64,000 nucleotides of DNA from Acrocarpospora macrocephala (GTDB taxonomy: Bacteria > Actinomycetota > Actinomycetes > Streptosporangiales > Streptosporangiaceae), in assembly GCF_009687865.1 (NCBI RefSeq), contig NZ_BLAE01000019.1, positions 93,481 through 157,480 on the forward strand, read 5' to 3'. Each line of letters opens with the position of its first letter. Position 1 is the stretch's first letter. The notes beneath the pieces were generated by a model. That model saw only the letters and a program-made list of their open reading frames with translations. It was not told the origin of the DNA and ran no database searches. Of this stretch, positions 1-64,000 are shown piece by piece. The position numbers and the translations under genes were made by a program.

Positions 1-2106
1 ATCCCCCGTCCAGGAGGCGAGGTCGGCCCGGACGCCCAGCGTGTCGGGGTGCTCGGCGCCGGAGACCCGTTCCCGGATGGGCAGCAGGGCGGCGTACTGG
101 TCGCGGGCCGCGACCGCATCCCCCGCCTGCCCCGTATAGGAGGCGAGGTCGGCCCGGGCGGTCAATGTGTCGGGATGCTCGGCTCCCTGGGTGTCGTCCA
201 GGGCCTGGCGGCGGAGGTGTTGCAGAGTCTTGGCGGTGGCGTAGTCGCCGCTGGCGGCCAGGTAGTCGAGGACCTGCCCCATGGCCGCGGAGTCGGAGGA
301 CAGAGCGGCGCGGGCGTGGGGTAGCAGCCGCCCGTATTCCGCCCAGCTGCCGATCACCTTCGGGTTGTCGGGGAGAGCAGCGGCCAGCAGGTCGGCGGCC
401 TGGCCTTTGACGTCGGCCTGCTGGCCGGGGGTGAGGCCGGCCAGGGTGACGGCCTGGACCAGGCGGTGCACGCTGACCGTTTCCCCCGCACTGCCGGCCG
501 AACTGCCCGCAGCCTCGGCGCTGCTGTTGGCGGTGCTGGCGGACGTGAGGGTGATCATGCTGTAGGAGGCCAGCACACCCAACGCCTGGCCGATCTGGAG
601 GCGGCTGACGCCGGGCAGATGGTGTAGGACGGTCAGGGGCAGGTGGTCGGGGGCGTAGCAGGCCAGCAGGGCCAGCAGCCGCGGCGTGAGCGGATCCAGT
701 TTCGCGACGCGGGCGCGGGTGAGCGTCCAGACTTGGGCGATGACCCGCTCACCGTCAGTGCCGGCCGCGACCGCCGCATACGCCTGGGCCGGCGTTTCCC
801 GCAGGGATCTGCGGTAATCGGGGACGGTCATGCCGGGGGTGCGGGCGATGAAGGTGCCCGCCTGGGTCAAGGCCAGCGGCAGATATCCCAGCTCGGCAGC
901 CAGCCCCGCCAACTCGCCCGCCTGCTCATCGCCCGGTCTCCTGTGCTCGTCCGGCATGCTCGCGGGGGCGGTCGGCGAACCACTGACCAGGTCGGCCAGC
1001 AGGGCGGCCGCCGCGCCAGGGGCCAGGACGTTCAAGTCGATCGGGGTGGAGCCGAGCTCGCGCCAGCCGATGCTCCTGCGGGTGGTGATCAGCACCTGCC
1101 CGCCCGACAGCCGCCCCAGATACGGGATGATGTCGGCGGCCTGCTCGACGTTGTCCAAGACCAGCAGCCACCCGGTGTGGGTGACCAGCCAGGACATTGC
1201 CCAGGCGGCGCCCTCCTCCACGCTGGCCTGGCCGGCGGCGATCGAATGCGGGCCCGCGCAGATCGCCCGCGCCAGGCCGGCGAGGGAGGTCTGGATGTTG
1301 GCGGGGGTGTCGGCCTCGGCCCACCACACCAGCCGATAGTCGCGGCGGTGGCGGGTGGCGTACTGCAGGGCGAGTTCGCTTTTGCCGATCCCGCCCAATC
1401 CGTGCACCGCTGCCTGAGTGATCACCGCGTTCCCAGCCATCGCCGTGGCGGTGGTCAGGGCTCCTTCGAGCCGGGCCAGGGCCTGCTCACGGCCGAGGAA
1501 CACTGCCGCCGGCGGCCGCGGCAATCCCGCCAAACCCGGTGGTGCGTCGGTGGCGGCAGCGGGCGGCAGCGGAGCGCGGTCCGCCACCTGGGCGGTGATG
1601 GACACATCCCGAGCCGACCCGAACTGGTAGGAATCTCTGCCGACGGTGGAGCCGGTCAGGGTCAGCCCGCCGGGCGGCGATGCCGGCCTGGAAGGTGCCG
1701 CCACCCCCTCGAAGGGATCGGCCGCTTGGCCGGCAGTACGGCCAGCCACGCCGCCGGGGGCGGGTCGACGGGCCCAGACCACCACCCCGGCCACCACTGT
1801 GGCGGCGGCCAGGATGACGGCGGCCAAATCGGCCAGGTTGACCCCGTCCCGGACGTCCAACGCCCGGATGACGAGCACGACCAGCCCAGAAACCGCGGCC
1901 ACCGCGATAGCCGCGGCCGCGATCCGCCAGCCCTTCCTCGTCACGTCTTCATCGTGATGGCCCGGGCGCGCACTGGCAGCACATGTACACAAATCGTGAT
2001 CACCCAGCCGGGCCGGACAGGGACGGCCGGTGTCCAGCACAGTGGGCTCGAGATCGGCATAGTGCGATACCGGACAGTGCGGGCATTCCGTCCGAACCAA
2101 GATCAT
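1..2106 (-). CDS. Membrane-anchored NB-ARC/TPR signalling ATPase (partial, 3' end off window)
   Basis: The frame stays open from an ATG at 2106 to the window edge, giving 702 codons. The head has five Cys (about residues 8, 11, 30, 40 and 42), which could bind metal. Two hydrophobic segments follow at about 61-79 and 88-108. An NB-ARC ATPase comes next, with P-loop GLGGIGKS near 235-243, Walker B LLVLDN near 311-318, an LITTRR sensor, and LPLAL near 405. From about residue 520 the chain consists of kinesin-light-chain-like TPRs of about 42 residues carrying the EHPDTL signature. NB-ARC/TPR (STAND) proteins are ATP-driven switches whose repeats detect a ligand or partner. In-frame TTG at 2139 and GTG at 1944 are alternative starts, and no strong ribosome site decides between them. 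The partner and output are unknown. Confidence 0.85.
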   Translation of the reverse strand, partial: MILVRTECPHCPVSHYADLEPTVLDTGRPCPARLGDHDLCTCAASARPGHHDEDVTRKGWRIAAAAIAVAAVSGLVVLVIRALDVRDGVNLADLAAVILAAATVVAGVVVWARRPAPGGVAGRTAGQAADPFEGVAAPSRPASPPGGLTLTGSTVGRDSYQFGSARDVSITAQVADRAPLPPAAATDAPPGLAGLPRPPAAVFLGREQALARLEGALTTATAMAGNAVITQAAVHGLGGIGKSELALQYATRHRRDYRLVWWAEADTPANIQTSLAGLARAICAGPHSIAAGQASVEEGAAWAMSWLVTHTGWLLVLDNVEQAADIIPYLGRLSGGQVLITTRRSIGWRELGSTPIDLNVLAPGAAAALLADLVSGSPTAPASMPDEHRRPGDEQAGELAGLAAELGYLPLALTQAGTFIARTPGMTVPDYRRSLRETPAQAYAAVAAGTDGERVIAQVWTLTRARVAKLDPLTPRLLALLACYAPDHLPLTVLHHLPGVSRLQIGQALGVLASYSMITLTSASTANSSAEAAGSSAGSAGETVSVHRLVQAVTLAGLTPGQQADVKGQAADLLAAALPDNPKVIGSWAEYGRLLPHARAALSSDSAAMGQVLDYLAASGDYATAKTLQHLRRQALDDTQGAEHPDTLTARADLASYTGQAGDAVAARDQYAALLPIRERVSGAEHPDTLGVRADLASWTGD

Positions 2107-2230
2107 CAGTGCGCCCGCGTGGGCACACCGGGCCGACAAGAGCCGGGAGAACCGCGCAGAACCCGGCTCAACCTGGTTGTCGCGACCAGCGGAAAAGACA
2201 AACCCGCAGGTGAGAACCCTATTACCGGTC

Positions 2231-2299
2231 CGGTTCGATTCCCGTCACCCGCTCCAACCTAGAAGGCCCAGGTCACGGATGGTTCCCGGACCCGGCCTT
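2231..2299 (+). repeat. tRNA-Gly 3'-end remnant A plus terminator (att-like)
   Basis: Bases 2231-2256 match the T-arm, acceptor strand and CCA of the tRNA-Gly(CCC) fragments at 3974 and 19570. Downstream, AAGGCCC (2263) and GGCCTT (2294) form a hairpin like the terminator behind the copy at 19570, and similarity to that copy continues to about 2336 (GTGCAATT). Only the 3' end is present, so this is not a functional tRNA. It is best read as an old integration footprint. Confidence 0.75.
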
Positions 2300-2333
2300 G
2301 ATCGTTTCTAGAGCTTTTCGATCTTCCGTGCAA

Positions 2334-2456
2334 TTAGCCCACGGGGACCAAGATCCCACCTAGGCCGCCGCCATCTTCATCGTCCTGGCCCTTGATGTGT
2401 CTGTCGATCGCATCTGTGATCACCTTGTCGGCACCGCGCACGGTGTGCTGATCAAG
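2334..2456 (-). pseudogene. C-terminal gene fragment with VRGADKVITDAI motif
   Basis: The minus-strand reading ends with VRGADKVITDAI, an acidic stretch and a stop at 2334. A closely similar tail (VRGADKAITDAI) lies at 47796-47960. The reading farther upstream is low-complexity, is not shared with the second copy and does not look coding, so only a C-terminal scrap appears to survive. The family is not recognised. It sits directly downstream of tRNA remnant A. Confidence 0.45.
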
Positions 2457-2630
2457 GCGGCGGCGCGGCGCGCCGGCCGCGCCACGGCCCCAGCGCTGGC
2501 CAGCCGCCCGGGCATGCGGCCCGGGGGCCGTTCCCGGGGCGGCGCGAGACTCAGAGCCGCCTCCCGTACGCCTGCCGCACGGCACCGATCGAACGCGCCG
2601 ACCCCAGCGCCCCGCCGCCGTAGTCTTGCG

Positions 2631-2903
2631 TCATCGTCCATGTCGCCAAATGGCATTGCCGATCACACCGCCGACGCCACTCGCAAGGAGTATCTCCACT
2701 ATGCTTCGGCGAATACCGCCTGGCCAGAGCGGATCGGGCAGAAATGTCGCAGTGAATACTAGGACCCCGACAACCCAAAGAATCACTGCAACAAACGCAA
2801 GCCACCCTCGCGAAGACCCGAAAAAGAAGATCAGGTTTCCCCACCATTGGCGAATGTTCCGGGGATGATCGTTGAAACGTCGCGCTTTCTCATCATTGCT
2901 CAC
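2631..2903 (-). CDS. Small membrane protein, hypothetical
   Basis: A 90-residue protein starts with GTG at 2903 behind AGGGGG. After a charged head (SNDEKARRF) come two hydrophobic stretches, about residues 36-54 (WLAFVAVILWVVGVLVF) and 68-82, and a short basic tail. The two segments and the Trp/Phe-rich interface suggest a small inner-membrane protein with both ends in the cytoplasm. The DNA is less GC-rich than its surroundings, consistent with acquired DNA between the tRNA remnants. No family is recognised. Confidence 0.6.
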   Translation of the reverse strand: MSNDEKARRFNDHPRNIRQWWGNLIFFFGSSRGWLAFVAVILWVVGVLVFTATFLPDPLWPGGIRRSIVEILLASGVGGVIGNAIWRHGR

Positions 2904-2969
2904 TCGCGCCCCCTAGTGCATGCCATGCCGCTAGTAAGGATCGCACCTAGTGTGCGGCTTGAACAGGAC

Positions 2970-3008
2970 AGTGCCTCCGGCGGGGGCACTCCGGCTCCGG
3001 GGTGATCG
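2970..3008. repeat. Dispersed hairpin repeat, copy 1
   Basis: A unit of about 38 bp begins with the self-complementary AGTGCC-tCCggcGGg-GGCACT and continues CCGGCTCCGGGGTGATCG. Related copies occur at 31812-31850 and 48552-48586. The hairpin resembles a terminator stem but no T-tract follows. The rest of 2904-3126 holds nothing recognisable. Confidence 0.55.
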
Positions 3009-3126
3009 TGAAGGGAAACGACCAGGACCGTAGACACGTAGAGGGCCGCGAGGGCCTGATCTTCCCGTCTGTCATCGACCCGGGCGAGCTGAGCAGTGTC
3101 AATCCCCTCAAACCGTGGAGATGCTC

Positions 3127-3345
3127 TTATGCCACATCGGCCCTGAGCAGCGTCGATGACGATTGCCTCTGCTCGATCAGCAGACGCTCGAATGCGATGG
3201 GTGGCAGCCCGTTATTGGCGCTGTGCCGCCTGCATGTGTTGTAGAAGTCGGCGATCCAGGTCGCGATCTTCAGGCGAGCCTCGACCCGGGCACCGAAGCG
3301 GTGCCGGTGCCCGAACTCGACCTTCAGAGCGGGGTGGACTCGTCC
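3127..3345 (-). pseudogene. IS3-family transposase (OrfB) C-terminal remnant
   Basis: The minus-strand reading to a TAA at 3127 gives about 70 residues typical of the end of IS3-family OrfB, with the motifs LKVEFGHRHRF, EARLKIATWIADFYN, RRHS and LPPIAFE. The catalytic DDE core and OrfA are absent. The 5' boundary runs straight into the 3' end of the neighbouring gene at 3324-3626, so an insertion or deletion joined the two. It is not able to transpose. Confidence 0.8.
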
Positions 3346-3626
3346 AGAGAGCTCGCCCCGTCGCGTGCCGCGATAGCCAAGGCGATGAAATCACGAAACC
3401 GTGCGAACTCTTCCTGGTTCATCTTCAGTCTCACCCCGCCTATGACCTGGTCGTCGCCCCGCCTGACGCCGAGCCGAACCTTGAACCCATCGCCGTGCGG
3501 CTGGACATCCACCCCAAGGAACACCACGTGATAGCGGCTACTCTCGGACAGACCCCGGTGAAAGATTTCAAGGGTCCTGCCGTCCTGCACCAGGATGTAA
3601 TCGCCGAGCTGAAACTCCGCCGCCAT
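3324..3626 (-). CDS. Hypothetical protein, C-terminus probably truncated
   Basis: The reading is 100 residues from an ATG at 3626 behind GGGAGCT. It is a mostly beta-rich protein (GDYILVQDGRTLEIF, YHVVFLGVDV, FKVRLGVRRG) followed by a helix (EEFARFRDFIALAIAARDG). The last few codons overlap the IS3 remnant in another frame, so the natural stop has probably been lost. The helix-after-strands arrangement resembles a PH-like fold, but that is only an impression. No function can be assigned. Confidence 0.55.
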   Translation of the reverse strand: MAAEFQLGDYILVQDGRTLEIFHRGLSESSRYHVVFLGVDVQPHGDGFKVRLGVRRGDDQVIGGVRLKMNQEEFARFRDFIALAIAARDGASSLDESTPL

Positions 3627-3863
3627 AGCTCCCGCTTCGAAACCGTATAGATAACAGTGCCCCCAACTTTCCCATACGATCGATGGCTACATGCCGAGCC
3701 TGTGCGGCAGTGACAGCCGAACACCCCCTCAGCCACATCGGCCTGGAACCAACGACCCCGAAGTCGAACATCTGGCGATGATGTCAGGTGACGGCGCCAG
3801 GAGATCAAGCCCCTATGCGCAAACCACAGCACCAATGGGGAGAGATCGGCGTCGTGCCAGATG

Positions 3864-3893
3864 CGTGCCAGAACAGGCGGAGAAGCGCGGTCA
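3864..3893. repeat. 30-bp dispersed repeat, copy 1
   Basis: This 30-bp stretch (GTGCCAGAACAGGCGG in its left half) recurs at 41501-41530 with two mismatches. Neither copy lies in a convincing gene. The origin is unknown, possibly the edge of a former mobile element. The rest of 3627-3973 shows no gene. Confidence 0.45.
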
Positions 3894-3973
3894 CTCACGA
3901 GGACTTACGGTCACTCGACCCGCCCTGGCCTGCACCCCGTTTCCCCAGCTCAGAGCAGCAAGGTCAGTAGATG

Positions 3974-4018
3974 ATTCCCAAGCTGACAGCGCGGATTCGA
4001 TTCCCGTCACCCGCTCCA
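3974..4018 (+). repeat. tRNA-Gly(CCC) 3'-half remnant B (att-like)
   Basis: These 45 bp run from the anticodon loop (TTCCCAA, anticodon CCC) through anticodon stem, variable loop, T-arm and acceptor to CCA. One change from copy C (19570-19614) breaks the last T-stem pair. AAGGCCCAGGTCAGGGA follows, as in copy C, but the rest of the terminator is missing. The D-arm and 5' acceptor strand are absent. A 3' half starting in the anticodon loop is what integrases that target tRNA genes leave as a core site. Confidence 0.8.
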
Positions 4019-4049
4019 AGAGCGAAGGCCCAGGTCAGGGACACATGTG

Positions 4050-4229
4050 ATGGGCAACTCCGACCACCCTAACCACACCGTGCCGGCCCGCAAGCTGCAG
4101 GCCTACCTGCGCCGGCGCAACGCCAACGCCCGCCACCCCGACGTGCTGACCGCACAGCGACGCGAACGCGCCCGCATCCGCAGCGAGAAACAACGCCGCT
4201 GGGGACGGCCCGCCCGCCGGATCGCCTGA
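4050..4229 (+). CDS. Small basic hypothetical protein
   Basis: A 59-residue, very Arg-rich protein (SEKQRRWGRPARRIA at the end) starts 32 bp after tRNA remnant B. ATG 4050 has AGGGA nine bases upstream, and a GTG directly before it is less well placed. Charge and length suggest a nucleic-acid-binding peptide, but no family is recognised. Confidence 0.55.
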   Translation: MGNSDHPNHTVPARKLQAYLRRRNANARHPDVLTAQRRERARIRSEKQRRWGRPARRIA

Positions 4230-4271
4230 TCAACCCGGCGAACGTTCGTGGTCACCGCACTAGGCAGGGTT

Positions 4272-4309
4272 AGCTATTGCGATTAGCATAAAAGCTATGA
4301 GCAATAGCT
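4272..4309. promoter_or_regulatory. Inverted-repeat operator for the downstream TetR gene
   Basis: Perfect 9-bp arms AGCTATTGC (4272-4280) and GCAATAGCT (4301-4309) flank a 20-bp centre that holds further AGC-TA half-sites and an AT-rich block. The repeat ends 18 bp before the TetR start codon. Autoregulation of the TetR/membrane-protein pair is inferred from this placement. Confidence 0.6.
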
Positions 4310-4327
4310 TCGGTCCTGGAGCCGGTG

Positions 4328-4885
4328 ATGCCTAGGGCGGGCCTGACCCAGGCCCGGGTCGTCGATGTGGCGATCGCCCTTGTTGACGAACGCGGCCTGG
4401 CCGCCCTGACCCTCGCCGCCGTCGCCCAGCGCTGTGGGGTCGCCGCCCCATCCCTCTACAAACACGTCAGCAACATCGCCGACCTGCGCACCCTGGTCGG
4501 CGTACGCGTGCTTCAGGAAATGACGGGGGAACTGGCCACCGCCATTTCCGGCCGCAGCGGCGCCGACGCCGTGGCCTCCCTGATGTGGGCCTACCGCGAC
4601 TATGTGACCGAGCACCCGGCGCGTTACGCGGCGATGCCGGTCGACCCGCTGCACCAACCGCAGTTCGCCAAGGCCGGGTGGCGCATGCTGGAGGTCATAC
4701 AGGCCGCCCTGCGCCCCTGGGGCCTCGATGAGCCGAACCTGATTCATGCCATCCGGGCGGCCAGAGTGATCGTCCACGGCTTCGCCTCACTGGAGGCGGC
4801 CGGTGGCTTCGGACTGCCACACGGCCTCGACGAGACCTTCGAACGCGTGATCCGCATGTTCCTCGCGACCCTTCCCGAACTCTGA
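4328..4885 (+). CDS. TetR/AcrR-family repressor, WHG-type C-terminal domain
   Basis: The protein has 185 residues. The N-terminal helix-turn-helix (about 8-55) contains LTLAAVAQRCGVAAPSLYKHV, and the C-terminal half has the HGFASLEAAGGFG signature of the WHG-type TetR ligand domain. ATG 4328 has GGAG six bases upstream; the adjacent GTG 4325 is too close to it. The membrane-protein gene follows after 15 bp, so the two are probably cotranscribed and repressed through the inverted repeat at 4272-4309. The ligand is unknown. Confidence 0.9.
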   Translation: MPRAGLTQARVVDVAIALVDERGLAALTLAAVAQRCGVAAPSLYKHVSNIADLRTLVGVRVLQEMTGELATAISGRSGADAVASLMWAYRDYVTEHPARYAAMPVDPLHQPQFAKAGWRMLEVIQAALRPWGLDEPNLIHAIRAARVIVHGFASLEAAGGFGLPHGLDETFERVIRMFLATLPEL

Positions 4886-4900
4886 GACTGGAGAAGACCG

Positions 4901-5560
4901 ATGCCCCCTACCCGTGTCCGCCTCGCCGCCGGCGGCCTGGCCTTGGCCGGAGTCCTCTTCTTTCTTTACCCCGCGCTACGCCCCTGGCGTGAGGAGTCCA
5001 CGCCGGACGGAGCGCTACAGGCGATGTCCTCGCCGTGGTGGGTGGCGACCCACCTGTTCGCGATGATCGGCTTCATCCTGGTGCCGCTGGCGCTGCTGGC
5101 CGTACGCCGAGTCGTCGACGCGACGCGGTCCGAACGGCTCGCCGTCACCGCCGCCGTCACCACCTGGATCGGCGTCGGCCTGACCCTGCCGTACTACGGC
5201 GCTGAGGATTTCGCGCTGAACACGATCGCGACGAAGGTCGCCGACGGTCACCCCCTCGACCTGCTCGACCTCGCTGACAGCATCCGCTATCACCCTGCGG
5301 CGGTCACGACCTTCCTGATCGGCCTGCTGTTGCTCGCCATCGGCCCGGTGCTCGCGGCCACGGCGATCTGGCGCTCAGGGGCACTGCCGCGATTCAGCGG
5401 GATCCTCTTCGCCGCCGGCTTCGCCCTGTTCATCCCACAGTTCTTCGCCCCGCCGGCGGTCCGGATGGCGCATGGTGTCCTCGTGGCGGCCGGCTGCATC
5501 TGGCTGGCCGTCGCGCTCTGGCGACACCCCTCCCACCCGGCCGCTGCACAGCTGCCGTGA
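4901..5560 (+). CDS. Integral membrane protein, about six transmembrane segments
   Basis: The product has 219 residues and about six hydrophobic helices (near 9-25, 47-68, 79-98, 128-152, 161-182 and 185-202). GGAGAA precedes ATG 4901. It contains no transport or enzyme motif that I recognise. As the second gene behind a TetR repressor with its own operator, it is probably the regulated target. Export, stress response or lipid-related roles are all possible and none is shown. Confidence 0.8.
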   Translation: MPPTRVRLAAGGLALAGVLFFLYPALRPWREESTPDGALQAMSSPWWVATHLFAMIGFILVPLALLAVRRVVDATRSERLAVTAAVTTWIGVGLTLPYYGAEDFALNTIATKVADGHPLDLLDLADSIRYHPAAVTTFLIGLLLLAIGPVLAATAIWRSGALPRFSGILFAAGFALFIPQFFAPPAVRMAHGVLVAAGCIWLAVALWRHPSHPAAAQLP

Positions 5561-5606
5561 CGTTGACTTCTTCGACGGGGTCGGATCTCAACCGGCCCGA
5601 GCGAGG

Positions 5607-7079
5607 TCACGAACCTGTGTACAACCGATCCAGTCCCACCAACTGCACTCGCCCGTCGCTGCGCGCCGCTGCCTCCTGCACCGCTGGCATGAACCCCATC
5701 CCGCTGAACAGCAGCAGTCGCCCCGGCGCCTCGCCCCGGGCCGCGAGTAGCGCCGCCACCCGCTCCAGCCGCTCCAAGTGCCCGAGCCCCACAACATCCC
5801 CCCACTTGGCCTCCCCAATGGCCAGGAGCGCGCCGTCGGGGCCTCGGACCGCGACGTCTACCTCATGGCTGGTGCGGGTGGTGGCGTCATGAACGACCCC
5901 GGACTGGACGCTTCCGGCCATATCGCCCAGCGTCTCCTCAGACGCGAAGTCCTCACACCACACCCGACACATTCGCTCATACACCGGCCCCGCCACGTTG
6001 CTGCGGAAGCGGGGCTGGGCGGTACGCCAGATCCGCTCGGTACGCCCCTGCCGCACCCGTTCCAACTGCGCCCAGTAGGGACGCATGATCGCGTGGTAGA
6101 AGCGGACCAGCGGCTCAGTGATCCGGTACTCGGAGCGGTTCCGGCGGAAAGCGTCAGGGTCGGCCACCAGGAGGCCGGCGTCCTCCAGCACGGTCAGGTG
6201 GTGGGAGATGTCAACGGCTTTGCGCTCGATCCTGCCCGCGATGCCACTGCGGGTCGCGTTGCCCTCGGCGACCGCGGCCAGAACCGTGTGATACAGGCCG
6301 GTGTCGCGCAGCGCCGGGTCCTCGGCGAGCAGGAAACGCACCTCGCGGAAAAGAGGACTGGCCGGGTTGAGAACGTACTCGACGACCCAGCGGTCGAAGT
6401 CGGCCAGGCCCGCCGGAGCGATCCCGGCCAGATACTCGGTGCGATAGGCGGGGGTGCCACCGACGACGAAGTAGACCAGGGCCGCCAACCGAGGCTCGGC
6501 CGCCAGCCCCCAGAACTCGGCGGCCAGCCGGAAGTTGAAGGTGGGCACAACCAGTTCCAGCCCGGCCCGCCCGCGCAGCGGCGCTTGACCGGAGAGCAGG
6601 CCGCCCATGAAGGAGATCGACGACCCGCACAGCAGCAGACGTGACCTGGACGCCCCCCTCTGCTCGCGGCGTGGCGACAGTGCCTTCTGGATGACCGACG
6701 GCAAGTCCTTGGCGTCGCGCACCAGGTAGGGGAACTCGTCCAGGACGACGGGGACGGTCCGCTCGGCGCCCAGGGAGAGCAAGCCGTCGATCGCCTCCTC
6801 CCAGTTTTCGAACCTGACCCGTCCCGGCGTCCCGGCGAAGGCGGAGACGGCCTCCCCGAGTTGGCGCAGTGCCTCCGCCCTGGGCACGGCCTCGGTGGCG
6901 GCGTAGTAGAAGCCGCCGGTCGCCTCGCAGACGGCTTCTAGCAAGAACGTCTTGCCCTGCCGACGTCGCCCGGAGACCACGCCGAGTGTCGCACCCTGAG
7001 CGTCGTTGGCGACGAACCGCGAGAGCTGTTCCCACTCCCAGGCGCGATCGAACATGTCCGACGGCCGCGGTAACGACAT
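5607..7079 (-). CDS. AAA ATPase with winged-helix and DUF234/nuclease-like C-terminus
   Basis: The protein has 490 residues from ATG 7079 (GAGG upstream); TTG 7091 is less likely. Walker A is GRRRQGKT (37-44), and Walker B VVLDEFPY lies near 110. A winged-helix part follows (GIAGRIERKAVDISHHLTVLEDAGLL, about 280-310). The C-terminal domain has EVDVAVRGPDG and IGEAKWG, the D...(E/x)xK pattern of PD-(D/E)xK-like DUF234 domains. Such proteins have been linked to mobile and defence DNA, but their reactions are mostly unknown. A 39-bp palindrome sits directly upstream. Decayed relatives occur at 34704-34796 and 52736-52840. Confidence 0.85.
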   Translation of the reverse strand: MSLPRPSDMFDRAWEWEQLSRFVANDAQGATLGVVSGRRRQGKTFLLEAVCEATGGFYYAATEAVPRAEALRQLGEAVSAFAGTPGRVRFENWEEAIDGLLSLGAERTVPVVLDEFPYLVRDAKDLPSVIQKALSPRREQRGASRSRLLLCGSSISFMGGLLSGQAPLRGRAGLELVVPTFNFRLAAEFWGLAAEPRLAALVYFVVGGTPAYRTEYLAGIAPAGLADFDRWVVEYVLNPASPLFREVRFLLAEDPALRDTGLYHTVLAAVAEGNATRSGIAGRIERKAVDISHHLTVLEDAGLLVADPDAFRRNRSEYRITEPLVRFYHAIMRPYWAQLERVRQGRTERIWRTAQPRFRSNVAGPVYERMCRVWCEDFASEETLGDMAGSVQSGVVHDATTRTSHEVDVAVRGPDGALLAIGEAKWGDVVGLGHLERLERVAALLAARGEAPGRLLLFSGMGFMPAVQEAAARSDGRVQLVGLDRLYTGS

Positions 7080-7091
7080 CTTGATCCTCAA

Positions 7092-7130
7092 CTTTTAGGA
7101 GTACAGTTCTTAAAAGTGTACTCCTAAAAG
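7092..7130. promoter_or_regulatory. 39-bp palindrome at the ATPase promoter
   Basis: Fourteen-base perfect arms, CTTTTAGGAGTACA (7092-7105) and TGTACTCCTAAAAG (7117-7130), surround an 11-bp spacer that itself holds CTTAAAAG. It ends 12 bp before the ATPase start, covering the expected promoter and leader. It could be the operator of the winged-helix ATPase itself or an RNA hairpin masking its ribosome site. Confidence 0.65.
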
Positions 7131-7138
7131 GCCACGTG

Positions 7139-7174
7139 ATGCGGCCCTGCACGCGTGCGCGTGCAGGGCCGCAT
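7139..7174. terminator. Strong hairpin between the giant exported protein gene and the ATPase gene
   Basis: Sixteen-base arms (ATGCGGCCCTGCACGC, 7139-7154, and its complement at 7159-7174) enclose a 4-base loop. It lies 9 bp beyond the stop of the 7184-12247 gene and upstream of the ATPase promoter palindrome. It is well placed as a terminator for the long upstream gene, although the T-tract is short. Confidence 0.75.
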
Positions 7175-7183
7175 TTGTCCGGG

Positions 7184-10100
7184 TTACGTCAGCCGAACGT
7201 ACCGCCGGTGATCGTCGCAATCATCGTCATCGTGACCACCCTTCGCACGGAACCGGAAGTCGGCCCAGTGCTGTGTGCCGTCGGTGAGGGTCACGACCAG
7301 CCGCCGGCACTGCCCGGCCCACGCCTTGTCGGTCTTCCAGACGTAGGTGTAATGGCCGTCGTCGTAGTGCAGAGACGATTTGCCGGAAGGGGCCGTCGGC
7401 TTGAGGGCGCCGGGTGCGCCGCCACTACAGGGGAACTGGCCGGAGGCCGGTGAACCCTGCGCCAGAATGTTCATGCCCCGGTAGCCGCCGAGCCCGAACT
7501 TGATCGGGATGGACTGGCCGGGTTCCACCACGTTGACCGCCGGCGGGTTGTACACCGGGCGGAGGAAGCCGTGGAACGGCCATGCGGGCGCCTGGACCGT
7601 GACGGTACGCGGCGCCGACACCGAACCGCCGTCGTTGTCGCGGATGGTCACGGTCGCGGTGAACGTGCCCGGGCGGTAGGCGTGCGCCAGGAAGCACGGT
7701 GACACCGCTCCGTCAAGCACCCCGGGGCTCGTCCCGTCACCCCACTGCACCGTGCAGGTGTGCAGGTCCTGCACACCGGCGTCGGTGAACTCGACCCGCG
7801 CGCCGGAGGCGTCGACGGTCACCGCGCCGAGCACCGGCGGTGCGTTGGCGACGGTCACCGTGGTGCTGTCCGAAGCCGTCGCGCCAGCGGCGTCCACCGC
7901 GGTCAGCGTCGCGGTGAACGTGCCCTCGTCGGCACAGGTCACCGACGCCTGAGCGCCTTGACCGGTGACGGCGCATGGCCCGTCCACCCCCCATGACGAC
8001 GTGACACCGGCCGTGTCGTCGGTAACCGTGCCGTTGAGGGCGACCCCGGTGCCCTCCACCGTCGACACGCCGTTCCCGGCGTCCACCACGGGCGCCTTGT
8101 TGTCCTGGTCGTTGTCGGTGATCCAGGCCGTGCCGACCTCACCGCGCAGCACCGTACGGCCGTCGGAGGCGGCCAGGTCGCCCAGCTTGAGCTGGAACGG
8201 CTCGGGCGACTCCACCACCGTGTCGTCCACCGCCGCGGCGGTGACCACGCCGGCCGGGTGATCGGCGGTGAGCTGCAGGGTTCCGGTGCCCGGCGTGATG
8301 TCGCCGGGAGCGTCGGAGCCTCCCGCGGAGGGCTCGACCAGGGTCCACGGCACCGAGACCGTCGTGCCTGCCACCGGCGCGGGGTGGACGGCGATCACGA
8401 AGTCACCTGTGCCGCCCTCGACCAGGGTCGGCGCGGTCACCGACACGTTGAGCACCTCGTCGTCGGCGATGGTCACCGTGCCGCTGTCACCCGCGGCGGC
8501 GGTGCCGTTGGTGACCTTACCGAGCGAGATGGCGAACGTCTCGTTCGGTTCGGGGGTCGTGTCGCCGTTGACGGCCAGGTGGAGCACGTCCTGGGTCTCG
8601 CCAGGGGCGAACCGGATCGTCGCCGCCGCGCTCACGTAGTCCTCGCCCGCCTTCGCGGAACCGTCGGCGGTGGCGTACTCCGCCACGACCTCCTTGCCGC
8701 TGGGCTTGGACAGCCGGAACGTGACCGCGGTGTCGGTGAGGCTGGTGTCCCCTTCCGGCACGGTGCGCGACTGCACCGAGACGGTCGGCGGAGCGTCGTC
8801 GTCGGCGATCGTGCCGGTAGCCTGCGCCCGGGCGATCTTCAGGCCCAGCCGGGCACCGGTGAGCGCGAGGGTGAGCGTCTCGTCATCCTCGTCGATCGCG
8901 TCGTCGGTGACCTTGACCGGGATCGAGGCCTGCGTCTGGCCGGCCGGCACGACCACCGTGCCGGTGCCGAACACCGCGTCGTCCTCCCCGGCGGTGTCGC
9001 CCTGCAACGACCAGGTCAGCGCGACGTCGCCGCCCAGCGCGTGGTCCAGCTTGACGGTGTACGCGCCGCCGTCCGCCTCGGTCAGCGCCGCGTCCTCCAC
9101 TGTCGCGGTCACCCATGCCGCCGGTAGTTCCAGCTCCGGGTCGGCCTTGGGGCGGGTGAGCGCGAGACCGTTCCACGTGTCGGTCGCGACCTGCAGGACC
9201 ACCTGGCCGTCGATCGGGACCACGGTCGGCGTGAGGACTCTGGACGTGCCGGTGCCGGCTGCGCCGTTGGTGTTGCTGCCCCAGACCATCATCGAGCCGT
9301 CGGCGCGGTTGGCCAGCGTGGTCGAGGAGTTCTCGTTGTCGATGCCGACGATCGGCGGACCGTCCGGCATCGGTGCGCGAGTGGGCGCCGACAACGTGCA
9401 CCGCGTGTCGCCGCAGATCGGCGCGAGGTCGGCGTTGAAGTTCTCGCCCCACATCCAGATCGAGCCGTCCTCCTTGAGCGTGACCGCCGCGTCGCCGGCT
9501 ACGGAGACGTCCACGACTCCGCTGCCCTGGCCGAGCGTGTCAACCGGCCGCGGAAGCCACGGGTTGCGCGCCGGGTCCTGGGTGTTCCACTTGCGACCCA
9601 GTGTCGGGTCGGTGCTGCCGCAGGAGAGTACGGTGCCGTCCTTCGTGAGGAACAGCGCGCTCGACTTGGTAATGGCGATCTGCCGTACGTTGGTGAGGTC
9701 CGGGATGCGCGTGGGATAGAGCGTGTCCACCGCGGCCCCCGAGCCGTCGCAGTTCACCCGGCCCCACGCCATGACCGTGCCGTCCTCCATCAGCGCGTAA
9801 TCGGACGACACGCCGGCCTGCACGTCGCGCACGCCGGTGAGCAGGGTGCCCGTGGCGTCGGCGACCACGAAGTCCGGGTACGGCCGGTTGCCACTGGCCT
9901 CCCCGCCGCCGAGGTTGCCGGCGGTGTTGCGGCCCCAGGTCAGCACCTTCCCGTCGGTGCGGACCGCGGCGACGTGATTGTCCGTGACGGACAGTTGCCG
10001 TACGCCGGACAGCAGACCCTGCCCGCCGGGCCCCAGCGGCTGCACCGGCTGGAGCCGGAGGCTGGAAGACCCGTCCCCTATCTCGCCGAAGAGCTGGTTG

Positions 10101-12247
10101 CCCCAGGCGCGTACGGTGCCGTCGGCGAGCACGGCGTAGCCGGTGCCTATGCCCATCTCGACCTGGACCACGTTCGCCGGGAGTACCGACTTCGTCGGCT
10201 TGGTGTAATTCGTGCCCATCTTGCCGTCGCCGATCTGGCCGTGCGTGTTGCTGCCCCAGCCGAAGACCTCACCGGTCAGGCCGCCCGGCGGCGCGTCCGG
10301 CGAGCCGCTGTCGCAGTCGTCGTCGACGCCGTTGCCGAGGAACTCGATCTGGCCGGGATGGATCGCCGCGTCCGCGTCGTCGCAGTCCGTGGTGGCTGTC
10401 CAGTTGTCACCGTCCGCGTCGGGCCGGTGGACCAGCACGTCCCAGGCCCTCGTGGCCTGGTGCCCGTCGGCGTCGGTCGCGGTCGCGACGACCTGGTGCG
10501 CGCCCGGGGTGTCCGGAGCGGTCCAGGACAGCGACCCGCCGTCGCCGGTCGGCTTCCCGTCGACGCTCCAGCTCACGGCGGGGTCGCCGCCGTCATCGGT
10601 CGCGGTGACCGAGAAGACCGCGGTCGCGCCGGTCCGCACCACCGGTTGGACGTTGTCCGGCGACGCGCCCGACAGGCGCGGGTCGACGCCCTTGCGGGTC
10701 ACGGTCGCGCCGCTCCACGCGTACGCGATGCGGCCGGCGCTGTCGGTCACCCGTAGCCCGACGACCGGCGCGCCCGGCTCGTCGAAGGTGACCGTCGGCG
10801 TCGCACCGTCGGCGTCGTCGAAGTCACGGTCACCGTCCAGGTCCCAGGCGTACGACGCCAGCGTCGCCCCGCCGCGTGCGGCCGATGCGGTCCCGTCCAG
10901 CGTGACCGGCTCGCCCTCGGTCGCGGTGTACGGGCCACCGGCGTGCGCCGTCGGGTGCGGGTCGGGCACGTGCGTGTCGCCCGCCATCGCGTCCACGATG
11001 GCACCCCAGGCGGTGAGCCCCTGGCCGACCGCGGTCACAGTCCTGGCGTGGGCGGCGATCTGCGCGTCCAGGAGGGCACGAATGTCCGCTGCCTTGTACA
11101 GCGGCCCGTAGGCGTTCCGGACGTCGGCCTCCAGCTCCGTGATCTGCGGGCCGGTCATGCCGGTCTCCCGAAGCGTGCGCCGCTCGTCAGGGGTCAGACT
11201 CTCCCGCCGTACCCGGTCGGAGAAGTCGTGGCCGAAGGCCAGCCCTTCATTGGCGGCGTCGGTGTAGAGCGCCTTCAGGTCGGTCAACTGGCGGGATGTC
11301 GCGGCGAGCTGCCCCACCAGGGTCTGGTGCAGGTCGCGCGTCTCGCGGGCGTGCACGAGCGCCCATTCCCGGTTGCCCGCCTGCTGCGCGCCCTTGTAGG
11401 CCTCCACGCTGCGCAGCAACGCCTCGACCAGCGCGCCCTCACCCGCGATAGCGTCCGTCGGCGCGGCCACGGGCTTGGGCACCACCGGCTGGTCGAAGTC
11501 CGGGTTCGGCGGGTCCTCGTAAATGCCCAGGTAGTGCTGGCCCTGGTTGAGCAGCAACCCGTCGAACTGCTCCTGGATCGGGCTGAAGTAGTTGCCGTAC
11601 TTCAGCGCGCAGGCGGTCGGGTTACCGGCCTTGCACCCGTTCTTCAGCGCCTTCTGGACGAACTTCCACACCCGGTTCATGACCTGCCGGGTGGTCTTCC
11701 ATGACTCGTATTCCTCGTACGCCGACTGTTTGAGCGACGTCAGCGCGGCGTCGGGCGGTGGCAGCTCGCCCGGGGTCTCGACCTTGATCACGCGGGAGAA
11801 CACCGCGTCGTCCTCAGCCTGGAAGACTCCGTCCTGGCAGGTGTCGAACACCACGTCGTACTCGCCCTCACCGAGGGCGCCGGCCGGCGTGGTGATGCCG
11901 ATGATCTCGTCGTCGAACACCGTCGCATACTGCACGACCGTGTTCGGCTTGCCTCCGGTCACGTCCACCAGGTGCCCCTGCGCTGTGCCCGGCACCACGA
12001 TGTAGACGTCGCTGGTCGGGTACACGAAGTCGGGCACGCCGTCCTCCGGGCACCCGGAGTTCTTGAACGCCAGATCCCCCCAAACCCGGACCGCCGCGTT
12101 CGCGCCGAAGGTCCCGCGCGTCTCGCCGATCTTGCCGACCCATAATGTATTGCTGTTGGCGTACGACGGCGACGCTGGGACCACCAGTCCCACCGCCATG
12201 GTCGTCACCGTCAGGGCGGCAGCCGCCGCCCGTTTCCACCTGTTCAC
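7184..12247 (-). CDS. Giant exported protein: PKD, RCC1 propeller, Calx-beta and PxKF domains
   Basis: The protein has 1687 residues from GTG 12247 (AGAGGG upstream). A Sec signal peptide (VNRWKR, hydrophobic core, SYANS) is followed by a helical region to about 430. A PKD domain spans about 432-519 and an Ig-like domain follows. A CDDADAAIHPG...NGVDDDCD motif (about 620-648) resembles the MopE-type metal-binding repeat. Seven RCC1-like blades (GWGSNTHGQIGDG, AWGNQLFGEIGDG, TWGRNTAGN and others) span about 660-1030. About three Calx-beta domains (AEYATADGSAKAGEDY) reach 1380, with two PKD-like modules to 1550. The PxKF-type end has an acidic GHDDDDCDD tail. No anchor or sortase motif is seen. 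It is probably a secreted, calcium-binding adhesive or matrix protein. Confidence 0.85.
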   Translation of the reverse strand: MNRWKRAAAAALTVTTMAVGLVVPASPSYANSNTLWVGKIGETRGTFGANAAVRVWGDLAFKNSGCPEDGVPDFVYPTSDVYIVVPGTAQGHLVDVTGGKPNTVVQYATVFDDEIIGITTPAGALGEGEYDVVFDTCQDGVFQAEDDAVFSRVIKVETPGELPPPDAALTSLKQSAYEEYESWKTTRQVMNRVWKFVQKALKNGCKAGNPTACALKYGNYFSPIQEQFDGLLLNQGQHYLGIYEDPPNPDFDQPVVPKPVAAPTDAIAGEGALVEALLRSVEAYKGAQQAGNREWALVHARETRDLHQTLVGQLAATSRQLTDLKALYTDAANEGLAFGHDFSDRVRRESLTPDERRTLRETGMTGPQITELEADVRNAYGPLYKAADIRALLDAQIAAHARTVTAVGQGLTAWGAIVDAMAGDTHVPDPHPTAHAGGPYTATEGEPVTLDGTASAARGGATLASYAWDLDGDRDFDDADGATPTVTFDEPGAPVVGLRVTDSAGRIAYAWSGATVTRKGVDPRLSGASPDNVQPVVRTGATAVFSVTATDDGGDPAVSWSVDGKPTGDGGSLSWTAPDTPGAHQVVATATDADGHQATRAWDVLVHRPDADGDNWTATTDCDDADAAIHPGQIEFLGNGVDDDCDSGSPDAPPGGLTGEVFGWGSNTHGQIGDGKMGTNYTKPTKSVLPANVVQVEMGIGTGYAVLADGTVRAWGNQLFGEIGDGSSSLRLQPVQPLGPGGQGLLSGVRQLSVTDNHVAAVRTDGKVLTWGRNTAGNLGGGEASGNRPYPDFVVADATGTLLTGVRDVQAGVSSDYALMEDGTVMAWGRVNCDGSGAAVDTLYPTRIPDLTNVRQIAITKSSALFLTKDGTVLSCGSTDPTLGRKWNTQDPARNPWLPRPVDTLGQGSGVVDVSVAGDAAVTLKEDGSIWMWGENFNADLAPICGDTRCTLSAPTRAPMPDGPPIVGIDNENSSTTLANRADGSMMVWGSNTNGAAGTGTSRVLTPTVVPIDGQVVLQVATDTWNGLALTRPKADPELELPAAWVTATVEDAALTEADGGAYTVKLDHALGGDVALTWSLQGDTAGEDDAVFGTGTVVVPAGQTQASIPVKVTDDAIDEDDETLTLALTGARLGLKIARAQATGTIADDDAPPTVSVQSRTVPEGDTSLTDTAVTFRLSKPSGKEVVAEYATADGSAKAGEDYVSAAATIRFAPGETQDVLHLAVNGDTTPEPNETFAISLGKVTNGTAAAGDSGTVTIADDEVLNVSVTAPTLVEGGTGDFVIAVHPAPVAGTTVSVPWTLVEPSAGGSDAPGDITPGTGTLQLTADHPAGVVTAAAVDDTVVESPEPFQLKLGDLAASDGRTVLRGEVGTAWITDNDQDNKAPVVDAGNGVSTVEGTGVALNGTVTDDTAGVTSSWGVDGPCAVTGQGAQASVTCADEGTFTATLTAVDAAGATASDSTTVTVANAPPVLGAVTVDASGARVEFTDAGVQDLHTCTVQWGDGTSPGVLDGAVSPCFLAHAYRPGTFTATVTIRDNDGGSVSAPRTVTVQAPAWPFHGFLRPVYNPPAVNVVEPGQSIPIKFGLGGYRGMNILAQGSPASGQFPCSGGAPGALKPTAPSGKSSLHYDDGHYTYVWKTDKAWAGQCRRLVVTLTDGTQHWADFRFRAKGGHDDDDCDDHRRYVRLT

Positions 12248-12356
12248 GTCGATCCCTCTACTCCTGGCCGGATTCACCAGAGAGATCGTCGGTGTCAGCA
12301 CTTGGAGGGCGTTTAAGGCCGACTTGGACGTCACTTCAAGTCCCGGGGTGGGTCGT

Positions 12357-14597
12357 CTACTCGGCGTGAACGAGCCACAGGTCGCGGTCGTCGTCCCGGC
12401 CGTCGACGATCACGGTGTCGGCGACGGGCGGGTATCCGGTGGCGATGAGGGTGTACTGGCCGCCGGTCAGGTCGGCGAAGGTGTACGCGCCGTCCGCACC
12501 CGTGGTCGTGGTGCCGACCACGTTCCCGGCCGTGTCCAGCAAGGTCACCCGCGCGTCGTTCAGCGGGACGCCGTCGCGCGCGCGTACGGTGCCCCGGATC
12601 CGGACGCCGGGCCGCAACTCGACGTCCTGCCTGGTCTGACCGGTGCCGTTGACCTCGACTGGAACGGCTGCGGGGCAATAGGAGGCCGCGCCGACCGCGA
12701 GTGTGTAGCTGCCCGAGCCCACCCCGGAGAAGCTGTAGCAGCCCGCTGCGTCGGTGCTGCCCGAGGTGACGACCTCGCCGCGGACGTCGGTCAGCACGAT
12801 CACCGCGCTGGGCACCCGCCTGCCCTCCAGGTCGCGTACGACACCGGTCAGCTTGTTCGAGCTCGCGAGGATCAGGTGGAAGTCGACCGGCTGGTCTCCC
12901 ACCACCAGGGTGGCCACCTGCGGATCATGATGAGCGGCCGAGGTGATCAGGACATAGGTGTCGGTGCCAGGCGTCCAGACGCTGTAGGCGCCATCGGCTC
13001 GGGTCAGGGCCCGGCCGACCTGGTGGCCGTGCACGTCGATCAGAGTCAGGGTGGCATCGTCGACCGGGTGTCCGTCGTCACCACTGACGCAACCGCGGAT
13101 CTCGACACCGCCCTTCGGCCGGTCCGCCCAGGTGGCGCGCACCGGCTGGGCGTTGGCAGGCGCCAGGGTGGTCACCTGCGCCGCAGCCACGTTCCCGCGG
13201 GGAAGGAAGGCGGCGAGAAGGAAGGCGAGGAGGGCGGCGCCGAAGCCGAGGACCATGACGACGCGGAAACCGTCCTCGGAGGGCAGCGCGACCGGGCCGA
13301 ACGTGGTGGTCATCTGGGCCAGGACGACACCCGCCGCGGCGCTGGCGATGGCGGTGCCGACGGCCCGCATGAGGGTGTTGAGGCTGTTCGCGGCGGCCGT
13401 CTCGGACACCGGCACGGCGCCCATGACGAGGGCGGGCATCGAGGCGTAGGCGAATCCGATACCGGCTCCAATGACGCAGGAGACCAGGACGAAGTGCCAG
13501 ACCTCGGACATCAACGCGATGTTGAGGCCGTAGCCGGCGGCCACGATGACAGCCCCGATCATCAAGGTCACCTTGGGCCCCCTGGCCGCGGACAGGCGAG
13601 CCGACAGGGGCGCCAGGACCATCATCACCAGGCCGAACGGCGCCATGACCAGGCCCACGGTCAGCATCGACCGCCCCAGGCCGTAGCCGGTGGCCACGGG
13701 CAGCTGCAGCAGCTGCGGCAGCACCAGGGACATCGCGAACATCGAGAAGCCCAGCATGAGGGAGGCGAGGTTGGTGAACAGCACCTGACGCCGTGCGCTG
13801 GTGCGCAGGTCCACCATCGGCTCCCTGGTACGCAGCTCCCACCAGCCCCACAGCAGCAGCACGACAACCGCCGCGGCGAACAGGCCGATGGTGAGGGCGT
13901 CGCTCCAGCCCCAGTCGGCGCCCTTGGAGATCGCCAAGAGCAGGCACACCAGCGCGGACGACAGCCCGGCGGCGCCGACCAGGTCGAAACGCCCGCCGCT
14001 GCACACCGCCGATCTGGGCACGAACGTCAGCACCAGCACAGTGGCCACGACACCGAGGCCCCCTGAGGTCCAGAACAGCACGTGCCAGTCGGCGTTCTCG
14101 GCGATGAGGGCGGCGCCCGGCAGACCCATGGCACCGCCCACGCCGAGCGAGGCGCCCATCAGCGCGGTCGCGGAGCCGAGCCTGTCGGGGGGCAATTCGT
14201 CGCGCATGATGCTGATGCCGAGCGGGATGACGCCGGCTGCCAGGCCTTGCAGCGCCCGTCCGACGACCATCGGGATCAAAGAGTCACTGAGAGCGCACGT
14301 GACGGACCCGGCGACCAGCAGGATCAGGCTGGTCAGAAGCATGCGCCGCTTGCCGTGCATGTCTCCCAGCCGTCCCATCACCGGCGTGGCGACCGAGCCC
14401 GCCAGCAGCGTGGCCGTGATCGCCCAGGTGGCGTCGGCGGCCGCGGCTCCCAGGAGCTTGGGGAACTCGGGAATCAGCGGGATCACCAGGGTTTGCATCA
14501 CCGCCACCACGATCCCGGCGAAGGCGAGCACGATCACGAAAGCGCCCGACCGCGACGGACCGTCCGCCTGAGCAACGCGGGAGGAGAAATTCGCCAT
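12357..14597 (-). CDS. MFS transporter (DHA2-like) fused to three Ig-like carboxypeptidase-regulatory domains
   Basis: The protein has 746 residues. ATG 14597 has AGGGAG six bases upstream; ATG 14603 overlaps that site. Residues of about 15-475 form 14 membrane segments with MFS motif A (GRLGDMHGKRRM) and motif C-like GALLGVGGAMGLPG-type spacing, as in DHA2 drug exporters. The C-terminal 260 residues are three beta-sandwich repeats of about 80 residues, each with the pattern GxVxDxxGxPVxxAxVxLxDxxGxxV...DxxGxYxFxxL. Membrane topology should decide whether these face outside. The giant exported protein gene follows after 109 bp on the same strand, so joint expression is possible. Confidence 0.85.
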   Translation of the reverse strand: MANFSSRVAQADGPSRSGAFVIVLAFAGIVVAVMQTLVIPLIPEFPKLLGAAAADATWAITATLLAGSVATPVMGRLGDMHGKRRMLLTSLILLVAGSVTCALSDSLIPMVVGRALQGLAAGVIPLGISIMRDELPPDRLGSATALMGASLGVGGAMGLPGAALIAENADWHVLFWTSGGLGVVATVLVLTFVPRSAVCSGGRFDLVGAAGLSSALVCLLLAISKGADWGWSDALTIGLFAAAVVVLLLWGWWELRTREPMVDLRTSARRQVLFTNLASLMLGFSMFAMSLVLPQLLQLPVATGYGLGRSMLTVGLVMAPFGLVMMVLAPLSARLSAARGPKVTLMIGAVIVAAGYGLNIALMSEVWHFVLVSCVIGAGIGFAYASMPALVMGAVPVSETAAANSLNTLMRAVGTAIASAAAGVVLAQMTTTFGPVALPSEDGFRVVMVLGFGAALLAFLLAAFLPRGNVAAAQVTTLAPANAQPVRATWADRPKGGVEIRGCVSGDDGHPVDDATLTLIDVHGHQVGRALTRADGAYSVWTPGTDTYVLITSAAHHDPQVATLVVGDQPVDFHLILASSNKLTGVVRDLEGRRVPSAVIVLTDVRGEVVTSGSTDAAGCYSFSGVGSGSYTLAVGAASYCPAAVPVEVNGTGQTRQDVELRPGVRIRGTVRARDGVPLNDARVTLLDTAGNVVGTTTTGADGAYTFADLTGGQYTLIATGYPPVADTVIVDGRDDDRDLWLVHAE

Positions 14598-15040
14598 GCG
14601 CATCTCCCTACAGGGTCTGAGCAGGCAAAGAACGAGGTTCTCGTGAATCAGTCACTCGTCCGGGGAGATCCGAGCGGATTTATGACCACACTGAGCGGCC
14701 ACACCTCGAAGTAGGTCCTGCCGGCACGACCTGGCCGGCACCCGCCCGATCCCACTGCTAGCCAGCCGACTGGCGGTCCGGAGACGCGCCCGCCTCGCCG
14801 CTCACGCCATCCTGGCCGTGCTGATCCTCGCGAGCGCGCTCGCCGCCAGTTCCGCCTTCGGCGGCTTCCAGCTCTTGAGCGCAAGGCCAGGCCTGACGCC
14901 TCGGCAGGTCGGAGCAGTGCCGATCGCTTGTCCGTCTCACGAACATCGCTGTCCGCTGTGAGCCTGTCGCGGCGAGCACCGGCTTCCTACTGTCGATGTC
15001 GACCACGAAGTGTCGATATCGATCACGACAGGAGGACGCG
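14598..15040. other. Intergenic region between divergent genes, no supported gene
   Basis: It separates the leftward MFS gene from the rightward PhyH gene. A plus-strand stretch near 14757-14950 reads as one hydrophobic helix (AHAILAVLILASALAA) without a good start, which may be decayed coding sequence. GTGTCGATATCGATCACGAC at 15009-15028 lies close to the PhyH start and contains overlapping GATATC/ATCGAT half-sites. No clear promoter elements could be fixed. Confidence 0.4.
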
Positions 15041-15805
15041 ATGACCGTGACCACGATCGATCTGCGGACCCTCGCCGGCCACTATGCCGAGTACGGGTAC
15101 GTTCTGGTGAAGGGCTTGCTGACCAGGGATGAGGCGGCGGCGTACCGCCGGGTCGCCCATGACCTGCTCGGGCAGCAGGACCGAGACGAGGACCCGACCT
15201 GGGGTTCGGCCGCTGAGCTCGCGGGCGGTGCGCCGACGCGGCTGCAGCACCTGCATGACGCGCAGTTCTACGCGGCGGCGTTCTCCCGGTTGCTGGTGGA
15301 TGAGCGGTTCACCTCCGTCGCCGCGGCCGTGCTGGGGGTGCCGAACGTACAGCTGCACCACACCAAACTGTTCGTGAAACCGCCGGAGAACGGCTCACCG
15401 TTCCCGCTGCACCAGGACCACCCGTTCTTCCCCCACACCCATCATCGGGTCGGCGCCGCGATATTCCACCTGGACGACGCGCCGGAGCAGAAGGGCTGCG
15501 TCCGCGTCGTGCCGGGCAGCCACCTCCAGGGGCCGCGGGAGCACGACCCCGAGGATGGCCATCACCTCACCGACGTACCGTTCGAGGCCGCGGTGCCGCT
15601 GTCCGCGGAGGCGGGGGACGTGCTGTTCTTCTCCTACCTGACCGTTCACGGCTCGGGTGTGAACGTCAGCGACGAGGCCAGGACCACCTGGCTGGTGCAG
15701 TTCCGCGACCCGGCCGACCCGCCGGCGATCCAGGCGCACGACTGGTCACTGGGGCAGGGCATGATGCTGTCGGGAGTGGACCCGACAGGCAGGAGACAGG
15801 CTTGA
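15041..15805 (+). CDS. Phytanoyl-CoA dioxygenase (PhyH) family Fe(II)/2-oxoglutarate oxygenase
   Basis: The protein has 254 residues from ATG 15041, preceded by GGAGG. The facial triad is visible as HQD (about H124 and D126) and the distal His in TVHGSG (about 202). Arg in ARTTWLVQFRD would bind 2-oxoglutarate. The family hydroxylates small molecules using iron, oxygen and 2-oxoglutarate. The araC gene overlaps its stop by four bases, so regulator and enzyme are cotranslated. The substrate is unknown and is probably a compound sensed by that regulator. Confidence 0.88.
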   Translation: MTVTTIDLRTLAGHYAEYGYVLVKGLLTRDEAAAYRRVAHDLLGQQDRDEDPTWGSAAELAGGAPTRLQHLHDAQFYAAAFSRLLVDERFTSVAAAVLGVPNVQLHHTKLFVKPPENGSPFPLHQDHPFFPHTHHRVGAAIFHLDDAPEQKGCVRVVPGSHLQGPREHDPEDGHHLTDVPFEAAVPLSAEAGDVLFFSYLTVHGSGVNVSDEARTTWLVQFRDPADPPAIQAHDWSLGQGMMLSGVDPTGRRQA

Positions 15806-16707
15806 GCTTGGCGGACGTGGCCGGTGCCGGTCGGCTGCCCGACCTGACCGGCCTGCTGGACACCTGCCAGGTCGGAGGGTTCAGGGCTGACTTCGTCAGC
15901 TGGGGGTTCTACACCAAGCCCGCCTGGCGTAACTACTGGCACCGGCACTCCTTCCACGAGGTTTGCCTGGCCTACACCGGTGCGGGCCGGTTCAGCGTCG
16001 GCGGGGAACACCATGACGTCGGCACCGGTGAGGTGTTCCTGGCCAGGCCGGGTGATGTGCACGAGATCGAGTCGAGCCGGGAGGACCCGCTCGGCATCGC
16101 CTTCTGGGGCTTCACCCTGCGGGGCGGCCAGGACGCTCCGGGTCCGGACGAGCGTGGCTGGTGGTCCGGCCTCACCGACCCCGCCGGTCCCGTGGTGTCG
16201 CGCCGTACCGGCTCGCTGGCCGAGGTCGTCACCGCACTCGCCGGGTACGCCGACCCGGTGCGGTCCGGGTACGACGCCGGCCTGGCCGGTCTCGGCGCCG
16301 CGCTGGTGGTGGACACCGCCAGGGCGTTCGCGTACGAGGACGACCTGCAGGTCGAGCCGCCTCCCAGGGACCGGCCGTCCCAGGCGGTGGCGGCGATGCG
16401 GCGGCACCTCGCCGACAACCTGTGCCGGCCGGTCCGGGTCAGGGATGTGGCCGCCACCGTCCACCTGTCCGAACGGCACGCCGAGCGGCTGTTTCGCGAG
16501 CAGACAGGCGCGTCCCTGATGGCGACCCTGCGCAGGATGCGGCTCGAGCTGGCCGCCGCCCTGCTGCTGGACACGGGTCCCACGGTGACGGAGGTGGCCC
16601 GGGCCTGCGGCTACCCCGACGTCCGCGCCTTCAGCACGGCTTTCCGCCGCCTGCACGGACACTCACCGCTTGAACACCGCGCCCGCAGCGGAACCCTGCA
16701 CCTGTAG
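15802..16707 (+). CDS. AraC-family regulator with N-terminal cupin domain
   Basis: The protein has 301 residues from TTG 15802, which overlaps the PhyH stop as TTGA and has AGGAG upstream. A cupin ligand domain (about 40-110: WHRHSFHEVCLAYTGAGRF, ARPGDVHEI) is followed by two helix-turn-helix units (about 205-295: VRDVAATVHLSERHAERLFREQTG and VTEVARACGYPDVRAFSTAFRR). It probably activates or represses the PhyH operon in response to a small ligand. The last 12 codons and the next 24 bases recur at 17801-17860. Confidence 0.9.
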   Translation: MSLADVAGAGRLPDLTGLLDTCQVGGFRADFVSWGFYTKPAWRNYWHRHSFHEVCLAYTGAGRFSVGGEHHDVGTGEVFLARPGDVHEIESSREDPLGIAFWGFTLRGGQDAPGPDERGWWSGLTDPAGPVVSRRTGSLAEVVTALAGYADPVRSGYDAGLAGLGAALVVDTARAFAYEDDLQVEPPPRDRPSQAVAAMRRHLADNLCRPVRVRDVAATVHLSERHAERLFREQTGASLMATLRRMRLELAAALLLDTGPTVTEVARACGYPDVRAFSTAFRRLHGHSPLEHRARSGTLHL

Positions 16708-16731
16708 CGATCTCCAACGCGGACCAGCGCC
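16672..16731. repeat. 60-bp direct repeat, left copy (araC 3' end)
   Basis: It covers the final codons of the AraC gene (EHRARSGTLHL, stop) and 24 bp of 3' flank. The right copy at 17801-17860 differs at about five positions. The two copies bracket 1.07 kb that contains the DUF2199 gene. The region 16732-17133 shows no convincing gene. Confidence 0.75.
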
Positions 16732-17133
16732 TACCCACGGGGTGCCGACGGATCATTGGGGTAGGGGATATCAACCGAGCATGCGGCCTGGGCCGGTCCC
16801 GACCGCCGTCGGCTCGGGCCGCGCGGCCCTCGCTGCTTGGACATCAAAACGATCTAGGTCATCATCCCGCCGCTCTGTGGAATTGTCATGTTCTGACCGT
16901 TTTCATGATCGGCGGACATCCTCGTACGGCAATAGCTGGCTTTCGCCATCACCGGCCCCTGGGCGCGCGGCGCCCTCTGACCCGTGTGACGGTCGTAGAC
17001 CCGTTTTGACGGTCGCTGGGCTCGCCACGATCGGACCGCCCCACCAGGCGGCCCGTCGGGCGGGCCCGAGCCACATTTCCAGACGCGAGCTCACCGCACA
17101 CTGCGCGTGCGACTTGGGGGCTATTACCACTCT

Positions 17134-17634
17134 CTACGGCACCCTGGACAGCACATCGGCATGCGACCACTCCCGGCGAAGGACATCCGACAGGACTGCA
17201 TGGTGGCTACGCATGATGTACGGCAGTTGCTCGCGGTCCCGAACGACCGCCTCTGCTGGGGCCGCCATGACTTGATCTCCCCACGGAGGGATCGCATTAG
17301 CCAGCACCCCGGACAGCTTCAACGTCGCGTACTCCGGTTCCCACCAAATCGCGTACGCCTTATGCAACACATCCGGATGCACGCCCAACCACACACCGAA
17401 GGTCACGCTGTAGCCTCCCGTCAACGACACCGGCAGGAGGCAGCGGATAAACGCGCCATAGCCCTGTACCTGCATCATGTTGTCGGTGCTCCACGTGAGG
17501 GCCTCGCGCTCAGCCTCATCAAGTCCCAGCACGGGATCCGGGAGGCGGAATCGGACATGCCGATCATGCCGATCCCGCGGCTCACCACATTCCGCGCAGA
17601 CATCACCGACGATCGAGTGACCTTCCAAGCTCAT
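17134..17634 (-). CDS. DUF2199-family protein
   Basis: About 166 residues from ATG 17634 (GTAGGG upstream), or 172 from GTG 17652. The head carries a Cys pair and His (CAECGEPRDRH), then RFRLPDPVL, LTWSTDNMM, FIRCLLPVSLTGG and FGVWLGVHPDVL, the conserved order of DUF2199. The function of this family is not established. The gene is isolated, flanked by the araC-end direct repeat, and in less GC-rich DNA than its neighbours, so it appears to be inserted cargo. Confidence 0.8.
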   Translation of the reverse strand: MSLEGHSIVGDVCAECGEPRDRHDRHVRFRLPDPVLGLDEAEREALTWSTDNMMQVQGYGAFIRCLLPVSLTGGYSVTFGVWLGVHPDVLHKAYAIWWEPEYATLKLSGVLANAIPPWGDQVMAAPAEAVVRDREQLPYIMRSHHAVLSDVLRREWSHADVLSRVP

Positions 17635-17800
17635 GGCCGCGACCCTACTCACGTCAGCGCAGTGCGGGATAACGAACAGCGGCGTGACCTGGTGTCCCAG
17701 TCAGGTTGCGCACGACCGACGCTGGAGTTGGCCGGGTCGGTGGTCCACTCGCCGAGTTCGGGTACCAGCGGCGAGGGTGAGGTCGGGACGCGCATCAGAC

Positions 17801-17860
17801 GAGCATCGCGCCCGCAGCGGAACCCTGCACGTGTAGCGATCTCCAACGTGGGCCAGCGCC
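17801..17860. repeat. 60-bp direct repeat, right copy (araC 3' end without the gene)
   Basis: It matches 16672-16731, including the translated EHRARSGTLHV, a stop and the flank TAGCGATCTCCAACG. No araC body precedes it. The pattern fits duplication of the gene end during insertion of the DUF2199 segment. The remaining sequence to 18090 shows no supported gene. Confidence 0.75.
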
Positions 17861-18090
17861 AGGGCTTCCATTCAGGAAATAGCTGACATTTTCACTGAGG
17901 TGGCCAGCGACCATCGACTAGCGCCAATAAAGGGATATGCAGAAGGAAAAAGGCGGCTGTCGCCGTTTCTGGCTCTAGCGAACGGTAAGCAAGTCTCCAG
18001 AAGAATGGCTCGCCGACGCTCTCGAACGACACTCGCCCGATTCGGGAAATGTCCGAATTTCGGGACAGCGGCACGTTCCAGGGGGAGAGA

Positions 18091-19269
18091 ATGCCCAAGC
18101 GTCCCAATATTGTCTGGTTTCTTGCGATCGGCGCCACACTAACTGGTGTGGCCATGCCCATGGGCACTCCTGCCATCGCCGTATCCGCCATCACGAGCCA
18201 TCCCAACCAGAAATCGGATCCGCCGAGTGATCGGATCGCTGCGGCGATGCGGGCTTACCTGCGGGATCTGGCCGCAAAGGAGCAGTTCACCGGCACAGCG
18301 CTGGTAGTACGGCGCGGGGAGGTGCTGGTGCGTGCGGCTGCCGGCGCGGCCGACGCAGAAGAGGACATCCCCAACCGGCCGGACACGGTCTTCCGAATCG
18401 CCTCGGTCACCAAGCAGTTCACCTCGATGCTCGTGCTGAAGCTGCGCGACCGTGGGCTGCTTGGCCTGGAAGACCGGGTCTGTCCGTATCTCATCCCGGG
18501 ATACATCAGGACCTGCCCGCAAGCGTGGAGGCCCATCACGATCCGCGAGATCCTGACGCACACCTCCGGCATCCCCGACATCCAGCAGCTGCCCGGCTTC
18601 TATATCAAGCTCTCGCAACCGACCACGACCCGGGAGCTCATCCAGCGGTTCGTGAACAAGCCGCTGGACTTCAAGCCCGGCACCAGCTGGAAGTACAGCA
18701 ACAGCGGCTACATCCTGGCCGGGGCGATCATCCAGGCGGTGACGCGCAAGCCGTACGGCACCGTACTGCACGAAGAGATCACCGGCCCGCTGAGCCTTCG
18801 GCACACCGGCTACAGCAGGAGAAATCCGCCCGCCGGGTACGCGAAGGGCTACTTCACGGTTGGATCACCGGCCCCGCCCATCAACGGCTCCCAGGCGTTC
18901 TCCGCGACCGGCATCTACGCCAACGCCGACGACATCGTCCGCTGGGACCGGTCGTTCGGCGCGCACACGGTCGCGCCACCCGCCACCGTCAAACAGGCGT
19001 TCACACCACAGGCACCGTGCCCCTCCAACGGCTGCCTCAACCTACCGTCGAGCGCGTACGCCTTCGGCTGGCTCGTCGACCGGCTCCATGGACACCGGCT
19101 CCGATACCACCCAGGTCTTCTCCAGGGCTACGCGGCGAGCAACATGTACCTGCCCGATGACGACATCGCGGTAGTCGTGCTCAGCAACGTGGAAGAAACT
19201 GACACCAACGGCATCGCTCGCCACCTCGCCACAATGGCCCTCAAGTCCGCGAGTGCTCACGATCACTAG
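18091..19269 (+). CDS. Secreted serine beta-lactamase / DD-peptidase fold hydrolase
   Basis: The protein has 392 residues from ATG 18091 behind GGGGAGAG. Residues 1-33 form a signal peptide (MPKRPN, hydrophobic core, AIAVSA). The class C-type catalytic set is complete: S105-V-T-K108, Y202-S-N204 and a third motif HPG near residue 340 in place of KTG. Members hydrolyse beta-lactams, D-alanyl peptides or esters outside the cell, and the HxG third motif favours esterase or D-aminopeptidase relatives over true beta-lactamases. It is monocistronic. No regulator is adjacent. Confidence 0.88.
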   Translation: MPKRPNIVWFLAIGATLTGVAMPMGTPAIAVSAITSHPNQKSDPPSDRIAAAMRAYLRDLAAKEQFTGTALVVRRGEVLVRAAAGAADAEEDIPNRPDTVFRIASVTKQFTSMLVLKLRDRGLLGLEDRVCPYLIPGYIRTCPQAWRPITIREILTHTSGIPDIQQLPGFYIKLSQPTTTRELIQRFVNKPLDFKPGTSWKYSNSGYILAGAIIQAVTRKPYGTVLHEEITGPLSLRHTGYSRRNPPAGYAKGYFTVGSPAPPINGSQAFSATGIYANADDIVRWDRSFGAHTVAPPATVKQAFTPQAPCPSNGCLNLPSSAYAFGWLVDRLHGHRLRYHPGLLQGYAASNMYLPDDDIAVVVLSNVEETDTNGIARHLATMALKSASAHDH

Positions 19270-19569
19270 CTGTGACCGGCCGCCATAGCAGACTGGGGCA
19301 ATCGACGGTCCAAGGGTTCGCTCCCCCACCCCAGCCCATCAAAGACGATGTTCAGTCCAGCTCTAGCCACCGCTCCACCGGCTCAAGCAGACAGGCGAAC
19401 GGTTCAAGTCCCCCCACCGATCCGCTCACCCTATGTGACCAACGCCAGCGGACAAGGCATGTTCAGGGCTGATGGTCGTGCCATTAACAGGGGTAACTAG
19501 AGGTCAACTACGGTCACTCATGACCAGGCCATGCCCAGGTCAGGGCGTCCACGGGCCGTTATCCATGCA

Positions 19570-19659
19570 ATTCCCAAGCTGACAGCGCGGGTTCGATTCC
19601 CGTCACCCGCTCCAAGCGTAAAGGCCCAGGTCAGGGAGCATATATCCCAACCGGGCCTT
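19570..19659 (+). repeat. tRNA-Gly(CCC) 3'-half remnant C plus intrinsic terminator (att-like)
   Basis: Bases 19570-19614 are the 3' half of tRNA-Gly from the TTCCCAA anticodon loop to CCA, with an intact T-stem. AAGGCCC (19621) and GGGCCTT (19653) form the tRNA terminator. No D-arm or 5' acceptor strand precedes it, so it is a remnant. The signalling operon to its right looks like chromosomal backbone, so this may be the innermost boundary of the acquired DNA. The rest of 19270-19699 holds no gene. Confidence 0.8.
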
Positions 19660-19699
19660 GATCATTTCGAGTGCCTTGTCGCTTCTGTGCAATTGAGGG

Positions 19700-20035
19700 A
19701 TGCCCGGGTGCGATCATGGCCGCGTGGTTGACGTCACCTTGGACGGTTCCGATGGCTCCGTGGTCTTGGTGAAGCTCCAGACCGATACATGGGAACTCAA
19801 CATTCGGGCACCTGTAGCGGACTTGGTACGTCTCCGCGACATCAGGCAGGCGGATTGGGATTCTCGTCGTTCCCTCGCCGTGGGCACCTGCGCTGGCTCT
19901 CCCGTCTTCTGGACAGTGAGCAAGGATCAGGCGGCCATCCTCATCGGCCATGACGACGAGACGTGGGACATGGGGATCAGCGTGCCAATGGGAACCGTAG
20001 ATGAGATCGTCCGTCTCGCCAGTGAACGCATGTGA
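19700..20035 (+). CDS. Hypothetical protein, beta-rich
   Basis: Up to 111 residues. ATG 19700 has GAGGG immediately against it; GTG 19724 (VVDVTLDGSD) would give a more natural N-terminus. Alternating strands (SVVLVKLQTDTWELNIRAP, SPVFWTVSKDQAAILIGHDDETWDMGISVP) end in a helix (VDEIVRLASERM), which suggests a small alpha/beta domain like an immunity-type protein. No family is recognised. It stands alone after the tRNA remnant and converges with glnH. Confidence 0.55.
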   Translation: MPGCDHGRVVDVTLDGSDGSVVLVKLQTDTWELNIRAPVADLVRLRDIRQADWDSRRSLAVGTCAGSPVFWTVSKDQAAILIGHDDETWDMGISVPMGTVDEIVRLASERM

Positions 20036-20160
20036 CAACGCCGATCTTTCGGGAGCTATGGTCAACTGGCGGGAACGAAGAGGCCCGGGCACGGTGAATG
20101 CGCTGAAACCGACCGGCGTGGCCGTAATCCAGCAACGACGTCACCCGCAGGCGGCGGAGG

Positions 20161-20985
20161 TCAGCCGCAACCTTCGAATTGGGGAACCGTGAATGTGAGT
20201 GCCAGGCCGGACTTCGCGAACCACTTCTGCAGCAGGTTCTTGGCGGTTCCGTCCAGGTACATCTCCGTGATGGCCTTGTTGACCGCCTCGCAGCCGTCCA
20301 GGTCGCCGGCCTGGATGCCCACGCCATACCGCTCGTCGCTGAACGGAGCGTTGACGATCTTCAAGTCCGGGGTGGCGAAGCCGGCCAGGATGAGGTCGTC
20401 GGTGGAAACCGCGTCTACCTTCCCCGCATTCAGATCGGATATGCATTCGCTGTAGGAGGCGGCCTCGACCAGCTCCACGGCGATCTTGCGTTCCTCCTTC
20501 ACGCGACGCCAGGAATTCGAACCGGTCACCTGGCACAGCTTGCGCCCCTTCAGTGCCCGCACACCGGCGATCCCGCTCTCCCCGGCCCGTACGAGGGTGT
20601 CCTGGTGAGCGACGTAGTACGGCCCGCCGAAGGCCACTTTCGTCTTGCGTTCCGGAGTGATCGAATAGGTTGCGACGACCAGATCTACCGAGCCCTCCAT
20701 GAGCGCCTTCTCCCGCTCGGACGAGGGGGTCGCGACGAACCTGGCGCTCTTCCCCAGCTTGCGGGCGATGTAGGCGGCCACATCGACATCGAATCCGGTG
20801 AACTCGCCGTCCGCATCCTTCATCCCCAGCCCGGGCTGGTCCGGCTTCACCCCGATGACCAGGGAATCCTTGTCGAGGATCGACGAGCCGGCGGCGCAGG
20901 CAGGCACCGAAAACAGCGCGACGGCCCCAAGCAGCACCAAGGCGGACGCGCGGCGCAAACGGCCCGTCCCGGTCAGCGTGACCAT
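20161..20985 (-). CDS. glnH: GlnH-like amino-acid-binding lipoprotein
   Basis: About 274 residues from ATG 20985 (AGGGA upstream; ATG 20991 also possible). A lipoprotein signal ends in the lipobox SVPAC. The mature part is a family-3 periplasmic-binding fold (LVIGVKPDQPGLG, GEFTGFDVDVAAYIARKLG, VDLVVATYSITPER, GSVDAV-like hinge). In mycobacteria and corynebacteria the equivalent protein binds Asp/Glu and signals through GlnX to PknG rather than feeding an importer. Here it is the last gene of the operon, and no ABC permease is present, which supports a sensing role. Confidence 0.88.
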   Translation of the reverse strand: MVTLTGTGRLRRASALVLLGAVALFSVPACAAGSSILDKDSLVIGVKPDQPGLGMKDADGEFTGFDVDVAAYIARKLGKSARFVATPSSEREKALMEGSVDLVVATYSITPERKTKVAFGGPYYVAHQDTLVRAGESGIAGVRALKGRKLCQVTGSNSWRRVKEERKIAVELVEAASYSECISDLNAGKVDAVSTDDLILAGFATPDLKIVNAPFSDERYGVGIQAGDLDGCEAVNKAITEMYLDGTAKNLLQKWFAKSGLALTFTVPQFEGCG

Positions 20986-20998
20986 GAACATCTTCCCT

Positions 20999-22453
20999 TC
21001 ACCGGTATTCGGCGAGCCGGGGCCGGACGCCGACCAGGATCAGCAGGCCGGCGACGACGGCCGCCCCAGGTAACAGCAGGTCCCAGCCGTCGAGGGCGCG
21101 GTTGCCCGCCGCCACGGCGGCGCCGAATGCCTGGCGGCGCAGTGCGGTCAACTCGACGAGGGTATCGTCGTAGGCCCCGAACGATGCACCCATGGCCTGC
21201 CGCACGGCGTCGCTCTTCTTGCCCGCTGTGGCGAGCTGCCGCATCCGCCGGTCATCATGCTGGAACTGCTGGTAGTGCGTCAGCACCTTGGCCAGTGTCT
21301 CGCGCTGGCCGGGCACGGTGACGCGGTCGGCCTCCGAGCCATAGAAGCCGAGGAAATCCGCCTCGCCGGGGAAGGCGGCCACGGCGCGGTCTACCGCGGC
21401 GTAGTACTTGTCCAGGTTCCCAGCGGGGACATAGAGCACCGACTGTGACTTGTCCAGATATACCTGCTCATAGGTGTCCGCCCGCTGCGGGTCAAGCAGA
21501 TACCTGCTCTCGTCCCCGTGCAGGCTGTTTCCGATCGCGCGTGCCCGGGACAGCACGAGAACCGAGTCGAAGCCATCCTCCTTGGCCACCCGCAGCTCGT
21601 CGGCCGCCCGCTGCAGGACGAGCACTCCCGCGACGGTCAGCACGCCGACGACGATGGTGGCCGCCAGCAGCGCTGGATTGATCGCCCGGCGAAACCTGCG
21701 GGCCAGGAAGACCTGCAACGCGGCCAGAACGGCCAGCGCGAGCGCCCCGCCGAGCGCCACCCAGAACCTGCCCACCAGGACGGCGGACGACTCGGCCGCG
21801 TACGCGTGCCTGACGACGGTTCCGCTGTCGAGCGTGAGGTTGTAGGCCTTGGGCAGCAGGTCCAACCGCATCAGGTCGGTGGCCTGGCGATAGGCGTCGA
21901 GAGCCGGCTGCGAGGGTGGTCCCGGGACATGCGGGGACTGCTCATCCAGGAGGAGGGCGCGCGACACAAGCCGCTCGTAGCGGCCGAGCCCGTCCAGTAC
22001 GGCACGCACGGTCGCCTGCCCCGTCGGGTCGCCGCGAGCCAGGTCGGCGGCCTGCAGCACGGCGCTGTCGGCCTGCGCCCGGCGCTGGTCGTAGCGGTCC
22101 AGCGCGGCCTTACGGCTTGGCCCGCCTTCTTCCCCGGCCAGCAACACGGTGGCCACCTGGGCGTCCATATCGCTCAACGCGTAGTAGAGGTCGGCGGTGG
22201 CCACCACCTGCGGGCCGGCTGTGTGCCCGATCGTGCGCAGCCCGTCCCCGGCGTGGCCCAAAGCCACGCCCATCAGCGCGGACAGCAGGCCGACGGCGAG
22301 GACGGCGACACCTGCCCCGGCGCGGATCCGCCCGGGAACCGTCCGCAGCCGCGGGGTGCGCTGCGGCGAAGAGGCGGGCGTGGGCGCGGCTACCGGCCCG
22401 GGTGGAGGGATGGGTGCGGGCGCGGGGCCGCTGGTAGAGGTGATAACGGCCAT
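20999..22453 (-). CDS. glnX: GlnX-like sensory membrane protein
   Basis: The protein has 484 residues. A Pro-rich cytoplasmic head is followed by four membrane segments (about 43-66, 213-235, 241-263 and 455-477). Two helical extracytoplasmic domains lie between segments 1-2 and 3-4, like tandem four-helix sensor modules. The arrangement and its place between glnH and a PknG-type kinase match GlnX, which relays GlnH-bound amino acid to PknG. It has no HAMP or kinase domain, so the signal must pass through protein contacts. Its stop lies 13 bp before the glnH ATG 20985. Confidence 0.82.
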   Translation of the reverse strand: MAVITSTSGPAPAPIPPPGPVAAPTPASSPQRTPRLRTVPGRIRAGAGVAVLAVGLLSALMGVALGHAGDGLRTIGHTAGPQVVATADLYYALSDMDAQVATVLLAGEEGGPSRKAALDRYDQRRAQADSAVLQAADLARGDPTGQATVRAVLDGLGRYERLVSRALLLDEQSPHVPGPPSQPALDAYRQATDLMRLDLLPKAYNLTLDSGTVVRHAYAAESSAVLVGRFWVALGGALALAVLAALQVFLARRFRRAINPALLAATIVVGVLTVAGVLVLQRAADELRVAKEDGFDSVLVLSRARAIGNSLHGDESRYLLDPQRADTYEQVYLDKSQSVLYVPAGNLDKYYAAVDRAVAAFPGEADFLGFYGSEADRVTVPGQRETLAKVLTHYQQFQHDDRRMRQLATAGKKSDAVRQAMGASFGAYDDTLVELTALRRQAFGAAVAAGNRALDGWDLLLPGAAVVAGLLILVGVRPRLAEYR

Positions 22454-22454
22454 C

Positions 22455-23129
22455 TCAGCCCTTCCGCACCGTGATGCTGGTCCATGCGCCGACGTGGATG
22501 CGGTTCCCGTCTTCGAGGGGGATCAGCACGTTGTGCTCCACCGGCTTGCCGTTGACCAGGGTTCCGTTGGCCGATCCCGGGTCGACGAGCTGCCACGTCC
22601 CGTCGTTCTGAGCGAGCAGCACCGCGTGCAGGTGGGAGACGCCGGGATCCTCGGGCGGACCGGCCAGGTCTATCTCGGGGAACAGCGCCCGCGATTGGCT
22701 GCGCCGCCCGATTCTGACCTCGGGCCCGACCAGGGGCACCCGCCGCTCCGGGCAGTACGGCGGGAACGCGACGCGGGTGGCGTCGGGGCCGCCCTGCGCG
22801 ATCGTCGCCTCGTAGTGGCCACGGTCCGCCGTGATCACCGCGACCCAGGCGGTGGCCACCGTGGACGGGGCAGATGGGGTGGACGAAATGGAGGGCCGCG
22901 ACCCCCGGCTCCCGCCGCCTAGGACGAAGTCGTACCCGCAGCTCTCGCAGAATCGGCCGCCGCGTGGGGCCCCGCAGTCGGGGCAGTCGTTCAGTTGGTC
23001 GGCGGTGGAGGGGACGGCCGGAGCCGAAGCGGCCGGGCCGGCCGGAGCCGGGGTGCCCGTCAGCAACGCGCCGCAGATGTCGCAGTACTCCTCGTCCGCG
23101 GAATCGTGCCCTGCCGGACAGATCGCCAT
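22455..23129 (-). CDS. Zinc-ribbon FHA-domain protein
   Basis: The protein has 224 residues from ATG 23129, with GGAGG just before it inside the upstream gene end. Two Cys4 zinc ribbons (CPAGH...CDICG and CPDCG...CESCG) are followed by a Ser/Pro linker and a C-terminal FHA domain (RIGRRSQSR, GVSHLHAVL, DPGSANGTLVNG). FHA domains bind phospho-threonine. In PknG systems an FHA protein (GarA/OdhI) is the main substrate. This one is larger and zinc-ribboned, so it is more likely a local adaptor or substrate of the kinase in this operon. Confidence 0.88.
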   Translation of the reverse strand: MAICPAGHDSADEEYCDICGALLTGTPAPAGPAASAPAVPSTADQLNDCPDCGAPRGGRFCESCGYDFVLGGGSRGSRPSISSTPSAPSTVATAWVAVITADRGHYEATIAQGGPDATRVAFPPYCPERRVPLVGPEVRIGRRSQSRALFPEIDLAGPPEDPGVSHLHAVLLAQNDGTWQLVDPGSANGTLVNGKPVEHNVLIPLEDGNRIHVGAWTSITVRKG

Positions 23130-23130
23130 C

Positions 23131-24420
23131 TCAGGCCTCCGGGTCCTTGCGCATCCGGACGGTGCGGACCGACCGGGTGTCGAGCGCGATCTCGTCCGCC
23201 TTGTCAACGTCCCGCCGGAGGCGAGCGGTTCCCGTCGCGGGGTCGACCTCGACCACCTTGTCGAGCAGCTTGGCGGTCTCCTCGTTGCCGGCCTTCTCGG
23301 CGATGGCGCGGGCCTTACCGAGCCGGGCGGTCGCGGTGTCCAGGTCGCCGTCGTTGCGGGCCTGCAGGCCCTCCTGGATGAGCGAGGCGAGTTCCTGCTG
23401 GCCGGTGTAGTGCGCCACCCGGGGGTTGATGCGGGTCGACTGGACGGGGTCGTCACTCCACTGCGCCAGGATGTTCCCTTTGGCCAGCACCTCCCCGGAC
23501 TCGGGCAGGACCAGCCTGACCAGTCCTGCGCGCATCTCCTGGCCGACGTTCCCGGCGGGCACCCGTACGCTGATGTGGTACTCGCGGGATTCACCGCCCC
23601 ACGCTCCGGTGGGGTAGTCGCCGGTCAGCTCGTCCACCTCGGTGCGGCGGCCGGTCAGATCCTCCAGCGCCGGCGAGACCTGCTTGACGAAGCTCAGCTT
23701 CGCCGCCCGCGGCGTCCACAGGCGCAGCGCCACGTCCGCGACCGTCTTGCCCATCGCCGCCTGGGTCATCGCCCGGAAGTCGGCCTCCAGGTCCTCGGGC
23801 CGCCGGATGTCCATCACGCTGCCGAGCAGGGTGGAGGCGATCTGGCGAAGCTCGGCGACCACCCAGTCGACGCCCACTCCGCGGCAGTCGCAGACGAACT
23901 TCCCCGCGCAGTACGACAGGTTCGCGGCGAACTCCGGAGCGCGCTCGTACTCGTTCTTGCCGTCCGTCAGCAGGATGGCATGCTTGATCGCGCCGGGGTA
24001 CGCCCGCTGGTACTCGCTGAACAGGTCCGCGGCGAGCCGCAGCCACCGGCCCATCGAGGTCCCCCCGCCGGACACCAATCGGGCGACGGCCTCCTTGGCG
24101 GCGTGCCTGCTCTGCGGCGTCGCCGGCACCAGCACCGCGCGGTCGGGAAAGACGATCTCGGCTTCGTGGGTGCCCGCGATGACCGCGAAGTGCACGCCGT
24201 CGCGGAGGGTGTCGATGGCGGCCTGTGCGGCCTTTCTCGCCTCGGCGATCTTGTCGTAGCCCATCGAGCCGGAGGCGTCGACGATGATGATCTCGGCGGC
24301 CTGGACCGGGGCGGCGCGCTCGATCGGGCCGCTCGCCTCGACCGTGACGATCGCGTGCACGTCCCCACTTCCCACGGGAAGGTACTTGTTCTGGTCCACG
24401 CGCAGGGTGAAGTCGGTCAC
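23131..24420 (-). CDS. VWA-domain protein
   Basis: The protein has 429 residues from GTG 24420, overlapping the phosphatase stop as GTGA. The von Willebrand A domain (about 40-230) has a MIDAS DASGSMGYD, Thr in GGGTSMGRW, and LLTDGKNE. Beta-sandwich and helical parts follow, ending in TPR-like helices (ELASLIQEGLQARNDGDLDTATARLGKARA). No signal peptide is present, so it is cytoplasmic. VWA proteins assemble complexes in a metal-dependent way, and here it probably scaffolds kinase, phosphatase and FHA partner. Confidence 0.88.
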   Translation of the reverse strand: MTDFTLRVDQNKYLPVGSGDVHAIVTVEASGPIERAAPVQAAEIIIVDASGSMGYDKIAEARKAAQAAIDTLRDGVHFAVIAGTHEAEIVFPDRAVLVPATPQSRHAAKEAVARLVSGGGTSMGRWLRLAADLFSEYQRAYPGAIKHAILLTDGKNEYERAPEFAANLSYCAGKFVCDCRGVGVDWVVAELRQIASTLLGSVMDIRRPEDLEADFRAMTQAAMGKTVADVALRLWTPRAAKLSFVKQVSPALEDLTGRRTEVDELTGDYPTGAWGGESREYHISVRVPAGNVGQEMRAGLVRLVLPESGEVLAKGNILAQWSDDPVQSTRINPRVAHYTGQQELASLIQEGLQARNDGDLDTATARLGKARAIAEKAGNEETAKLLDKVVEVDPATGTARLRRDVDKADEIALDTRSVRTVRMRKDPEA

Positions 24421-25319
24421 TGCTGCTCCTTCGGGAAGACCACGGTGGTCTCGGCCTGCTCGCCCTGTCCGAAAGGGATCACCAGGACGGTTATGTTGTC
24501 GTGTCCGCCCGCCTCCAGCGCGAGCCGAGTCAGTCGCTGCGCCGCCGCACGGGGAGTGGCGTTCAGGGCGACGGCGGCGAGCGCCGTCGGCTCGGGGTAG
24601 CAATTCCACAGGCCGTCGCTGCACAGCAGGACCACGCCCGGCCCGTCTGGGGTGAAGGTGCGGATGCGCGGCATGACGTGGCCCGCGTCCGCGCCCAGCC
24701 AGGCGGTCAGCATGTGCGTCCCCGGGGTGGCGTCGTCACCGGTCAGCAGCTCGGACCCGGATCCGAGCCAGTAGGCCCGGCTGTCGCCCACCCAGCCGAT
24801 CGTGACCTGCCGCCCGCCGGCCACCGCCGACACGTAGGTGCAGGCGGGCGCGTCCTCGCCCGGCAGGGCCAAGGCGACGACGGCTTCGGCGGCGAGCCGT
24901 ACCGCCTCGCGGGTCGCGGTCTCGGGGTCGGCGCCCTCCTCCAGATGCTTGGCGAGGGCGGCCGCGGCGGTGTCGGCGGCGGTCTGGGACGCCTCCTCAG
25001 GGCGCGGCGAGGTGGATACTCCATCGCAGACCACTCCTGCGACCACCGTGCCCGCCACGGTCAGCGCCATGGCGTCCTCGTTGCGGCTGTGCCGCAGGCC
25101 GCGGTCACTCACCCCGGCCGCGACCTCCAACTCGATCTCGACGTGGTCGCGGCCGGAGGGCTGGAGCATGCCGCAGTTCTCGCAGTAACCGTCGGCCCCG
25201 ACCGCCTGGGCGCCGCACGCGGTGCAGCCGGCGGCTCCCAGGGCGTGGCCGCACTGCTCGCAGTACGCTTCGCCCACCAGGACGAGCGTCCCGCAGGTGG
25301 GGCAGGCGCCGCTCACCAC
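24417..25319 (-). CDS. PP2C-type Ser/Thr phosphatase with N-terminal double zinc ribbon
   Basis: The protein has 300 residues. Two zinc ribbons (CPTCG...CEQCG and CTACG...CENCG, residues 6-50) precede a PPM/PP2C domain with all metal-binding motifs: RHSRNEDA, VVCDGVS, WVGDSRAYW, LLCSDGLW and GGHDNITVL. It would remove phosphate from Ser/Thr residues, opposing the kinase encoded next to it. The tandem GTG start at 25319/25316 overlaps the kinase stop. The zinc ribbons are shared with the FHA and kinase proteins and may mediate their contact. Confidence 0.92.
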   Translation of the reverse strand: MVSGACPTCGTLVLVGEAYCEQCGHALGAAGCTACGAQAVGADGYCENCGMLQPSGRDHVEIELEVAAGVSDRGLRHSRNEDAMALTVAGTVVAGVVCDGVSTSPRPEEASQTAADTAAAALAKHLEEGADPETATREAVRLAAEAVVALALPGEDAPACTYVSAVAGGRQVTIGWVGDSRAYWLGSGSELLTGDDATPGTHMLTAWLGADAGHVMPRIRTFTPDGPGVVLLCSDGLWNCYPEPTALAAVALNATPRAAAQRLTRLALEAGGHDNITVLVIPFGQGEQAETTVVFPKEQQ

Positions 25320-27502
25320 AGCGTCCTCGGGCGGATGGAGTTGGCCAGGTCGACGAAGTCGTGCCGTTCCGCAGTGGATGGCGCCGATCTGGCCAGTGCC
25401 CGGTAGACGCGCTCCAGTTCCGCGCGCACCCCCTTCTCGTGCAGCGGCGTACCCAGCAGCGTCGCCTGCCCGGCTGAGGCGGCCCGCCTGGCGGCGACCC
25501 GGCCGAGGGCGCTCAGCAACACCTCCGCGAGCAGACCGTCGCGGTCCCTGGCGTCGAGCTTCAGGTTCCGCAGCCGCTCCCCCGCGGCGACCAGTTCGCC
25601 TTCGGCGGGGTCATGTCCTCGTACGGCTGCCGCCACCGCGGCCGCCTGCGCCGCGGTGTGGTGGATGGAGGTCGCGGGCACCTCGTCCAGACCGGCGGTC
25701 GCCCCGGCGCGGTCAGCCCCCGCCAGCCGGAGCCTGGCCAGGCCGAAGCCGGCACTCACGTATGACCGGTCGGTCTGCCAGATGGCCGCGTAGTGACGCT
25801 CTGCCTCCTGACCCGCTCCGCCGGCTTCGAGGGCGAACGCGAGGGCGAGCCTGGGCGCGGCCTCACCGGGGAGCCACGAGTAGAGCCCGTCGAAGATGCG
25901 CACCGCCTCGGCGGGGTCCCCCGAGGCCAGCTGCCCGACCCCCCGATACCACCAGATCCGCCAGTCTCCCGGCAGCTGTCCTGCGGCGTCCGCGAGCAGC
26001 TGGTCCGGGACCGGACGGCCGAGTTCGCTGAGCACCCTGATCAGCGCGAGTGTGGTCTCGGGGGTGGACGGAGCGGATTCCAGCAGTGCGACAAGCTCGG
26101 CGGGGTTTCCCGACGTGAGGCCCGCGAGCAGGCCGGCGGCGGGGTCGAGCGGGTCCACCAGGGGGACGGGCAGCGCGGACGCGGCGGCGAGGCGGTCGAG
26201 CGGCCCGAAGACCTGCCCCGTGGCGGCCGGGGCGAGCTCGGTTCCGACGGCCTGCCGCTCGGGGCCGAAAGTTGCGGACTGCGCCGGGCGGGGGACGCCC
26301 TCCTCCGCGGCGCGCACCTCCCTGAGCACGCCGACGAGCTGGTCGGACATCTCCGCCGTGCTCTGGAACCGCCGGGCGGGCTCTGCGTCGGTCGCCCGTT
26401 CCAGGAACCGGCGGTAGGACTCGTACTTCAGGTCGATGGCCGGCAGCGGAGCTGCGGACCCGCCGCTGACGGGGCTGAACGGGAAGCTCAGTACGGCGAG
26501 CGTGCGCCCCACCGTGTAGAGGTCGGAACAGACCGACGGCCCGTCGGCGGCGATCTCCGGCGCCTGGTACCCGACCGTTCCGTAGATCGCGCTGTCCTCG
26601 TCGTCGATCCGCCGCACGGCGCCGAGATCGATGAGCTTGAGCTGCTCCTCCACCTGGATGACGTTGCCGGGCTTCAGATCGCAGTACAGCAGGCCCCGCT
26701 CGTGCAGATAGCCGAAGGCCTTGAGGGTCTCCAGCCCGAAGGCGATGGCCTGGGCGACCGGGAGAGCCTGATGGTTGTCGCTCTCCCGCAGCCGCGCGCG
26801 CAGCATCTCCTGCAGCGGCACGCCGCCGACGTACTCCATCACGATGTAGCCCACCATCGTCCCGGTGCCGGGGTCTGGGTGGGTGACGAAATTGAAGATC
26901 TTAACGATGTTCGGGTGGTCCATCGCGGTGAGGAAACGCCGCTCGGCCTCCGCCGCGGCCAGCGCCTCCACGTCCCCGGTGTCGAGCAGCCCCTTCAGGA
27001 CCACCCACCGGCCTTCCAGGTTCCGGTCGGCCGCCAGGTAGATCCAGCCGAGACCACCATGTGCCAGGCAGCCCTTGACCTCGTACTGCCCGCCGACGAG
27101 GTCGCCGTTGGCGAGCTTGGGCGTGAACGAGAACCGCCAGCCGCAGTGCGGGCAGAACCCCTCCGTCCGTCCCGTCTGATCACCTCTGCGGCGGCCCACC
27201 GGCTTGCCGCAGTCGGCGTTGCCGCAGAAGCGCCGGTCCTCCGGCACCTGGGGGTCGGCCAGCACCACCCCGGCCGGGTCCTGGTACGGCACGGCAGGCA
27301 CCTCGACCAGGCCCATCCCGAGCTGTCCCCGGCTCGACCGGCTGCTCCCGGTGCGCGCCGTACCCGACATGTCCAGCCGGGCGGATGGCCTGGTCTGCGG
27401 AGCCGAGGGCGGCGCCGTCTCGGATTGTGCGGCCATGCCGCAGAGGTCGCAGTACCCGTCCTCAACCGTGCCGCCGCATCCCGGCTGGGCGCATTTGATC
27501 AC
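25313..27502 (-). CDS. pknG: PknG-type Ser/Thr protein kinase with TPR domain
   Basis: The protein has 729 residues from GTG 27502, overlapping the upstream stop as GTGA. An N-terminal zinc ribbon (CAQPGC...CDLCG) precedes the PknG-type rubredoxin-like pair CGNADCG and CPHCG. The kinase domain has GGLGWIY, the Lys of VVLKGLL, CDLKPGN in the catalytic loop, and DLG replacing DFG. A helical TPR C-terminus completes the PknG layout. Known PknG proteins phosphorylate FHA regulators of 2-oxoglutarate metabolism in response to Asp/Glu. The extra N-terminal ribbon is not part of the mycobacterial protein as I know it. Confidence 0.93.
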   Translation of the reverse strand: MIKCAQPGCGGTVEDGYCDLCGMAAQSETAPPSAPQTRPSARLDMSGTARTGSSRSSRGQLGMGLVEVPAVPYQDPAGVVLADPQVPEDRRFCGNADCGKPVGRRRGDQTGRTEGFCPHCGWRFSFTPKLANGDLVGGQYEVKGCLAHGGLGWIYLAADRNLEGRWVVLKGLLDTGDVEALAAAEAERRFLTAMDHPNIVKIFNFVTHPDPGTGTMVGYIVMEYVGGVPLQEMLRARLRESDNHQALPVAQAIAFGLETLKAFGYLHERGLLYCDLKPGNVIQVEEQLKLIDLGAVRRIDDEDSAIYGTVGYQAPEIAADGPSVCSDLYTVGRTLAVLSFPFSPVSGGSAAPLPAIDLKYESYRRFLERATDAEPARRFQSTAEMSDQLVGVLREVRAAEEGVPRPAQSATFGPERQAVGTELAPAATGQVFGPLDRLAAASALPVPLVDPLDPAAGLLAGLTSGNPAELVALLESAPSTPETTLALIRVLSELGRPVPDQLLADAAGQLPGDWRIWWYRGVGQLASGDPAEAVRIFDGLYSWLPGEAAPRLALAFALEAGGAGQEAERHYAAIWQTDRSYVSAGFGLARLRLAGADRAGATAGLDEVPATSIHHTAAQAAAVAAAVRGHDPAEGELVAAGERLRNLKLDARDRDGLLAEVLLSALGRVAARRAASAGQATLLGTPLHEKGVRAELERVYRALARSAPSTAERHDFVDLANSIRPRTLW

Positions 27503-28662
27503 TCTGCCCCTCCGATCCGGCTGATCGCCCGCTGGTAGGCGGAGATCGCGACGGTAGCCTGCCGCAGGTCGCACGGTGCCGTCCAGAGCAGGGTGCGGGC
27601 CTCGCCGTACAGCTCGCGGAGCGCGGCGTCCTCGGCATATCCGAGCCGAGCCACCTTGGCGTGGTAGGCCTCCAGGCGGCCACGCAGCTCGTTACGGCGG
27701 CCGATGAGGCCCGCCATCGATTCGGTCGCGGTCCGCGCCAGCGCCAGCGCCTCGTCCACGGCGCTTTCCAGCTCGGTCAGGCGGTTGACCAGCTCCAGCC
27801 AGCGGTCGCGGGCCGTAGCCAGCACGCCCAGCCGATCTAGCAACGCGGCGGCCTGGTCCGGCAGCGTCGGCAGCGCGGGTGAGGCGATCTTGACGAGCAC
27901 CGTGTCCCTGATCGAGCGGGCCTCGATCTCGGCCTCGGCGACTTGCGCGATGCGGTCGCCCAGGCGGCGGGCCCGGTCGCCGTACTCCACTCGAATCCGC
28001 GCGGCCTGCTCCAGCAGCCCGCGACGGGCGGTGAGGTCGGCGAGCAGTCCGTCGAGTTCGGCGCCGAGGGCGGCCGAACCGAGCGGGTCGGCGGTGACCG
28101 CCGCGCGGATCCGGTCGATCCCGGCACTGATGCGATCCAGATCCGGATCGGTGCCCTCCAGGTCGCGCAGCAGGTCCTGAGCCGAGCGGCGGGCGCGATC
28201 AGCCTCGTCGAGCCGCGGGAGCAGCGCGCTCCATGCGTCGTCTGCGGCCGCGACTGTCGCGGCGATGTCACGGTAGGCGGCGTCCATCCGCGCCACCACC
28301 GTGTCCAGCGTGATCCACTCGCCCGCGGCGCGCAGCAGCGACCGCTTCTCGACCGGTACGTTCTCCGGCTTCAGCTCAACCGATGGGCCGGAGAGCAGCC
28401 CGGTCAGCGCGGCCAGGTCGGGCTTGCCTGCCCTGAGCTGCTGCGCGCGATCGAGCACCTTCCGGTAGGCGTCGAACAGCCACCACAGGGTGACCGCTCT
28501 GGCCTGGGTTTCGTCCCAGCGGCGCCGGGTCTCCCCCGTCAGCCGCGCTCCGTCGAGCAGTTGGTAACCCGGGTGCGAGTCGAGGTCGAGCAGGTCGTTT
28601 GAGATCCTGTCACGTTCCTCGGCACGGCGACGCAGCGCGAAGTCGACTCCTTCGATGCTCAT
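27499..28662 (-). CDS. Coiled-coil cytoplasmic protein, first gene of the pknG operon
   Basis: About 387 residues from ATG 28662 (MSIEGVDF); ATG 28686 and TTG 28692 are alternatives, with GGAGG suiting the latter. The chain is almost entirely helical with heptad-like Leu/Ala/Arg spacing and no enzyme motif, signal or membrane segment. The stop overlaps the kinase start, so it is translationally coupled to PknG and may serve as its substrate, scaffold or regulator. No named family is recognised. Confidence 0.75.
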   Translation of the reverse strand: MSIEGVDFALRRRAEERDRISNDLLDLDSHPGYQLLDGARLTGETRRRWDETQARAVTLWWLFDAYRKVLDRAQQLRAGKPDLAALTGLLSGPSVELKPENVPVEKRSLLRAAGEWITLDTVVARMDAAYRDIAATVAAADDAWSALLPRLDEADRARRSAQDLLRDLEGTDPDLDRISAGIDRIRAAVTADPLGSAALGAELDGLLADLTARRGLLEQAARIRVEYGDRARRLGDRIAQVAEAEIEARSIRDTVLVKIASPALPTLPDQAAALLDRLGVLATARDRWLELVNRLTELESAVDEALALARTATESMAGLIGRRNELRGRLEAYHAKVARLGYAEDAALRELYGEARTLLWTAPCDLRQATVAISAYQRAISRIGGAE

Positions 28663-28916
28663 CGGCGGGCCATCGGCCCTCGGCATGGCCAACGTTGCTA
28701 GCGCCTCCCCGAGTGAACAAGATTGTTATCACCCCATTCTTTACACAATTTCGGGATTCGCGCGCTACACGCGCCCCCGGCGACGTCCGCAGGCCGACTC
28801 CAGCCCTTGAAGGCGCGCCTCGCGTGATCGTGGTGGATCTGTGTGGTCCTGCGCTCTCGGAGCCTCACATTGCCCGAGGCTCCGGTGAGTGCCTCGGATG
28901 CGGAGCCGTCGCGGGA

Positions 28917-29156
28917 TCATCCGGCGGCGGACATCGCCCTCTTGCGCCGGGTGTCCAGGACGGCGATCACCGCGAACGCGACGACCGCCGCCGCGACGGC
29001 GACGACGTAGCACCACGGGGCGGGCAGGTAGTTGGCAGCCAACAGCGCGTTCGGGCCCTTGTCGGTGAACGCGCGGAAGATGATCGCCATCGGGCCCTCC
29101 CAGACGCCCGCGACGAGCGTGAGAAGCATTGCCAGCCGGTACCAGGCTTCGTTCAC
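28917..29156 (-). CDS. Small membrane protein (two segments) controlled by divergent TetR
   Basis: The protein has 79 residues from GTG 29156 with GGGGTGG upstream. Two hydrophobic helices (about 5-22 and 45-66) flank a short loop (IFRAFTDKGPNALLA), and the tail is basic (RRKRAMSAAG). The layout fits small multidrug or DUF-type inner-membrane proteins. Its promoter region carries the palindrome at 29173-29186 and faces the zinc-finger TetR gene, so it is probably the repressed target. Confidence 0.7.
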   Translation of the reverse strand: MNEAWYRLAMLLTLVAGVWEGPMAIIFRAFTDKGPNALLAANYLPAPWCYVVAVAAAVVAFAVIAVLDTRRKRAMSAAG

Positions 29157-29172
29157 AATCCACCCCCATTGA

Positions 29173-29186
29173 GATACGAACGTATC
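29173..29186. promoter_or_regulatory. Palindromic operator GATACG-AA-CGTATC
   Basis: This is a 14-bp near-perfect palindrome with ATTGA/TCAAT extensions at its edges, 16 bp upstream of the small membrane gene start and 79 bp before the TetR start. GATACGTTCGTATC-type sites are common TetR targets. Binding here would block the leftward promoter and could autoregulate the TetR gene. Confidence 0.65.
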
Positions 29187-29265
29187 AATGAGACCATCCA
29201 AAATTGTCTACAACAAGGAGTTGATGGCCAATACGTCACGCTAATGAAGCAGCTAGGCTGGCTGG

Positions 29266-29991
29266 GTGCGTGACGAAATGAAATGTCGGGTCTGTCGTGG
29301 CACAGTGCGGCCGTCCACGCGCGGCCGTCGCCCGATCTACTGCTCCCGCGCCTGTCAGGCCCGGGCGTACCGGTCCCGCAGGAACCCGCCGGTCCCAGCA
29401 CCCGCCGCACCGGAGCCGGCCGGTCGCCGGCGCCAGATCGCCGAGGCGGTCTGGCGGATCGCCGCCGAGCGCGGCCTCCAGATGGCCACCGTCCGGGAGA
29501 TCGCCGCCGAGGCGGGCGTGTCCCCGCGGGTGGTGCAATACCACTTCACCGACAAGCACCACCTGCTGGTAACCGCGCTGCAGATGCTGCACCGGGAGAA
29601 CGAACGCCGGGCCCAGGAGCGGATCGCGGCGCTGCGTGACGCATCCGACCCGCGGGTGCTGCTACGTGCCACCCTCGAGGAACTGCTTCCGCTCGACGAC
29701 GAGCGCCGCACGAGCCTGCGGGTGATGACCGCCTACTACGCGCGGAGCCTCACGGATCCTGCGCTGGCGGCGGTCTTCCTGCACGAGGGCAGCCCGCTGG
29801 AGCACTTGGTCGCCGCCCTGATCGCGGCGGCCGGCGCCCGGCCCTCGACCGACGCGGCCCGGGAGGCGGACCTGCTCGTCGGCGGCGTGGCCGGGCTCGG
29901 GCTCGACCTGCTGCACCGGCGCCGCACCCGGGCGGACGTGCGGCGCACCTTGGACTACCACCTGAACCGCATCCTGGCGGAGCAGCCATGA
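29266..29991 (+). CDS. TetR-family regulator with N-terminal Cys4 zinc finger
   Basis: The protein has 241 residues from GTG 29266 (ATG 29278 also possible). Residues 7-40 hold CRVC...YCSRACQARAYR, a CxxC...CxxxC finger ahead of an Arg-rich stretch. A Pro/Ala linker leads to a TetR helix-turn-helix (about 54-100: MATVREIAAEAGVSPRVVQYHF) and a TetR ligand domain. Adding a metal-binding DNA-contact module to TetR is uncommon. It is divergent from the small membrane gene with a palindrome between them. The effector is unknown. Confidence 0.88.
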   Translation: MRDEMKCRVCRGTVRPSTRGRRPIYCSRACQARAYRSRRNPPVPAPAAPEPAGRRRQIAEAVWRIAAERGLQMATVREIAAEAGVSPRVVQYHFTDKHHLLVTALQMLHRENERRAQERIAALRDASDPRVLLRATLEELLPLDDERRTSLRVMTAYYARSLTDPALAAVFLHEGSPLEHLVAALIAAAGARPSTDAAREADLLVGGVAGLGLDLLHRRRTRADVRRTLDYHLNRILAEQP

Positions 29992-30052
29992 CCGGTCCGC
30001 TGGGCGCGGGTGCCCGGATGGTTCTTTGGGTGCACGGTCCCTTCGGCAGCCT

Positions 30053-30493
30053 TCAGCTGAGCTGTTCGGCCAGTCCTACGATGATGCCCTCGGGGCCGCG
30101 GACGTAGCAGAGCCGATAGCTGTCCTCGTACTGCGCCAGCTCGCCGACGAGTTCGGCGCCGTGGGTGCGCAGGCGGGCAACGACGTCCTCGATGTCGTCG
30201 ACGGCGAACATGATGCGACGAATGCCCAGCGTGTTCGCCGGTGCGTCCTTCGGCTCGGCGCTGATCGCCTTCGGCGTGTGGAACATCGCCAGCTCGATTC
30301 GGCCGTGGCCGTCCGGGGTCCGCAGCATTGCGATGTCCTGCCGGACGTCGTCGATCCCGATGACACGCTCCACCCAACGTCCCTCGATCGGCGCCTTGCC
30401 CTCCAGCTCCATGCCAAGTTCGACGAAGAACGAAATAACAGCGTCAAGGTCGTCGACAACGATGAGGACGTTGTCCATCCGCTGAATCGCCAT
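30053..30493 (-). CDS. VOC-family (glyoxalase/bleomycin-resistance type) protein
   Basis: The protein has 146 residues from ATG 30493 behind AAGGAG. Two beta-alpha-beta-beta-beta modules are visible (MDNVLIVVDDLDAVISFFVELGMELEG and RRIMFAVDDIEDVVARLRTHGAELVGE), ending with YVRGPEGIIVGLAE. The C-terminal Glu of the fold (the ligand position) appears replaced in IIVGLAE, so metal use is uncertain. Possible roles are dioxygenase, isomerase or antibiotic binding. It converges with the TetR gene. Confidence 0.85.
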   Translation of the reverse strand: MAIQRMDNVLIVVDDLDAVISFFVELGMELEGKAPIEGRWVERVIGIDDVRQDIAMLRTPDGHGRIELAMFHTPKAISAEPKDAPANTLGIRRIMFAVDDIEDVVARLRTHGAELVGELAQYEDSYRLCYVRGPEGIIVGLAEQLS

Positions 30494-30613
30494 GCTGGGT
30501 CTCCTTGGTACGGTACGGCCACGGTGGCCGCATCCGCTCCTGAGACGGAGCCGCCAGGCCGTTCTCGACATCCTCTTCGAGAACCTCTTGACGGTGGCAG
30601 TGCCGCGCGCAGC

Positions 30614-31027
30614 TCAGACCTTGATGACGATGACGCGTCCGCCGCACAGGGTGGCCAGGTCCTCAGGGTCGGAGGTGAGAACCGTGACGGGGCCAGGGGC
30701 AGCGAGGGCGGTGGCGCTGAGCATGGCGTCGATGGCGTACTTGTGCCCGTGCAGGCCGGCGTCGGACAGAAGTGTGGCGGCGTGGCGGGCGATCGGTTCG
30801 GTGACCGGTTCGACGACAAGGCGGGACAGCGTCCACTCCAGGGCCGGCCGGTTGATGCGGGGGTGGACCACTTCGACGAGGGTGGCGGCGGAGGTGATGA
30901 CGCGGAGGTCGTCGGCGCGGGCGAGGGCGAGCCATGCGGTGACCGTGCGGTCGCGCAGGACGGCCTTGGCCAGTCCCTCGCTGTCGAGGACCAGGGTGCC
31001 GCCGGGGGTGGCGGGAGAACGGGTCAC
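30614..31027 (-). CDS. PIN-domain toxin, VapC-like
   Basis: The protein has 137 residues from GTG 31027, overlapping the antitoxin stop as GTGA. Acidic residues sit in PIN positions: D in LVLDSEGLAK, E in TLVEVVH, D in KYAIDAM, and D in LTSDPEDL. PIN toxins cleave RNA in a Mg-dependent way. Order (antitoxin first, overlapping) and size are those of a type II toxin-antitoxin module, although the pair could also be a decayed addiction remnant. Confidence 0.85.
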   Translation of the reverse strand: MTRSPATPGGTLVLDSEGLAKAVLRDRTVTAWLALARADDLRVITSAATLVEVVHPRINRPALEWTLSRLVVEPVTEPIARHAATLLSDAGLHGHKYAIDAMLSATALAAPGPVTVLTSDPEDLATLCGGRVIVIKV

Positions 31028-31287
31028 GCGGCGTCCGCCCCACCGTGGGCCTGTCCCTGCCGGGCCTGGTGGAGCTGGTCGCGCAGCGCCTGGACTTCGT
31101 CGTCGGTGATGGGGCCGTGCTCGGCCTCGGCGACCTGGATGAGTTCACTGAGGTTGTCGCGCTCGATCTGGCGGGCGACGGCGGCGGCGACGTAGGCGGA
31201 CAGGCCAGAAGGGCCGCTCCGGGACCGGGCGGCCTCCGCGATGTCGCGCGGCATGGTGATCGAATACTTGCCAGTAGGCTCGCTCAT
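31024..31287 (-). CDS. Ribbon-helix-helix-type antitoxin
   Basis: The protein has 87 residues from ATG 31287 with GGATAGAGAG upstream. The N-terminal KYSITMPRDIAEAARSRSG...SAYVAAAVARQIER fits a ribbon-helix-helix DNA-binding dimer, and the acidic tail (ELIQVAEAEHGPITDDEVQALRDQL) would wrap the PIN toxin. Such antitoxins repress their own operon. The 31288-31617 region upstream shows no convincing gene; a minus reading ending DDELTWAYAIA at 31419 lacks a good start. Confidence 0.82.
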   Translation of the reverse strand: MSEPTGKYSITMPRDIAEAARSRSGPSGLSAYVAAAVARQIERDNLSELIQVAEAEHGPITDDEVQALRDQLHQARQGQAHGGADAA

Positions 31288-31617
31288 GCTCTCTATCCTA
31301 CCCCTTATCCTCCTGCCGCTTCGCCAGCGCCGTACTCACGTCGGGTGGACCGCCGCCGGTGAGATGCGCACCGGCGAGGGCTGAGCGGCCGGTCACCATA
31401 CGTACTCGGCTTTGGCAGTTATGCAATTGCGTAAGCCCAGGTCAGTTCGTCGTCGCTGATTTCCGCGGGGTCGGGCTGAGCAGCCCGGGCCCGGCTATCC
31501 GATTCTTGGACGGGTCGCGGGTCAGCGTGGCTGCGAAAGCCGTGACGGCCTGCGCGACGCGGCGCAAGGGCCGCTGCCTTACTGTCACGCGAACCGGCCC
31601 CACTATGATCACACGTC

Positions 31618-31875
31618 ATGCTGAGTGTCCTTGAACTGCTCAAGACCGCCTTAGCGCTGGGGGCGGTTGCCTTGACAGCCGCTGGTTTCCAAGCCGCGCG
31701 GAATAAGACATGGCGTTACGTTGGGCGACCGATCACGATGGCCATTGTGGGCATTAGCTTCACTCTCTCAGCTGGAGTCATCGCCCTCGTGGAGCTGCCG
31801 AACACAGAGCAGTTGCCTCCGGCAGGGGCACTTCGGTTCCGGGATGATCGAGAATTGCAAGAACCAGGTTCGTGA
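31618..31875 (+). CDS. Small two-segment membrane protein, 3' end formed by a repeat
   Basis: The protein has 85 residues. Two hydrophobic helices (about 6-26 and 37-60) precede LPNTEQLPPAGALRFRDDRELQEPGS. The DNA encoding the last part is copy 2 of the dispersed hairpin repeat, so the natural C-terminus was probably altered by that repeat. No good ribosome site precedes ATG 31618. The DNA is less GC-rich than its neighbours. The function is unknown. Confidence 0.5.
   Translation: MLSVLELLKTALALGAVALTAAGFQAARNKTWRYVGRPITMAIVGISFTLSAGVIALVELPNTEQLPPAGALRFRDDRELQEPGS
31812..31850. repeat. Dispersed hairpin repeat, copy 2
   Basis: TTGCCTCCGGCAGGGGCACTT followed by CGGTTCCGGGATGATCG differs from copy 1 (2970-3008) at about five positions. 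It lies within the 3' end of a small membrane-protein gene. The sequence between it and 31990 shows no gene. Confidence 0.55.
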
Positions 31876-31990
31876 GTGGCTAAGGTGATTCCTGATCGTC
31901 CCGCCGGAAAGAATCGAGGTAAAGCCCGGCTCCGCGATCGGAACCGGGCTTCAATCTGAATAGGTCGCGTCAATTCGCATTCGCGGGGGA

Positions 31991-32863
31991 TCAGACCTTC
32001 TCTCTGGTCCGTTGGGCCACGATGAATGACGAGATCACGAGCAGGGTGAGCAACCCCCAGTAGGCGAAGCCCTTTCTGCCGTGCATCGAGAGGTTCGCAC
32101 CTAGGTACGTCAGGCCGGGGATCAAATAGATGGCGGCCGCGAGCGCCCACCTGGCATCCCGAATTGCGACCGTGGCCCAGAGCACGGCCCCGAGCACCAG
32201 CACCTCGACGCCCGCCCGGGAAAGCAGCCACGGCAGATACTCCACGTAGCTCAGGCCGACGGCGAACTGCAGCCCCCAGCAGAACGCCGGAACAAGAAGC
32301 CACAACCATGATCGAGCAGGAAGGCCCTTCCCGGGCCTCACCGCGAGTACGGCCAGGCCGGCGGCAATCACCCAGAAGGGCATCATGCTCGACACCTCGA
32401 CATAGGCGGGACCGAAGTCGGCCACCCTCAGCGCATCGCCTCGGAAGACCAGAAAGCGGCTGGACTCGATCGCCGCGATCAGTGCCAGGGGAAGCGCCAG
32501 CCGTACCCAGCCGCGGATGATCGCCACCATCAGCACGATCGCGCCGAGGGTCCAGATCGGCCGGATGAGATGCGGCAGCATCTCGATCTTCATGGCGAAC
32601 GTGGTCGTCGCGACGGCGAGCACGCCCAGGTGCAGCCCGTCCGCCCACCAGGGCGCCCCGGTGGCCCTGGCGTTCCGCGCGCGGGCGGCGAAACCGCCGA
32701 CGATGAGAGCGATCGCCTCCCTGAGCGGGGGACGGCGAGTCTGCGGATCGGACGCCGCCATCAGCGTGGTGACGAGTTCCTCACCGTGCCAGTCGCGGTA
32801 GACCTTCGGGTAGGCCCTGAGCAGACTGCGGTAGCGCCGTTCGAGCGCGGCCTCGGCGCTCAT
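31991..32863 (-). CDS. Multi-pass membrane protein paired with PadR
   Basis: The protein has 290 residues and starts with ATG 32863 overlapping the PadR stop as ATGA. The head ALERRYRSLLRAYPKVYRDWHGEELVTTLM is the short motif common to membrane proteins cotranscribed with PadR regulators. About seven hydrophobic helices follow. In related pairs the membrane protein is the regulated output and may respond to membrane stress or drugs, but the biochemical role is not known. Confidence 0.85.
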   Translation of the reverse strand: MSAEAALERRYRSLLRAYPKVYRDWHGEELVTTLMAASDPQTRRPPLREAIALIVGGFAARARNARATGAPWWADGLHLGVLAVATTTFAMKIEMLPHLIRPIWTLGAIVLMVAIIRGWVRLALPLALIAAIESSRFLVFRGDALRVADFGPAYVEVSSMMPFWVIAAGLAVLAVRPGKGLPARSWLWLLVPAFCWGLQFAVGLSYVEYLPWLLSRAGVEVLVLGAVLWATVAIRDARWALAAAIYLIPGLTYLGANLSMHGRKGFAYWGLLTLLVISSFIVAQRTREKV

Positions 32864-33180
32864 GCGCCCATCACCGCGATCTGGCCCGTGACGACCCTGG
32901 CGGCCTGCTGAAGCCGTACGGCCTCCTCGCGGACGGCGGTGACGCCGTCGTCGGTGATCCTGTAGTAGCGCCTCGGCCGGCCGTCGACGACCTCTTCACG
33001 GTCGACCACCACCAGGCCCGCCTCCGCGAGCCGGTCGAGCGCGCCGTACAGGGTGCCGACGGCGAGTTTCACCCGCCCAGCCGATTGCTCACCTGCACGT
33101 TTGATGATCCCATAGCCGTGGAGAGGGGCCTCTAGGAGTGCGGCGAGGATGAAGTACGTCGCCTCTGTCATCTTGGTCAT
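32860..33180 (-). CDS. PadR-family transcriptional regulator
   Basis: The protein has 106 residues: a winged helix typical of PadR (TEATYFILAALLEAPLHGYGIIKRA, VGTLYGALDRLAEAGLV, GRPRRYYRITDDG) with a short C-terminal dimer helix. It is the first gene of the pair and starts 7 bp behind a perfect palindrome, so autorepression is likely. ATG 33171 is an alternative start. Confidence 0.92.
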   Translation of the reverse strand: MTKMTEATYFILAALLEAPLHGYGIIKRAGEQSAGRVKLAVGTLYGALDRLAEAGLVVVDREEVVDGRPRRYYRITDDGVTAVREEAVRLQQAARVVTGQIAVMGA

Positions 33181-33187
33181 GCGGGGA

Positions 33188-33212
33188 CCATATATCGGGA
33201 GCCGATATATGG
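33188..33212. promoter_or_regulatory. Perfect PadR operator palindrome
   Basis: Perfect 11-bp arms CCATATATCGG and CCGATATATGG are separated by GAG. The ATAT-containing dyad is of the type bound by PadR winged-helix dimers. It lies directly before the PadR start codon and must overlap the promoter or leader. Confidence 0.75.
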
Positions 33213-33358
33213 GCTAGCACTTTCGGCCAATTGCACATCTGCCTACGTGTTCGGGACCTGAGCCTTCTCGCGCTTCCGGTGCATACGTCCGTCGACATTG
33301 GGGTGTGGCCCGCGAAGGTAGTCTCGACCCAAATTGAGCCCAGATACCGAGAGACGCG

Positions 33359-34702
33359 ATGAAGATCCGGAGTGGGACCGCGGTGGCAGTCCTGATCGCG
33401 CTGGTGCTCGGTGGATGCGGCGCCGAGCGACGGCCCGGCTCATCCCCGGCTGCGTCACCGCCCGTGTCACCGTCGGCCCCGGAGCCGATGCCGTCAGCGT
33501 CTGCGCCGCTCGAGGGCAAGGGCGGCCACAATCCCGACGACGTCAACGGCGACGGCTTCGCGGACCTCGTCTTCACAGCCCTTCGCGCCGACGAGCGGAC
33601 CTATCTCGCGATCGTGTACGGCTCGGCGGACGGGCTCGACTCCGGCACTCGCACGGTGACGACCGGTACGGGCTTCGACTTCGACCTGAGGACGGGTACC
33701 GGCGACCTGGACGGCGACGGCTTCGCCGATGTGGTGGTGTTCGGCCTGGCGACGAGTGCGTACGTGCCTCGCCGGCCGTACCTCATATGGGGCGGCCCGA
33801 AAGAGGTGGAGCGTGACGCGCGACCGACCCCCGTCCAGGTGCCGGTCACACTGGACCACTTCTCGCGCCCGGCGGTGCCGGGGGACTTCAACGGCGATGG
33901 CATCGCGGACCTGGCGATGCCGGTGCCGAGCCCGGATCGGCCTGGCGACGACCTGGCTGTGCTGTACGGGCCCTTCACCCGAGATGGCGCCCCGCGCCGT
34001 CACACCATCCAGCCCTCACCCACCGGCGGTGAGTTCGGACGGCTGGCCGCCAGCAGAATGGACGGGCGCCACGCCACCGACCTGCTCGTATACCTGGTCG
34101 ACGATGGCGAGCAGGTGCCGTCGTGGCTACTCGAGGGCGGACCCGCCGGGCTGTCTCCCCGGGCCCGCAGGCTGAACGCGGGTAACTCCGCCGCGTTCGG
34201 AGACTTCGACGGCGACGGCCAAGGTGACGTCGTGGTCGCCGATAGCGGCAGCCGTAATAACGAGCCCGGCTACGAGACTGAACCGCCGGGGGTCGACCGG
34301 GTGGTGACGGTCTACTTCGGCGCGGCCGGGCGCAGTCCACAGGTGCTCGGGAACATCGGCCCAGCCCGCGGGATGGCGGCGGGAGATTACGACGGCGACG
34401 GGCACGACGATCTCGCGATCGGCCACGGAGCCTCGGGGGTCGAGATCCTCCGCGGCGCGGGAGACGGGCTTAGACGTGGCGGAGAAGTGATCCACCGGTC
34501 CGCACCGGCCGTCGGGCCGGGCCGCAAGCTGAGCGACGAGCAGCGCGCGGCGCGCCCGTGGGGGGCGGCGGACTACGACAACGATGGAAGGGACGAGTTG
34601 CTGCTGGCCTTCACGTCGTCCTGGATGTCGCCTCCCATGTCACTGTGGTGGGCAACCGATGGCCGACAGGACGAAAGCAGCTTCGCCAGTGGCGCCTGGT
34701 AG
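33359..34702 (+). CDS. FG-GAP/VCBS-repeat lipoprotein
   Basis: The protein has 447 residues from ATG 33359. A lipoprotein signal ends in LGGC (Cys 20), followed by a Ser/Pro-rich linker. Six or seven calcium-binding DxDGDG-type blades follow (DVNGDGFADLV, DLDGDGFADVV, DFNGDGIADLA, DFDGDGQGDVV, DYDGDGHDDLA, DYDNDGRDEL), as in integrin-like beta-propellers. It is anchored to the outer face of the membrane and its partner is unknown. The last residues (QDESSFASGAW) abut the ATPase fragment at 34704, so the end may be recombinant. Confidence 0.88.
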   Translation: MKIRSGTAVAVLIALVLGGCGAERRPGSSPAASPPVSPSAPEPMPSASAPLEGKGGHNPDDVNGDGFADLVFTALRADERTYLAIVYGSADGLDSGTRTVTTGTGFDFDLRTGTGDLDGDGFADVVVFGLATSAYVPRRPYLIWGGPKEVERDARPTPVQVPVTLDHFSRPAVPGDFNGDGIADLAMPVPSPDRPGDDLAVLYGPFTRDGAPRRHTIQPSPTGGEFGRLAASRMDGRHATDLLVYLVDDGEQVPSWLLEGGPAGLSPRARRLNAGNSAAFGDFDGDGQGDVVVADSGSRNNEPGYETEPPGVDRVVTVYFGAAGRSPQVLGNIGPARGMAAGDYDGDGHDDLAIGHGASGVEILRGAGDGLRRGGEVIHRSAPAVGPGRKLSDEQRAARPWGAADYDNDGRDELLLAFTSSWMSPPMSLWWATDGRQDESSFASGAW

Positions 34703-34703
34703 G

Positions 34704-34796
34704 CGGGCACGGTGGGCGGGAGCGCCGCCAACGACGAAGAAGCAGACCAGGCCGCCAGCCGGGGCTCGGCCGCCAAGCCCCAGAACTCGGGACGCC
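34704..34796 (-). pseudogene. Decayed fragment of the 5.6-7.1 kb ATPase family
   Basis: The minus-strand reading EFWGLAAEPRLAA followed, after a frame change, by LVCFFVVGGAPAHRA matches the ATPase stretch EFWGLAAEPRLAALVYFVVGGTPAYRT encoded near 6436-6520. The DNA also aligns over about 90 bp. Nothing of the P-loop or C-terminal domain remains. It fills the gap between the FG-GAP and propeller genes. Confidence 0.8.
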
Positions 34797-34810
34797 GTAG
34801 GCTGCGCAGC

Positions 34811-36427
34811 ATGACCGACATAGAGGGCACGGTGGCGTCTGTCCGGTATGTCCTCGGTGATGGTCCGTTCGCGGAGATTGGCGAAGCACGCGTGGTGGTG
34901 ACCGATCCCACCGGTGAACACATCGCCGTCGGCGGATCGGCAGGTTACCCGCAGTGGGCCGGGCGCGACGTCGCCAAGACCTCTGGCACGGGAGTCTGGA
35001 ACCACGTCGGCGTCTACGACGCCCGCACGCTCCGGTGTAGGTGGTTGTTACAGCTGCGCTGGCCCGTCAACGCCCTGGCCTTCCATCCCGAAAGACCGAT
35101 CCTGGCCGTCGGTTCGGGCTCCTACGACGGCGGCTACATGTTCGAGGGAGAGCTGACCCTCCTCGATCTCGACTCCGGCCGTGACGTCTCCATCCTCAAG
35201 GCGTCCCGTGAGGTCACCCGGCTGTGCTGGCGGGACGGGCAGACGCTGGAGGTGACCCTGTCGGTACGCGACGACGACGAGCTGGAAGAGCTCGGTACCT
35301 CCGCGGTGACCACCACGATCACGCTGGACGACTGGACCGCCGTCTCCGCGCGTTCGGTGCGCGTCGCCGACTTCCCGGCCACGCCGGTCGAGGGGGTCGA
35401 CGACACCAACCGGGCCACCGCCGAGGCGGCTCTGCGCGCCATCGCCTCCGGGATGGGGCTACGGCGCGTGCTGCGACGGCGTGTGTGGGCCGTCGCGGCG
35501 CTCGCCGACGGGCGGGTCTTGGCCGGTCTCGACCAGGTGGCCGCCGAATGCTGGACCGGCGCGGGCGAGCCGTTGTGGTCGCTGCCCACCGACGGCACGG
35601 GCTGCCAGATCCTCGTCGACCCCGGTGGCGCGACCGCGATCGTCAACACCTGGAGGGGGCGCTGGGACGATCCGCGCGCCATCATCGAGCGCGTCGGTCT
35701 CGCCGACGGCTCCCGCGAACCGCTCCACATCCTCGGCTATCCCGCCGTGATCACTACCGACGACAGCGGCCGTTTCGCCGTACGCGATACCTCCTACGAA
35801 GGCGGGCACCGGCCGACGCCGGTCTTTGATCCGTCCGGCGCGCTGGTCGCCGAGGTCCAGCTGGGGCGCTACGACCTGTTCAACCATTTCTTCGACATCC
35901 GCCGGGCCCCTGCTCTGTTGTTCCTCAAAGGCATGGGCAAGGAGCCATACGAGGACAAATGGGTGGTCGCTCTGGACCCGGAGCGACACGTCATCGAGCC
36001 CCTGTTCCCGCTGGCGTGGGATGCCGTCTGCGGGAGGCAGATCCTCGATGCTCCCGGCGTGTTCATCAGCGATGCCGAAGGCGATGCGGTGATCCACGCG
36101 GGCTGGCTTCACCATGGACATGGCCTGCTGCCCGGCAACGTCCACGTGGTACGCAGGTCCTACCCCGACGGTCGCGCCCGATGGACGCACTCCGCCGACC
36201 ACCAGGTCACTGCGGTGGACGCCCTCGGTGGCATCGTCTACGTCACCTTCAACTCGGGTGAACTACTCGCGCTCCGCACCACCGACGGACACGTCCTCGG
36301 CCGCCAGAGGCTCATGGCCAACGGCCATCCCGTGGTCCCGCTGTCCCTCGGTACGCACCCGCCCGACACCGTCGTCATCGGCACCATGGACGGGCGCATC
36401 CTCGTTTGCCGCGTCGGCAAAGCCTAG
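34811..36427 (+). CDS. Beta-propeller (WD40/PQQ-like) protein
   Basis: The protein has 538 residues from ATG 34811 (MTDIEG). The frame is open farther upstream only through the ATPase fragment, so an earlier start is unlikely. Repeated motifs of the type HIAVGGSAGY, NHVGVYDARTLRCRW, PILAVGSGSYDGG, GELTLLDLDSGRDVS, GRVLAGLDQVAAECW and GILYVTFNSGELLALR-like strands fit a seven- or eight-blade propeller. No signal peptide is present, so it is cytoplasmic. No catalytic residues are recognised; protein binding is the likely role. Confidence 0.7.
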   Translation: MTDIEGTVASVRYVLGDGPFAEIGEARVVVTDPTGEHIAVGGSAGYPQWAGRDVAKTSGTGVWNHVGVYDARTLRCRWLLQLRWPVNALAFHPERPILAVGSGSYDGGYMFEGELTLLDLDSGRDVSILKASREVTRLCWRDGQTLEVTLSVRDDDELEELGTSAVTTTITLDDWTAVSARSVRVADFPATPVEGVDDTNRATAEAALRAIASGMGLRRVLRRRVWAVAALADGRVLAGLDQVAAECWTGAGEPLWSLPTDGTGCQILVDPGGATAIVNTWRGRWDDPRAIIERVGLADGSREPLHILGYPAVITTDDSGRFAVRDTSYEGGHRPTPVFDPSGALVAEVQLGRYDLFNHFFDIRRAPALLFLKGMGKEPYEDKWVVALDPERHVIEPLFPLAWDAVCGRQILDAPGVFISDAEGDAVIHAGWLHHGHGLLPGNVHVVRRSYPDGRARWTHSADHQVTAVDALGGIVYVTFNSGELLALRTTDGHVLGRQRLMANGHPVVPLSLGTHPPDTVVIGTMDGRILVCRVGKA

Positions 36428-36491
36428 ATCCGCGCCCCTCCTGGAGCCCCCGTCGTGCAACGGACGCGGCCCTATCATGCTCTAAGAGGAC

Positions 36492-36977
36492 ATGCGGGAT
36501 GAGGACCAGTTCGAGAAGTTCGTGGCCGGACGCGCCGATGCGCTGCTGCGCTTCGGGTACGTCCTGTCCGGTGACCCGCACGATGCCGCCGACCTCGTCC
36601 AGGAGGCGCTGGCCCGATTACGCGGCTCATGGGCGCGCGTCCAGCGCAAGGACGACCCGGAGCGTTACGTCCGCACCACGATGACGCGCCTGCACGTGCG
36701 CGCCTGGCGGATGCGCACCCGGGAACGGCCGACGGCCGAGCCGCCCGAGTACGGCGGGCCGGACGTCTACGACGAGACCTCCGATCTGAGCGACGCGCTG
36801 GCCCGGCTGCCGCGCCGCCAGCGCGCGGTGATCGTGCTGCGCTATTACACCGGCCTGCCGGACGAGGAGATCGCCGCCACGCTGGGCGTCTCGCAGGGCA
36901 CCGTGCGCAGCCAGGCGTTCCGCGGGTTGGCGCGACTGCGTGGGGAACTGACGGCCGACGGGGTCAGGAGACGTTGA
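36492..36977 (+). CDS. ECF sigma factor, SigE-like family
   Basis: The protein has 161 residues from ATG 36492 with GAGGA upstream. Region 2 (FEKFVAGRADALLRFGYVLSGDPHDAADLVQEALARL) and region 4 (LARLPRRQRAVIVLRYYTGLPDEEIAATLGVSQGTVRSQAFRGLARLR) are complete. It would direct RNA polymerase to a small regulon. The next gene overlaps its stop as TGATG and encodes a membrane protein in the usual anti-sigma position. Confidence 0.92.
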   Translation: MRDEDQFEKFVAGRADALLRFGYVLSGDPHDAADLVQEALARLRGSWARVQRKDDPERYVRTTMTRLHVRAWRMRTRERPTAEPPEYGGPDVYDETSDLSDALARLPRRQRAVIVLRYYTGLPDEEIAATLGVSQGTVRSQAFRGLARLRGELTADGVRRR

Positions 36978-38107
36978 TGCGCGACGAATTCGAGCGGAAC
37001 CTGGAGTCGGGCCTGCATCTCCTCGCCGAACGTGCCCCGGCGGCCCCTCCCGACCTTACGACCCGGATCCGGGCCCGGCGTGCCCGGGCGTGGTGGTGGC
37101 GCCTGCTCGCCGCGGCCCTCACGACGGGGGCCGTCGCTGGGACCGGTGCGATCGTCACGGCAGGCCGCTCCGTCGAACGTGTTGTGCCGCCCCCGGTGAC
37201 GATCCGTCCCATCGAGCAGGTTTACCCGGACGCGGTGCACGAGGTTCCAGCCAGGCTGCCGGACGGCCGGCCGTACGATGTGGTGGGGATGATCGACCGA
37301 GGGCACGCGCTGCTGGGCTCGCACCGCGACAGCCGCTCCGATCGGACCGACGGGCTGTGGTCGCTCGACCTGGCGACGGGCTCGGCGACCCAGCTGGTGA
37401 AGGTGAGCGCGCCCAAGGGCACCGTCGTCAGCGCCTGGTACACCGCGGTCGGCGAGGGGCGCCTGGCCTGGTGGACGGCCCGCCGGGTCATGGGGAAGAT
37501 GACCACCACCTTCTTCACGGCCCCTGTCACCGGAGGCGAGCAGCGCGCCATCGCCGAAGCCCCCGGCTACCCGCTGGCCCTGGCGATCGACGGCGGGCGT
37601 CTGGTCTGGACCCGGTCGGGCGCCGGCGGCGCGTACGAGGTGCCGCTCACCGGCGGCACGCCGAGGCCGATCGAGGGCACGAAAGGGCTGCACATGGTGC
37701 GCTGGCCGTGGCTCGGCCGGCCCGGGTTCCGCCTCGAGGACCCCCCGAACGTCGTGCACGCCGAGATCGTCAACGCGCTGACCGGCGAACGACGCACCGC
37801 GCCGGCCTGGCGGGCGCCTACCTCCTGCTCGGTCACCTGGTGCGTCAGCCGCGACCGGGTCGGGCGCCGGGACGGCACCTCAATGCGCACCATGCCGAGC
37901 TGGCAGCACAACGCGCCCGCTCTGGACCGCTTCCTGCTGTTCACATCACCCAAGTCGGACCGTTTCCACCTGCTGGCGGACCTGGCCACGGGGGTGACCA
38001 CCGATCTGCGCCCCGATGACTCCCCCTCGCTCGACCACCTCGCGACCACGCTGACCTACCGCAGGGGCGACAGCAAGGTGATCGTCGACCTCACGGCGAT
38101 CGACTGA
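36977..38107 (+). CDS. Membrane-anchored propeller protein, putative anti-sigma factor
   Basis: The protein has 376 residues from ATG 36977, overlapping the sigma-factor stop. A cytoplasmic head of about 40 residues (MRDEFERNLESGLHLLAERAPAAPPDL) is followed by one membrane helix (about 41-60: WWWRLLAAALTTGAVAGTG) and a large extracytoplasmic part with strand repeats (GLWSLDLATGSATQLV, GRLAWWTARRV, GGRLVWTRSGAGGAYEVPLTGG) like a TolB-type propeller. The head may hold the sigma factor and the propeller may sense an external cue. No zinc-binding anti-sigma motif (HxxxCxxC) is present. Confidence 0.78.
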   Translation: MRDEFERNLESGLHLLAERAPAAPPDLTTRIRARRARAWWWRLLAAALTTGAVAGTGAIVTAGRSVERVVPPPVTIRPIEQVYPDAVHEVPARLPDGRPYDVVGMIDRGHALLGSHRDSRSDRTDGLWSLDLATGSATQLVKVSAPKGTVVSAWYTAVGEGRLAWWTARRVMGKMTTTFFTAPVTGGEQRAIAEAPGYPLALAIDGGRLVWTRSGAGGAYEVPLTGGTPRPIEGTKGLHMVRWPWLGRPGFRLEDPPNVVHAEIVNALTGERRTAPAWRAPTSCSVTWCVSRDRVGRRDGTSMRTMPSWQHNAPALDRFLLFTSPKSDRFHLLADLATGVTTDLRPDDSPSLDHLATTLTYRRGDSKVIVDLTAID

Positions 38108-38151
38108 CCAAACGCAAGACAGACCAGGTCCTTATGACGCCGGGAGCCACG

Positions 38152-39072
38152 TTAGCCGACTAGCCGTTTGCGCCAGTCCAGCGGTGTGATCGTGATGACC
38201 TGCTCGGGTTCGCCGTTCCACACCACCGACAGCCCCGCCTCCCCAAGCGCCGCAACGACCTCCCGGCCGATTGATGTCGTCGTCACGGGCGAACCGTCGA
38301 AGCCGCCGTACAAGATCGTCAGTCCGTGCCCGTCCGCAGCCGCGTCTGTGCACTGGGAGTGGAAGTAAACGAAGCCACGGGCGTCCGGAGAGGCCACGTC
38401 ACCGATCTCTGCCTGACCGCACGAACGGCAACAAGTGAAATCCTCCTGGGCCGTGATGCCGGCCGCCTCCAGCGCCGTGAAGGCCCGGGTGAGCCGATCC
38501 GGGTCCGTTTCACCCTCCCAGGCGGACTGCTCCTCGACCCGTTCCACCCACATCCGGTCGACCAGTCGCCGGGCCTGCTCAGGCGAGACCGGCCGGCTAT
38601 CCCCGGAGACAAGATATTCCTCCGCGAGCTCCACCAGATCCGCCCGCGTGGCATAGCCACCGACCAGCGACCTACGGACGCGCTTCTCGAGCCGCTCACG
38701 ATTGCCGTCATCGAGCGCGAGCGGGAGCACCGGATCCTGACCGGGCCACAAGTCCAGCGGCACCCAGCCCAGCCCCGTCTCCCAGCCGTCTTCCATGCGC
38801 GCCCAACCGGTCATCGCCGCGATCACTGGCTCCGGTCCGTCGAGGATCACCTGGAAGTGCCGGTCAGGTGCGCCATCGCGGTACTCCAGCGTGTAGTCGC
38901 CCCCGGTCCTATGGGCCACCTGGATGAAGACATGGGGCAGGTCGGGGATCCGCTGGACGACCAGGAACTCGTCGTTCTCGCCGCCGATCCGGCGGACCAG
39001 ACCGGCCAGCTCCTGTGGGGTTATCCGGATGTGCCGCTGCCCGTTCTCTGTCTCCACTGTGATCGCAAGCAT
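38152..39072 (-). CDS. DUF6891-type protein
   Basis: About 306 residues from ATG 39072 (MLAITVETENG). The N-terminal half is alpha/beta (VFIQVAHRTGGDYTLEYRDG, HFQVILDGPEPV). The C-terminal half has the FTCCRSCGQAEI...RGFVYFHSQCTD signature with a CxxC pair, then GLTILYGGFDG and a Trp-containing end (VVWNGEPEQVI), as in DUF6891. The family function is unknown. Monocistronic and convergent with the sigma-factor pair. Confidence 0.72.
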   Translation of the reverse strand: MLAITVETENGQRHIRITPQELAGLVRRIGGENDEFLVVQRIPDLPHVFIQVAHRTGGDYTLEYRDGAPDRHFQVILDGPEPVIAAMTGWARMEDGWETGLGWVPLDLWPGQDPVLPLALDDGNRERLEKRVRRSLVGGYATRADLVELAEEYLVSGDSRPVSPEQARRLVDRMWVERVEEQSAWEGETDPDRLTRAFTALEAAGITAQEDFTCCRSCGQAEIGDVASPDARGFVYFHSQCTDAAADGHGLTILYGGFDGSPVTTTSIGREVVAALGEAGLSVVWNGEPEQVITITPLDWRKRLVG

Positions 39073-39379
39073 GTTGATCACATTGACAGAAACGGCCAAC
39101 ACGAGGCCTGGTTTCCCGTGACTGCGGCTAATTGAAAGCCGGTCAGGCTTGCTCTCGGGCCATTAGCGGGCCATTGACCAGAGGGTCACCCCCGGCCGGT
39201 TCGAAGCCCAGCTCAGCGCCCGCCCCCACCGATCCGAAGGCGAAGCGCCGCAAGGATGCTTTGATCAAGTCGTCATCGAGGCGCCTACCTGAGGTCGTCG
39301 TTTCCGGTCAGGAGGCGTCCAGGGATGCGTAGCCGCACTTCACACTATTGAGGGCGGGCAAGCCGCTACGCTCGAAGGC
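39073..39379. other. Intergenic region without a supported gene
   Basis: The stretch contains the near-repeat GGGCCATTAGCGGGCCATTGACC at 39157-39179 and a T-loop-like GGTTCGAAG at 39199 that does not pair into a tRNA arm. No coding frame with plausible codon use or a start was found. Confidence 0.4.
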
Positions 39380-39439
39380 GTGAGCGCGCGTCCAGTTGAT
39401 CAGCGGCTGGAGCGCTTCCAGCAGGAGGTGGCGACATGA
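39380..39439 (+). CDS. 19-codon open frame coupled to the DUF6247 gene
   Basis: GTG 39380 (GAAGG just upstream) opens MSARPVDQRLERFQQEVAT and stops in an ATGA overlap with the next gene. The peptide is amphipathic and charged. It may be a translated leader that couples initiation downstream, or the surviving end of a lost partner gene. Evidence is limited to the overlap and the ribosome site. Confidence 0.35.
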   Translation: MSARPVDQRLERFQQEVAT

Positions 39440-39807
39440 CAGCTGAGCCGTACGAGCCGATCACCGTGCGGACTCCGGATCAGATCGTCGAGTCGCTGAA
39501 CGGGGATCGGAGTCCTCGTAACATCCGTGCGTGCCTGCCTCCTGCCGACCGCGGCCACTTCGACAAGGACTACCGGCAGGCTATGGCTAAGGCCACCGAG
39601 GAGCTGAACCTCTCACCTGTAAATGATCTACTCGCGCACTGGTGGCATATAGCCCGGATGAAGGCGACTGGCGAATACGAAGAGGTTCTGGAGCATGCCA
39701 CTCGAGTGCAAGAGCAGATCGAGAGCGGAGAGTATGTTCCAGGGCGGCCGCTACGTGAGGCCTTGGCCGAGCGGGCTGCCGAGCTCGGCGTGAAGCTGGA
39801 CCTATAG
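39436..39807 (+). CDS. DUF6247-type protein
   Basis: The protein has 123 residues from ATG 39436, preceded by AGGAGG. The core (RNIRACLPPADRGHFDKDYRQAMAKATEELNLSPVNDLLAHWWHIARMKATG) is the helical signature of DUF6247, small actinobacterial proteins often found beside toxin-like or HTH genes. The tail is acidic and helical. The function is unknown; an antitoxin-like role is possible from size and charge only. Confidence 0.72.
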   Translation: MTAEPYEPITVRTPDQIVESLNGDRSPRNIRACLPPADRGHFDKDYRQAMAKATEELNLSPVNDLLAHWWHIARMKATGEYEEVLEHATRVQEQIESGEYVPGRPLREALAERAAELGVKLDL

Positions 39808-39817
39808 AGCCTTCGCC

Positions 39818-40654
39818 TTAGCTTGTCTCGAACGGCGAGCCGAAACGCGCAAGACAGTGCCAGACCTTTTTGAGTGCCTGCGGGTCATAGCGGCCCGTGC
39901 CGGCCGCAGTTCCGATGATCCGCGGATCGAGGTGATCGTCCACGGCTATCTCGGCAGCCAGATCAACATATTCCTGCCCGCGGTAATCCGGATAGCGCCG
40001 CAGGCGATCAATGGCGAGCCGGAAGCCGTCATGCCATTCAATTGGGCATGGAAGCCGGTGGGCGGCAGCTTGCACGGCGGTTCCGCGGTAACTCGGATCC
40101 AGGACCAGTGCCTCCACGTCACGGTCGAGCCTGACCGGTCCGTGCACCTGGGCCTCGATGTAGTCATCCAGGGCGTCCGGATTATCGGCCTCAGCCAACT
40201 CGATGAGTGCCATGCGGGAGACGACACCGAAGGCCGACGGTTCAAAGAAGCTGTCCGGATAACAGAACGTAGCTCGTGAAAGGGCCTCTGTGGTCAGCCT
40301 GAAATGGGCGGATCCGAAACGCGGCGCCGCACCGATGGGCTTATGGCGGAAGTTCAGTGCGCCGTAGACAGGGCGATCGTGAGCGGGTGCGTGGTCGTAG
40401 GCGCCGCCGAAGATCCGGCTCTCCCAGCGCCACCGGTCCCCGCCCGAATGGGCGGTCAGACCGCCATTGCTTGTGCCCGTGATGAACTGCGAGTGGTAGA
40501 GGCCGTCGTCCGCGAGGCTGAGCAAAATCAGCCGGTCGCCCACCTGTCGGTCCGGATGGAAGTTCAGCGTCACACGCATGTGGGGGTCGAGGGGGCCACC
40601 TGACGATAGGGCCGCGACATGGCGCAGGGCTCGTTCTTGCGGTGACCCGGACAT
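39818..40654 (-). CDS. DUF3626-family protein
   Basis: The protein has 278 residues from ATG 40654. The ordered motifs RVTLNFHPDR, DGLYHSQFITGTSNGGLTA, GGDRWRWESRIFGGAYD, RPVYGALN and PRFGSAHFRL are those of DUF3626. Many conserved His, Asp, Arg and Glu in these motifs suggest an enzyme, possibly ADP-ribosyl- or nucleotide-related, but no reaction is established. It converges with the DUF6247 gene with only 10 bp between the stops. Confidence 0.82.
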   Translation of the reverse strand: MSGSPQERALRHVAALSSGGPLDPHMRVTLNFHPDRQVGDRLILLSLADDGLYHSQFITGTSNGGLTAHSGGDRWRWESRIFGGAYDHAPAHDRPVYGALNFRHKPIGAAPRFGSAHFRLTTEALSRATFCYPDSFFEPSAFGVVSRMALIELAEADNPDALDDYIEAQVHGPVRLDRDVEALVLDPSYRGTAVQAAAHRLPCPIEWHDGFRLAIDRLRRYPDYRGQEYVDLAAEIAVDDHLDPRIIGTAAGTGRYDPQALKKVWHCLARFGSPFETS

Positions 40655-40669
40655 GCCAGCGGCCGACTC

Positions 40670-41365
40670 TCACTGACCGCTGGGGTCAGGCCCGATCCAG
40701 CCTGCCGCGCCCACACAAGCCTCGTTGCCTTCAGGGTCGGCCAGCACCCAGTGCGACGGTGCATAAGCATCGGACACCAGGCGGCCACCGGCGGCGATCG
40801 CCGCCGCTATCCGCGCCTCGGCCTGGTCGTACGGCACCCAGACGTCGACGTGGACCCGGTTGCGCTGCGGGCGCGGAGCGTCCATCTGCTGGAAGTAGAA
40901 CGGCGCCCCGCGGCGGTGCGGATCGATCAGGTCTTCTGAGCTGTTCGCGCGATCCTCATAGCCGAGCAGAGCACGCCAGAACGGCACCACGTCGGAACCG
41001 GCAAGGGCATCAATGGTGACCTGGACAGTCTGCACAGCCGACGGATCCGCAGGGAGGTGCAGCGTGCGGGCCACTGCCGAGATCTGCCGGGCCAGCTCAA
41101 CGTCCTGCTCGCTCAGCCCGTAGAAGTCCGCAATCGTGATCAGCCGTACGGTCACGCCCCCGTAGCGCACGTCAACGTCAGGATGACCACTCCCTACACC
41201 GGGCAGCTCACTGATCGCCTGCACGAACTTGGCCCCGGCCGTGAACGACCCGGTACGGAAGTAGGTGCACGCCCCCTCACCCAGCACACGCCAGTCCTCC
41301 AGGCCCGCGATCTCATGAAACTGCTGCGGCCTGATCCGGATGATTTTGTCCTCAACCTCAGTCAT
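40670..41365 (-). CDS. Pterin-4a-carbinolamine dehydratase / VOC fusion protein
   Basis: The protein has 231 residues. Residues of about 20-110 match the pterin dehydratase fold (FHEIAGLEDWRVLGEGACTYFRTGSFTAGAKFVQAISEL, HPDVDVRYGGVTVRLIT, GLSEQDVELARQISAVA). The His pair of the active site is altered, since the usual HHP is GHPDVDV here, so activity is doubtful. Residues 120-231 form a VOC half (RNRVHVDVWVPYDQAEARIAAAIAAGG, WVLADPEGNEACV). Similar fusions occur in actinobacteria with unknown substrate. Confidence 0.85.
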   Translation of the reverse strand: MTEVEDKIIRIRPQQFHEIAGLEDWRVLGEGACTYFRTGSFTAGAKFVQAISELPGVGSGHPDVDVRYGGVTVRLITIADFYGLSEQDVELARQISAVARTLHLPADPSAVQTVQVTIDALAGSDVVPFWRALLGYEDRANSSEDLIDPHRRGAPFYFQQMDAPRPQRNRVHVDVWVPYDQAEARIAAAIAAGGRLVSDAYAPSHWVLADPEGNEACVGAAGWIGPDPSGQ

Positions 41366-41500
41366 CTGGTCAGCGTAATCAGGCCCGACAATCTACGTTC
41401 CCTCAGCCCCCGACGGAAACTTTCCCGATGCCAACGACAGGATCGGCTGTTGGGGGCGGCGCCACCTGCTGCTGCCAAGTGATGGACGACGAGCGGTTTC

Positions 41501-41530
41501 CGTGCCAGAACAGGCGGGGAAGCGCGATCA
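41501..41530. repeat. 30-bp dispersed repeat, copy 2
   Basis: It matches 3864-3893 at 28 of 30 positions and lies between the divergent fusion-protein and GlxA-like genes. The rest of 41366-41655 shows no gene. Confidence 0.45.
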
Positions 41531-41655
41531 ACTGGCCTGTTCTGACGTTGTTCGACAAGGTCGATCTTGTCTTGGGGCAGTGCTGCCGGATCCGTCCGGT
41601 TTGCCTGCCCGATCCGCTCTCGCGTGCGGACGATGCCGGTCTCTAGGCTGATGAC

Positions 41656-42600
41656 ATGCCAGTCACTCGGGTCCACGTGCTCGTCCTCCCCGCGGTCAAC
41701 GTGCTCGATCTGTCCGGACCGGTGCAGGTGCTGCACACCGCGAATCATCACGGCGGGCGGTACGAGATCGGGTTCGTGGCCTCGCGGCTTGAGGAGCGCT
41801 CGGCGCAGGGCCTGGCGCTGGCCGGCCTCGCCCCGCTCCCCGCTGTGGATTCCGGTGACGTCGTACTCGTTCCCGGACCGGACCTCACGCAGCGGCTCGA
41901 CGTCGACGCGGAGACGATCGACTGGGTGCGTCGTGCGGACGTGGCCGGAGCGACGTTCGTGTCGATCTGCACGGGTGCCCTCGTCCTCGGCGATGCCGGC
42001 CTGCTCGATGGACGACGGTGCACGAGCCACTGGAGCGTGATCGAACCGATGCGCGAGCGCTACCCGGCCGCGCGCGTCGACGACTCCGTTCTCTTCGTCC
42101 GGGACGGGCACGTGGCAACGAGCGCGGGTGTCGCCTCCGGAATCGACCTCGCACTCGCCATCGTGGAGACGGACCTCGGCCCGACGGTCGCCGCCGCGGT
42201 TGCAAGAGAGCTTGTCGTCTACGTCCGGCGTAACGGATCCTCCGCGCCGCTCAGCCCGTTCCTCGACCGTCGCGACCACCTCGACCCCGTCGTTCACCGG
42301 GTCCAGCAGCTGCTCGCCGACGACTTCGCCTCGCCGCACACGCTGCCCGACCTCGCACGCGCCGCGCACGTATCGGTCCGCGCGCTCACCAACGCGTTCG
42401 TCGCCGCGACGGGCGTGACACCGCTGCAGTACCAGCAGGACCTCCGTCTCGGCCACGCGGAGACACTCCTTGTGACGACCGACCGGCCGATCGAGCAGAT
42501 CGCCCACGACTGCGGGTACGGCGACGCGCGGCACTTCCGTCGCCTCTTCGCGCACCGGCACGGGGTGTCGCCACGCGCCTTCCGCGCAGCCACCTCCTGA
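41656..42600 (+). CDS. GlxA-type AraC regulator with DJ-1/PfpI domain
   Basis: The protein has 314 residues. The N-terminal DJ-1/PfpI-like domain (VHVLVLPAVNVLDLSGPVQVL, FVSICTGALVLGDAGLLDGRRCTSHW) keeps the nucleophile-elbow Cys in SICTGA. The C-terminal AraC helix-turn-helix pair is complete (HTLPDLARAAHVSVRALTNAFVAATGVTP, IEQIAHDCGYGDARHFRRLFAHRHG). The next gene, 36 bp downstream, encodes another DJ-1-domain protein and is a likely target. Confidence 0.92.
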   Translation: MPVTRVHVLVLPAVNVLDLSGPVQVLHTANHHGGRYEIGFVASRLEERSAQGLALAGLAPLPAVDSGDVVLVPGPDLTQRLDVDAETIDWVRRADVAGATFVSICTGALVLGDAGLLDGRRCTSHWSVIEPMRERYPAARVDDSVLFVRDGHVATSAGVASGIDLALAIVETDLGPTVAAAVARELVVYVRRNGSSAPLSPFLDRRDHLDPVVHRVQQLLADDFASPHTLPDLARAAHVSVRALTNAFVAATGVTPLQYQQDLRLGHAETLLVTTDRPIEQIAHDCGYGDARHFRRLFAHRHGVSPRAFRAATS

Positions 42601-42636
42601 CCCGAACCCCGCACCGACCCGCTCGGGAGTCTCACC

Positions 42637-43992
42637 ATGCCCTCGTTCCTGCCCCGCCTGACCCGGATCGTGCTCAGCGTTCTGCTCGCGGTGGCGATCC
42701 CCGCGGCCGCCCTCGCCGCCGGGTTCACGGTCACCATGGGCCGCGACTTCGCAGTCACGCACACCGACCGCGCCGTGCCCGCGCGCGCCCGCACCTACTC
42801 CACGGATCGGATCCCGGTCGCGGTGTTGCTCGGCGCGAACGGGTCGGTTGCCACCGACGTGCTCGGCCCGTACGACGTCCTGGCCGACTCGCCCCGCTTC
42901 GACGTGTTCACCGTCTCGGTTGGTACGGACCCGGTCGCACTCTCCGGCGGCCTCACCACCATCCCCGACCACACCGTCACCGACGTCCGCGACGGGACAG
43001 CCCCCGAGCCGCGGATCGTCGTCGTCCCCGCGTTCACCGACCCCTCCGGTGCCGACGAGGCGCCCCTGCGGGATCTGATCGAACACGTGCACGACACCGG
43101 CGGCCTCGTCGTCAGCATCTGCGCCGGCGCACGCGTGCTCGCCGAGACCGACGTCCTCAACGGCCGGCGTGCCACCTCGTTCTGGTCCGACATCGACGGG
43201 CTGCGCCGGTCGCACCCGGAGACGACCTGGATCGCCGGGACACGGTGGGTGCAGGACGGCGACGTGATGACCACCGCGGGTGTCAGCTCCGGGATCATCG
43301 GCGCCCTGCACCTGGTGCAACGGTTCGCCGGCGCGGACGAAGCAGCGCGGATCGGCGCCCGGGTCGACTACCCCGGATGGGATCCGTCAACCACCACCGC
43401 CCCGGCAATCCCCGCGCAGCGCGTTTCCCCGGCCGATTACCCGTACGCGCTGAACGCGACACTGCCGTGGTTCCAGCCGACCTATGGTCTCGGCCTCACC
43501 GACGGGGTGGACGAGATCGACGTCGCCGCCGCAGCCGACCTCTACGGCGGTACCGCATTCACCGCGCACATCATCCCGGTCGCCGAGCATCCGGTCGTCA
43601 CCACCGCGCACGGCATGCGACTGCTCGCAACCCCCATCGATCACGTCGCGGGCCTCGACCGCCTCGTCGTGCCGGGCGTCGAACGGACCACCCTCGCCGT
43701 CGACGGGGCGGCGGTATTCCTGCCGCAGGCAGCCGCGCACCCCGGCGACTCCGGATTCGACCCGGTATTGCGAGACATCGCCCGTACCGACGGCCACGCC
43801 GTCGCCGCGACCGCCGCGAAGTACATCGAGTACCCCGTCCCAGCGCTGCCCGACGAGGCGCGGATCCAGTGGCGGATCCTCGGCCTGAGCGGCGCGGTGG
43901 TGCTGCTCGCCGTCCTCGGCGCGGCTGCACCCACCCTCGTCCGCCGCCTCGTACGGCGCCGCCGCCCGGCGACGGCCAACGCCCCGATGTGA
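42637..43992 (+). CDS. Membrane-anchored DJ-1/PfpI-domain protein
   Basis: The protein has 451 residues. It has an N-terminal membrane segment (about 8-32), a DJ-1/PfpI domain (IPVAVLLGANGSVATDVLGPYDVL, GGLVVSICAGARVLAETDVLNGRRAT with nucleophilic Cys), and a second, Cys-less domain of similar type (about 260-390: AHIIPVAEHPVVTTAHGMRLLATPIDHV, LVVPGVERTTL). A second membrane segment lies near 405-430, followed by a basic tail. The domains should lie outside the membrane. Cotranscription with the GlxA-type regulator is likely. The reaction is unknown. Confidence 0.85.
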   Translation: MPSFLPRLTRIVLSVLLAVAIPAAALAAGFTVTMGRDFAVTHTDRAVPARARTYSTDRIPVAVLLGANGSVATDVLGPYDVLADSPRFDVFTVSVGTDPVALSGGLTTIPDHTVTDVRDGTAPEPRIVVVPAFTDPSGADEAPLRDLIEHVHDTGGLVVSICAGARVLAETDVLNGRRATSFWSDIDGLRRSHPETTWIAGTRWVQDGDVMTTAGVSSGIIGALHLVQRFAGADEAARIGARVDYPGWDPSTTTAPAIPAQRVSPADYPYALNATLPWFQPTYGLGLTDGVDEIDVAAAADLYGGTAFTAHIIPVAEHPVVTTAHGMRLLATPIDHVAGLDRLVVPGVERTTLAVDGAAVFLPQAAAHPGDSGFDPVLRDIARTDGHAVAATAAKYIEYPVPALPDEARIQWRILGLSGAVVLLAVLGAAAPTLVRRLVRRRRPATANAPM

Positions 43993-44028
43993 TGCCGCGC
44001 ACAGCGAACTCGCTGGTTCGCCAGTTGG

Positions 44029-44316
44029 TCAGACATCGACGGCCAGGCGGACCGTCACCATGTCGCCTACCTCAAGCCCTTCGGCCTTCCGCACCCACGC
44101 CTTCACCGGAACGATGTACCGCCCATCTTTCGGGAACAGCGACGTCTTCCACCCGGTTCCCCCGATCTGCGCCGTGACCGGAATCATGCCCCAGCCGTAG
44201 GTCACGAGCCTGGAAGCCGCTTCCAGCTCACCGCACTCCTCTTCCGGAACGGTGATGAAATGCCACGGCGCCGGGCCTTTCCAGAACCACATCTCGCCGC
44301 CGAATTCCAGGTTCAT
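44029..44316 (-). CDS. DUF1905-family protein
   Basis: The protein has 95 residues from ATG 44316. FGGEMWFWKGPAPWHFITVP, GWGMIPVTAQIGGTGWKTSLFPKDGRYIVPVKAWVRKAEGLEVGDMV matches the compact beta-barrel of DUF1905, which is often found alone or with YdeI-type domains. Function unknown. Monocistronic; the 44317-44601 region upstream shows no further gene. Confidence 0.9.
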   Translation of the reverse strand: MNLEFGGEMWFWKGPAPWHFITVPEEECGELEAASRLVTYGWGMIPVTAQIGGTGWKTSLFPKDGRYIVPVKAWVRKAEGLEVGDMVTVRLAVDV

Positions 44317-44601
44317 TCGATCAGGATAGGAGCCAACCAGTTCCAGCAGACATGCTCACGTATCCAGTTGACCGGCACTCGTGGCTGTGTTCGACATCCG
44401 CTCATGCTGCGGAGCGTGAACGTCGCCTGGTTCGGAACAGTCCGGACTGTCAAGCATGTCCCGGGACACGACAACCTCGAACAGCGATGGGGCTGCCGAG
44501 GTAGGCCCTGCTGAATCACCGCCGGTTCGATCCCACCAACGTGAACGGGCGACGAGGGGGTAGGGGTCTGGTGTTTCCACTTTCACGAGGCGTTGTACGA
44601 C

Positions 44602-45984
44602 ATGGACGGTATGGGCGCCGCGTCGCGAGGTGTTCGGCGGCGTGCTGAGCAGACGCCGCCGTCGCGGGAGCGGTTCATCGATCTGCTGCGGGGGATCTCC
44701 ATCCTCGCCGTAGTCCTCGGGCACTGGCTGGTGACGGTGGTCGGCTACGGCAAGGACGGCGAGTTGACCGCCCGGTCGGCGCTGCCGGACCTGCCATGGG
44801 CGCATCCCCTCACCTGGGTGGTGCAGGTAATGCCGGTGTTCTTCTTCGTCGGCGGGTACGCCAACGCGGTATCGCTGGCCGCCGAACGCCGGCGAGGCGG
44901 GAATGCGACTGAATGGCTGCTCAATCGGAGTGGCCGGTTGATCCGCCCGACCACCACCCTGGTGCTGGTCATGGCCGGTGGCGCGCTGGTCGCCCGCCTG
45001 TTCGATGCCGCCCCCGCCCGGGTTCGTCTGGTGGTGTGGTTCGCCTCGATTCCGCTGTGGTTCCTCGTGGCGTACCTGGTCGTGGTATTGCTGACCCCGG
45101 CGATGTACGCCCTGCACCGCCGATATGGCCTGGCGGTTCCGGTGGCGCTGACCGGCCTCGTCGCTGCCGGCGACCTCGCCCGCCTTCTCGGCGAGCCGTC
45201 CTGGGGCAACGGCAACTTCCTGTTCGGCTGGCTGGCCATCCACCAGATGGGGTTCGCCTGGTACGACGGTCGGCTGGCGCCCGGTATCCGCGCAGGGCTG
45301 CCGTTGCTGTTCGGCGGGTTCGGCGCGTCGCTGCTGCTCACGCTTGTCGGCCCGTACCCAGTCAGCATGATCAATGTGCCAGGGGAGCGGCTGCACAACA
45401 TGGCACCTCCCAGCCTGGCCCTGCTGACGGTGGCCGCCGCCCAACTCGGGGCGGTGCTGCTGCTGCGTGACCGGGTTGAGCGGTGGCTGCGGCACTCGCG
45501 CGCGTGGATGGGGGTGGTCGCCGTCAATTCGGTGATCTTGACCATCTTCCTGTGGCATGTCAGCGCCGCGATCCTGCTCATAGGCGCACTGAATTTCGCG
45601 GGCGCTCTGCCCACTCCCAGCGTCGGCTCGGTGGCCTGGTACATCTGGCGGATCCCTTTGCTGATCATGAGCACTCTCATGCTCGCGCTGCTGGTCGCGA
45701 CCTTCGGATCGATCGAGTTCCGTGGCGCCCGCCAGCAAGACCGGCACCCCCGCGGGATCCCGCACAGCCTGGTCCGAGCAGCGACCCGCCCGATGCCACG
45801 CCTGGCATTGGTCGTGGCCGGGTTCGTCTGCGTCACCTTGGGCATGCTCGGCAACAGTCTGCTGCCCAGTACGAGCCCCACCCTGTTCGGGTGGCCGACC
45901 CCAGCGCTGATCGCCTACCTCTCCGGCGCGGCGGCACTGCGATTCCTCCGAGCGACACCACTGGCCACAAGCCACCGATCGTAG
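44602..45984 (+). CDS. Acyltransferase family 3 membrane protein
   Basis: The protein has 460 residues from ATG 44602 (TTG 44593 possible). The N-terminal RERFIDLLRGISILAVVLGHWL holds the Arg and His (LGHW) of acyltransferase-3 enzymes, and FFFVGGYANAVSL is the next conserved block. About ten membrane helices follow. Family members move acyl groups to sugars or cell-surface molecules. The acceptor is unknown and no glycosyltransferase neighbours it. Confidence 0.88.
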   Translation: MDGMGAASRGVRRRAEQTPPSRERFIDLLRGISILAVVLGHWLVTVVGYGKDGELTARSALPDLPWAHPLTWVVQVMPVFFFVGGYANAVSLAAERRRGGNATEWLLNRSGRLIRPTTTLVLVMAGGALVARLFDAAPARVRLVVWFASIPLWFLVAYLVVVLLTPAMYALHRRYGLAVPVALTGLVAAGDLARLLGEPSWGNGNFLFGWLAIHQMGFAWYDGRLAPGIRAGLPLLFGGFGASLLLTLVGPYPVSMINVPGERLHNMAPPSLALLTVAAAQLGAVLLLRDRVERWLRHSRAWMGVVAVNSVILTIFLWHVSAAILLIGALNFAGALPTPSVGSVAWYIWRIPLLIMSTLMLALLVATFGSIEFRGARQQDRHPRGIPHSLVRAATRPMPRLALVVAGFVCVTLGMLGNSLLPSTSPTLFGWPTPALIAYLSGAAALRFLRATPLATSHRS

Positions 45985-46301
45985 GCGTCAACTGCCAGGA
46001 ACAGCGCCACCTCCGGGTCTCCGGCGCGCGCCGTGAGCGTATGGGATCTCTCCGATATCGCACTCGGGGGTCACGATTTCCTGCCCCTGAGGATGGCTAG
46101 GCAACGTCCCGCTCTGATGCCACTGTTGTGGTAGCGAAAGGGGTGGGCACTGGACGACGTGGGCCATGAGGTGGTCTTCCCGTCATTGGTGCGGCCGGCA
46201 GGCGGTTTGACCCCCAGACGTGTTCCCATCGCGGCTAGCAACCGAGAGGGGGCAGGAGGCGCACTGACCGGCCGCCTGCGACAGACGCGTCTCAGCCCCT
46301 G
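45985..46301. other. Intergenic region without a supported gene
   Basis: Frames on both strands are short and lack starts with ribosome sites. GC content is a little lower than in the flanking genes. No repeat copies or palindromes of note were seen. Confidence 0.4.
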
Positions 46302-46520
46302 ATGTCTGTTTCCACGTTCCTCGGCGAGGCTCTTCCCGTTGGCGTCCTGTTCGGCGTATTTGTCGTACTTAGGGCCCTGATACTTCTCAGCGTGGCCCTG
46401 CCAGCCATTTGGTCCAGGTATGCCGTACGTCGCAGGGCTGCCCTTGAGGTTCTGCGCGTGCTCTCCAAGCGCGCTCCGGAGACGGAAGATCCGGGGCTTC
46501 CGCAGGAACGAGGTCCGTGA
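46302..46520 (+). CDS. Small single-pass membrane protein
   Basis: The protein has 72 residues: one hydrophobic segment (about 12-35: PVGVLFGVFVVLRALILLSVALP), then a basic helix (RYAVRRRAALEVLRVLSKRA) and an acidic tail. This design occurs in many small actinobacterial proteins of unknown role. No strong ribosome site precedes ATG 46302. Confidence 0.5.
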   Translation: MSVSTFLGEALPVGVLFGVFVVLRALILLSVALPAIWSRYAVRRRAALEVLRVLSKRAPETEDPGLPQERGP

Positions 46521-46751
46521 GGTGATGATCACGTCGGACCGCTACCGGCTTGGTGTCCGCGAACATGCGGCGCGGCCGGGCCACTGACCAGGGCCCAGCC
46601 ACCGGTGGCGGCCTCAACGACTGGTCCTCGGGACCGGTTCATCGTCTTTGTACAGCTCCTGCTATTCGAACGTGTACGCGTACACGATCACCCGTGTGTG
46701 TCCGCGTCAGGGCGTTTCGGCGTCGTGTTGAGCGAGTCCTCACCTGGACGC

Positions 46752-47567
46752 TCAGCCTGCGGAGCTGGGCAGGAAGGCTGCGGCGGCGCTGGACAAGAGC
46801 GGGCCGAGGATCGCCAGGCCGGTCTGCAGTTCGGCCAGGAGATTGCGGTCGGCTCCCAGGAGTTGCTCCAGTTTGGCGCGGTCCTCTGCCCGGGTAAGGA
46901 CCGTCGCGGCATCGTCGACGTCGGCGAGCGGCAGCAGGTCGTCGCACAGGCGGGTGGCTGCCTCCTGGAGTGCGGCGCGGGCCGGGCTGTATGCCAGGGC
47001 GACCAGCAGCGACCCGACACCCCCGAAGATCAGGACGACAGTACGGGACGGCAGCGGGACCGGGGTGGAGCCGAGCGCGAGCGTCGCCAGCGCCACCAGC
47101 GTGCCGACCGCCGCGAGCAGCCGCTGGAGCAGCCGTCGTAAGGCGATCAGAACAGCCACTCGCCTGCCAGGCCCGGGTTCCGGCAGGCGAGTCGCCCGCC
47201 GGATGCCGAGCATGGTCGCTACGGCGGGGAGCGCACCGGCGACGGCGATCACCGACAGCGCCCAGCCGCGCCCGCTCGCCGGCGCGGACGCGGACGCGGA
47301 CAGAATCACGTTGAGAACCCCGAGCAGCAGCGCGACCAGGAAAAGGGCACCGACAGGCCGGATTAACTCGCGGACGCGCACTGCGCGCAGAGCTGTCAAC
47401 TCTCTCCACCGCTCGAGGCCGTAGGCGAAGACAGTGCCGGAGGCGGCGGTGAGCGCCAGGGAGAGAGCAGCCCACACCTGCCACAACGGGGCGGTCTTCA
47501 AGGTGGAGCTCAGGACAATCACCAAGCCAAGCGCGAGAGCCACTCCGATGGCGACCGGTCGAATCAC
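46752..47567 (-). CDS. Integral membrane protein, hypothetical
   Basis: The protein has 271 residues with about six hydrophobic segments (near 4-20, 28-48, 70-90, 105-120, 150-168 and 172-190) and a helical cytoplasmic C-terminus (EAATRLCDDLLPLADVDDAATVLTRAEDRAKLEQLLGADRNLLAELQTGLA). No transport or enzyme motif is recognised. It stands alone, between a small membrane gene and gene fragments. Confidence 0.7.
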   Translation of the reverse strand: MIRPVAIGVALALGLVIVLSSTLKTAPLWQVWAALSLALTAASGTVFAYGLERWRELTALRAVRVRELIRPVGALFLVALLLGVLNVILSASASAPASGRGWALSVIAVAGALPAVATMLGIRRATRLPEPGPGRRVAVLIALRRLLQRLLAAVGTLVALATLALGSTPVPLPSRTVVLIFGGVGSLLVALAYSPARAALQEAATRLCDDLLPLADVDDAATVLTRAEDRAKLEQLLGADRNLLAELQTGLAILGPLLSSAAAAFLPSSAG

Positions 47568-47686
47568 GAGCGCACCTCCCCGGCGGCACTAGGTCCGCCC
47601 AGGGCCACGTAATATTGATCTTCAAGTACCAGCTGCATGTGTCCTGAGCTGCGAACTGAGGTTATCTCAGCGGAATAGTTCGGTCA

Positions 47687-47824
47687 GCTGGGATTTCCCA
47701 GCACCTGGCCGAGTACTACCAGAAGACCCTGGGACGCCTGGGATACCGGGTCACCTTGATCCCGCCTGGTCCAGACCTCACCGGCGTTGCCGCTCTCACG
47801 CACCCGAAGGAACCGGCAGGCTGA
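47687..47824 (+). pseudogene. C-terminal coding fragment, unidentified
   Basis: The plus frame reads AEYYQKTLGRLGYRVTLIPPGPDLTG to a TGA at 47822 with good codon use but no start nearby. It resembles the tail of a longer enzyme or transposase, but I cannot name it. It overlaps, on the opposite strand, the end of the VRGADK fragment. Confidence 0.4.
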
Positions 47825-47960
47825 TAACCCCGCAGGTCAGCAGCCGCATGCCGTCGTCATTTCCGCGTTCAAACTGCTTGTTGATCGCATCCGTGATCGC
47901 TTTGTCCGCGCCGCGAACGGCGTGGTGGTTGGTGGCCAGCACGTTGCCTTTGTGGCGAAG
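47796..47960 (-). pseudogene. C-terminal gene fragment with VRGADKAITDAI motif, copy 2
   Basis: This minus-strand tail (LATNHHAVRGADKAITDAINKQFERGNDDG) matches the fragment at 2334-2456. The upstream part runs into the 3' end of the SUKH gene, so the gene has lost its 5' portion. Function unknown. Confidence 0.45.
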
Positions 47961-47994
47961 ATCGTGACCGATCGTGGCTCCACGGCAACCCCAA

Positions 47995-48519
47995 CTACCA
48001 AGGCTGACAGTCCACTGGGGCCAAATCAGGCAGCTCGCTGTCGACGAGATCACCCGAGAACCAACCCAGCAGAAACTCCGCCATGGTCAGATCGATGACT
48101 CGCTCATCTGAATGGCGCGGCCAAATCGCCACCGGCCACCGATCAGGCTCCCCCTCGGTCAGCCAGCCCAGATGATCACCATCGATGGTGTTCCCCCACG
48201 GCAAGAAGCCACCAGGTTCCGGCCAGGCTGCAAACCGGTAGTCCGCCGGCCACTCTGCCCGGAAGGAGCGATAGCTATCACCGATTTCCCGCGCATGGAT
48301 GCCCATGGTGGCCCCGTTTCCGTCCCGCCGGGCATCTGCCACTCCCAGATACTCGGAGAATGCGACCGACCCGTAGGCGTCGATGAGCGCCACATAGTCC
48401 GCTGGCAACCTTGTGCCCAGCTCAGCGAACAGCTCTTCCCAGCTTCCCAATGCAAACAGCGGGTCGGGGGGCGGAGGCACAAGAGCGATAAGCCGCTCAA
48501 GCGCTTTTTGATCATCCAT
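47995..48519 (-). CDS. SUKH (SMI1/KNR4) family protein
   Basis: The protein has 174 residues from ATG 48519 (MDDQKALERL). A longer frame to 48714 has poor coding character before this Met. LFAELGTRLPADYVALIDAYGSVAFSEYLGV, GFLPWGNTIDGDHLGWLTEG and DRWPVAIWPRH are the SUKH core. In bacteria such proteins are often immunity partners of polymorphic toxins. No toxin gene is adjacent, so it may be an orphan immunity gene. Confidence 0.85.
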   Translation of the reverse strand: MDDQKALERLIALVPPPPDPLFALGSWEELFAELGTRLPADYVALIDAYGSVAFSEYLGVADARRDGNGATMGIHAREIGDSYRSFRAEWPADYRFAAWPEPGGFLPWGNTIDGDHLGWLTEGEPDRWPVAIWPRHSDERVIDLTMAEFLLGWFSGDLVDSELPDLAPVDCQPW

Positions 48520-48551
48520 GGGCCGACTGTAGCGAGTCGATCCGACATTCC

Positions 48552-48586
48552 AGCCTTCGGCGGGGACACTGCGGCTCCGGGACGGT
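48552..48586. repeat. Dispersed hairpin repeat, copy 3
   Basis: AGCCTTCGGCGGGGACACTGCGGCTCCGGGACGGTCG is the most diverged of the three copies and its stem has lost pairs. It lies just upstream of the SUKH gene start. The rest of 48520-48764 holds no gene. Confidence 0.45.
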
Positions 48587-48764
48587 CGCCGCGCCAGGCG
48601 TCCGGGCCGTTGAGGGCTGAGGTGGACGCCTGGCCGTCCCGACCGCCATCGATCCCGGGACCCAGGCCAAGGAAACCAGGGATGATCAGGTGGGTTCTCG
48701 GCAGCGCCGCGCATCCTTGGCCAGTTGGTGCTGAATGACTTGCGGGTACGGCTACGTTCTGCGC

Positions 48765-49124
48765 ATGGAGATTCCCGAGCTAGCCGATCTGATCTGGCTC
48801 TTCGAGGGCCAGCCGAAACGGAACCACGAGGATCTCGAATGGCCCCTTGGGCTCCATTCCTTCAGCCTCAAGCGCGGCGCGACCGAGATTCTCTTTTCAC
48901 TGGATCCGCTCGCGGGCGAGGCGTTCATCAGCCTTTTCGTTGATGTCGAGGAGGTCGCCATGCTCGGGAACCTGCGAAGGCTGGGGCGAGTGTCGGTTGA
49001 ACGTGAACCGGACTACGAAGGGCTCACGCTGTGGTTTGATATCGACAGCCAGGTGCCGATCAAGATTCAGACGAAGCCGTCCATCAGAGTGAGCTGGTAC
49101 CTGAAGAGACTCGGTGCGTGGTAA
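48765..49124 (+). CDS. Hypothetical protein, immunity-like size
   Basis: The protein has 119 residues from ATG 48765 (MEIPELADLIWLFEG); the frame extends to 48735 without a better start. Strands (HSFSLKRGATEILFSLDP, EAFISLFVDVEEVAML, VSVEREPDYEGLTLWFDI) end in KPSIRVSWYLKRLGAW. Proximity to a SUKH gene and small size suggest an immunity-type role, but no family is recognised. Confidence 0.55.
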   Translation: MEIPELADLIWLFEGQPKRNHEDLEWPLGLHSFSLKRGATEILFSLDPLAGEAFISLFVDVEEVAMLGNLRRLGRVSVEREPDYEGLTLWFDIDSQVPIKIQTKPSIRVSWYLKRLGAW

Positions 49125-49282
49125 TACAAGAGCCGTTACACCCAGGGTCAACCAATTGATCGTTTCACCATTGGCATGACATTAAGCCCGGTAACGAGAG
49201 GTCAGCCGCTCCTTACGCTTCGAAAGAACTATGATGGAAATATCATCCCCTGAACCCGAAGAACATGAGTTACTGAACACCG

Positions 49283-49591
49283 ATGAGTGAAATCTACGAG
49301 AAATGGCTCAGGGAGTACATCCGGGTGGAGAAGGATCCTCGATCCTTGAGGACCCGGCCCTGTCCCAGCTGCGGTCAGCCGGCCCTTCGACTGCTGTTCG
49401 TCGTCCATAAGACGGATCGGTCGATCGGCTGGGCGAAATTCTGGTGCGACAACTGCAGGAAGGGAGTCTTCTTCTCCCGCGTGAGCGTGCCCGACTGGGG
49501 TGAACGCGTCACCATGGAGGAGCGCCGAGCCGTTCCCAGCGAAGAGTTGCCGGGATACGAAATCATCCCTCCCACGACCTATTCGGATTGA
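49283..49591 (+). CDS. Zinc-ribbon hypothetical protein
   Basis: The protein has 102 residues from ATG 49283. A Cys4 ribbon (CPSCGQPALRLLF ... FWCDNCRKGVFFSRV) sits in the centre, with an acidic head and a Pro-rich tail. It may be a small nucleic-acid or protein-binding module, or an immunity-like protein. The upstream 49125-49282 DNA is relatively AT-rich with no gene. Confidence 0.65.
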   Translation: MSEIYEKWLREYIRVEKDPRSLRTRPCPSCGQPALRLLFVVHKTDRSIGWAKFWCDNCRKGVFFSRVSVPDWGERVTMEERRAVPSEELPGYEIIPPTTYSD

Positions 49592-49691
49592 CCGCGGCTC
49601 CGGCGCCTTTCTGTATGAAGAGCGCAATGCGTTGTCCTGCCTGGCGTCCGTGCTCGGCGCCAGTCACATCACGAACTCAGGGAGATGCGAC

Positions 49692-49723
49692 GTCTCGGGC
49701 GTTGGAAGTCCAGCGTCCGAGAC
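49692..49723. terminator. Possible bidirectional terminator hairpin
   Basis: GTCTCGG (49692-49698) and CCGAGAC (49717-49723) can pair around an 18-base loop between two convergent genes. The stem is short and no T-tract follows, so support is modest. Confidence 0.35.
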
Positions 49724-49743
49724 TCCGCGCATAAGCGACAGCC

Positions 49744-50052
49744 CTATGGGCCGGGTGGGGGCGTAAGTATCGAATGAGTTCCGATCCGCCGCCACACGCC
49801 GTGAGGTTCGCCAGGGATCTGTTCCTCTCCGTAGCTGAAAGTGGCCCGACCGTCACCGTCCCAAGTCATCTCAAAGACGCCGGGATGAGCGGTGACGCCC
49901 TTCACCCGCAGCCCTGGACGGAAGGGGCGCTCTGGAGCGGCCAGATCAGGAACGAACGTCTCCATCACGACCTTGCGGAACAGAGCCTGTCGCGGCTCGG
50001 AGAGCTTCTTCCAGTCTCGCTCGAATCGCGGCGTGGTCTCGAAGGTCGGCAT
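49744..50052 (-). CDS. RelE/ParE-like toxin partner
   Basis: The protein has 102 residues from ATG 50052, overlapping the antitoxin stop (TGATG). RFERDWKKLSEPRQALFRKVV, FRPGLRVKGV, GVFEMTWDGDGRATFSYG and WRRIGTHSI follow the order of RelE/ParE-fold toxins of actinobacterial AbrB-linked pairs. Basic residues along the last strand could cut or bind mRNA on ribosomes. Activity is unproven. Confidence 0.8.
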   Translation of the reverse strand: MPTFETTPRFERDWKKLSEPRQALFRKVVMETFVPDLAAPERPFRPGLRVKGVTAHPGVFEMTWDGDGRATFSYGEEQIPGEPHGVWRRIGTHSILTPPPGP

Positions 50053-50387
50053 CAGTCGTCCGCCGCCCCCAGCTTGTCCAGGTGAGCGAACATGTCCTCC
50101 GCGGACTCGTGCTTGGTCCCTCGCTCAAGCCTGATGTCCTCATCCGCCTCCCGCTCCCCCGCCAACCACTCCGGAGCAAAGAACCATGCCTGATCAGTGG
50201 GAATGGAGATGTAACCCCGCACAGTGATGGTGCCATCGTCCAGGACCGCGAACTCCACCTCATCACCCTCACCGATATGGAGTGCCTGGCGGACCTCCTC
50301 TGGCAGGGTGAGCTGCGACTTCGCGCGAACCTTTGCGCGAGCCCTCAACCGCGGCTCCTGCGGTACCTTGCCTGCGAGCGTCGCCAC
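50052..50387 (-). CDS. AbrB/MazE-type antitoxin
   Basis: The protein has 111 residues. The swapped-hairpin domain KVRAKSQLTLPEEVRQALHIGEGDEVEFAVLDDGTITVRGY is a standard AbrB/SpoVT fold that binds DNA as a dimer. The acidic tail (GEREADEDIRLERGTKHESAEDMFAHLD) would cover the toxin. It is the first gene of the pair and probably autoregulates it. Confidence 0.9.
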   Translation of the reverse strand: MATLAGKVPQEPRLRARAKVRAKSQLTLPEEVRQALHIGEGDEVEFAVLDDGTITVRGYISIPTDQAWFFAPEWLAGEREADEDIRLERGTKHESAEDMFAHLDKLGAADD

Positions 50388-50462
50388 GACCCACCTCCAT
50401 CACGCATTCGGATTCTCCGATAATCCGACTCTACCCGCACATGCAATCAGCTACGCATCTGC

Positions 50463-50732
50463 TCATGGCCTCCGTCTTGTTCCCCCAGGACGACCAAATG
50501 CACAAGCCATGCCTGCTACGCACCAACAGCGCAGAGCGGTCGCCCCCCATCCCGACTGCCAGTCGTCACGCACATCTTGCCTGTCGGGCGAGGTGGTGGG
50601 TTGGTGCCGCCAGCCATGGTCCTGGTCGTCGGGGCCGGGCGCGGTCGCTGGTTGCGGAGAGACGCAGGCGCCGGTGACGGGGTCGCAGTAGCCGTCGGAG
50701 GGTACGGCGATGATGTCGAGGGTCATGGTCAT
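50463..50732 (-). CDS. Small Cys-containing protein after a FrnE-type remnant
   Basis: The protein has 89 residues from ATG 50732, overlapping the preceding stop as ATGA and preceded by GGAGG. The N-terminal TLDIIAVPSDGYCDPVTGACV carries a CxxxxxxC pair; the rest is Pro/Arg-rich and may be out of its natural frame. Coupling to a thioredoxin-fold gene hints at a redox role, but it is not recognised as a family. Confidence 0.4.
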   Translation of the reverse strand: MTMTLDIIAVPSDGYCDPVTGACVSPQPATAPGPDDQDHGWRHQPTTSPDRQDVRDDWQSGWGATALRCWCVAGMACAFGRPGGTRRRP

Positions 50733-50899
50733 GCCTCCGGAGATGCCGGGGACTCGGTGCGGGAGTTCCAGGCGGTGGCGATGGCGTCGCGGTAGCCCTG
50801 GACGGTGGCGGCGCCGGGAATGCCGTAGCGGTGGTCCAGGACGGTGAAGGGTACGCCGTTGGCGCGCCCGCCGACCTCCGAGATGATCATCAAGATTGC
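50729..50899 (-). pseudogene. FrnE-like DsbA-family oxidoreductase, C-terminal remnant
   Basis: The reading GVPFTVLDHRYGIPGAATVQGYRDAIATAW to a stop at 50729 is the conserved end of FrnE-type DsbA proteins (GVPFFVxDxxYGxxGAQ). The thioredoxin active site and helical domain are missing, and the frame upstream of about 50900 is unrelated. The sequence to 51033 has no gene. Confidence 0.7.
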
Positions 50900-51033
50900 T
50901 GCCGATGACTTCGGCAGACCCGTCCGGGACCTTGGCAACGGCTGGTGGTGGGTGGAGTAGATGCAGCGTCGTCGTGGATCTTGCAGCGTGCCCAACGCGT
51001 ACCTGAGAACGGTCGGCTTACGAGCAGCTGCAA

Positions 51034-51987
51034 CTAACCTTTTCGTGACCGGTTGTAGGCGGCCATCGTGTGGAACAGGGCTTTGGGGCGCCATTTTGTT
51101 TCGTCGAGCATTTTGACTACGCCGTAGGAGGCGATGTCGGCTTCGTTGGTGAGGTTGAAGGCGGCGAAGGTGAACCACAGAGCGGTGTCTATGGATTCTT
51201 GTTCGAAGATGGCCATCAGTTCGGTGTAGTAGGTGGTCTGCTCGGACTCGTCGGGTACGGCGTTCGCGGGGGGTTGCCAGGCCATGCCACCCAGGTCGGA
51301 GGCGCCCTGGTAGGCGCAGGTGCCGAATTCCAGAACGGCTACCGGTTTTCCGTGTTCGTGGTGGGCTCGTGTCTCCGATGGGAAGGTCTCGGCGTTGTAG
51401 CCGGCCCGGTAGGCGTCTACGCCGACGACGTCGAAGGGGGTCCAGTCGATGAATTCCCAGGGACCCGAGGCGTACGTGATCGGACCGTTGAAGTGCGCGC
51501 GGGAGGTGGTGGCTGCCTGAGCCAGGAAATCGTTGAGGGTTTCCAGGACCGGGCCGAGGGACTGCCACCAGCTGAGGTCGGCGGTCGCCATGGTCTGCAT
51601 GCGGTCCTGGAAGGTGGCGCCGGGGATGAAGCCGCTGCCGAAAGCGCTGATCTCGCAGCCGGTGACGAGAGAGATCCGGGCGCCGGACCGGCGGATGGAC
51701 TCGGCGCGTTGGGCGCAGTCCGCGAAAAGGGACAACATCTCGTCGGGCGGGAGATCCACAGGGAAGGGGGCGAACCAGATTTCGAGGCCGGCGGCGGCCG
51801 CGAGTTCGGCGGTGAGAGTCAGCCGGTCGGGTTCTCTGCCGGAGATGCGGATGGCGTCGCAGTGGAGTTCGCCGGCGATGACGTCGATGTCGTGTTGCAC
51901 GGATCGCGGGTCGAAATGCCTGCGGCTGAAGCTGTCACCGGGAAGGAAGCCGGTGTCGTAGTTGATCCCCCGAGCGCGCATGGTCAT
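51034..51987 (-). CDS. TIM-barrel glycosidase-like protein
   Basis: The protein has 317 residues from ATG 51987, overlapping the TetR stop as ATGA. The barrel strands are visible: RGINYDTGF, CDAIRISGREPDRL, GLEIWFAPFP, ISLVTGCEISAFG, GPITYASGPWEFIDWTPFDVVGVDAY, PVAVLEFGTCAYQGA and ALWFTFAAFN. Acid residues E in GCEIS and in LEFGT sit at the ends of strands 4 and 7, as in clan GH-A hydrolases. No signal peptide, so cytoplasmic. The substrate is unknown. Confidence 0.72.
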   Translation of the reverse strand: MTMRARGINYDTGFLPGDSFSRRHFDPRSVQHDIDVIAGELHCDAIRISGREPDRLTLTAELAAAAGLEIWFAPFPVDLPPDEMLSLFADCAQRAESIRRSGARISLVTGCEISAFGSGFIPGATFQDRMQTMATADLSWWQSLGPVLETLNDFLAQAATTSRAHFNGPITYASGPWEFIDWTPFDVVGVDAYRAGYNAETFPSETRAHHEHGKPVAVLEFGTCAYQGASDLGGMAWQPPANAVPDESEQTTYYTELMAIFEQESIDTALWFTFAAFNLTNEADIASYGVVKMLDETKWRPKALFHTMAAYNRSRKG

Positions 51988-52646
51988 CGTCCTTCCGGTT
52001 GGTCCAAACCGTGTTCTAGGAGGTTGAAGGCGAGTTCGACGTCGGAACCGAGCTTGCCCCCCGCCTCGGCGAGCGAGGCCCCTGCCACCAGGCGGCGGTA
52101 GAACGTTTCCTGAATGGTCAGGATCGAGGCGGTTATCTGGGCTGCCATCAGGGTGGCCGTCAGTTCGTCGTGGTCCTGGGCGAGTACGTGGGCCAGGGCT
52201 TGGCGTTGGCGGTAGTGCAACTCGTTGGCGGCGCTGGAGAGGGCGGGGTTGTCGAAGATCACTCGCATCCGAGTGATGAGCGCCTCCCGGGCCTGGTCCT
52301 GCTGCTTCCTCGCACCTTCGTCCTGATCAAGGCAATCGTCACCTTCTCGAATGCCGTCGCGACCATGTTCCTGGGCCAGGTAGTGCGTGCGAAGAGCGGT
52401 GAGGGGCGACTGGCCGGTCGGCCTGCTGGAGACGATCTGGGCCAGATCGTCTTCGGCCACGCCTTGAAGGACAAGCGATTCCTTGCTCGGGAAGTACTTG
52501 AACAAGGTCACTTTGGCAACCTCGGCGGTGGCGGCGATCTCGTTGATCGTGACGGCGTCGTAGCCCCGTTCCGCGAACAGGCGCAGGGCCACCTCAGCAA
52601 TCCGCTGCCGCGTTTGCTCCTTCTTACGCTCCCTCAATCCCGCCAC
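51984..52646 (-). CDS. TetR-family regulator
   Basis: The protein has 220 residues. The helix-turn-helix (about 10-57) is RQRIAEVALRLFAERGYDAVTINEIAATAEVAKVTLFKYFPSKESL. The ligand domain has an unusual charged stretch (GRDGIREGDDCLDQDEGARKQQDQ) that looks like a local insertion. It is translationally coupled to the TIM-barrel gene. Two direct copies of AAACCGGGTTCA upstream are likely operator half-sites. Confidence 0.9.
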   Translation of the reverse strand: MAGLRERKKEQTRQRIAEVALRLFAERGYDAVTINEIAATAEVAKVTLFKYFPSKESLVLQGVAEDDLAQIVSSRPTGQSPLTALRTHYLAQEHGRDGIREGDDCLDQDEGARKQQDQAREALITRMRVIFDNPALSSAANELHYRQRQALAHVLAQDHDELTATLMAAQITASILTIQETFYRRLVAGASLAEAGGKLGSDVELAFNLLEHGLDQPEGR

Positions 52647-52662
52647 AAGCCAAACTTAAAGA

Positions 52663-52692
52663 CAAACCGGGTTCAAAAGCAAACCGGGTTCA
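52663..52692. promoter_or_regulatory. Tandem operator repeats upstream of TetR
   Basis: CAAACCGGGTTCA occurs twice, 17 bp apart, and each unit contains the near-palindrome AACC-G-GGTT. The spacing of about 1.6 helical turns and the position 17 bp before the TetR start suggest repressor sites overlapping the promoter. Confidence 0.55.
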
Positions 52693-52735
52693 CTTTTCCA
52701 GCGCGGATAGAACCAGACGCGATCGTTTGCGACGG

Positions 52736-52840
52736 AGACCACGCCGCGTGTGGCGCCCTGGGAGTCGCTGGCGACGAACCGCGACAGCTGTTCCCACTCC
52801 AGTCGCGGTCGAACATGTCCGATGGCCGCGGGGAACCGAG
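52736..52840 (-). pseudogene. Decayed N-terminal fragment of the 5.6-7.1 kb ATPase family
   Basis: The DNA aligns closely with 6975-7075. The reading gives PRPSDMFDRDW and, after a one-base deletion, WEQLSRFVASDSQGATRGVVS, matching residues 5-36 of the intact ATPase. It ends just before the P-loop. The intact copy and both fragments lie on the minus strand. The rest of 52647-52963 shows no gene. Confidence 0.85.
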
Positions 52841-52963
52841 GTCACTACATCCAGGTCGGCCCGCGCCGACCGACCTGGACGCCCGCAGTCCGAAGAATCT
52901 CGGAGACCGATGCGTGGTGGACCTCGCCAAGGATGCCGACCTGCTGCTGGCTGAGGCGACCTA

Positions 52964-53767
52964 TTAGTACAGGGCGCGGATGCTCCCGCCGTCGACTCCC
53001 CATACCGCGCCGGTCACGAAAGCCGACAGCGGGCTGGCGAGGAAGACCATGACGTTGGCGACCTCCTCGGGCGTGCCGAGGCGCTGGAGGGGTAGCTGGC
53101 GCAGCTTCATCTCGTGCTCGACCGCCGCCATCGGCTCCATGCCGTGCAGTTCGGCGAGGGTGTCCGCGAAGCCGCCCGGCTTGGTCCAGAACGGGGTCCA
53201 GATGGGGCCGGGGGCGACCGCGTTGACGCGGATGTGCGGGCCTTCGGCGCGGGACAGGCCCTTGGTGACGGCGAGGACGGCGGCCTTGGAGGCGGCGTAG
53301 TCGATCGGCTGGGTCTCCGGCTGGCGGGCCAGGTCGGAGGCGTTGTTGACGATCGCCGGGGAGTTCCGCGAGGCGCGCAGGTGGGGCAGGGCGGTCCGGG
53401 AGACCCGTACGTAGCTCATGAAGTTGAGGTTCATGGTGTGCAGCCACTCGTCGTCGGTGAGCTGCTCGAAGGTGCGGACGGAGCCGGTGCCGACGTTGTT
53501 GATGAGGATGTCCAGGCCGCCCAGGGCGTCGAGCGCGCCGGTGACCGCGCTCTCGCAGCCGTCCAGGGTGGACAGGTCGGCGCGGACCGAACGCAGGGTG
53601 CCGGGGCGGTCCTTGGTCTCGGTCTCCAGCTGGTCGAGCAGGCCCGCGTCGTGGTCGGCGGCGACCACGTCGGCCCCTTCCGTGAGCATCGCGCGGACGG
53701 TCGCCGCGCCGATGCCGGAGGCGCCGCCGGTGACCAGGACCTTCCGTCCCTCGAGGTTCGTCTGCAT
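52964..53767 (-). CDS. SDR-family dehydrogenase
   Basis: The protein has 267 residues from ATG 53767 with GGAG upstream. Motifs are TGGASGIG (cofactor), NNVG, catalytic Ser in VNNASD, and YAASK (Tyr/Lys). The C-terminal WGVDGGS is typical. The NAD(P)-dependent enzyme would oxidise or reduce a hydroxyl/keto group. It is the last gene of the catabolic operon, 26 bp after the aldehyde dehydrogenase. Confidence 0.9.
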   Translation of the reverse strand: MQTNLEGRKVLVTGGASGIGAATVRAMLTEGADVVAADHDAGLLDQLETETKDRPGTLRSVRADLSTLDGCESAVTGALDALGGLDILINNVGTGSVRTFEQLTDDEWLHTMNLNFMSYVRVSRTALPHLRASRNSPAIVNNASDLARQPETQPIDYAASKAAVLAVTKGLSRAEGPHIRVNAVAPGPIWTPFWTKPGGFADTLAELHGMEPMAAVEHEMKLRQLPLQRLGTPEEVANVMVFLASPLSAFVTGAVWGVDGGSIRALY

Positions 53768-53793
53768 TGTCACTCCACTTTCGTTGGTTCGAG

Positions 53794-55221
53794 TCAGATG
53801 TCGGCGGCGATGTACTTGGTCTCCAGGAACTCGTGGATCCCGTCGAACCCGCCTTCCCGACCGAGCCCGCTCTGCTTGAAGCCGCCGAACGGCGCCGCGG
53901 GGTCGGAGAGCACGCCCCGGTTGAGGGCGACCATGCCGGAGTCGAGCCGCTCCGCGATCTGGAGCCCGCGGCGGAAGTCCCCGGTGTAGACGTAGCTGAT
54001 CAGCCCGTACGGCGTCGCGTTGGCCCTGGCCACCGCCTCGTCGTCGGAGTCGAACACCACGATGGGGGCGACCGGCCCGAAGATCTCCACGTCCAGGATG
54101 TCGGCGTCCGGTGCGATTCCGGCGAGGACCGTCGGCGGGTAGAACGCCCCGGGTCCGTCGAGGATCGTGCCGCCGGTCACCGGCCGAGCGCCGGCACCGA
54201 CCGCCTGGTCGACCAGGTCGGCGACCTTGCCGCGCTCGGTGGTGGAGACGAGCGAGCCGATCTGGTTGGCCGGGTCGAGGCCGGAGCCCACCTTCAGGGC
54301 GGCCATCGCGCGGGCGAACTCCGCGGTGAACTCGTCGGCGACGGAGCCGTGCACGTAGAAGCGGTTGGCGGCGGTGCAGGCCGCGCCGCCGTTGCGGAGC
54401 TTGGCGACCATCGCCCCCGCCACGGCGGCCCGGACGTCGGCGTCGGCGAGCACCAGGAAGGGCGCGTTGCCGCCGAGCTCCATCAAGGTGCGCACCACCT
54501 GGTCGGCGGCCTCGTGCAGCAGGACCCGCCCGACCTCGGTGGACCCGGTGAAGGAGAGGTTGGTGACGCGGGGGTCGTGCAGCATCTCCCGCACCCGCTG
54601 GGCGGTGGGCGCCGCGACGACCACGTTGACCACGCCGCCGGGGACCCCGGCGCGGGCCAGGACGTCGGCGATGGCGAGCGCCGTCAGCGGGGTCTCGGTG
54701 GCCGGTTTGAGCACCACCGAGCAGCCCGCCGCGAGCGCGGGGCCGATCTTGCGGGTGGCCATCGCCGCCGGGAAGTTCCACGGCGTGATGAGCAGGGACA
54801 CCCCGATCGGCTGATGGGTGACGATGATGCGCTTGTCGCCGCCGGGCGCGAGCCGGTAGTCGCCCTTGATCCGGACGGCCTCCTCGGCGAACCAGCGGAA
54901 GAACTCGGCGGCGTACACCACCTCGGACTTGGCGTCGGCGAATACCTTGCCGTTCTCCCTGACGATGAGCCGGGCGATCTCGTCCGCCTCGTCCGTCATC
55001 AGCTCGTACGCGCGACGCAGGATCTCGGCGCGTTCCCTGGGCGCGCGGGCGGCCCACGGCCCGAGGGCGGCGGCGGCCGCGTCGACCGCCTGGGCGCACT
55101 CACGCTCGCCGGCCACGGCGACCTCGGTGATCGTCTCGCCCAGCGCGGGGTCCTGCACCGGCAGCGTGGCAGTCCCGGCTACCCATTCGCCGCCGATGAA
55201 CAGTTCGGATCTGATTTTCAC
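53794..55221 (-). CDS. Aldehyde dehydrogenase, succinate-semialdehyde-type
   Basis: The protein has 475 residues from GTG 55221 (GTGA overlap). The catalytic machinery is complete: NFPAAM, KPATETPLTALA, ELGGNAP (general-base Glu) and NGGAACTAANRF (nucleophile Cys). Length and FTGSTEVGR place it with succinate-semialdehyde or related short-chain aldehyde dehydrogenases. It would oxidise an aldehyde formed in the pathway to an acid with NAD(P). Confidence 0.92.
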   Translation of the reverse strand: MKIRSELFIGGEWVAGTATLPVQDPALGETITEVAVAGERECAQAVDAAAAALGPWAARAPRERAEILRRAYELMTDEADEIARLIVRENGKVFADAKSEVVYAAEFFRWFAEEAVRIKGDYRLAPGGDKRIIVTHQPIGVSLLITPWNFPAAMATRKIGPALAAGCSVVLKPATETPLTALAIADVLARAGVPGGVVNVVVAAPTAQRVREMLHDPRVTNLSFTGSTEVGRVLLHEAADQVVRTLMELGGNAPFLVLADADVRAAVAGAMVAKLRNGGAACTAANRFYVHGSVADEFTAEFARAMAALKVGSGLDPANQIGSLVSTTERGKVADLVDQAVGAGARPVTGGTILDGPGAFYPPTVLAGIAPDADILDVEIFGPVAPIVVFDSDDEAVARANATPYGLISYVYTGDFRRGLQIAERLDSGMVALNRGVLSDPAAPFGGFKQSGLGREGGFDGIHEFLETKYIAADI

Positions 55222-56303
55222 GAATTCTCCACGTTCGGGTAGGTGGGCTTGGCCCGCGCGTACCGGACCGGCCAGGGCAGGTCGGCCCCGACCGCCGCGG
55301 CGGCGGCCAGCGGCCAGCGCGGGTTGCGGAGCATGGCCCGGCCGATGAAGACGGCGTCGGCCGCGCCCGAGGCGAGCACGGTCTCGGCCTGCTCCGGGTC
55401 GGTGATCCTGCCCACGGCGGCGGTGCGGACGCCCGCGTCCCGGCGCACCGCCTCGGCCAGGTCGCTCTGGTACGTGCCGTCGGCCGGGATGGCGGCGTCG
55501 GGGACGAGCCCGCCCGAGGAGCAGTCGACGAGGTCGACGCCGAGGGCGGCCAGCCGCCTGGCCAGCTCGATCGACGACTCCGGGTCCCAGCCGCCGGGCA
55601 CCCAGTCGGTGACCGAGAGGCGGACCAGCAGGGGGCGGTCCTGCGGCCACGCCTCGCGGACGGCGGCGACGACCGCCAGGGGGTAGCGGACCCGGTTGTC
55701 GTACGAGCCGCCGTACCGGTCCGCGCGCAGGTTGGTCAGCGGGGAGAGGAACTCGTGCAGCAGGTAGCCGTGGGCGGCGTGGATCTCGATCACGTCGAAT
55801 CCGGCGTGCGCGGCGCGTTCCGCGGCGGCGGCGAAGGCGTCGCGCACGGCGTCGAGGTCACCCTCGGTCATCTCCCTGGGGGCCGGGAGGTCGCCGTACG
55901 GGACGGCGGACGGCCCGACGGTCGGCCAGCCGCCGTCGGCGTACGGCACCCACCGCTCGCCGGTCCACGGCGGCGAGGTGGACGCCTTCCGCCCGGCGTG
56001 GGCGAGTTGGAGGCCGATGGGCGTGCCCTGGTCGTGGACGAAGCGGACGATCCGCGCCCACGCCTCGGTCTGCTCGTCGGTCCAGATGCCCGCGCAGTAC
56101 GGGCTGATCCGGCCCTCGGGGGTGACCCCGGTGGACTCGGCGACGATCAGCCCGGTGCCGCCGGTCGCCAGGCCGCCCAGATGGACCAGGTGCCAGTCCG
56201 ACACCAGGCCGTCCACGGCCGCGTACTGGCACATCGGGGACACCCAGGCGCGGTTGCGGAAGGTCGTGCCGCGGATGGTGAGCGGCGTGAACATCAGGCT
56301 CAC
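55218..56303 (-). CDS. Old Yellow Enzyme (NADH:flavin oxidoreductase), YqjM class
   Basis: The protein has 361 residues from GTG 56303 (ATG 56294 also possible). YqjM-class marks are the Cys of SPMCQY, the His pair in EIHAAHGYLLHEFLSPLTN and the RYGGS loop. QLAHAGRKA binds FMN. OYEs reduce activated C=C bonds with FMN and NAD(P)H; here it may act on an unsaturated pathway intermediate. The GTGA overlap couples it to the alcohol dehydrogenase gene. Confidence 0.93.
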   Translation of the reverse strand: MSLMFTPLTIRGTTFRNRAWVSPMCQYAAVDGLVSDWHLVHLGGLATGGTGLIVAESTGVTPEGRISPYCAGIWTDEQTEAWARIVRFVHDQGTPIGLQLAHAGRKASTSPPWTGERWVPYADGGWPTVGPSAVPYGDLPAPREMTEGDLDAVRDAFAAAAERAAHAGFDVIEIHAAHGYLLHEFLSPLTNLRADRYGGSYDNRVRYPLAVVAAVREAWPQDRPLLVRLSVTDWVPGGWDPESSIELARRLAALGVDLVDCSSGGLVPDAAIPADGTYQSDLAEAVRRDAGVRTAAVGRITDPEQAETVLASGAADAVFIGRAMLRNPRWPLAAAAAVGADLPWPVRYARAKPTYPNVENS

Positions 56304-57328
56304 CGGCGGCCTCCGTCCGGGCTGAGCATGACCTTGGCGTGCGCGGTGGCGTCCCTGGCCGCCTCCAGGGCGGCGGCGCAGTCCTCGAAGGCGAACACGT
56401 CGGACACCAGGGGTTCCAGGTTGAGGCCGGTGCGGTCGAGCAGCCGGAGCGTGGGCTCCCAGATGTGCGGCGGCGCGCCGGTGGACGACAGCAGCCGCAG
56501 GTTCCTGTTCTGGATCTGGTGCAGGGACACCTGGTCGGCGCGCCGGTGCGCCAGTCCCATGAACAGCACCCGGGCGTCCTGCGCGGTGACCTCGAGGGCC
56601 GCGGCCTGGGCCGCGGGCGCGCCGGACGCCTCGACGACCAGGTCGGCGCCGCACCCGCCCAGCGCGTCCAGGACGGCGGCGGCCGTGTCGTCGCCCGCCT
56701 CGACGCAGTGGTCCGCGCCGAGCCGGGCCGCGACGCCCAGCCGGTGCGGGCTGCGGTCGACGGCGACGACCCGGGCGCCGAGACTGCGGGTCAGGCCCAC
56801 CATCGACAGGCCGATGGCGCCGCATCCGAAGATCGCCACGGTGTGCCCGGCGTCCACCCCGCCGGCCGTGCGCAGGGCTTGCAGGCAGCAGGCCAGGGGT
56901 TCGACCAGGGCGGCGCGCAGCGAGGACACGGCGGGGGGCACGGCGAAGCACATCGCCTCGGGGACCAGGAAGGTGTCGGCCATGGCGCCGTCGGTGGACA
57001 CCCCGAACCAGATGTTGCCGCCGAGCGCGCCGTGCCCGATCACCCGGTCGCCCGGCCGGAAGCGGGCGGCGGCGGGACCGGCCGCGACGACCACGCCGGA
57101 CCACTCGTGGCCGAGCACGTGCGGGAAGGTCACCTCGAAACTCGGGTCCATCTCGCCGAAGATCTGCTCGAGGTCGGACCCGCAGATGCCGACGTACTCG
57201 GGGCGGACGCGCAGCGCGGCGCCCTCGACCGGCGGGACGGGCAGCAGGTCGCAGCTGACCGTCAGGCCGCCGTCCCGCCGGTGCACCACCACGGCCCTGC
57301 GCCTGGCGGAGGTATCGGAGATCGTCAT
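56300..57328 (-). CDS. Medium-chain alcohol/polyol dehydrogenase without structural zinc lobe
   Basis: The protein has 342 residues. Catalytic-zinc residues are present (VGICGSDLEQ, FPHVLGHEW) along with the cofactor loop FGCGAIGLSM. The four-Cys structural-zinc lobe is absent; GALGGNIWFGVS occupies its place. It is a NAD(P)-dependent dehydrogenase for a polyol or sugar acid. It is the second MDR of the operon, so two oxidation steps or two substrates are implied. Confidence 0.9.
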   Translation of the reverse strand: MTISDTSARRRAVVVHRRDGGLTVSCDLLPVPPVEGAALRVRPEYVGICGSDLEQIFGEMDPSFEVTFPHVLGHEWSGVVVAAGPAAARFRPGDRVIGHGALGGNIWFGVSTDGAMADTFLVPEAMCFAVPPAVSSLRAALVEPLACCLQALRTAGGVDAGHTVAIFGCGAIGLSMVGLTRSLGARVVAVDRSPHRLGVAARLGADHCVEAGDDTAAAVLDALGGCGADLVVEASGAPAAQAAALEVTAQDARVLFMGLAHRRADQVSLHQIQNRNLRLLSSTGAPPHIWEPTLRLLDRTGLNLEPLVSDVFAFEDCAAALEAARDATAHAKVMLSPDGGRR

Positions 57329-57332
57329 GGGC

Positions 57333-58052
57333 TCAGTGCACGATCAGGCCGCCGTCGACGACGAGCTGCGCCCCGGTGATGAAGGACGCCTCGTCGGAGG
57401 CGAGGAACAGGGCGGCGCTGGCCACCTCGTCGGCTCGGCCCGCCCGGCCGAGGGGCGTCTGCCGTACCAGCTCGGCCGAGATCTCCGGGTCCTGGGCGTC
57501 GGTCATCGGCGTGGTGATCAGGCCGGGGTGCACCGAGTTGACCCGGATGCCGTCGGCGGCGTAGGACATGGCCGCGTTCTTGGTCATCACCGTCACGGCG
57601 CCCTTGGCCGCCTGGTACGCCGAGACTCCGGCCGAGCCGATCAGCCCCCACGCGGAGGACATGTTGACCACGGCCCCGGCGCGGGCCTGCCGCATCACGG
57701 GGATCACCGAGCGCATTCCGTAGAAGACGCCGGTCTGGTTGACGGCCACGATGCGGTGCCAGTCGTCCAGGTCGATCTCGGTCAGCGAGTCGTAGGAGCC
57801 GACGAAACCGGCGCAGTTGAAGAGCACGTCGATCCGCCCGTGCCGGTCGGCGATCTCGGCGACCAGCGTGCCCCAGGAGTTCAGGTCGGCGACGTCGAGC
57901 CTGCGGTGGAAGGTGCGGCCGTCGTCGCGAGGGTCCGCCGCGATGTCGGCGGCGTACACGACGGCGCCCTCGGCGGCGAACCGCTCGGCGGTGGCCGCGC
58001 CGATGCCGCTGGCGGCGCCGGTGACAATGGCGATCTTGTCAGTGAGTCGCAT
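57333..58052 (-). CDS. SDR-family dehydrogenase (FabG-like)
   Basis: The protein has 239 residues. TGAASGIG, NCAG, Ser in NMSSAWG and YQAAKGAV (Tyr/Lys) are all in place, and the end VDGGLIVH is standard. Second SDR of the operon. The 4-bp gap to the MDR gene downstream and a 3-bp gap to the isomerase upstream show tight cotranscription. The substrate is unknown. Confidence 0.92.
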   Translation of the reverse strand: MRLTDKIAIVTGAASGIGAATAERFAAEGAVVYAADIAADPRDDGRTFHRRLDVADLNSWGTLVAEIADRHGRIDVLFNCAGFVGSYDSLTEIDLDDWHRIVAVNQTGVFYGMRSVIPVMRQARAGAVVNMSSAWGLIGSAGVSAYQAAKGAVTVMTKNAAMSYAADGIRVNSVHPGLITTPMTDAQDPEISAELVRQTPLGRAGRADEVASAALFLASDEASFITGAQLVVDGGLIVH

Positions 58053-58055
58053 GGT

Positions 58056-58922
58056 TCAGGCCCTTCCGTCCGCCGCGTCGAACTGGCGGGCCGCCGTGGC
58101 GTACGCCGCCGGGACGGCGCTCTCCAGCGGGAGCACCCGGTAGGTCTCGGAGAGGATCTCCACGCCCCACGGCCCCGCCCAGCCGAGGTCCCGCAGCAGG
58201 TTGATGAATTCGACGACCCGGAAGTCGCCCTGGCCGCAGAGCCGCCGCCGCAGCACGGTGTCGGTGTATCCGTCGCCGACCTGCTGCGCGGCGCCGTCGT
58301 CGAGCTCGACGCCCTTGACCAGGCCGAGCGGCAGGCGGGCGAGCTCCTCGAAGGTGGCGGCCCCGCGCTCGACGTGCCACAGGTCGACCATCAGGCCCCC
58401 GGCCGGGTGCCCGGCCGTCGTCACCAGCTCGACCGCGCAGGCCAGGGTGTTGATGTTGGAGAACGGCATGAACTCCACCGCCACGGTGGTCCCGGCCTGG
58501 GCGAACGCTTCGCAGACCCGGTGGAACCCGGCGGCGTAGCGATCCAGGTCGAAGGGGCCGCCGCCGATGTCGGGGCCGATCTTGACGTGGTGCGGCGCCA
58601 GTGCCTCGGACGCCTCCAGCAGCAGCGCCAGGACCCGGTCCGACTCGGCGCGCTCGCCGTCATCCAGCCACCAGTCGGTCAGGAACTCCAGCTCCACGTG
58701 GCGGATGCCGTTGTCATCGAGGATCTTGCGCACCGTCGGCAGGTCCGACGTGCGGAGGAACTCCTCCAGGTCGATGTGCATCAGCCCGAACCCGGTGAAT
58801 CCCGCGCGGGCCGCCTGCTCGATCCTGGCCGGCAGCGGGATCGGGCTGGCGTCCCTGCCGGGCAGCGGAACGGCGTCACCGGCCGTGGTCCAGCAGGTGG
58901 CCAGCAGATCGTGGTAGGTCAT
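58056..58922 (-). CDS. Sugar-phosphate isomerase/epimerase-type TIM barrel
   Basis: The protein has 288 residues from ATG 58922 with AGGAG upstream. The AP-endonuclease-2/xylose-isomerase-like barrel shows metal residues Glu in AVEFMPF, Asp/His in MVDLWHVERG and Glu in WGVEILSE. Such enzymes isomerise or epimerise sugars and inosose-type polyols, or dehydrate keto-sugars. It is the strongest hint that the operon substrate is a sugar or cyclitol derivative. Confidence 0.88.
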   Translation of the reverse strand: MTYHDLLATCWTTAGDAVPLPGRDASPIPLPARIEQAARAGFTGFGLMHIDLEEFLRTSDLPTVRKILDDNGIRHVELEFLTDWWLDDGERAESDRVLALLLEASEALAPHHVKIGPDIGGGPFDLDRYAAGFHRVCEAFAQAGTTVAVEFMPFSNINTLACAVELVTTAGHPAGGLMVDLWHVERGAATFEELARLPLGLVKGVELDDGAAQQVGDGYTDTVLRRRLCGQGDFRVVEFINLLRDLGWAGPWGVEILSETYRVLPLESAVPAAYATAARQFDAADGRA

Positions 58923-58930
58923 GTCGGCTC

Positions 58931-60193
58931 CTAGTACGGGTTCGCGACGAAGAGGTCCTGCGCCGGGAACAGGGTGATGACCTTCGCCCCCGCGGAGGTC
59001 ACCACGACCTCCTCCTCGATGCGGGCGGCCGACCTGCCGTCGGTCGCCGGGCAGTAGGTCTCCAGCGCGAAGACCATGCCCTCCTCGATCCGGACCGGAT
59101 GCTCGATCGAGTTGAGCCGCGAGATGATCGGCCGCTCGTGCAGGCCGAGGCCGAGTCCGTGCCCGAACTGCAGGCCGAACGCGTCCATCTCGGAGGCGAA
59201 GCCGAACTCCTGCGCGGTCGGCCAGGCCCGGGCGATCTCGTCGGTCCAGGTGCCGGGCTTGACCAGCTCGATCGCGGCGTCGATCCACTCGCGGGCCTTG
59301 GTGTACGCGTCCCGCTGCGCCGGAGTCGAGGAGCCGACGTTCAGCGTGCGGTAGTAGCAGGTGCGGTAGCCGTTGTAGGACTGAATGATGTCGAAGAAGC
59401 AGGTGTCCCCCGGCCGGATGATCCGGTCGGTGAAGTTGTGCGGGTGCGGGTTGCACCGCTCGCCGGAGACCGCGTTGATCGCCTCGACGTCGTCGGAGCC
59501 CATCTGGTAGAGGTACGCGTTGGCCAGCGCCACCAGGTCGTTCTCCCGGACGCCCGGCTTGAGCGCGTCGGCGATCCGCTGGTAGACGCCGTCCACCATG
59601 GCCGCCGCCTGGTTGAGCAGCAGCACCTCGTCGATGCTCTTGATCTGCCGGGCCTCCAGCATGACCTGCTGGCAGTCGGCCACGGTCAGGCCCGCCTCCT
59701 GCATCGCCAGCAGCAGCGGCGGCTCGGCGATGTCCACGCCGACCGGGGCGTCCTGCTGGCCGGCCTCGACGAGCAGGTCGCGGATCTCCTGGACGGCGCG
59801 GGTGAACAGGCCGACCTCCGGGGCCACCGCGCCGCGCAGGCCGACCATGCCGGCCCGGCAGTTCTCCGGCAGCAGCCACGGGGCGTACAGCTTGTGGTGC
59901 TTGGCCGCCGAGCCGAAGTCCCACAGGACGGGCTCGCGGCCCCGGACCAGCAGGGCGTACCTGGTCATCTTGTCCCGCGACCACTCGCCGATCACGGAAC
60001 CGGTCAGGTAGCGGATGTTGTTCACGTCGAAGACGAGCATGGCGCCCAGATCGGAGGCCTCCAGGGCGGCGCGGGCGCGGGCCAGGCGGTAGTCGCGCAG
60101 CCGGGCGAAGTCCACCCGGGTCTCGAAGTCGACGCCCATGTGGCCGGGCGCGCCGATGGCGTTCGGGTCGAGGGTGGCGGGTGTGGTGGTCAT
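58931..60193 (-). CDS. M24-fold (Xaa-Pro peptidase-like) hydrolase, one metal ligand replaced
   Basis: The protein has 420 residues. A creatinase/aminopeptidase N-terminal domain (to about 170) precedes a pita-bread fold. Of the M24 ligand set D-D-H-E-E, the first Asp (FFDIIQSYNG), His (FGHGLGLGLHE) and both Glu (FALETYC, IEEEVVV) are present. The second Asp, expected in GYxSDxTRT, is replaced in GYRTCYYRT. Relatives include creatinase-, DddP- and ectoine-hydrolase-type enzymes that use the fold for non-peptide chemistry. Here it probably cleaves an amide or C-N/C-S bond of the pathway substrate. Confidence 0.88.
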   Translation of the reverse strand: MTTTPATLDPNAIGAPGHMGVDFETRVDFARLRDYRLARARAALEASDLGAMLVFDVNNIRYLTGSVIGEWSRDKMTRYALLVRGREPVLWDFGSAAKHHKLYAPWLLPENCRAGMVGLRGAVAPEVGLFTRAVQEIRDLLVEAGQQDAPVGVDIAEPPLLLAMQEAGLTVADCQQVMLEARQIKSIDEVLLLNQAAAMVDGVYQRIADALKPGVRENDLVALANAYLYQMGSDDVEAINAVSGERCNPHPHNFTDRIIRPGDTCFFDIIQSYNGYRTCYYRTLNVGSSTPAQRDAYTKAREWIDAAIELVKPGTWTDEIARAWPTAQEFGFASEMDAFGLQFGHGLGLGLHERPIISRLNSIEHPVRIEEGMVFALETYCPATDGRSAARIEEEVVVTSAGAKVITLFPAQDLFVANPY

Positions 60194-61098
60194 TCGATAT
60201 CCCCTTGCTCTGTACGCAGGTCGAGGTCGGCGGCGCGGGCCTGGACGGCGAGCAGCGACAGGAAGTCCTCCTCGCCGTGGCCCTGCGCGATGGCGGAGAC
60301 CAGCAGCGTGCGGACCATCGCGACGAGCGGCAGCGGGACCTGCCCGGCCGTCGCCTCGGTCAGGCCCAGGTCGACGTCCTTGAGCAGCAGCCGGGACGTG
60401 AACGTCGGCGTCAGATCCATCCGGCGGACGGCGTCGGTCTTGTAGCGGGTGAAGGCGGAGCCGACCACGCTCTCGTTGAGGAAGTCCAGCAGCGCGCCAC
60501 GATCGACGCCGAGCCGCTCGCACAGCACGACGACCTCGGCCAGTCCCTGGGTGGTCACGGCGAGCAGCAGGTTGTGGCAGATCTTCAGCAGCCGGGCCTC
60601 GTCGGCCTCGCCTGCGTAGGTGGCCGCGCGCCCGATCGCCTCCAGCACGCCCCGCGCCCGCTCGTACGCCTCCCGGGACCCCGAGCACACGAACGACGCG
60701 GTGCCCGCCTCGATCGCCGACGGGTTGCCGCTGACCGGCGCGGACAGGAACGGCACCCCCACCTCGGCCGCCGCCTCCCGCACCCGGCGCGAGGACGCGA
60801 CCGACACCGTGGAGGTGTCGACCAGCACGAACGGGCGGACCGGCGCGGCCAGCAGCCGCCCCACCACCTCCTCCAGGTCGGCGGACGCCGCCAGGCTGGT
60901 GACGGTCACCGGGCAGGCGGCCGCCTCCCCCAGCTCAGTGGCGATCCGCGCGCCCGCCACCCGCAGCGGCTCGGCCTTCTCCGGCGTACGGTTCCACACC
61001 GCCACCGGCTGACCGGCCAGCAGCAACCGCCGGACCATCGCGGCGCCCATCCGCCCGGCGCCGATCCAGCCGACCTCGATCTTCTTCACGTGGCTCAC
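60190..61098 (-). CDS. 3-Hydroxyisobutyrate-dehydrogenase-type oxidoreductase
   Basis: The protein has 302 residues from GTG 61098 (GTGA overlap; GTG 61089 possible). It has GWIGAGRMGAAM for NAD(P), the SAPVSGNPSAIEAGT substrate loop, and the catalytic Lys in LLKICHN. Beta-hydroxyacid dehydrogenases of this type oxidise hydroxy-acids such as 3-hydroxyisobutyrate, glycerate/tartronate or sulfolactaldehyde-type compounds. It overlaps the M24 gene start by four bases. Confidence 0.92.
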   Translation of the reverse strand: MSHVKKIEVGWIGAGRMGAAMVRRLLLAGQPVAVWNRTPEKAEPLRVAGARIATELGEAAACPVTVTSLAASADLEEVVGRLLAAPVRPFVLVDTSTVSVASSRRVREAAAEVGVPFLSAPVSGNPSAIEAGTASFVCSGSREAYERARGVLEAIGRAATYAGEADEARLLKICHNLLLAVTTQGLAEVVVLCERLGVDRGALLDFLNESVVGSAFTRYKTDAVRRMDLTPTFTSRLLLKDVDLGLTEATAGQVPLPLVAMVRTLLVSAIAQGHGEEDFLSLLAVQARAADLDLRTEQGDIE

Positions 61099-62159
61099 GC
61101 GGAGTCCTCCCCCTGGAGATCCGACAGGTCGATGACGAGTTTGGGTCTGGCCCGCCCGGCCTCGCGCATCCGCTCGAACGCCTGGCGCGCATCGGCGACC
61201 GGGAGCACCTGCTCGATCAGCGCGGTGGGGGTGACCGCCCCGCTGGCGATCAGGCGCAGCGCCCGGGGCATCAGGTCCACCCCGCCGAGCACGCCGGAGA
61301 GCCGGAGCCCCTTGGTGACGAAGGCCGCCAGGTCGACCCCGTCGACCGGCCTGCCGGGGATGCCGACCTGGAGGATCCGCCCGGCGATGCCGGCGATCCG
61401 GGTCAGCACCGGGCCGATCGCGGCCGACCCGGTGGCCTCGATCACGATCTGGTAGGCGCCCTCGGGCGCGTCGTCCGGCGTCCAGACCGCGCGGGCGCCG
61501 AGCTCGCGCGCCGCCGCCAGGCCCGCCGGGTCGATGCCCACGACGTCGACCGGGCAGTGCATCGCCACGCCGACCTGCACGGCGAGCAGGCCGAGCGTGC
61601 CGGTGCCGAGCACGGCGACGGCCTCCCCCGGCTGGGCGGCGGCCTGCTCGAAGGCGTTGAGCACGGTCACCAGCGGCTCGGCCAGCAGCGCGTGCGCGGT
61701 CTCCACCGTCGCGGGAACGACGTGCACGTTGGACGCGGGGATCCGCAGGTAGCGCGCCGCCGCACCGGGCACGCTCCCCCGGACGCCGAGCTCGTATCGG
61801 TTGGGGCACAGGTTGTAGTGGCCGCCGCGGCAGGTCAGGCACTGGCCGCAGGACAGGAACGGTTCGCCCACCACCCGCTCGCCGACCAGGTCGGCGGGGA
61901 CCGAAGGCCCGACCGCGACGACCTCACCGGCCCACTCGTGGCCGAACCTGATCGGGAAGTGGGTGAGACCGCCCACCACGTACGCGCTGCTGCCGTCGAG
62001 CAGGTGCACGTCGGTGCCGCAAACGCCCAGGTACCGGACCAGGACCAGGACCTCACCCTCCGCCGGCGACGGCACGGGCACGCGCTCCACCGCCAGGACC
62101 CCGGGGGCGGTGAACACCAGGGCCGGCATCGTGCCGGTTGGCCACTGACCTGCGCTCAC
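61095..62159 (-). CDS. Zinc-dependent medium-chain alcohol dehydrogenase
   Basis: The protein has 354 residues from GTG 62159. Catalytic zinc residues are in LGVCGTDVHLL and FGHEWAG, and the structural zinc lobe CGQCLTCRGGHYNLC is complete, unlike the MDR at 56300. VLGTGTLGLLA binds NAD(P). The layout fits threonine/sorbitol-type dehydrogenases, probably an early oxidation of the imported substrate. Confidence 0.92.
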   Translation of the reverse strand: MSAGQWPTGTMPALVFTAPGVLAVERVPVPSPAEGEVLVLVRYLGVCGTDVHLLDGSSAYVVGGLTHFPIRFGHEWAGEVVAVGPSVPADLVGERVVGEPFLSCGQCLTCRGGHYNLCPNRYELGVRGSVPGAAARYLRIPASNVHVVPATVETAHALLAEPLVTVLNAFEQAAAQPGEAVAVLGTGTLGLLAVQVGVAMHCPVDVVGIDPAGLAAARELGARAVWTPDDAPEGAYQIVIEATGSAAIGPVLTRIAGIAGRILQVGIPGRPVDGVDLAAFVTKGLRLSGVLGGVDLMPRALRLIASGAVTPTALIEQVLPVADARQAFERMREAGRARPKLVIDLSDLQGEDSA

Positions 62160-63208
62160 GCCATCTTCCTTCCGCCCGAGAACCGGTGCTGGGAAAGCCA
62201 CCCGACAAGCAGCGCGGCCAGGATGATCGCCCCGTACGCGGCGTTGATCCAGAACGAGGGCACATTGGAGAGCGTGAGGATGTTCTGGATCACACCGAGC
62301 AGGATCACGCCAAGACCGGCGCCGATCAGGTTGCCCCGGCCGCCGTTCAGGCTGATCCCGCCGATGACGGCGGCGGCGAACACCGTGAAGATCAGGCCGT
62401 CGCCCTGGTTGGCGGTCACCGACGCGATCCGGCCGGTCAGCATCAGCCCGGCGAGGGCGGCCAGCAGGCTGCCGAACACCAGCACGCCGATGGTCAGCCG
62501 GGTGGTGCGGATCCCGGCGGCCCGCGCCGCCTCCAGGTTGCCGCCCATCGCGTAGATGCTCCGGCCGGTCGGCGTGAACTTCATGAACACGTACGCGGCG
62601 GCGAAGGCGAGCACGAAGATCCACGCCTGCACCGGGAGGCCGAGGATGACGCCGTCGCCCAGGTAGGTCATGGCCCGCGGCAGCACCGCGTAGGTCTGCC
62701 CGCCGGACAGGCCGATGGTCAGGCCCTGCAGCAGGATCAGCATGGCGAGCGTCACGATGAACGCGTTGAGCTTCATCTTGGCGATCATCAGCCCGTTGGC
62801 CAGGCCGATCAGCAGCACCGCCGGGATCGTGATCAGCAGGCCCACCCCGAACGGCAGGCCGACCCCGTTGTCGGCGGCGCTGGAGACCAGCACGGCCAGC
62901 AGCATCGGCGCGAAGCCCACGGTCGACTGCAACGACAGGTCGAAGTAGCCGCCGATCAGGATGAGGCTCTCGGCGATCACCAGCACGCCGAGCACGGCCG
63001 AGGTGGTGATGATGTTGTCGATGATGTTGGTGGTGGTGAGGAAGGCGGGGTTCACCACGGCGCCCACGATCACCGCGAGGACGATGATGGGCAGCAGGGT
63101 GAGCACGACGGGGTCGACGGACCTGCGCCCGCGCCGCGAAGCGTGCGACGGCGGCCCGCCCACCGCGGCTCTCTCGGGCGCCAGCTTCTTCGGTGATAGT
63201 GCACTCAC
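62156..63208 (-). CDS. Ribose-type ABC transporter permease
   Basis: The protein has 350 residues from GTG 63208. About ten membrane helices and the conserved ANGLMIAKMKLNAFIVTLAMLILLQGL, GRSIYAMGGNLEAARAAGI (EAA-like loop), and GGISLNGGRGNLIGAGLGVI place it in the RbsC/AraH permease family. With the ATPase it would import a sugar or similar small polar molecule. The binding protein is not in the window and may lie beyond the right edge. Confidence 0.93.
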   Translation of the reverse strand: MSALSPKKLAPERAAVGGPPSHASRRGRRSVDPVVLTLLPIIVLAVIVGAVVNPAFLTTTNIIDNIITTSAVLGVLVIAESLILIGGYFDLSLQSTVGFAPMLLAVLVSSAADNGVGLPFGVGLLITIPAVLLIGLANGLMIAKMKLNAFIVTLAMLILLQGLTIGLSGGQTYAVLPRAMTYLGDGVILGLPVQAWIFVLAFAAAYVFMKFTPTGRSIYAMGGNLEAARAAGIRTTRLTIGVLVFGSLLAALAGLMLTGRIASVTANQGDGLIFTVFAAAVIGGISLNGGRGNLIGAGLGVILLGVIQNILTLSNVPSFWINAAYGAIILAALLVGWLSQHRFSGGRKMA

Positions 63209-64000
63209 TGTGAATCTTCCTCTCCAGGCAGGCGCCGGTCCGGTACGGCGCCGCCGCCCTGCACGGCCGCGGCGATCATGCCTTCGGTGAAGGGGTGCCG
63301 CAGTTCCGCCGACACCTCCCCGTGGACCATGACGACGACCCGGTCGCAGACCTCCAGGTCCGCGTCGTCGGACGTCACGATCAGTACCGCCCGCCCGTCC
63401 CGCCGGAGCGCCTCGATCGTGCCGTAGATCGAGTTCTTCGCCGACACGTCCACCCCGGCGGTGGGGTTGACCAGGACCAGCACCTTCGGGTCCGTGGCCA
63501 CCGAGCGGGCCAGCACGACCTTCTGCTGGTTGCCGCCGCTGAGCTCCTCGGTGAGCTGGGCGGCGCCGTACGCCTTGATGTTCCACTCGTCGGCGAGCCG
63601 CGAGTAGAACGCGTCCCGCCGCCCCCCGCTGATCAGCCGGAACCGGTTGGCGAACCGCGACATGATGGTCAGCGTCGCGTTCTCCGCCACGCTGAGCGCG
63701 GGCACGTACCCGCTGATGTGCCGGTCCTCAGGGGTGAACCCGATGCCGGCCTGGAGGCAGCCGCGGATGTCGCCGAGCGGCAGCGGCCTGCCGTCCAGGG
63801 TGACGGTGCCCGCCTCGATCGGGCGCTGGCCGGTGAGCACCTCGGCGAGCTGCATGTGCCCGGCGCCGTCCAGGCCGGTCAGGCCGACGCACTCGCCCGG
63901 CCGCAGGCCGAGGTCGACGCCGTTGAGCTTGGGGGCGGTGACGCCGGCGGCGACCAGGACGGGCGGGCGGGACAGGCCGGGCGCGCTCTCGCGCCGGCCT
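63205..64000 (-). CDS. Ribose-type ABC transporter ATPase (partial, 5' end off window)
   Basis: The frame is open to the window edge; 265 residues of the second ABC domain of an RbsA/MglA-type duplicated ATPase are visible. GLDGAGHMQLAEVL is a degenerate Walker A, as is normal for this half. PEDRHISGYVPALSVAENATL, LSGGNQQKVVLAR (signature) and the D-loop TAGVDV are clear. The Walker B block reads VLVLVNPTAG where LILDEPT is usual, so both acidic residues are lost. The first ABC domain should lie beyond 64000. Confidence 0.92.
   Translation of the reverse strand, partial: GRRESAPGLSRPPVLVAAGVTAPKLNGVDLGLRPGECVGLTGLDGAGHMQLAEVLTGQRPIEAGTVTLDGRPLPLGDIRGCLQAGIGFTPEDRHISGYVPALSVAENATLTIMSRFANRFRLISGGRRDAFYSRLADEWNIKAYGAAQLTEELSGGNQQKVVLARSVATDPKVLVLVNPTAGVDVSAKNSIYGTIEALRRDGRAVLIVTSDDADLEVCDRVVVMVHGEVSAELRHPFTEGMIAAAVQGGGAVPDRRLPGEEDSQ

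Follow-up and report, generated by a model that had tools for sequence, protein, structure and literature searches.

Displaced tRNA-Gly(CCC) 3′ ends in the window

The window, the whole 64,000-nucleotide stretch analysed here, corresponds to positions 93481-157480 of contig NZ_BLAE01000019.1 (C19) in the 12.1 Mb genome of Acrocarpospora macrocephala and contains three displaced 3′ ends of a tRNA-Gly(CCC) gene. The 25-mer GGTTCGATTCCCGTCACCCGCTCCA is found on the plus strand at 2232-2256 (exact), 3994-4018 (one mismatch) and 19590-19614 (exact). The initial annotation had placed these fragments at 2231, 3974 and 19570 in a single orientation; the positions are correct to within one base and the orientation agrees. 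Neither 100 shuffles nor a search of the whole genome with the reversed pattern gave any match, which rules out chance similarity of the fragments. We then compared the 42-bp core, running from the anticodon loop to ..CGCTC. The third copy (19571-19612, plus strand) is identical to the 3′ half of the intact tRNA-Gly(CCC), and the second (3975-4016, plus strand) has one mismatch; each is followed by CA (19613-19614 and 4017-4018, respectively). Hence, of the two copies described as exact from the anticodon loop to CCA, only the third is so. The first copy is partial (T arm to CCA, 2232-2256, plus strand), the left half of its core being lost (13 of 42 positions mismatched over 2213-2254).

The first two copies bound a 1.7-kb att-to-att segment (2255-3974, plus strand). 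At its left end a possible hairpin (AAGGCC..GGCCTT, 2263-2299, plus strand) encloses the arm-like motif GCCCAGGTCA at 2266-2275, and is followed by a remnant of a tyrosine integrase C-terminus (2334-2441, minus strand), which reads towards the att copy as do the near-full-length integrases of relatives. At its right end lies a shared, P-arm-like sequence of ~114 bp (3853-3966, plus strand; nhmmer E = 1e-29). From these features we assign the segment as a putative decayed integrative element. The motif GCCCAGGTCA recurs at 4028-4037 (plus strand), starting 11 bp past the second core. The adjoining 15.6-kb att-to-att segment (4017-19570, plus strand) has no detectable integrase and carries a partial, weaker match to the right-end arm (19477-19543, plus strand; nhmmer E = 2e-8). 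The third core is again followed by a possible hairpin (AAGGCCC..GGGCCTT, 19621-19659, plus strand) with the arm-like motif inside it at 19624-19633. Conservation of this region in place was not seen in G004, the closest relative read (tRNA flank 95.8% identical): the 1.7-kb segment has no match longer than 350 bp in the 100 kb of that genome examined. Some of the DNA of the 15.6-kb segment does occur there, in a different order, its genes being reshuffled between G000 and G004.

The intact tRNA gene and its array

In accordance with the prediction that the complete tRNA would lie outside the window and to its left, ARAGORN detected none inside the window and located an intact tRNA-Gly(CCC) gene at C19:73524-73595, on the same strand as the copies and 19,886 bases (~19.9 kb) left of window position 1. 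To its right are nine displaced 3′-half copies in one orientation, with cores starting at C19 74478, 75865, 77822, 79022, 84135, 90864, 95693 (partial), 97455 and 113051, all on the strand of the tRNA. Counting the tRNA there are ten copies, so that the three tandem copies recognized at the outset are the last three of a longer array. The intact gene ends in CTC-TC and does not encode CCA, which the window copies do encode. The hairpins beside the window copies, described at the outset as parts of the native terminator, differ from the sequence now 3′ of the intact tRNA, which looks unrelated. An integrase had also been expected near the tRNA: remnants adjoin several copies, but the tRNA of this genome has no intact integrase beside it. 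Likewise, no intact array-type integrase was present among the 30 of 37 PF00589 loci that were compared (the other seven matches were all weak), which rules out a helper integrase among the loci compared. Together, the tRNA on the left and the integrase remnants beside the copies support the original proposal of repeated element integration at one tRNA-Gly gene.

Related arrays in the family

Arrays of a similar kind linked to tRNA-Gly(CCC) are found in many relatives. A core match was absent from 11 of 120 family genomes, and from the 44 genomes with at least three copies we surveyed 30, a sample that favours high copy number. The 39 stretches taken from them hold 172 copies in one orientation within each stretch, with none opposite. 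These copies delimit 137 att-to-att segments, of which 82 measure 0.6-3 kb and 40 fall between 850 and 1450 bp; the arrays are headed by the tRNA in an integron-like layout and contain as many as 14 copies if the tRNA is counted. Beyond the view afforded by the window, many segments in relatives are integrase-less cassettes of ~1 kb with common ends that recur between genera. Mismatches between the cores and the tRNA of the same genome increase outward, an equally large trend appearing in 8 of 2000 permutations.

Several same-strand copies of one tRNA might also arise if the gene were duplicated in tandem and the 5′ halves decayed, with no involvement of mobile elements. However, in most copies the tRNA sequence sets in abruptly at the anticodon loop; to its left is a different arm, which is shared, and to its right there is often integrase sequence (copies with more than five mismatches were excluded from the flank, hairpin and CCA counts). 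The shared non-tRNA arms rule out such duplication, to which we give next to no credence. Using a profile built from the same sequences that were later counted with it, the ~114-bp right arm was detected at the end of 121 of 137 segments, compared with 1 of 367 controls. It is present in all 11 segments with an intact integrase. Of the 88 small segments lacking one, 78 have the arm, among them 55 of the 62 that are integrase-free and 22 of the 24 with a remnant. The arm is common to 19 of the 70 genera searched.

We also considered a BTAD/NB-ARC regulator with ABC genes as the native right border, which was only partly upheld. In G002, G019 and G113 these genes are found to the right of the last copy; those of G004 have the main array on their left and a degenerate core (eight mismatches) on their right, and in A. 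macrocephala they are located between the copies at 84135 and 90864. In one genome, G319, the tRNA and a cassette are oppositely oriented. In the open-access literature, no description of tRNA-Gly arrays in Streptosporangiaceae was found among the matches listed, as judged by titles and abstract openings.

Integrases and AICE-type members

Fourteen near-full-length integrases related to one query were identified; in 13 of them the start is 66-112 bp to the right of a core, and in one it is 729 bp away. Eleven lie in closed segments, mostly of 11-18 kb, at array position 1 (nine) or 2 (two), the nine at position 1 being a significant excess among the 110 segments of tRNA-headed arrays (P = 3.9e-5). 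Of the three outside closed segments, two follow the first copy of their array; the other, in G098, follows a third copy and its segment is unclosed, so that integrases are not strictly limited to positions 1 and 2. Partial or broken integrase sequence ending at most 400 bp from a core is contained in 35 of 137 segments.

Actinomycete integrative and conjugative elements (AICEs) are marked by a tyrosine integrase beside an att site derived from a tRNA 3′ end, a RepSA-type initiator and an FtsK/SpoIIIE-type (TraB) translocase, and they undergo excision and conjugative transfer. The recombinase found here is a Phage_integrase with a SAM-like N-terminal domain, and the repeated unit consists of the 3′ half of a tRNA; PF00589 was confirmed in both integrases scanned (G019 and G106). 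The autonomous members of the arrays thus fit the AICE class by their tyrosine integrase beside a tRNA-derived att site. The initiator and translocase are present in the one element scanned for them among the 11 integrase-bearing closed segments, segment 1 of G019, which encodes an integrase, HTH_17, RepSA (4.5e-104) and FtsK_SpoIIIE (1.8e-10). The integrase-bearing segment of G106 measures just 2.6 kb.

The 42-bp cores and shared arms offer repeated homology, and reshuffling such as that of the 15.6-kb segment could reflect homologous recombination between arrays rather than integrase action. We consider this to be very unlikely as the general explanation, because 42 bp is a short substrate, cassette boundaries fall at the cores, the arm-like motifs keep a constant arrangement relative to the core and 13 of the 14 integrases start at nearly the same distance from it.

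Small cassettes and their cargo

Among the 88 small segments without an intact integrase, no integrase was detectable in 62, and 26 gave remnants or other matches. In 24 of the 88 the remnant lies beside the core and indicates derivation from an ICE or AICE by deletion; the remaining ones share the ends only. Cis-mobilizable elements (CIMEs) have att sites on both sides, lack integration and transfer genes and derive from ICEs or AICEs by deletion; the small segments have att sites on both sides by construction. A cassette is often a single operon, in several cases a toxin-antitoxin operon; the proteins scanned numbered 104 and came from 69 of the 88. As a control, 46 small proteins (30 left of the tRNA, two at the right end of the contig and 14 right of relatives' arrays) gave no Gp49, PIN or PemK among the best 25 of 68 matching families. 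With PADLOC, the best 25 of 31 families were mostly weak hits to HTH regulators.

A VapBC-like cassette of 844-918 bp lies between two cores in 15 of the 30 loci examined, from 15 genomes of five genera, and in 14 of the 15 both cores have at most three mismatches. Its flanks are mostly unrelated. The 876-bp cassettes of G019 and G113 are 95.3% identical over their full length compared with 87.4% for the host flank, and a second cross-genus cassette (~1121 bp, 94% covered) is 89.1% identical compared with 82.8%. Only these two clearly exceed host-flank similarity; a third is close to it (85.2 and 84.0%) and a fourth had no flank for comparison. Near-identical small cassettes in which no integrase was detectable are thus shared by separate genera, where they differ in array position and have unrelated neighbours. 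When the VapBC-like cassette and flank were searched against 72,556 plasmid and 50,697 phage records, a blastn search set for distant similarity gave no record that covered 80% of the query, which argues against a plasmid or phage vehicle.

One explanation is that full elements insert in tandem and shrink in place, the small segments being dead and never having moved by themselves. This would agree with the 35 segments retaining integrase remnants beside att, the outward growth of core mismatches, the half-deleted first copy of the window and the finding of no intact array-type integrase in A. macrocephala at the 30 loci compared. It is nevertheless unlikely to be the whole account: two integrase-free cassettes are more similar across genera than the host flanks, the cores of the VapBC-like cassettes are well preserved, and independent decay to matching end points in different genera is improbable.

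Alternatively, cassettes may travel only in cis, in a composite with a neighbouring AICE that is later lost. This is the published CIME route (PMC7563491 and PMC5704250, in the parts that treat accretion-mobilization), AICE-like integrase segments adjoin small cassettes in the arrays, and one neighbour pair, VapBC-like followed by Gp49/HTH, is colinear in two genera (G019 and G324). Against it, two of the 15 VapBC-like cassettes immediately follow the tRNA, without an intervening AICE, and the flanks of this cassette are mostly unrelated, although both observations are compatible with cis transfer followed by loss of the AICE. We regard travel exclusively in cis as somewhat doubtful.

Discussion

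The reading that we favour, with a probability of about 80%, is serial AICE integration at one tRNA, shrinkage of the inserts to integrase-less cassettes and their remobilization by AICE integrases. The copies would be att sites of a family of AICE-type tyrosine-integrase elements that insert at the anticodon loop of a single tRNA-Gly(CCC) gene. Each incoming element would bring a replacement tRNA 3′ half and its own flank, often with a hairpin, so that the tRNA stays complete while the older insert, together with the earlier 3′ half, moves away from it. Successive rounds would build the array, with the youngest insert adjoining the tRNA. Most inserts would lose their integrase and transfer genes, leaving small cassettes between shared arms. 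Since these retain arms and core, they are probably substrates for the integrase of an AICE resident in the same cell, which could excise them and insert them again either in trans, as single units, or in cis, linked to the AICE. Their spread from genus to genus would then be accounted for.

From sequence comparison we infer that the cassettes may be mobile in trans. In its fullest form, this proposal is a tRNA-anchored, integron-like capture system: ~1-kb integrase-less cassettes, many with toxin-antitoxin operons and complete attachment arms, would circularize and be inserted in trans, by resident AICE integrases, into the anticodon loop of tRNA-Gly(CCC), each bringing in a new 3′ half and downstream flank, and the array would be a time-ordered library across the Streptosporangiaceae. 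We offer this form tentatively, at somewhat short of even odds.

Chromosomal integrons are rows of small cassettes, each with a common recombination sequence, that include toxin-antitoxin cassettes and receive the newest insert at a fixed end. The present arrays share the row of small cassettes, the common sequence and the toxin-antitoxin cargo, and probably also the place of the newest insert; integrons are defined by IntI with attC/attI, whereas here a working tRNA gene is the attachment point and the recombinase is of AICE type.

Related in kind are the CIMEs of Streptococcus, which lack integration and transfer genes, keep their att sites and lie in tandem at one gene end (PMC7563491, PMC5704250); the small segments described here likewise keep att sites and lie in tandem, and most would also have lost integration and transfer genes. 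Where these papers describe composites, two or three elements are involved, and cargo-bearing CIMEs measure 1.2-13 kb (PMC7563491). By comparison, our arrays reach 14 copies including the tRNA, hold many single-operon cassettes and have one arm common to 19 genera. At Dehalococcoides ssrA, over a dozen direct repeats follow one RNA gene, as here, with tandem islands of which 15 lack an integration module and are possible CIMEs. That system, as portrayed in the relevant part of PMC3146451, uses a serine recombinase, the tmRNA T loop and rdhA cargo, whereas the present one uses a tyrosine integrase, probably the tRNA-Gly anticodon loop, and small cargo with toxin-antitoxin genes. AICEs and defective AICEs between direct repeats at one tRNA are described for Streptomyces tRNA-Arg (PMC9513070), and tandem AICEs for Frankia (PMC3218068); the cases set out in those accounts comprise one to three elements and a trace, in contrast to the many small cassettes here. 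The best reading is that the arrays represent CIME accretion in kind, with the size, number and toxin-antitoxin cargo of the cassettes suggesting an integron-like variant.

If small cassettes move alone, an ordinary tRNA-targeting integrase and a putative ~200-bp attachment site (arm, tRNA half, arm) would suffice for integron-like gene stacking in large-genome actinomycetes. Outward ageing would allow the history of gene acquisition to be read from the arrays. The toxin-antitoxin cargo, which may have a stabilizing role, allows a test of whether such genes prevent array collapse by recombination between the repeats.

An array of displaced tRNA-Gly(CCC) 3' halves

The initial annotation reported three 3'-end copies of tRNA-Gly(CCC) in the window, all in one orientation, and predicted an intact gene to the left. 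The three copies were confirmed on the same strand, with no matches in shuffled sequences. Their 42-bp core, which runs from the anticodon loop to CGCTC and which we take as the att site, starts at window positions 2213, 3975 and 19571; in the first copy only 2232–2256 is preserved. The predicted gene was found on the same strand at C19 (contig NZ_BLAE01000019.1):73524–73595, 19.9 kb left of the window, in a genome of 12.1 Mb in 166 contigs. Six further copies lie between this gene and the window, so that the whole array comprises the intact gene and nine displaced halves. The left host flank carries genes for dCTP deaminase, DUF47 and a PHO4 transporter, and homologous DNA lies left of the tRNA in all five compared relatives whose stretch reaches that far (G004, G019, G047, G103 and G113). 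A block encoding a BTAD/NB-ARC regulator and an ABC transporter (C19:85378–90464) is conserved in relatives. Since all three window copies lie beyond it, they either belong to an older and more outlying portion of the array or make up a second tract.

Within the cargo of this array, Pfam identifies a MazE-type antitoxin, GYD, DUF2283 and DUF4839; a Schlafen/AlbA_2 protein was named through the Pfam match of its G004 homologue. No toxin-antitoxin pair of the array was confirmed as complete by Pfam. A second copy of the AbrB/MazE-like cassette cargo of C19:74.7–75.7 kb is located at window 49721–50579 (C19:143201–144059), where no nearby core with up to three mismatches was found (more degenerate cores were sought as far as C19:130000). 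A gene at window 30604–31364 is PIN-like by eye; in G004 and G034 its homologue immediately follows the last core on the right side, in G013 it is farther right, and in G003 and G036 it is within segments. At the window edge, positions 1–190 and C19:92522–93078 give overlapping matches of 180–183 bp (83–91% identity) spaced by about 122–126 bp, which are tandem repeats within a long gene on the minus strand that the edge truncates.

Arrays in related genomes and anatomy of the site

Of the 120 family genomes searched, 109 contained the core (up to three mismatches) and 43 had at least three matches, not necessarily on the same contig. Our sample consisted of 39 stretches from 30 genomes and 17 tool-defined genera, all with at least three copies, and the figures describe array-bearing genomes. 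These stretches hold 172 copies (up to ten mismatches), none of them opposite to the others in its own stretch. With three 3'-only copies added, they delimit 137 att-to-att segments: 82 of 600–3000 bp (40 of the 137 measure 850–1450 bp), four shorter, 36 of 3–10 kb and 15 longer.

A typical copy starts in the anticodon loop (TTCCCAA) and ends with CGCTC, followed mostly by CA. We searched 150 bp on either side for CCCAGGTCA-like motifs, allowing one mismatch and omitting each stretch's first copy from the left-side count. The motif was found to the left of 108 of 127 copies (4 in shuffled sequence), with 119 of 132 placements starting 21–50 bp upstream, and to the right of 109 of 163 (2 in shuffled sequence), with 107 placements starting 10–19 bp past the core. 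On the opposite strand it occurred at 8 of 127 and 7 of 163 copies, respectively. The right-hand motif can form the 5' arm of a hairpin, for example AAGCCCAGG..CCTGGGCTT, and the 70 bases after the 163 copies folded with a mean z-score of −2.2 (55% below −2) relative to 30 simple base shuffles per sequence. The two bases after the core of intact tRNAs (n = 29) were CA in 18, TC in eight and others in three, a variability expected if every insert swaps in its own 3' half and flank. Core variants pairing with the host's own anticodon stem were seen in all three displaced copies in G092 (L162) and in two of three in G116 (L157); a match between insert and host tRNA is therefore possible. From the site anatomy, the variable bases and these variants, we infer that the crossover takes place within the anticodon loop or close to it.

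Integrases and a shared right-end arm

A search with one integrase gave 14 near-full-length relatives, query included, which are 37–88% identical over 92 pairs. Thirteen begin 66–112 bp to the right of a core, towards which they read; the other is 729 bp off. Eleven lie in closed segments, with a core on both sides, nine of them at position 1 (nearest the tRNA) and two at position 2 (P = 3.9e-5 for position 1, 110 segments); of the three in unclosed segments, two follow the first copy and one the third. Integrase sequence (0.07 to 1.0 of the protein) ending within 400 bp of a core was detected in 35 further segments, and is nearly complete yet interrupted in four. Nine segments contained other matches and 82 contained none. 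The one element scanned, 11.8 kb in G019, encodes an integrase, HTH_17, RepSA, FtsK/SpoIIIE, GntR and NUDIX proteins and by this content classes as an AICE.

The right ends of segments share an arm of about 114 bp. Its profile, derived from the same sequences that it counts and hence flattering the count, matched 121 of 137 segments versus 1 of 367 control stretches. The arm was present in all 11 segments with an intact integrase, in 55 of 62 small segments (3.2 kb or less) without integrase and in 22 of 24 small segments with a remnant. Across the order, a 128-bp arm query matched 88 of 345 genomes and 19 of 70 genera. Because the arm is common to segments with and without integrase, it looks as though small cassettes and AICEs end in the same recombination site.

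In the window, the 1.7-kb segment between copies 1 and 2 is a decayed element, which begins on the left with the stub of an integrase C-terminus and has the arm at the right end. No integrase trace was found in the 15.6-kb segment, whose arm is a weaker match. This segment encodes a TetR regulator, and another of its genes is weakly similar to ATPase_2, under the Pfam cut-off; 10.5 kb of the segment is present in G004 at 96.9% identity in changed order.

Elsewhere in the genome, at C114:14284–16545 (L052), a tRNA-Gly(TCC) has a copy of its own 3' half 2.19 kb farther on, with an integrase fragment between them and the same right-end arm as in the tRNA-Gly(CCC) arrays. This is the same element family at an isoacceptor tRNA. 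At C32:109375–126053 (L049, L050), an exact core copy, adjoined by an integrase fragment, and a partial 3' copy lie 16.6 kb apart; no tRNA-Gly was found in the stretch examined.

Cassette cargo and sharing between genomes

Among 104 small-segment proteins, the best 25 of 97 Pfam families include Gp49 (HigB-like) and HTH_37 (at least seven each), DUF6247 (at least four), PemK and SUKH-1 (at least three each), and MazE and PrlF (at least two each); the HigB label has a weak solved-structure match (E = 0.037). Eight modules are found repeatedly among the small segments, each in at least two genera. In four of them Pfam supports a protein of toxin type, either Gp49 or PIN, and one is a DUF6247 pair; of the other three, one is PIN-like by eye, one transposase-like by eye and one without assignment. 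The DUF6247-family protein with its 81-aa partner, which we suspect to be a toxin-antitoxin pair, occurs in three genera (L127:5919–6491, L131:18571–19146 and L156:5311–5886), and a fourth genus has a relative of the first protein without the partner. A VapBC-like cassette of 876 bp codes for a protein with a PIN domain (Pfam 8.5e-15), whose sole solved-structure match is VapC26 (7.5e-11), and for an 81-aa partner.

Comparison between genomes points to cassettes that spread from one genus to another, perhaps singly and in trans. Fifteen cassette pairs between genomes, six of them cross-genus, cover at least 60% of each member. The 876-bp cassette is fully covered between G019 and G113 at 95.3% identity versus 87.4% for the host flank. 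The corresponding values are 89.1% versus 82.8% for G019/G120 (about 1.12 kb, 94% covered) and 85.2% versus 84.0% for a small G019/G103 cassette (68% covered); a small G047/G098 cassette (64% covered) shows 72.4%, with no flank for comparison. Of two AICE-sized cross-genus pairs, one is lower than its flank (76.2% versus 85.1%) and one slightly higher (90.4% versus 88.7%).

With its cores as query, the 876-bp cassette matched 30 loci in 341 family genomes. At 15, from five tool-defined genera, it lies between two cores (up to three mismatches in each at 14), in two cases immediately after an intact tRNA. Among the 105 pairs of these loci, three have at least 300 bp of left flank in common, one being the tRNA host flank, and one pair, G019 and G324, shares 1122 bp of right flank, formed in both by the cassette that comes next. 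Of the remaining 15 loci, several carry the cassette genes with a single core or none, so the operon is also found outside arrays. In G319 (L305, L306), 11.5 kb are identical on two contigs, and the VapBC-like cassette is opposite in orientation to tRNA-Gly(CCC), with a 201-bp perfect inverted repeat at the tRNA and at the cassette; this arrangement is possibly an inversion between cores.

Relation to known systems

As far as excerpts of the respective papers describe them, the tRNA-Gly arrays are of the same kind as AICEs accreted in tandem (PMC9513070, PMC3218068), CIMEs (PMC7563491, PMC5704250) and the Dehalococcoides ssrA islands (PMC3146451). They exceed those excerpted accounts in the number and smallness of their cassettes, in toxin-antitoxin content and in having integrase-less units of many genera with a common arm. 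Taken together, the many small cassettes, the common arm and the toxin-antitoxin content are reminiscent of a chromosomal integron, with a tRNA as its base.
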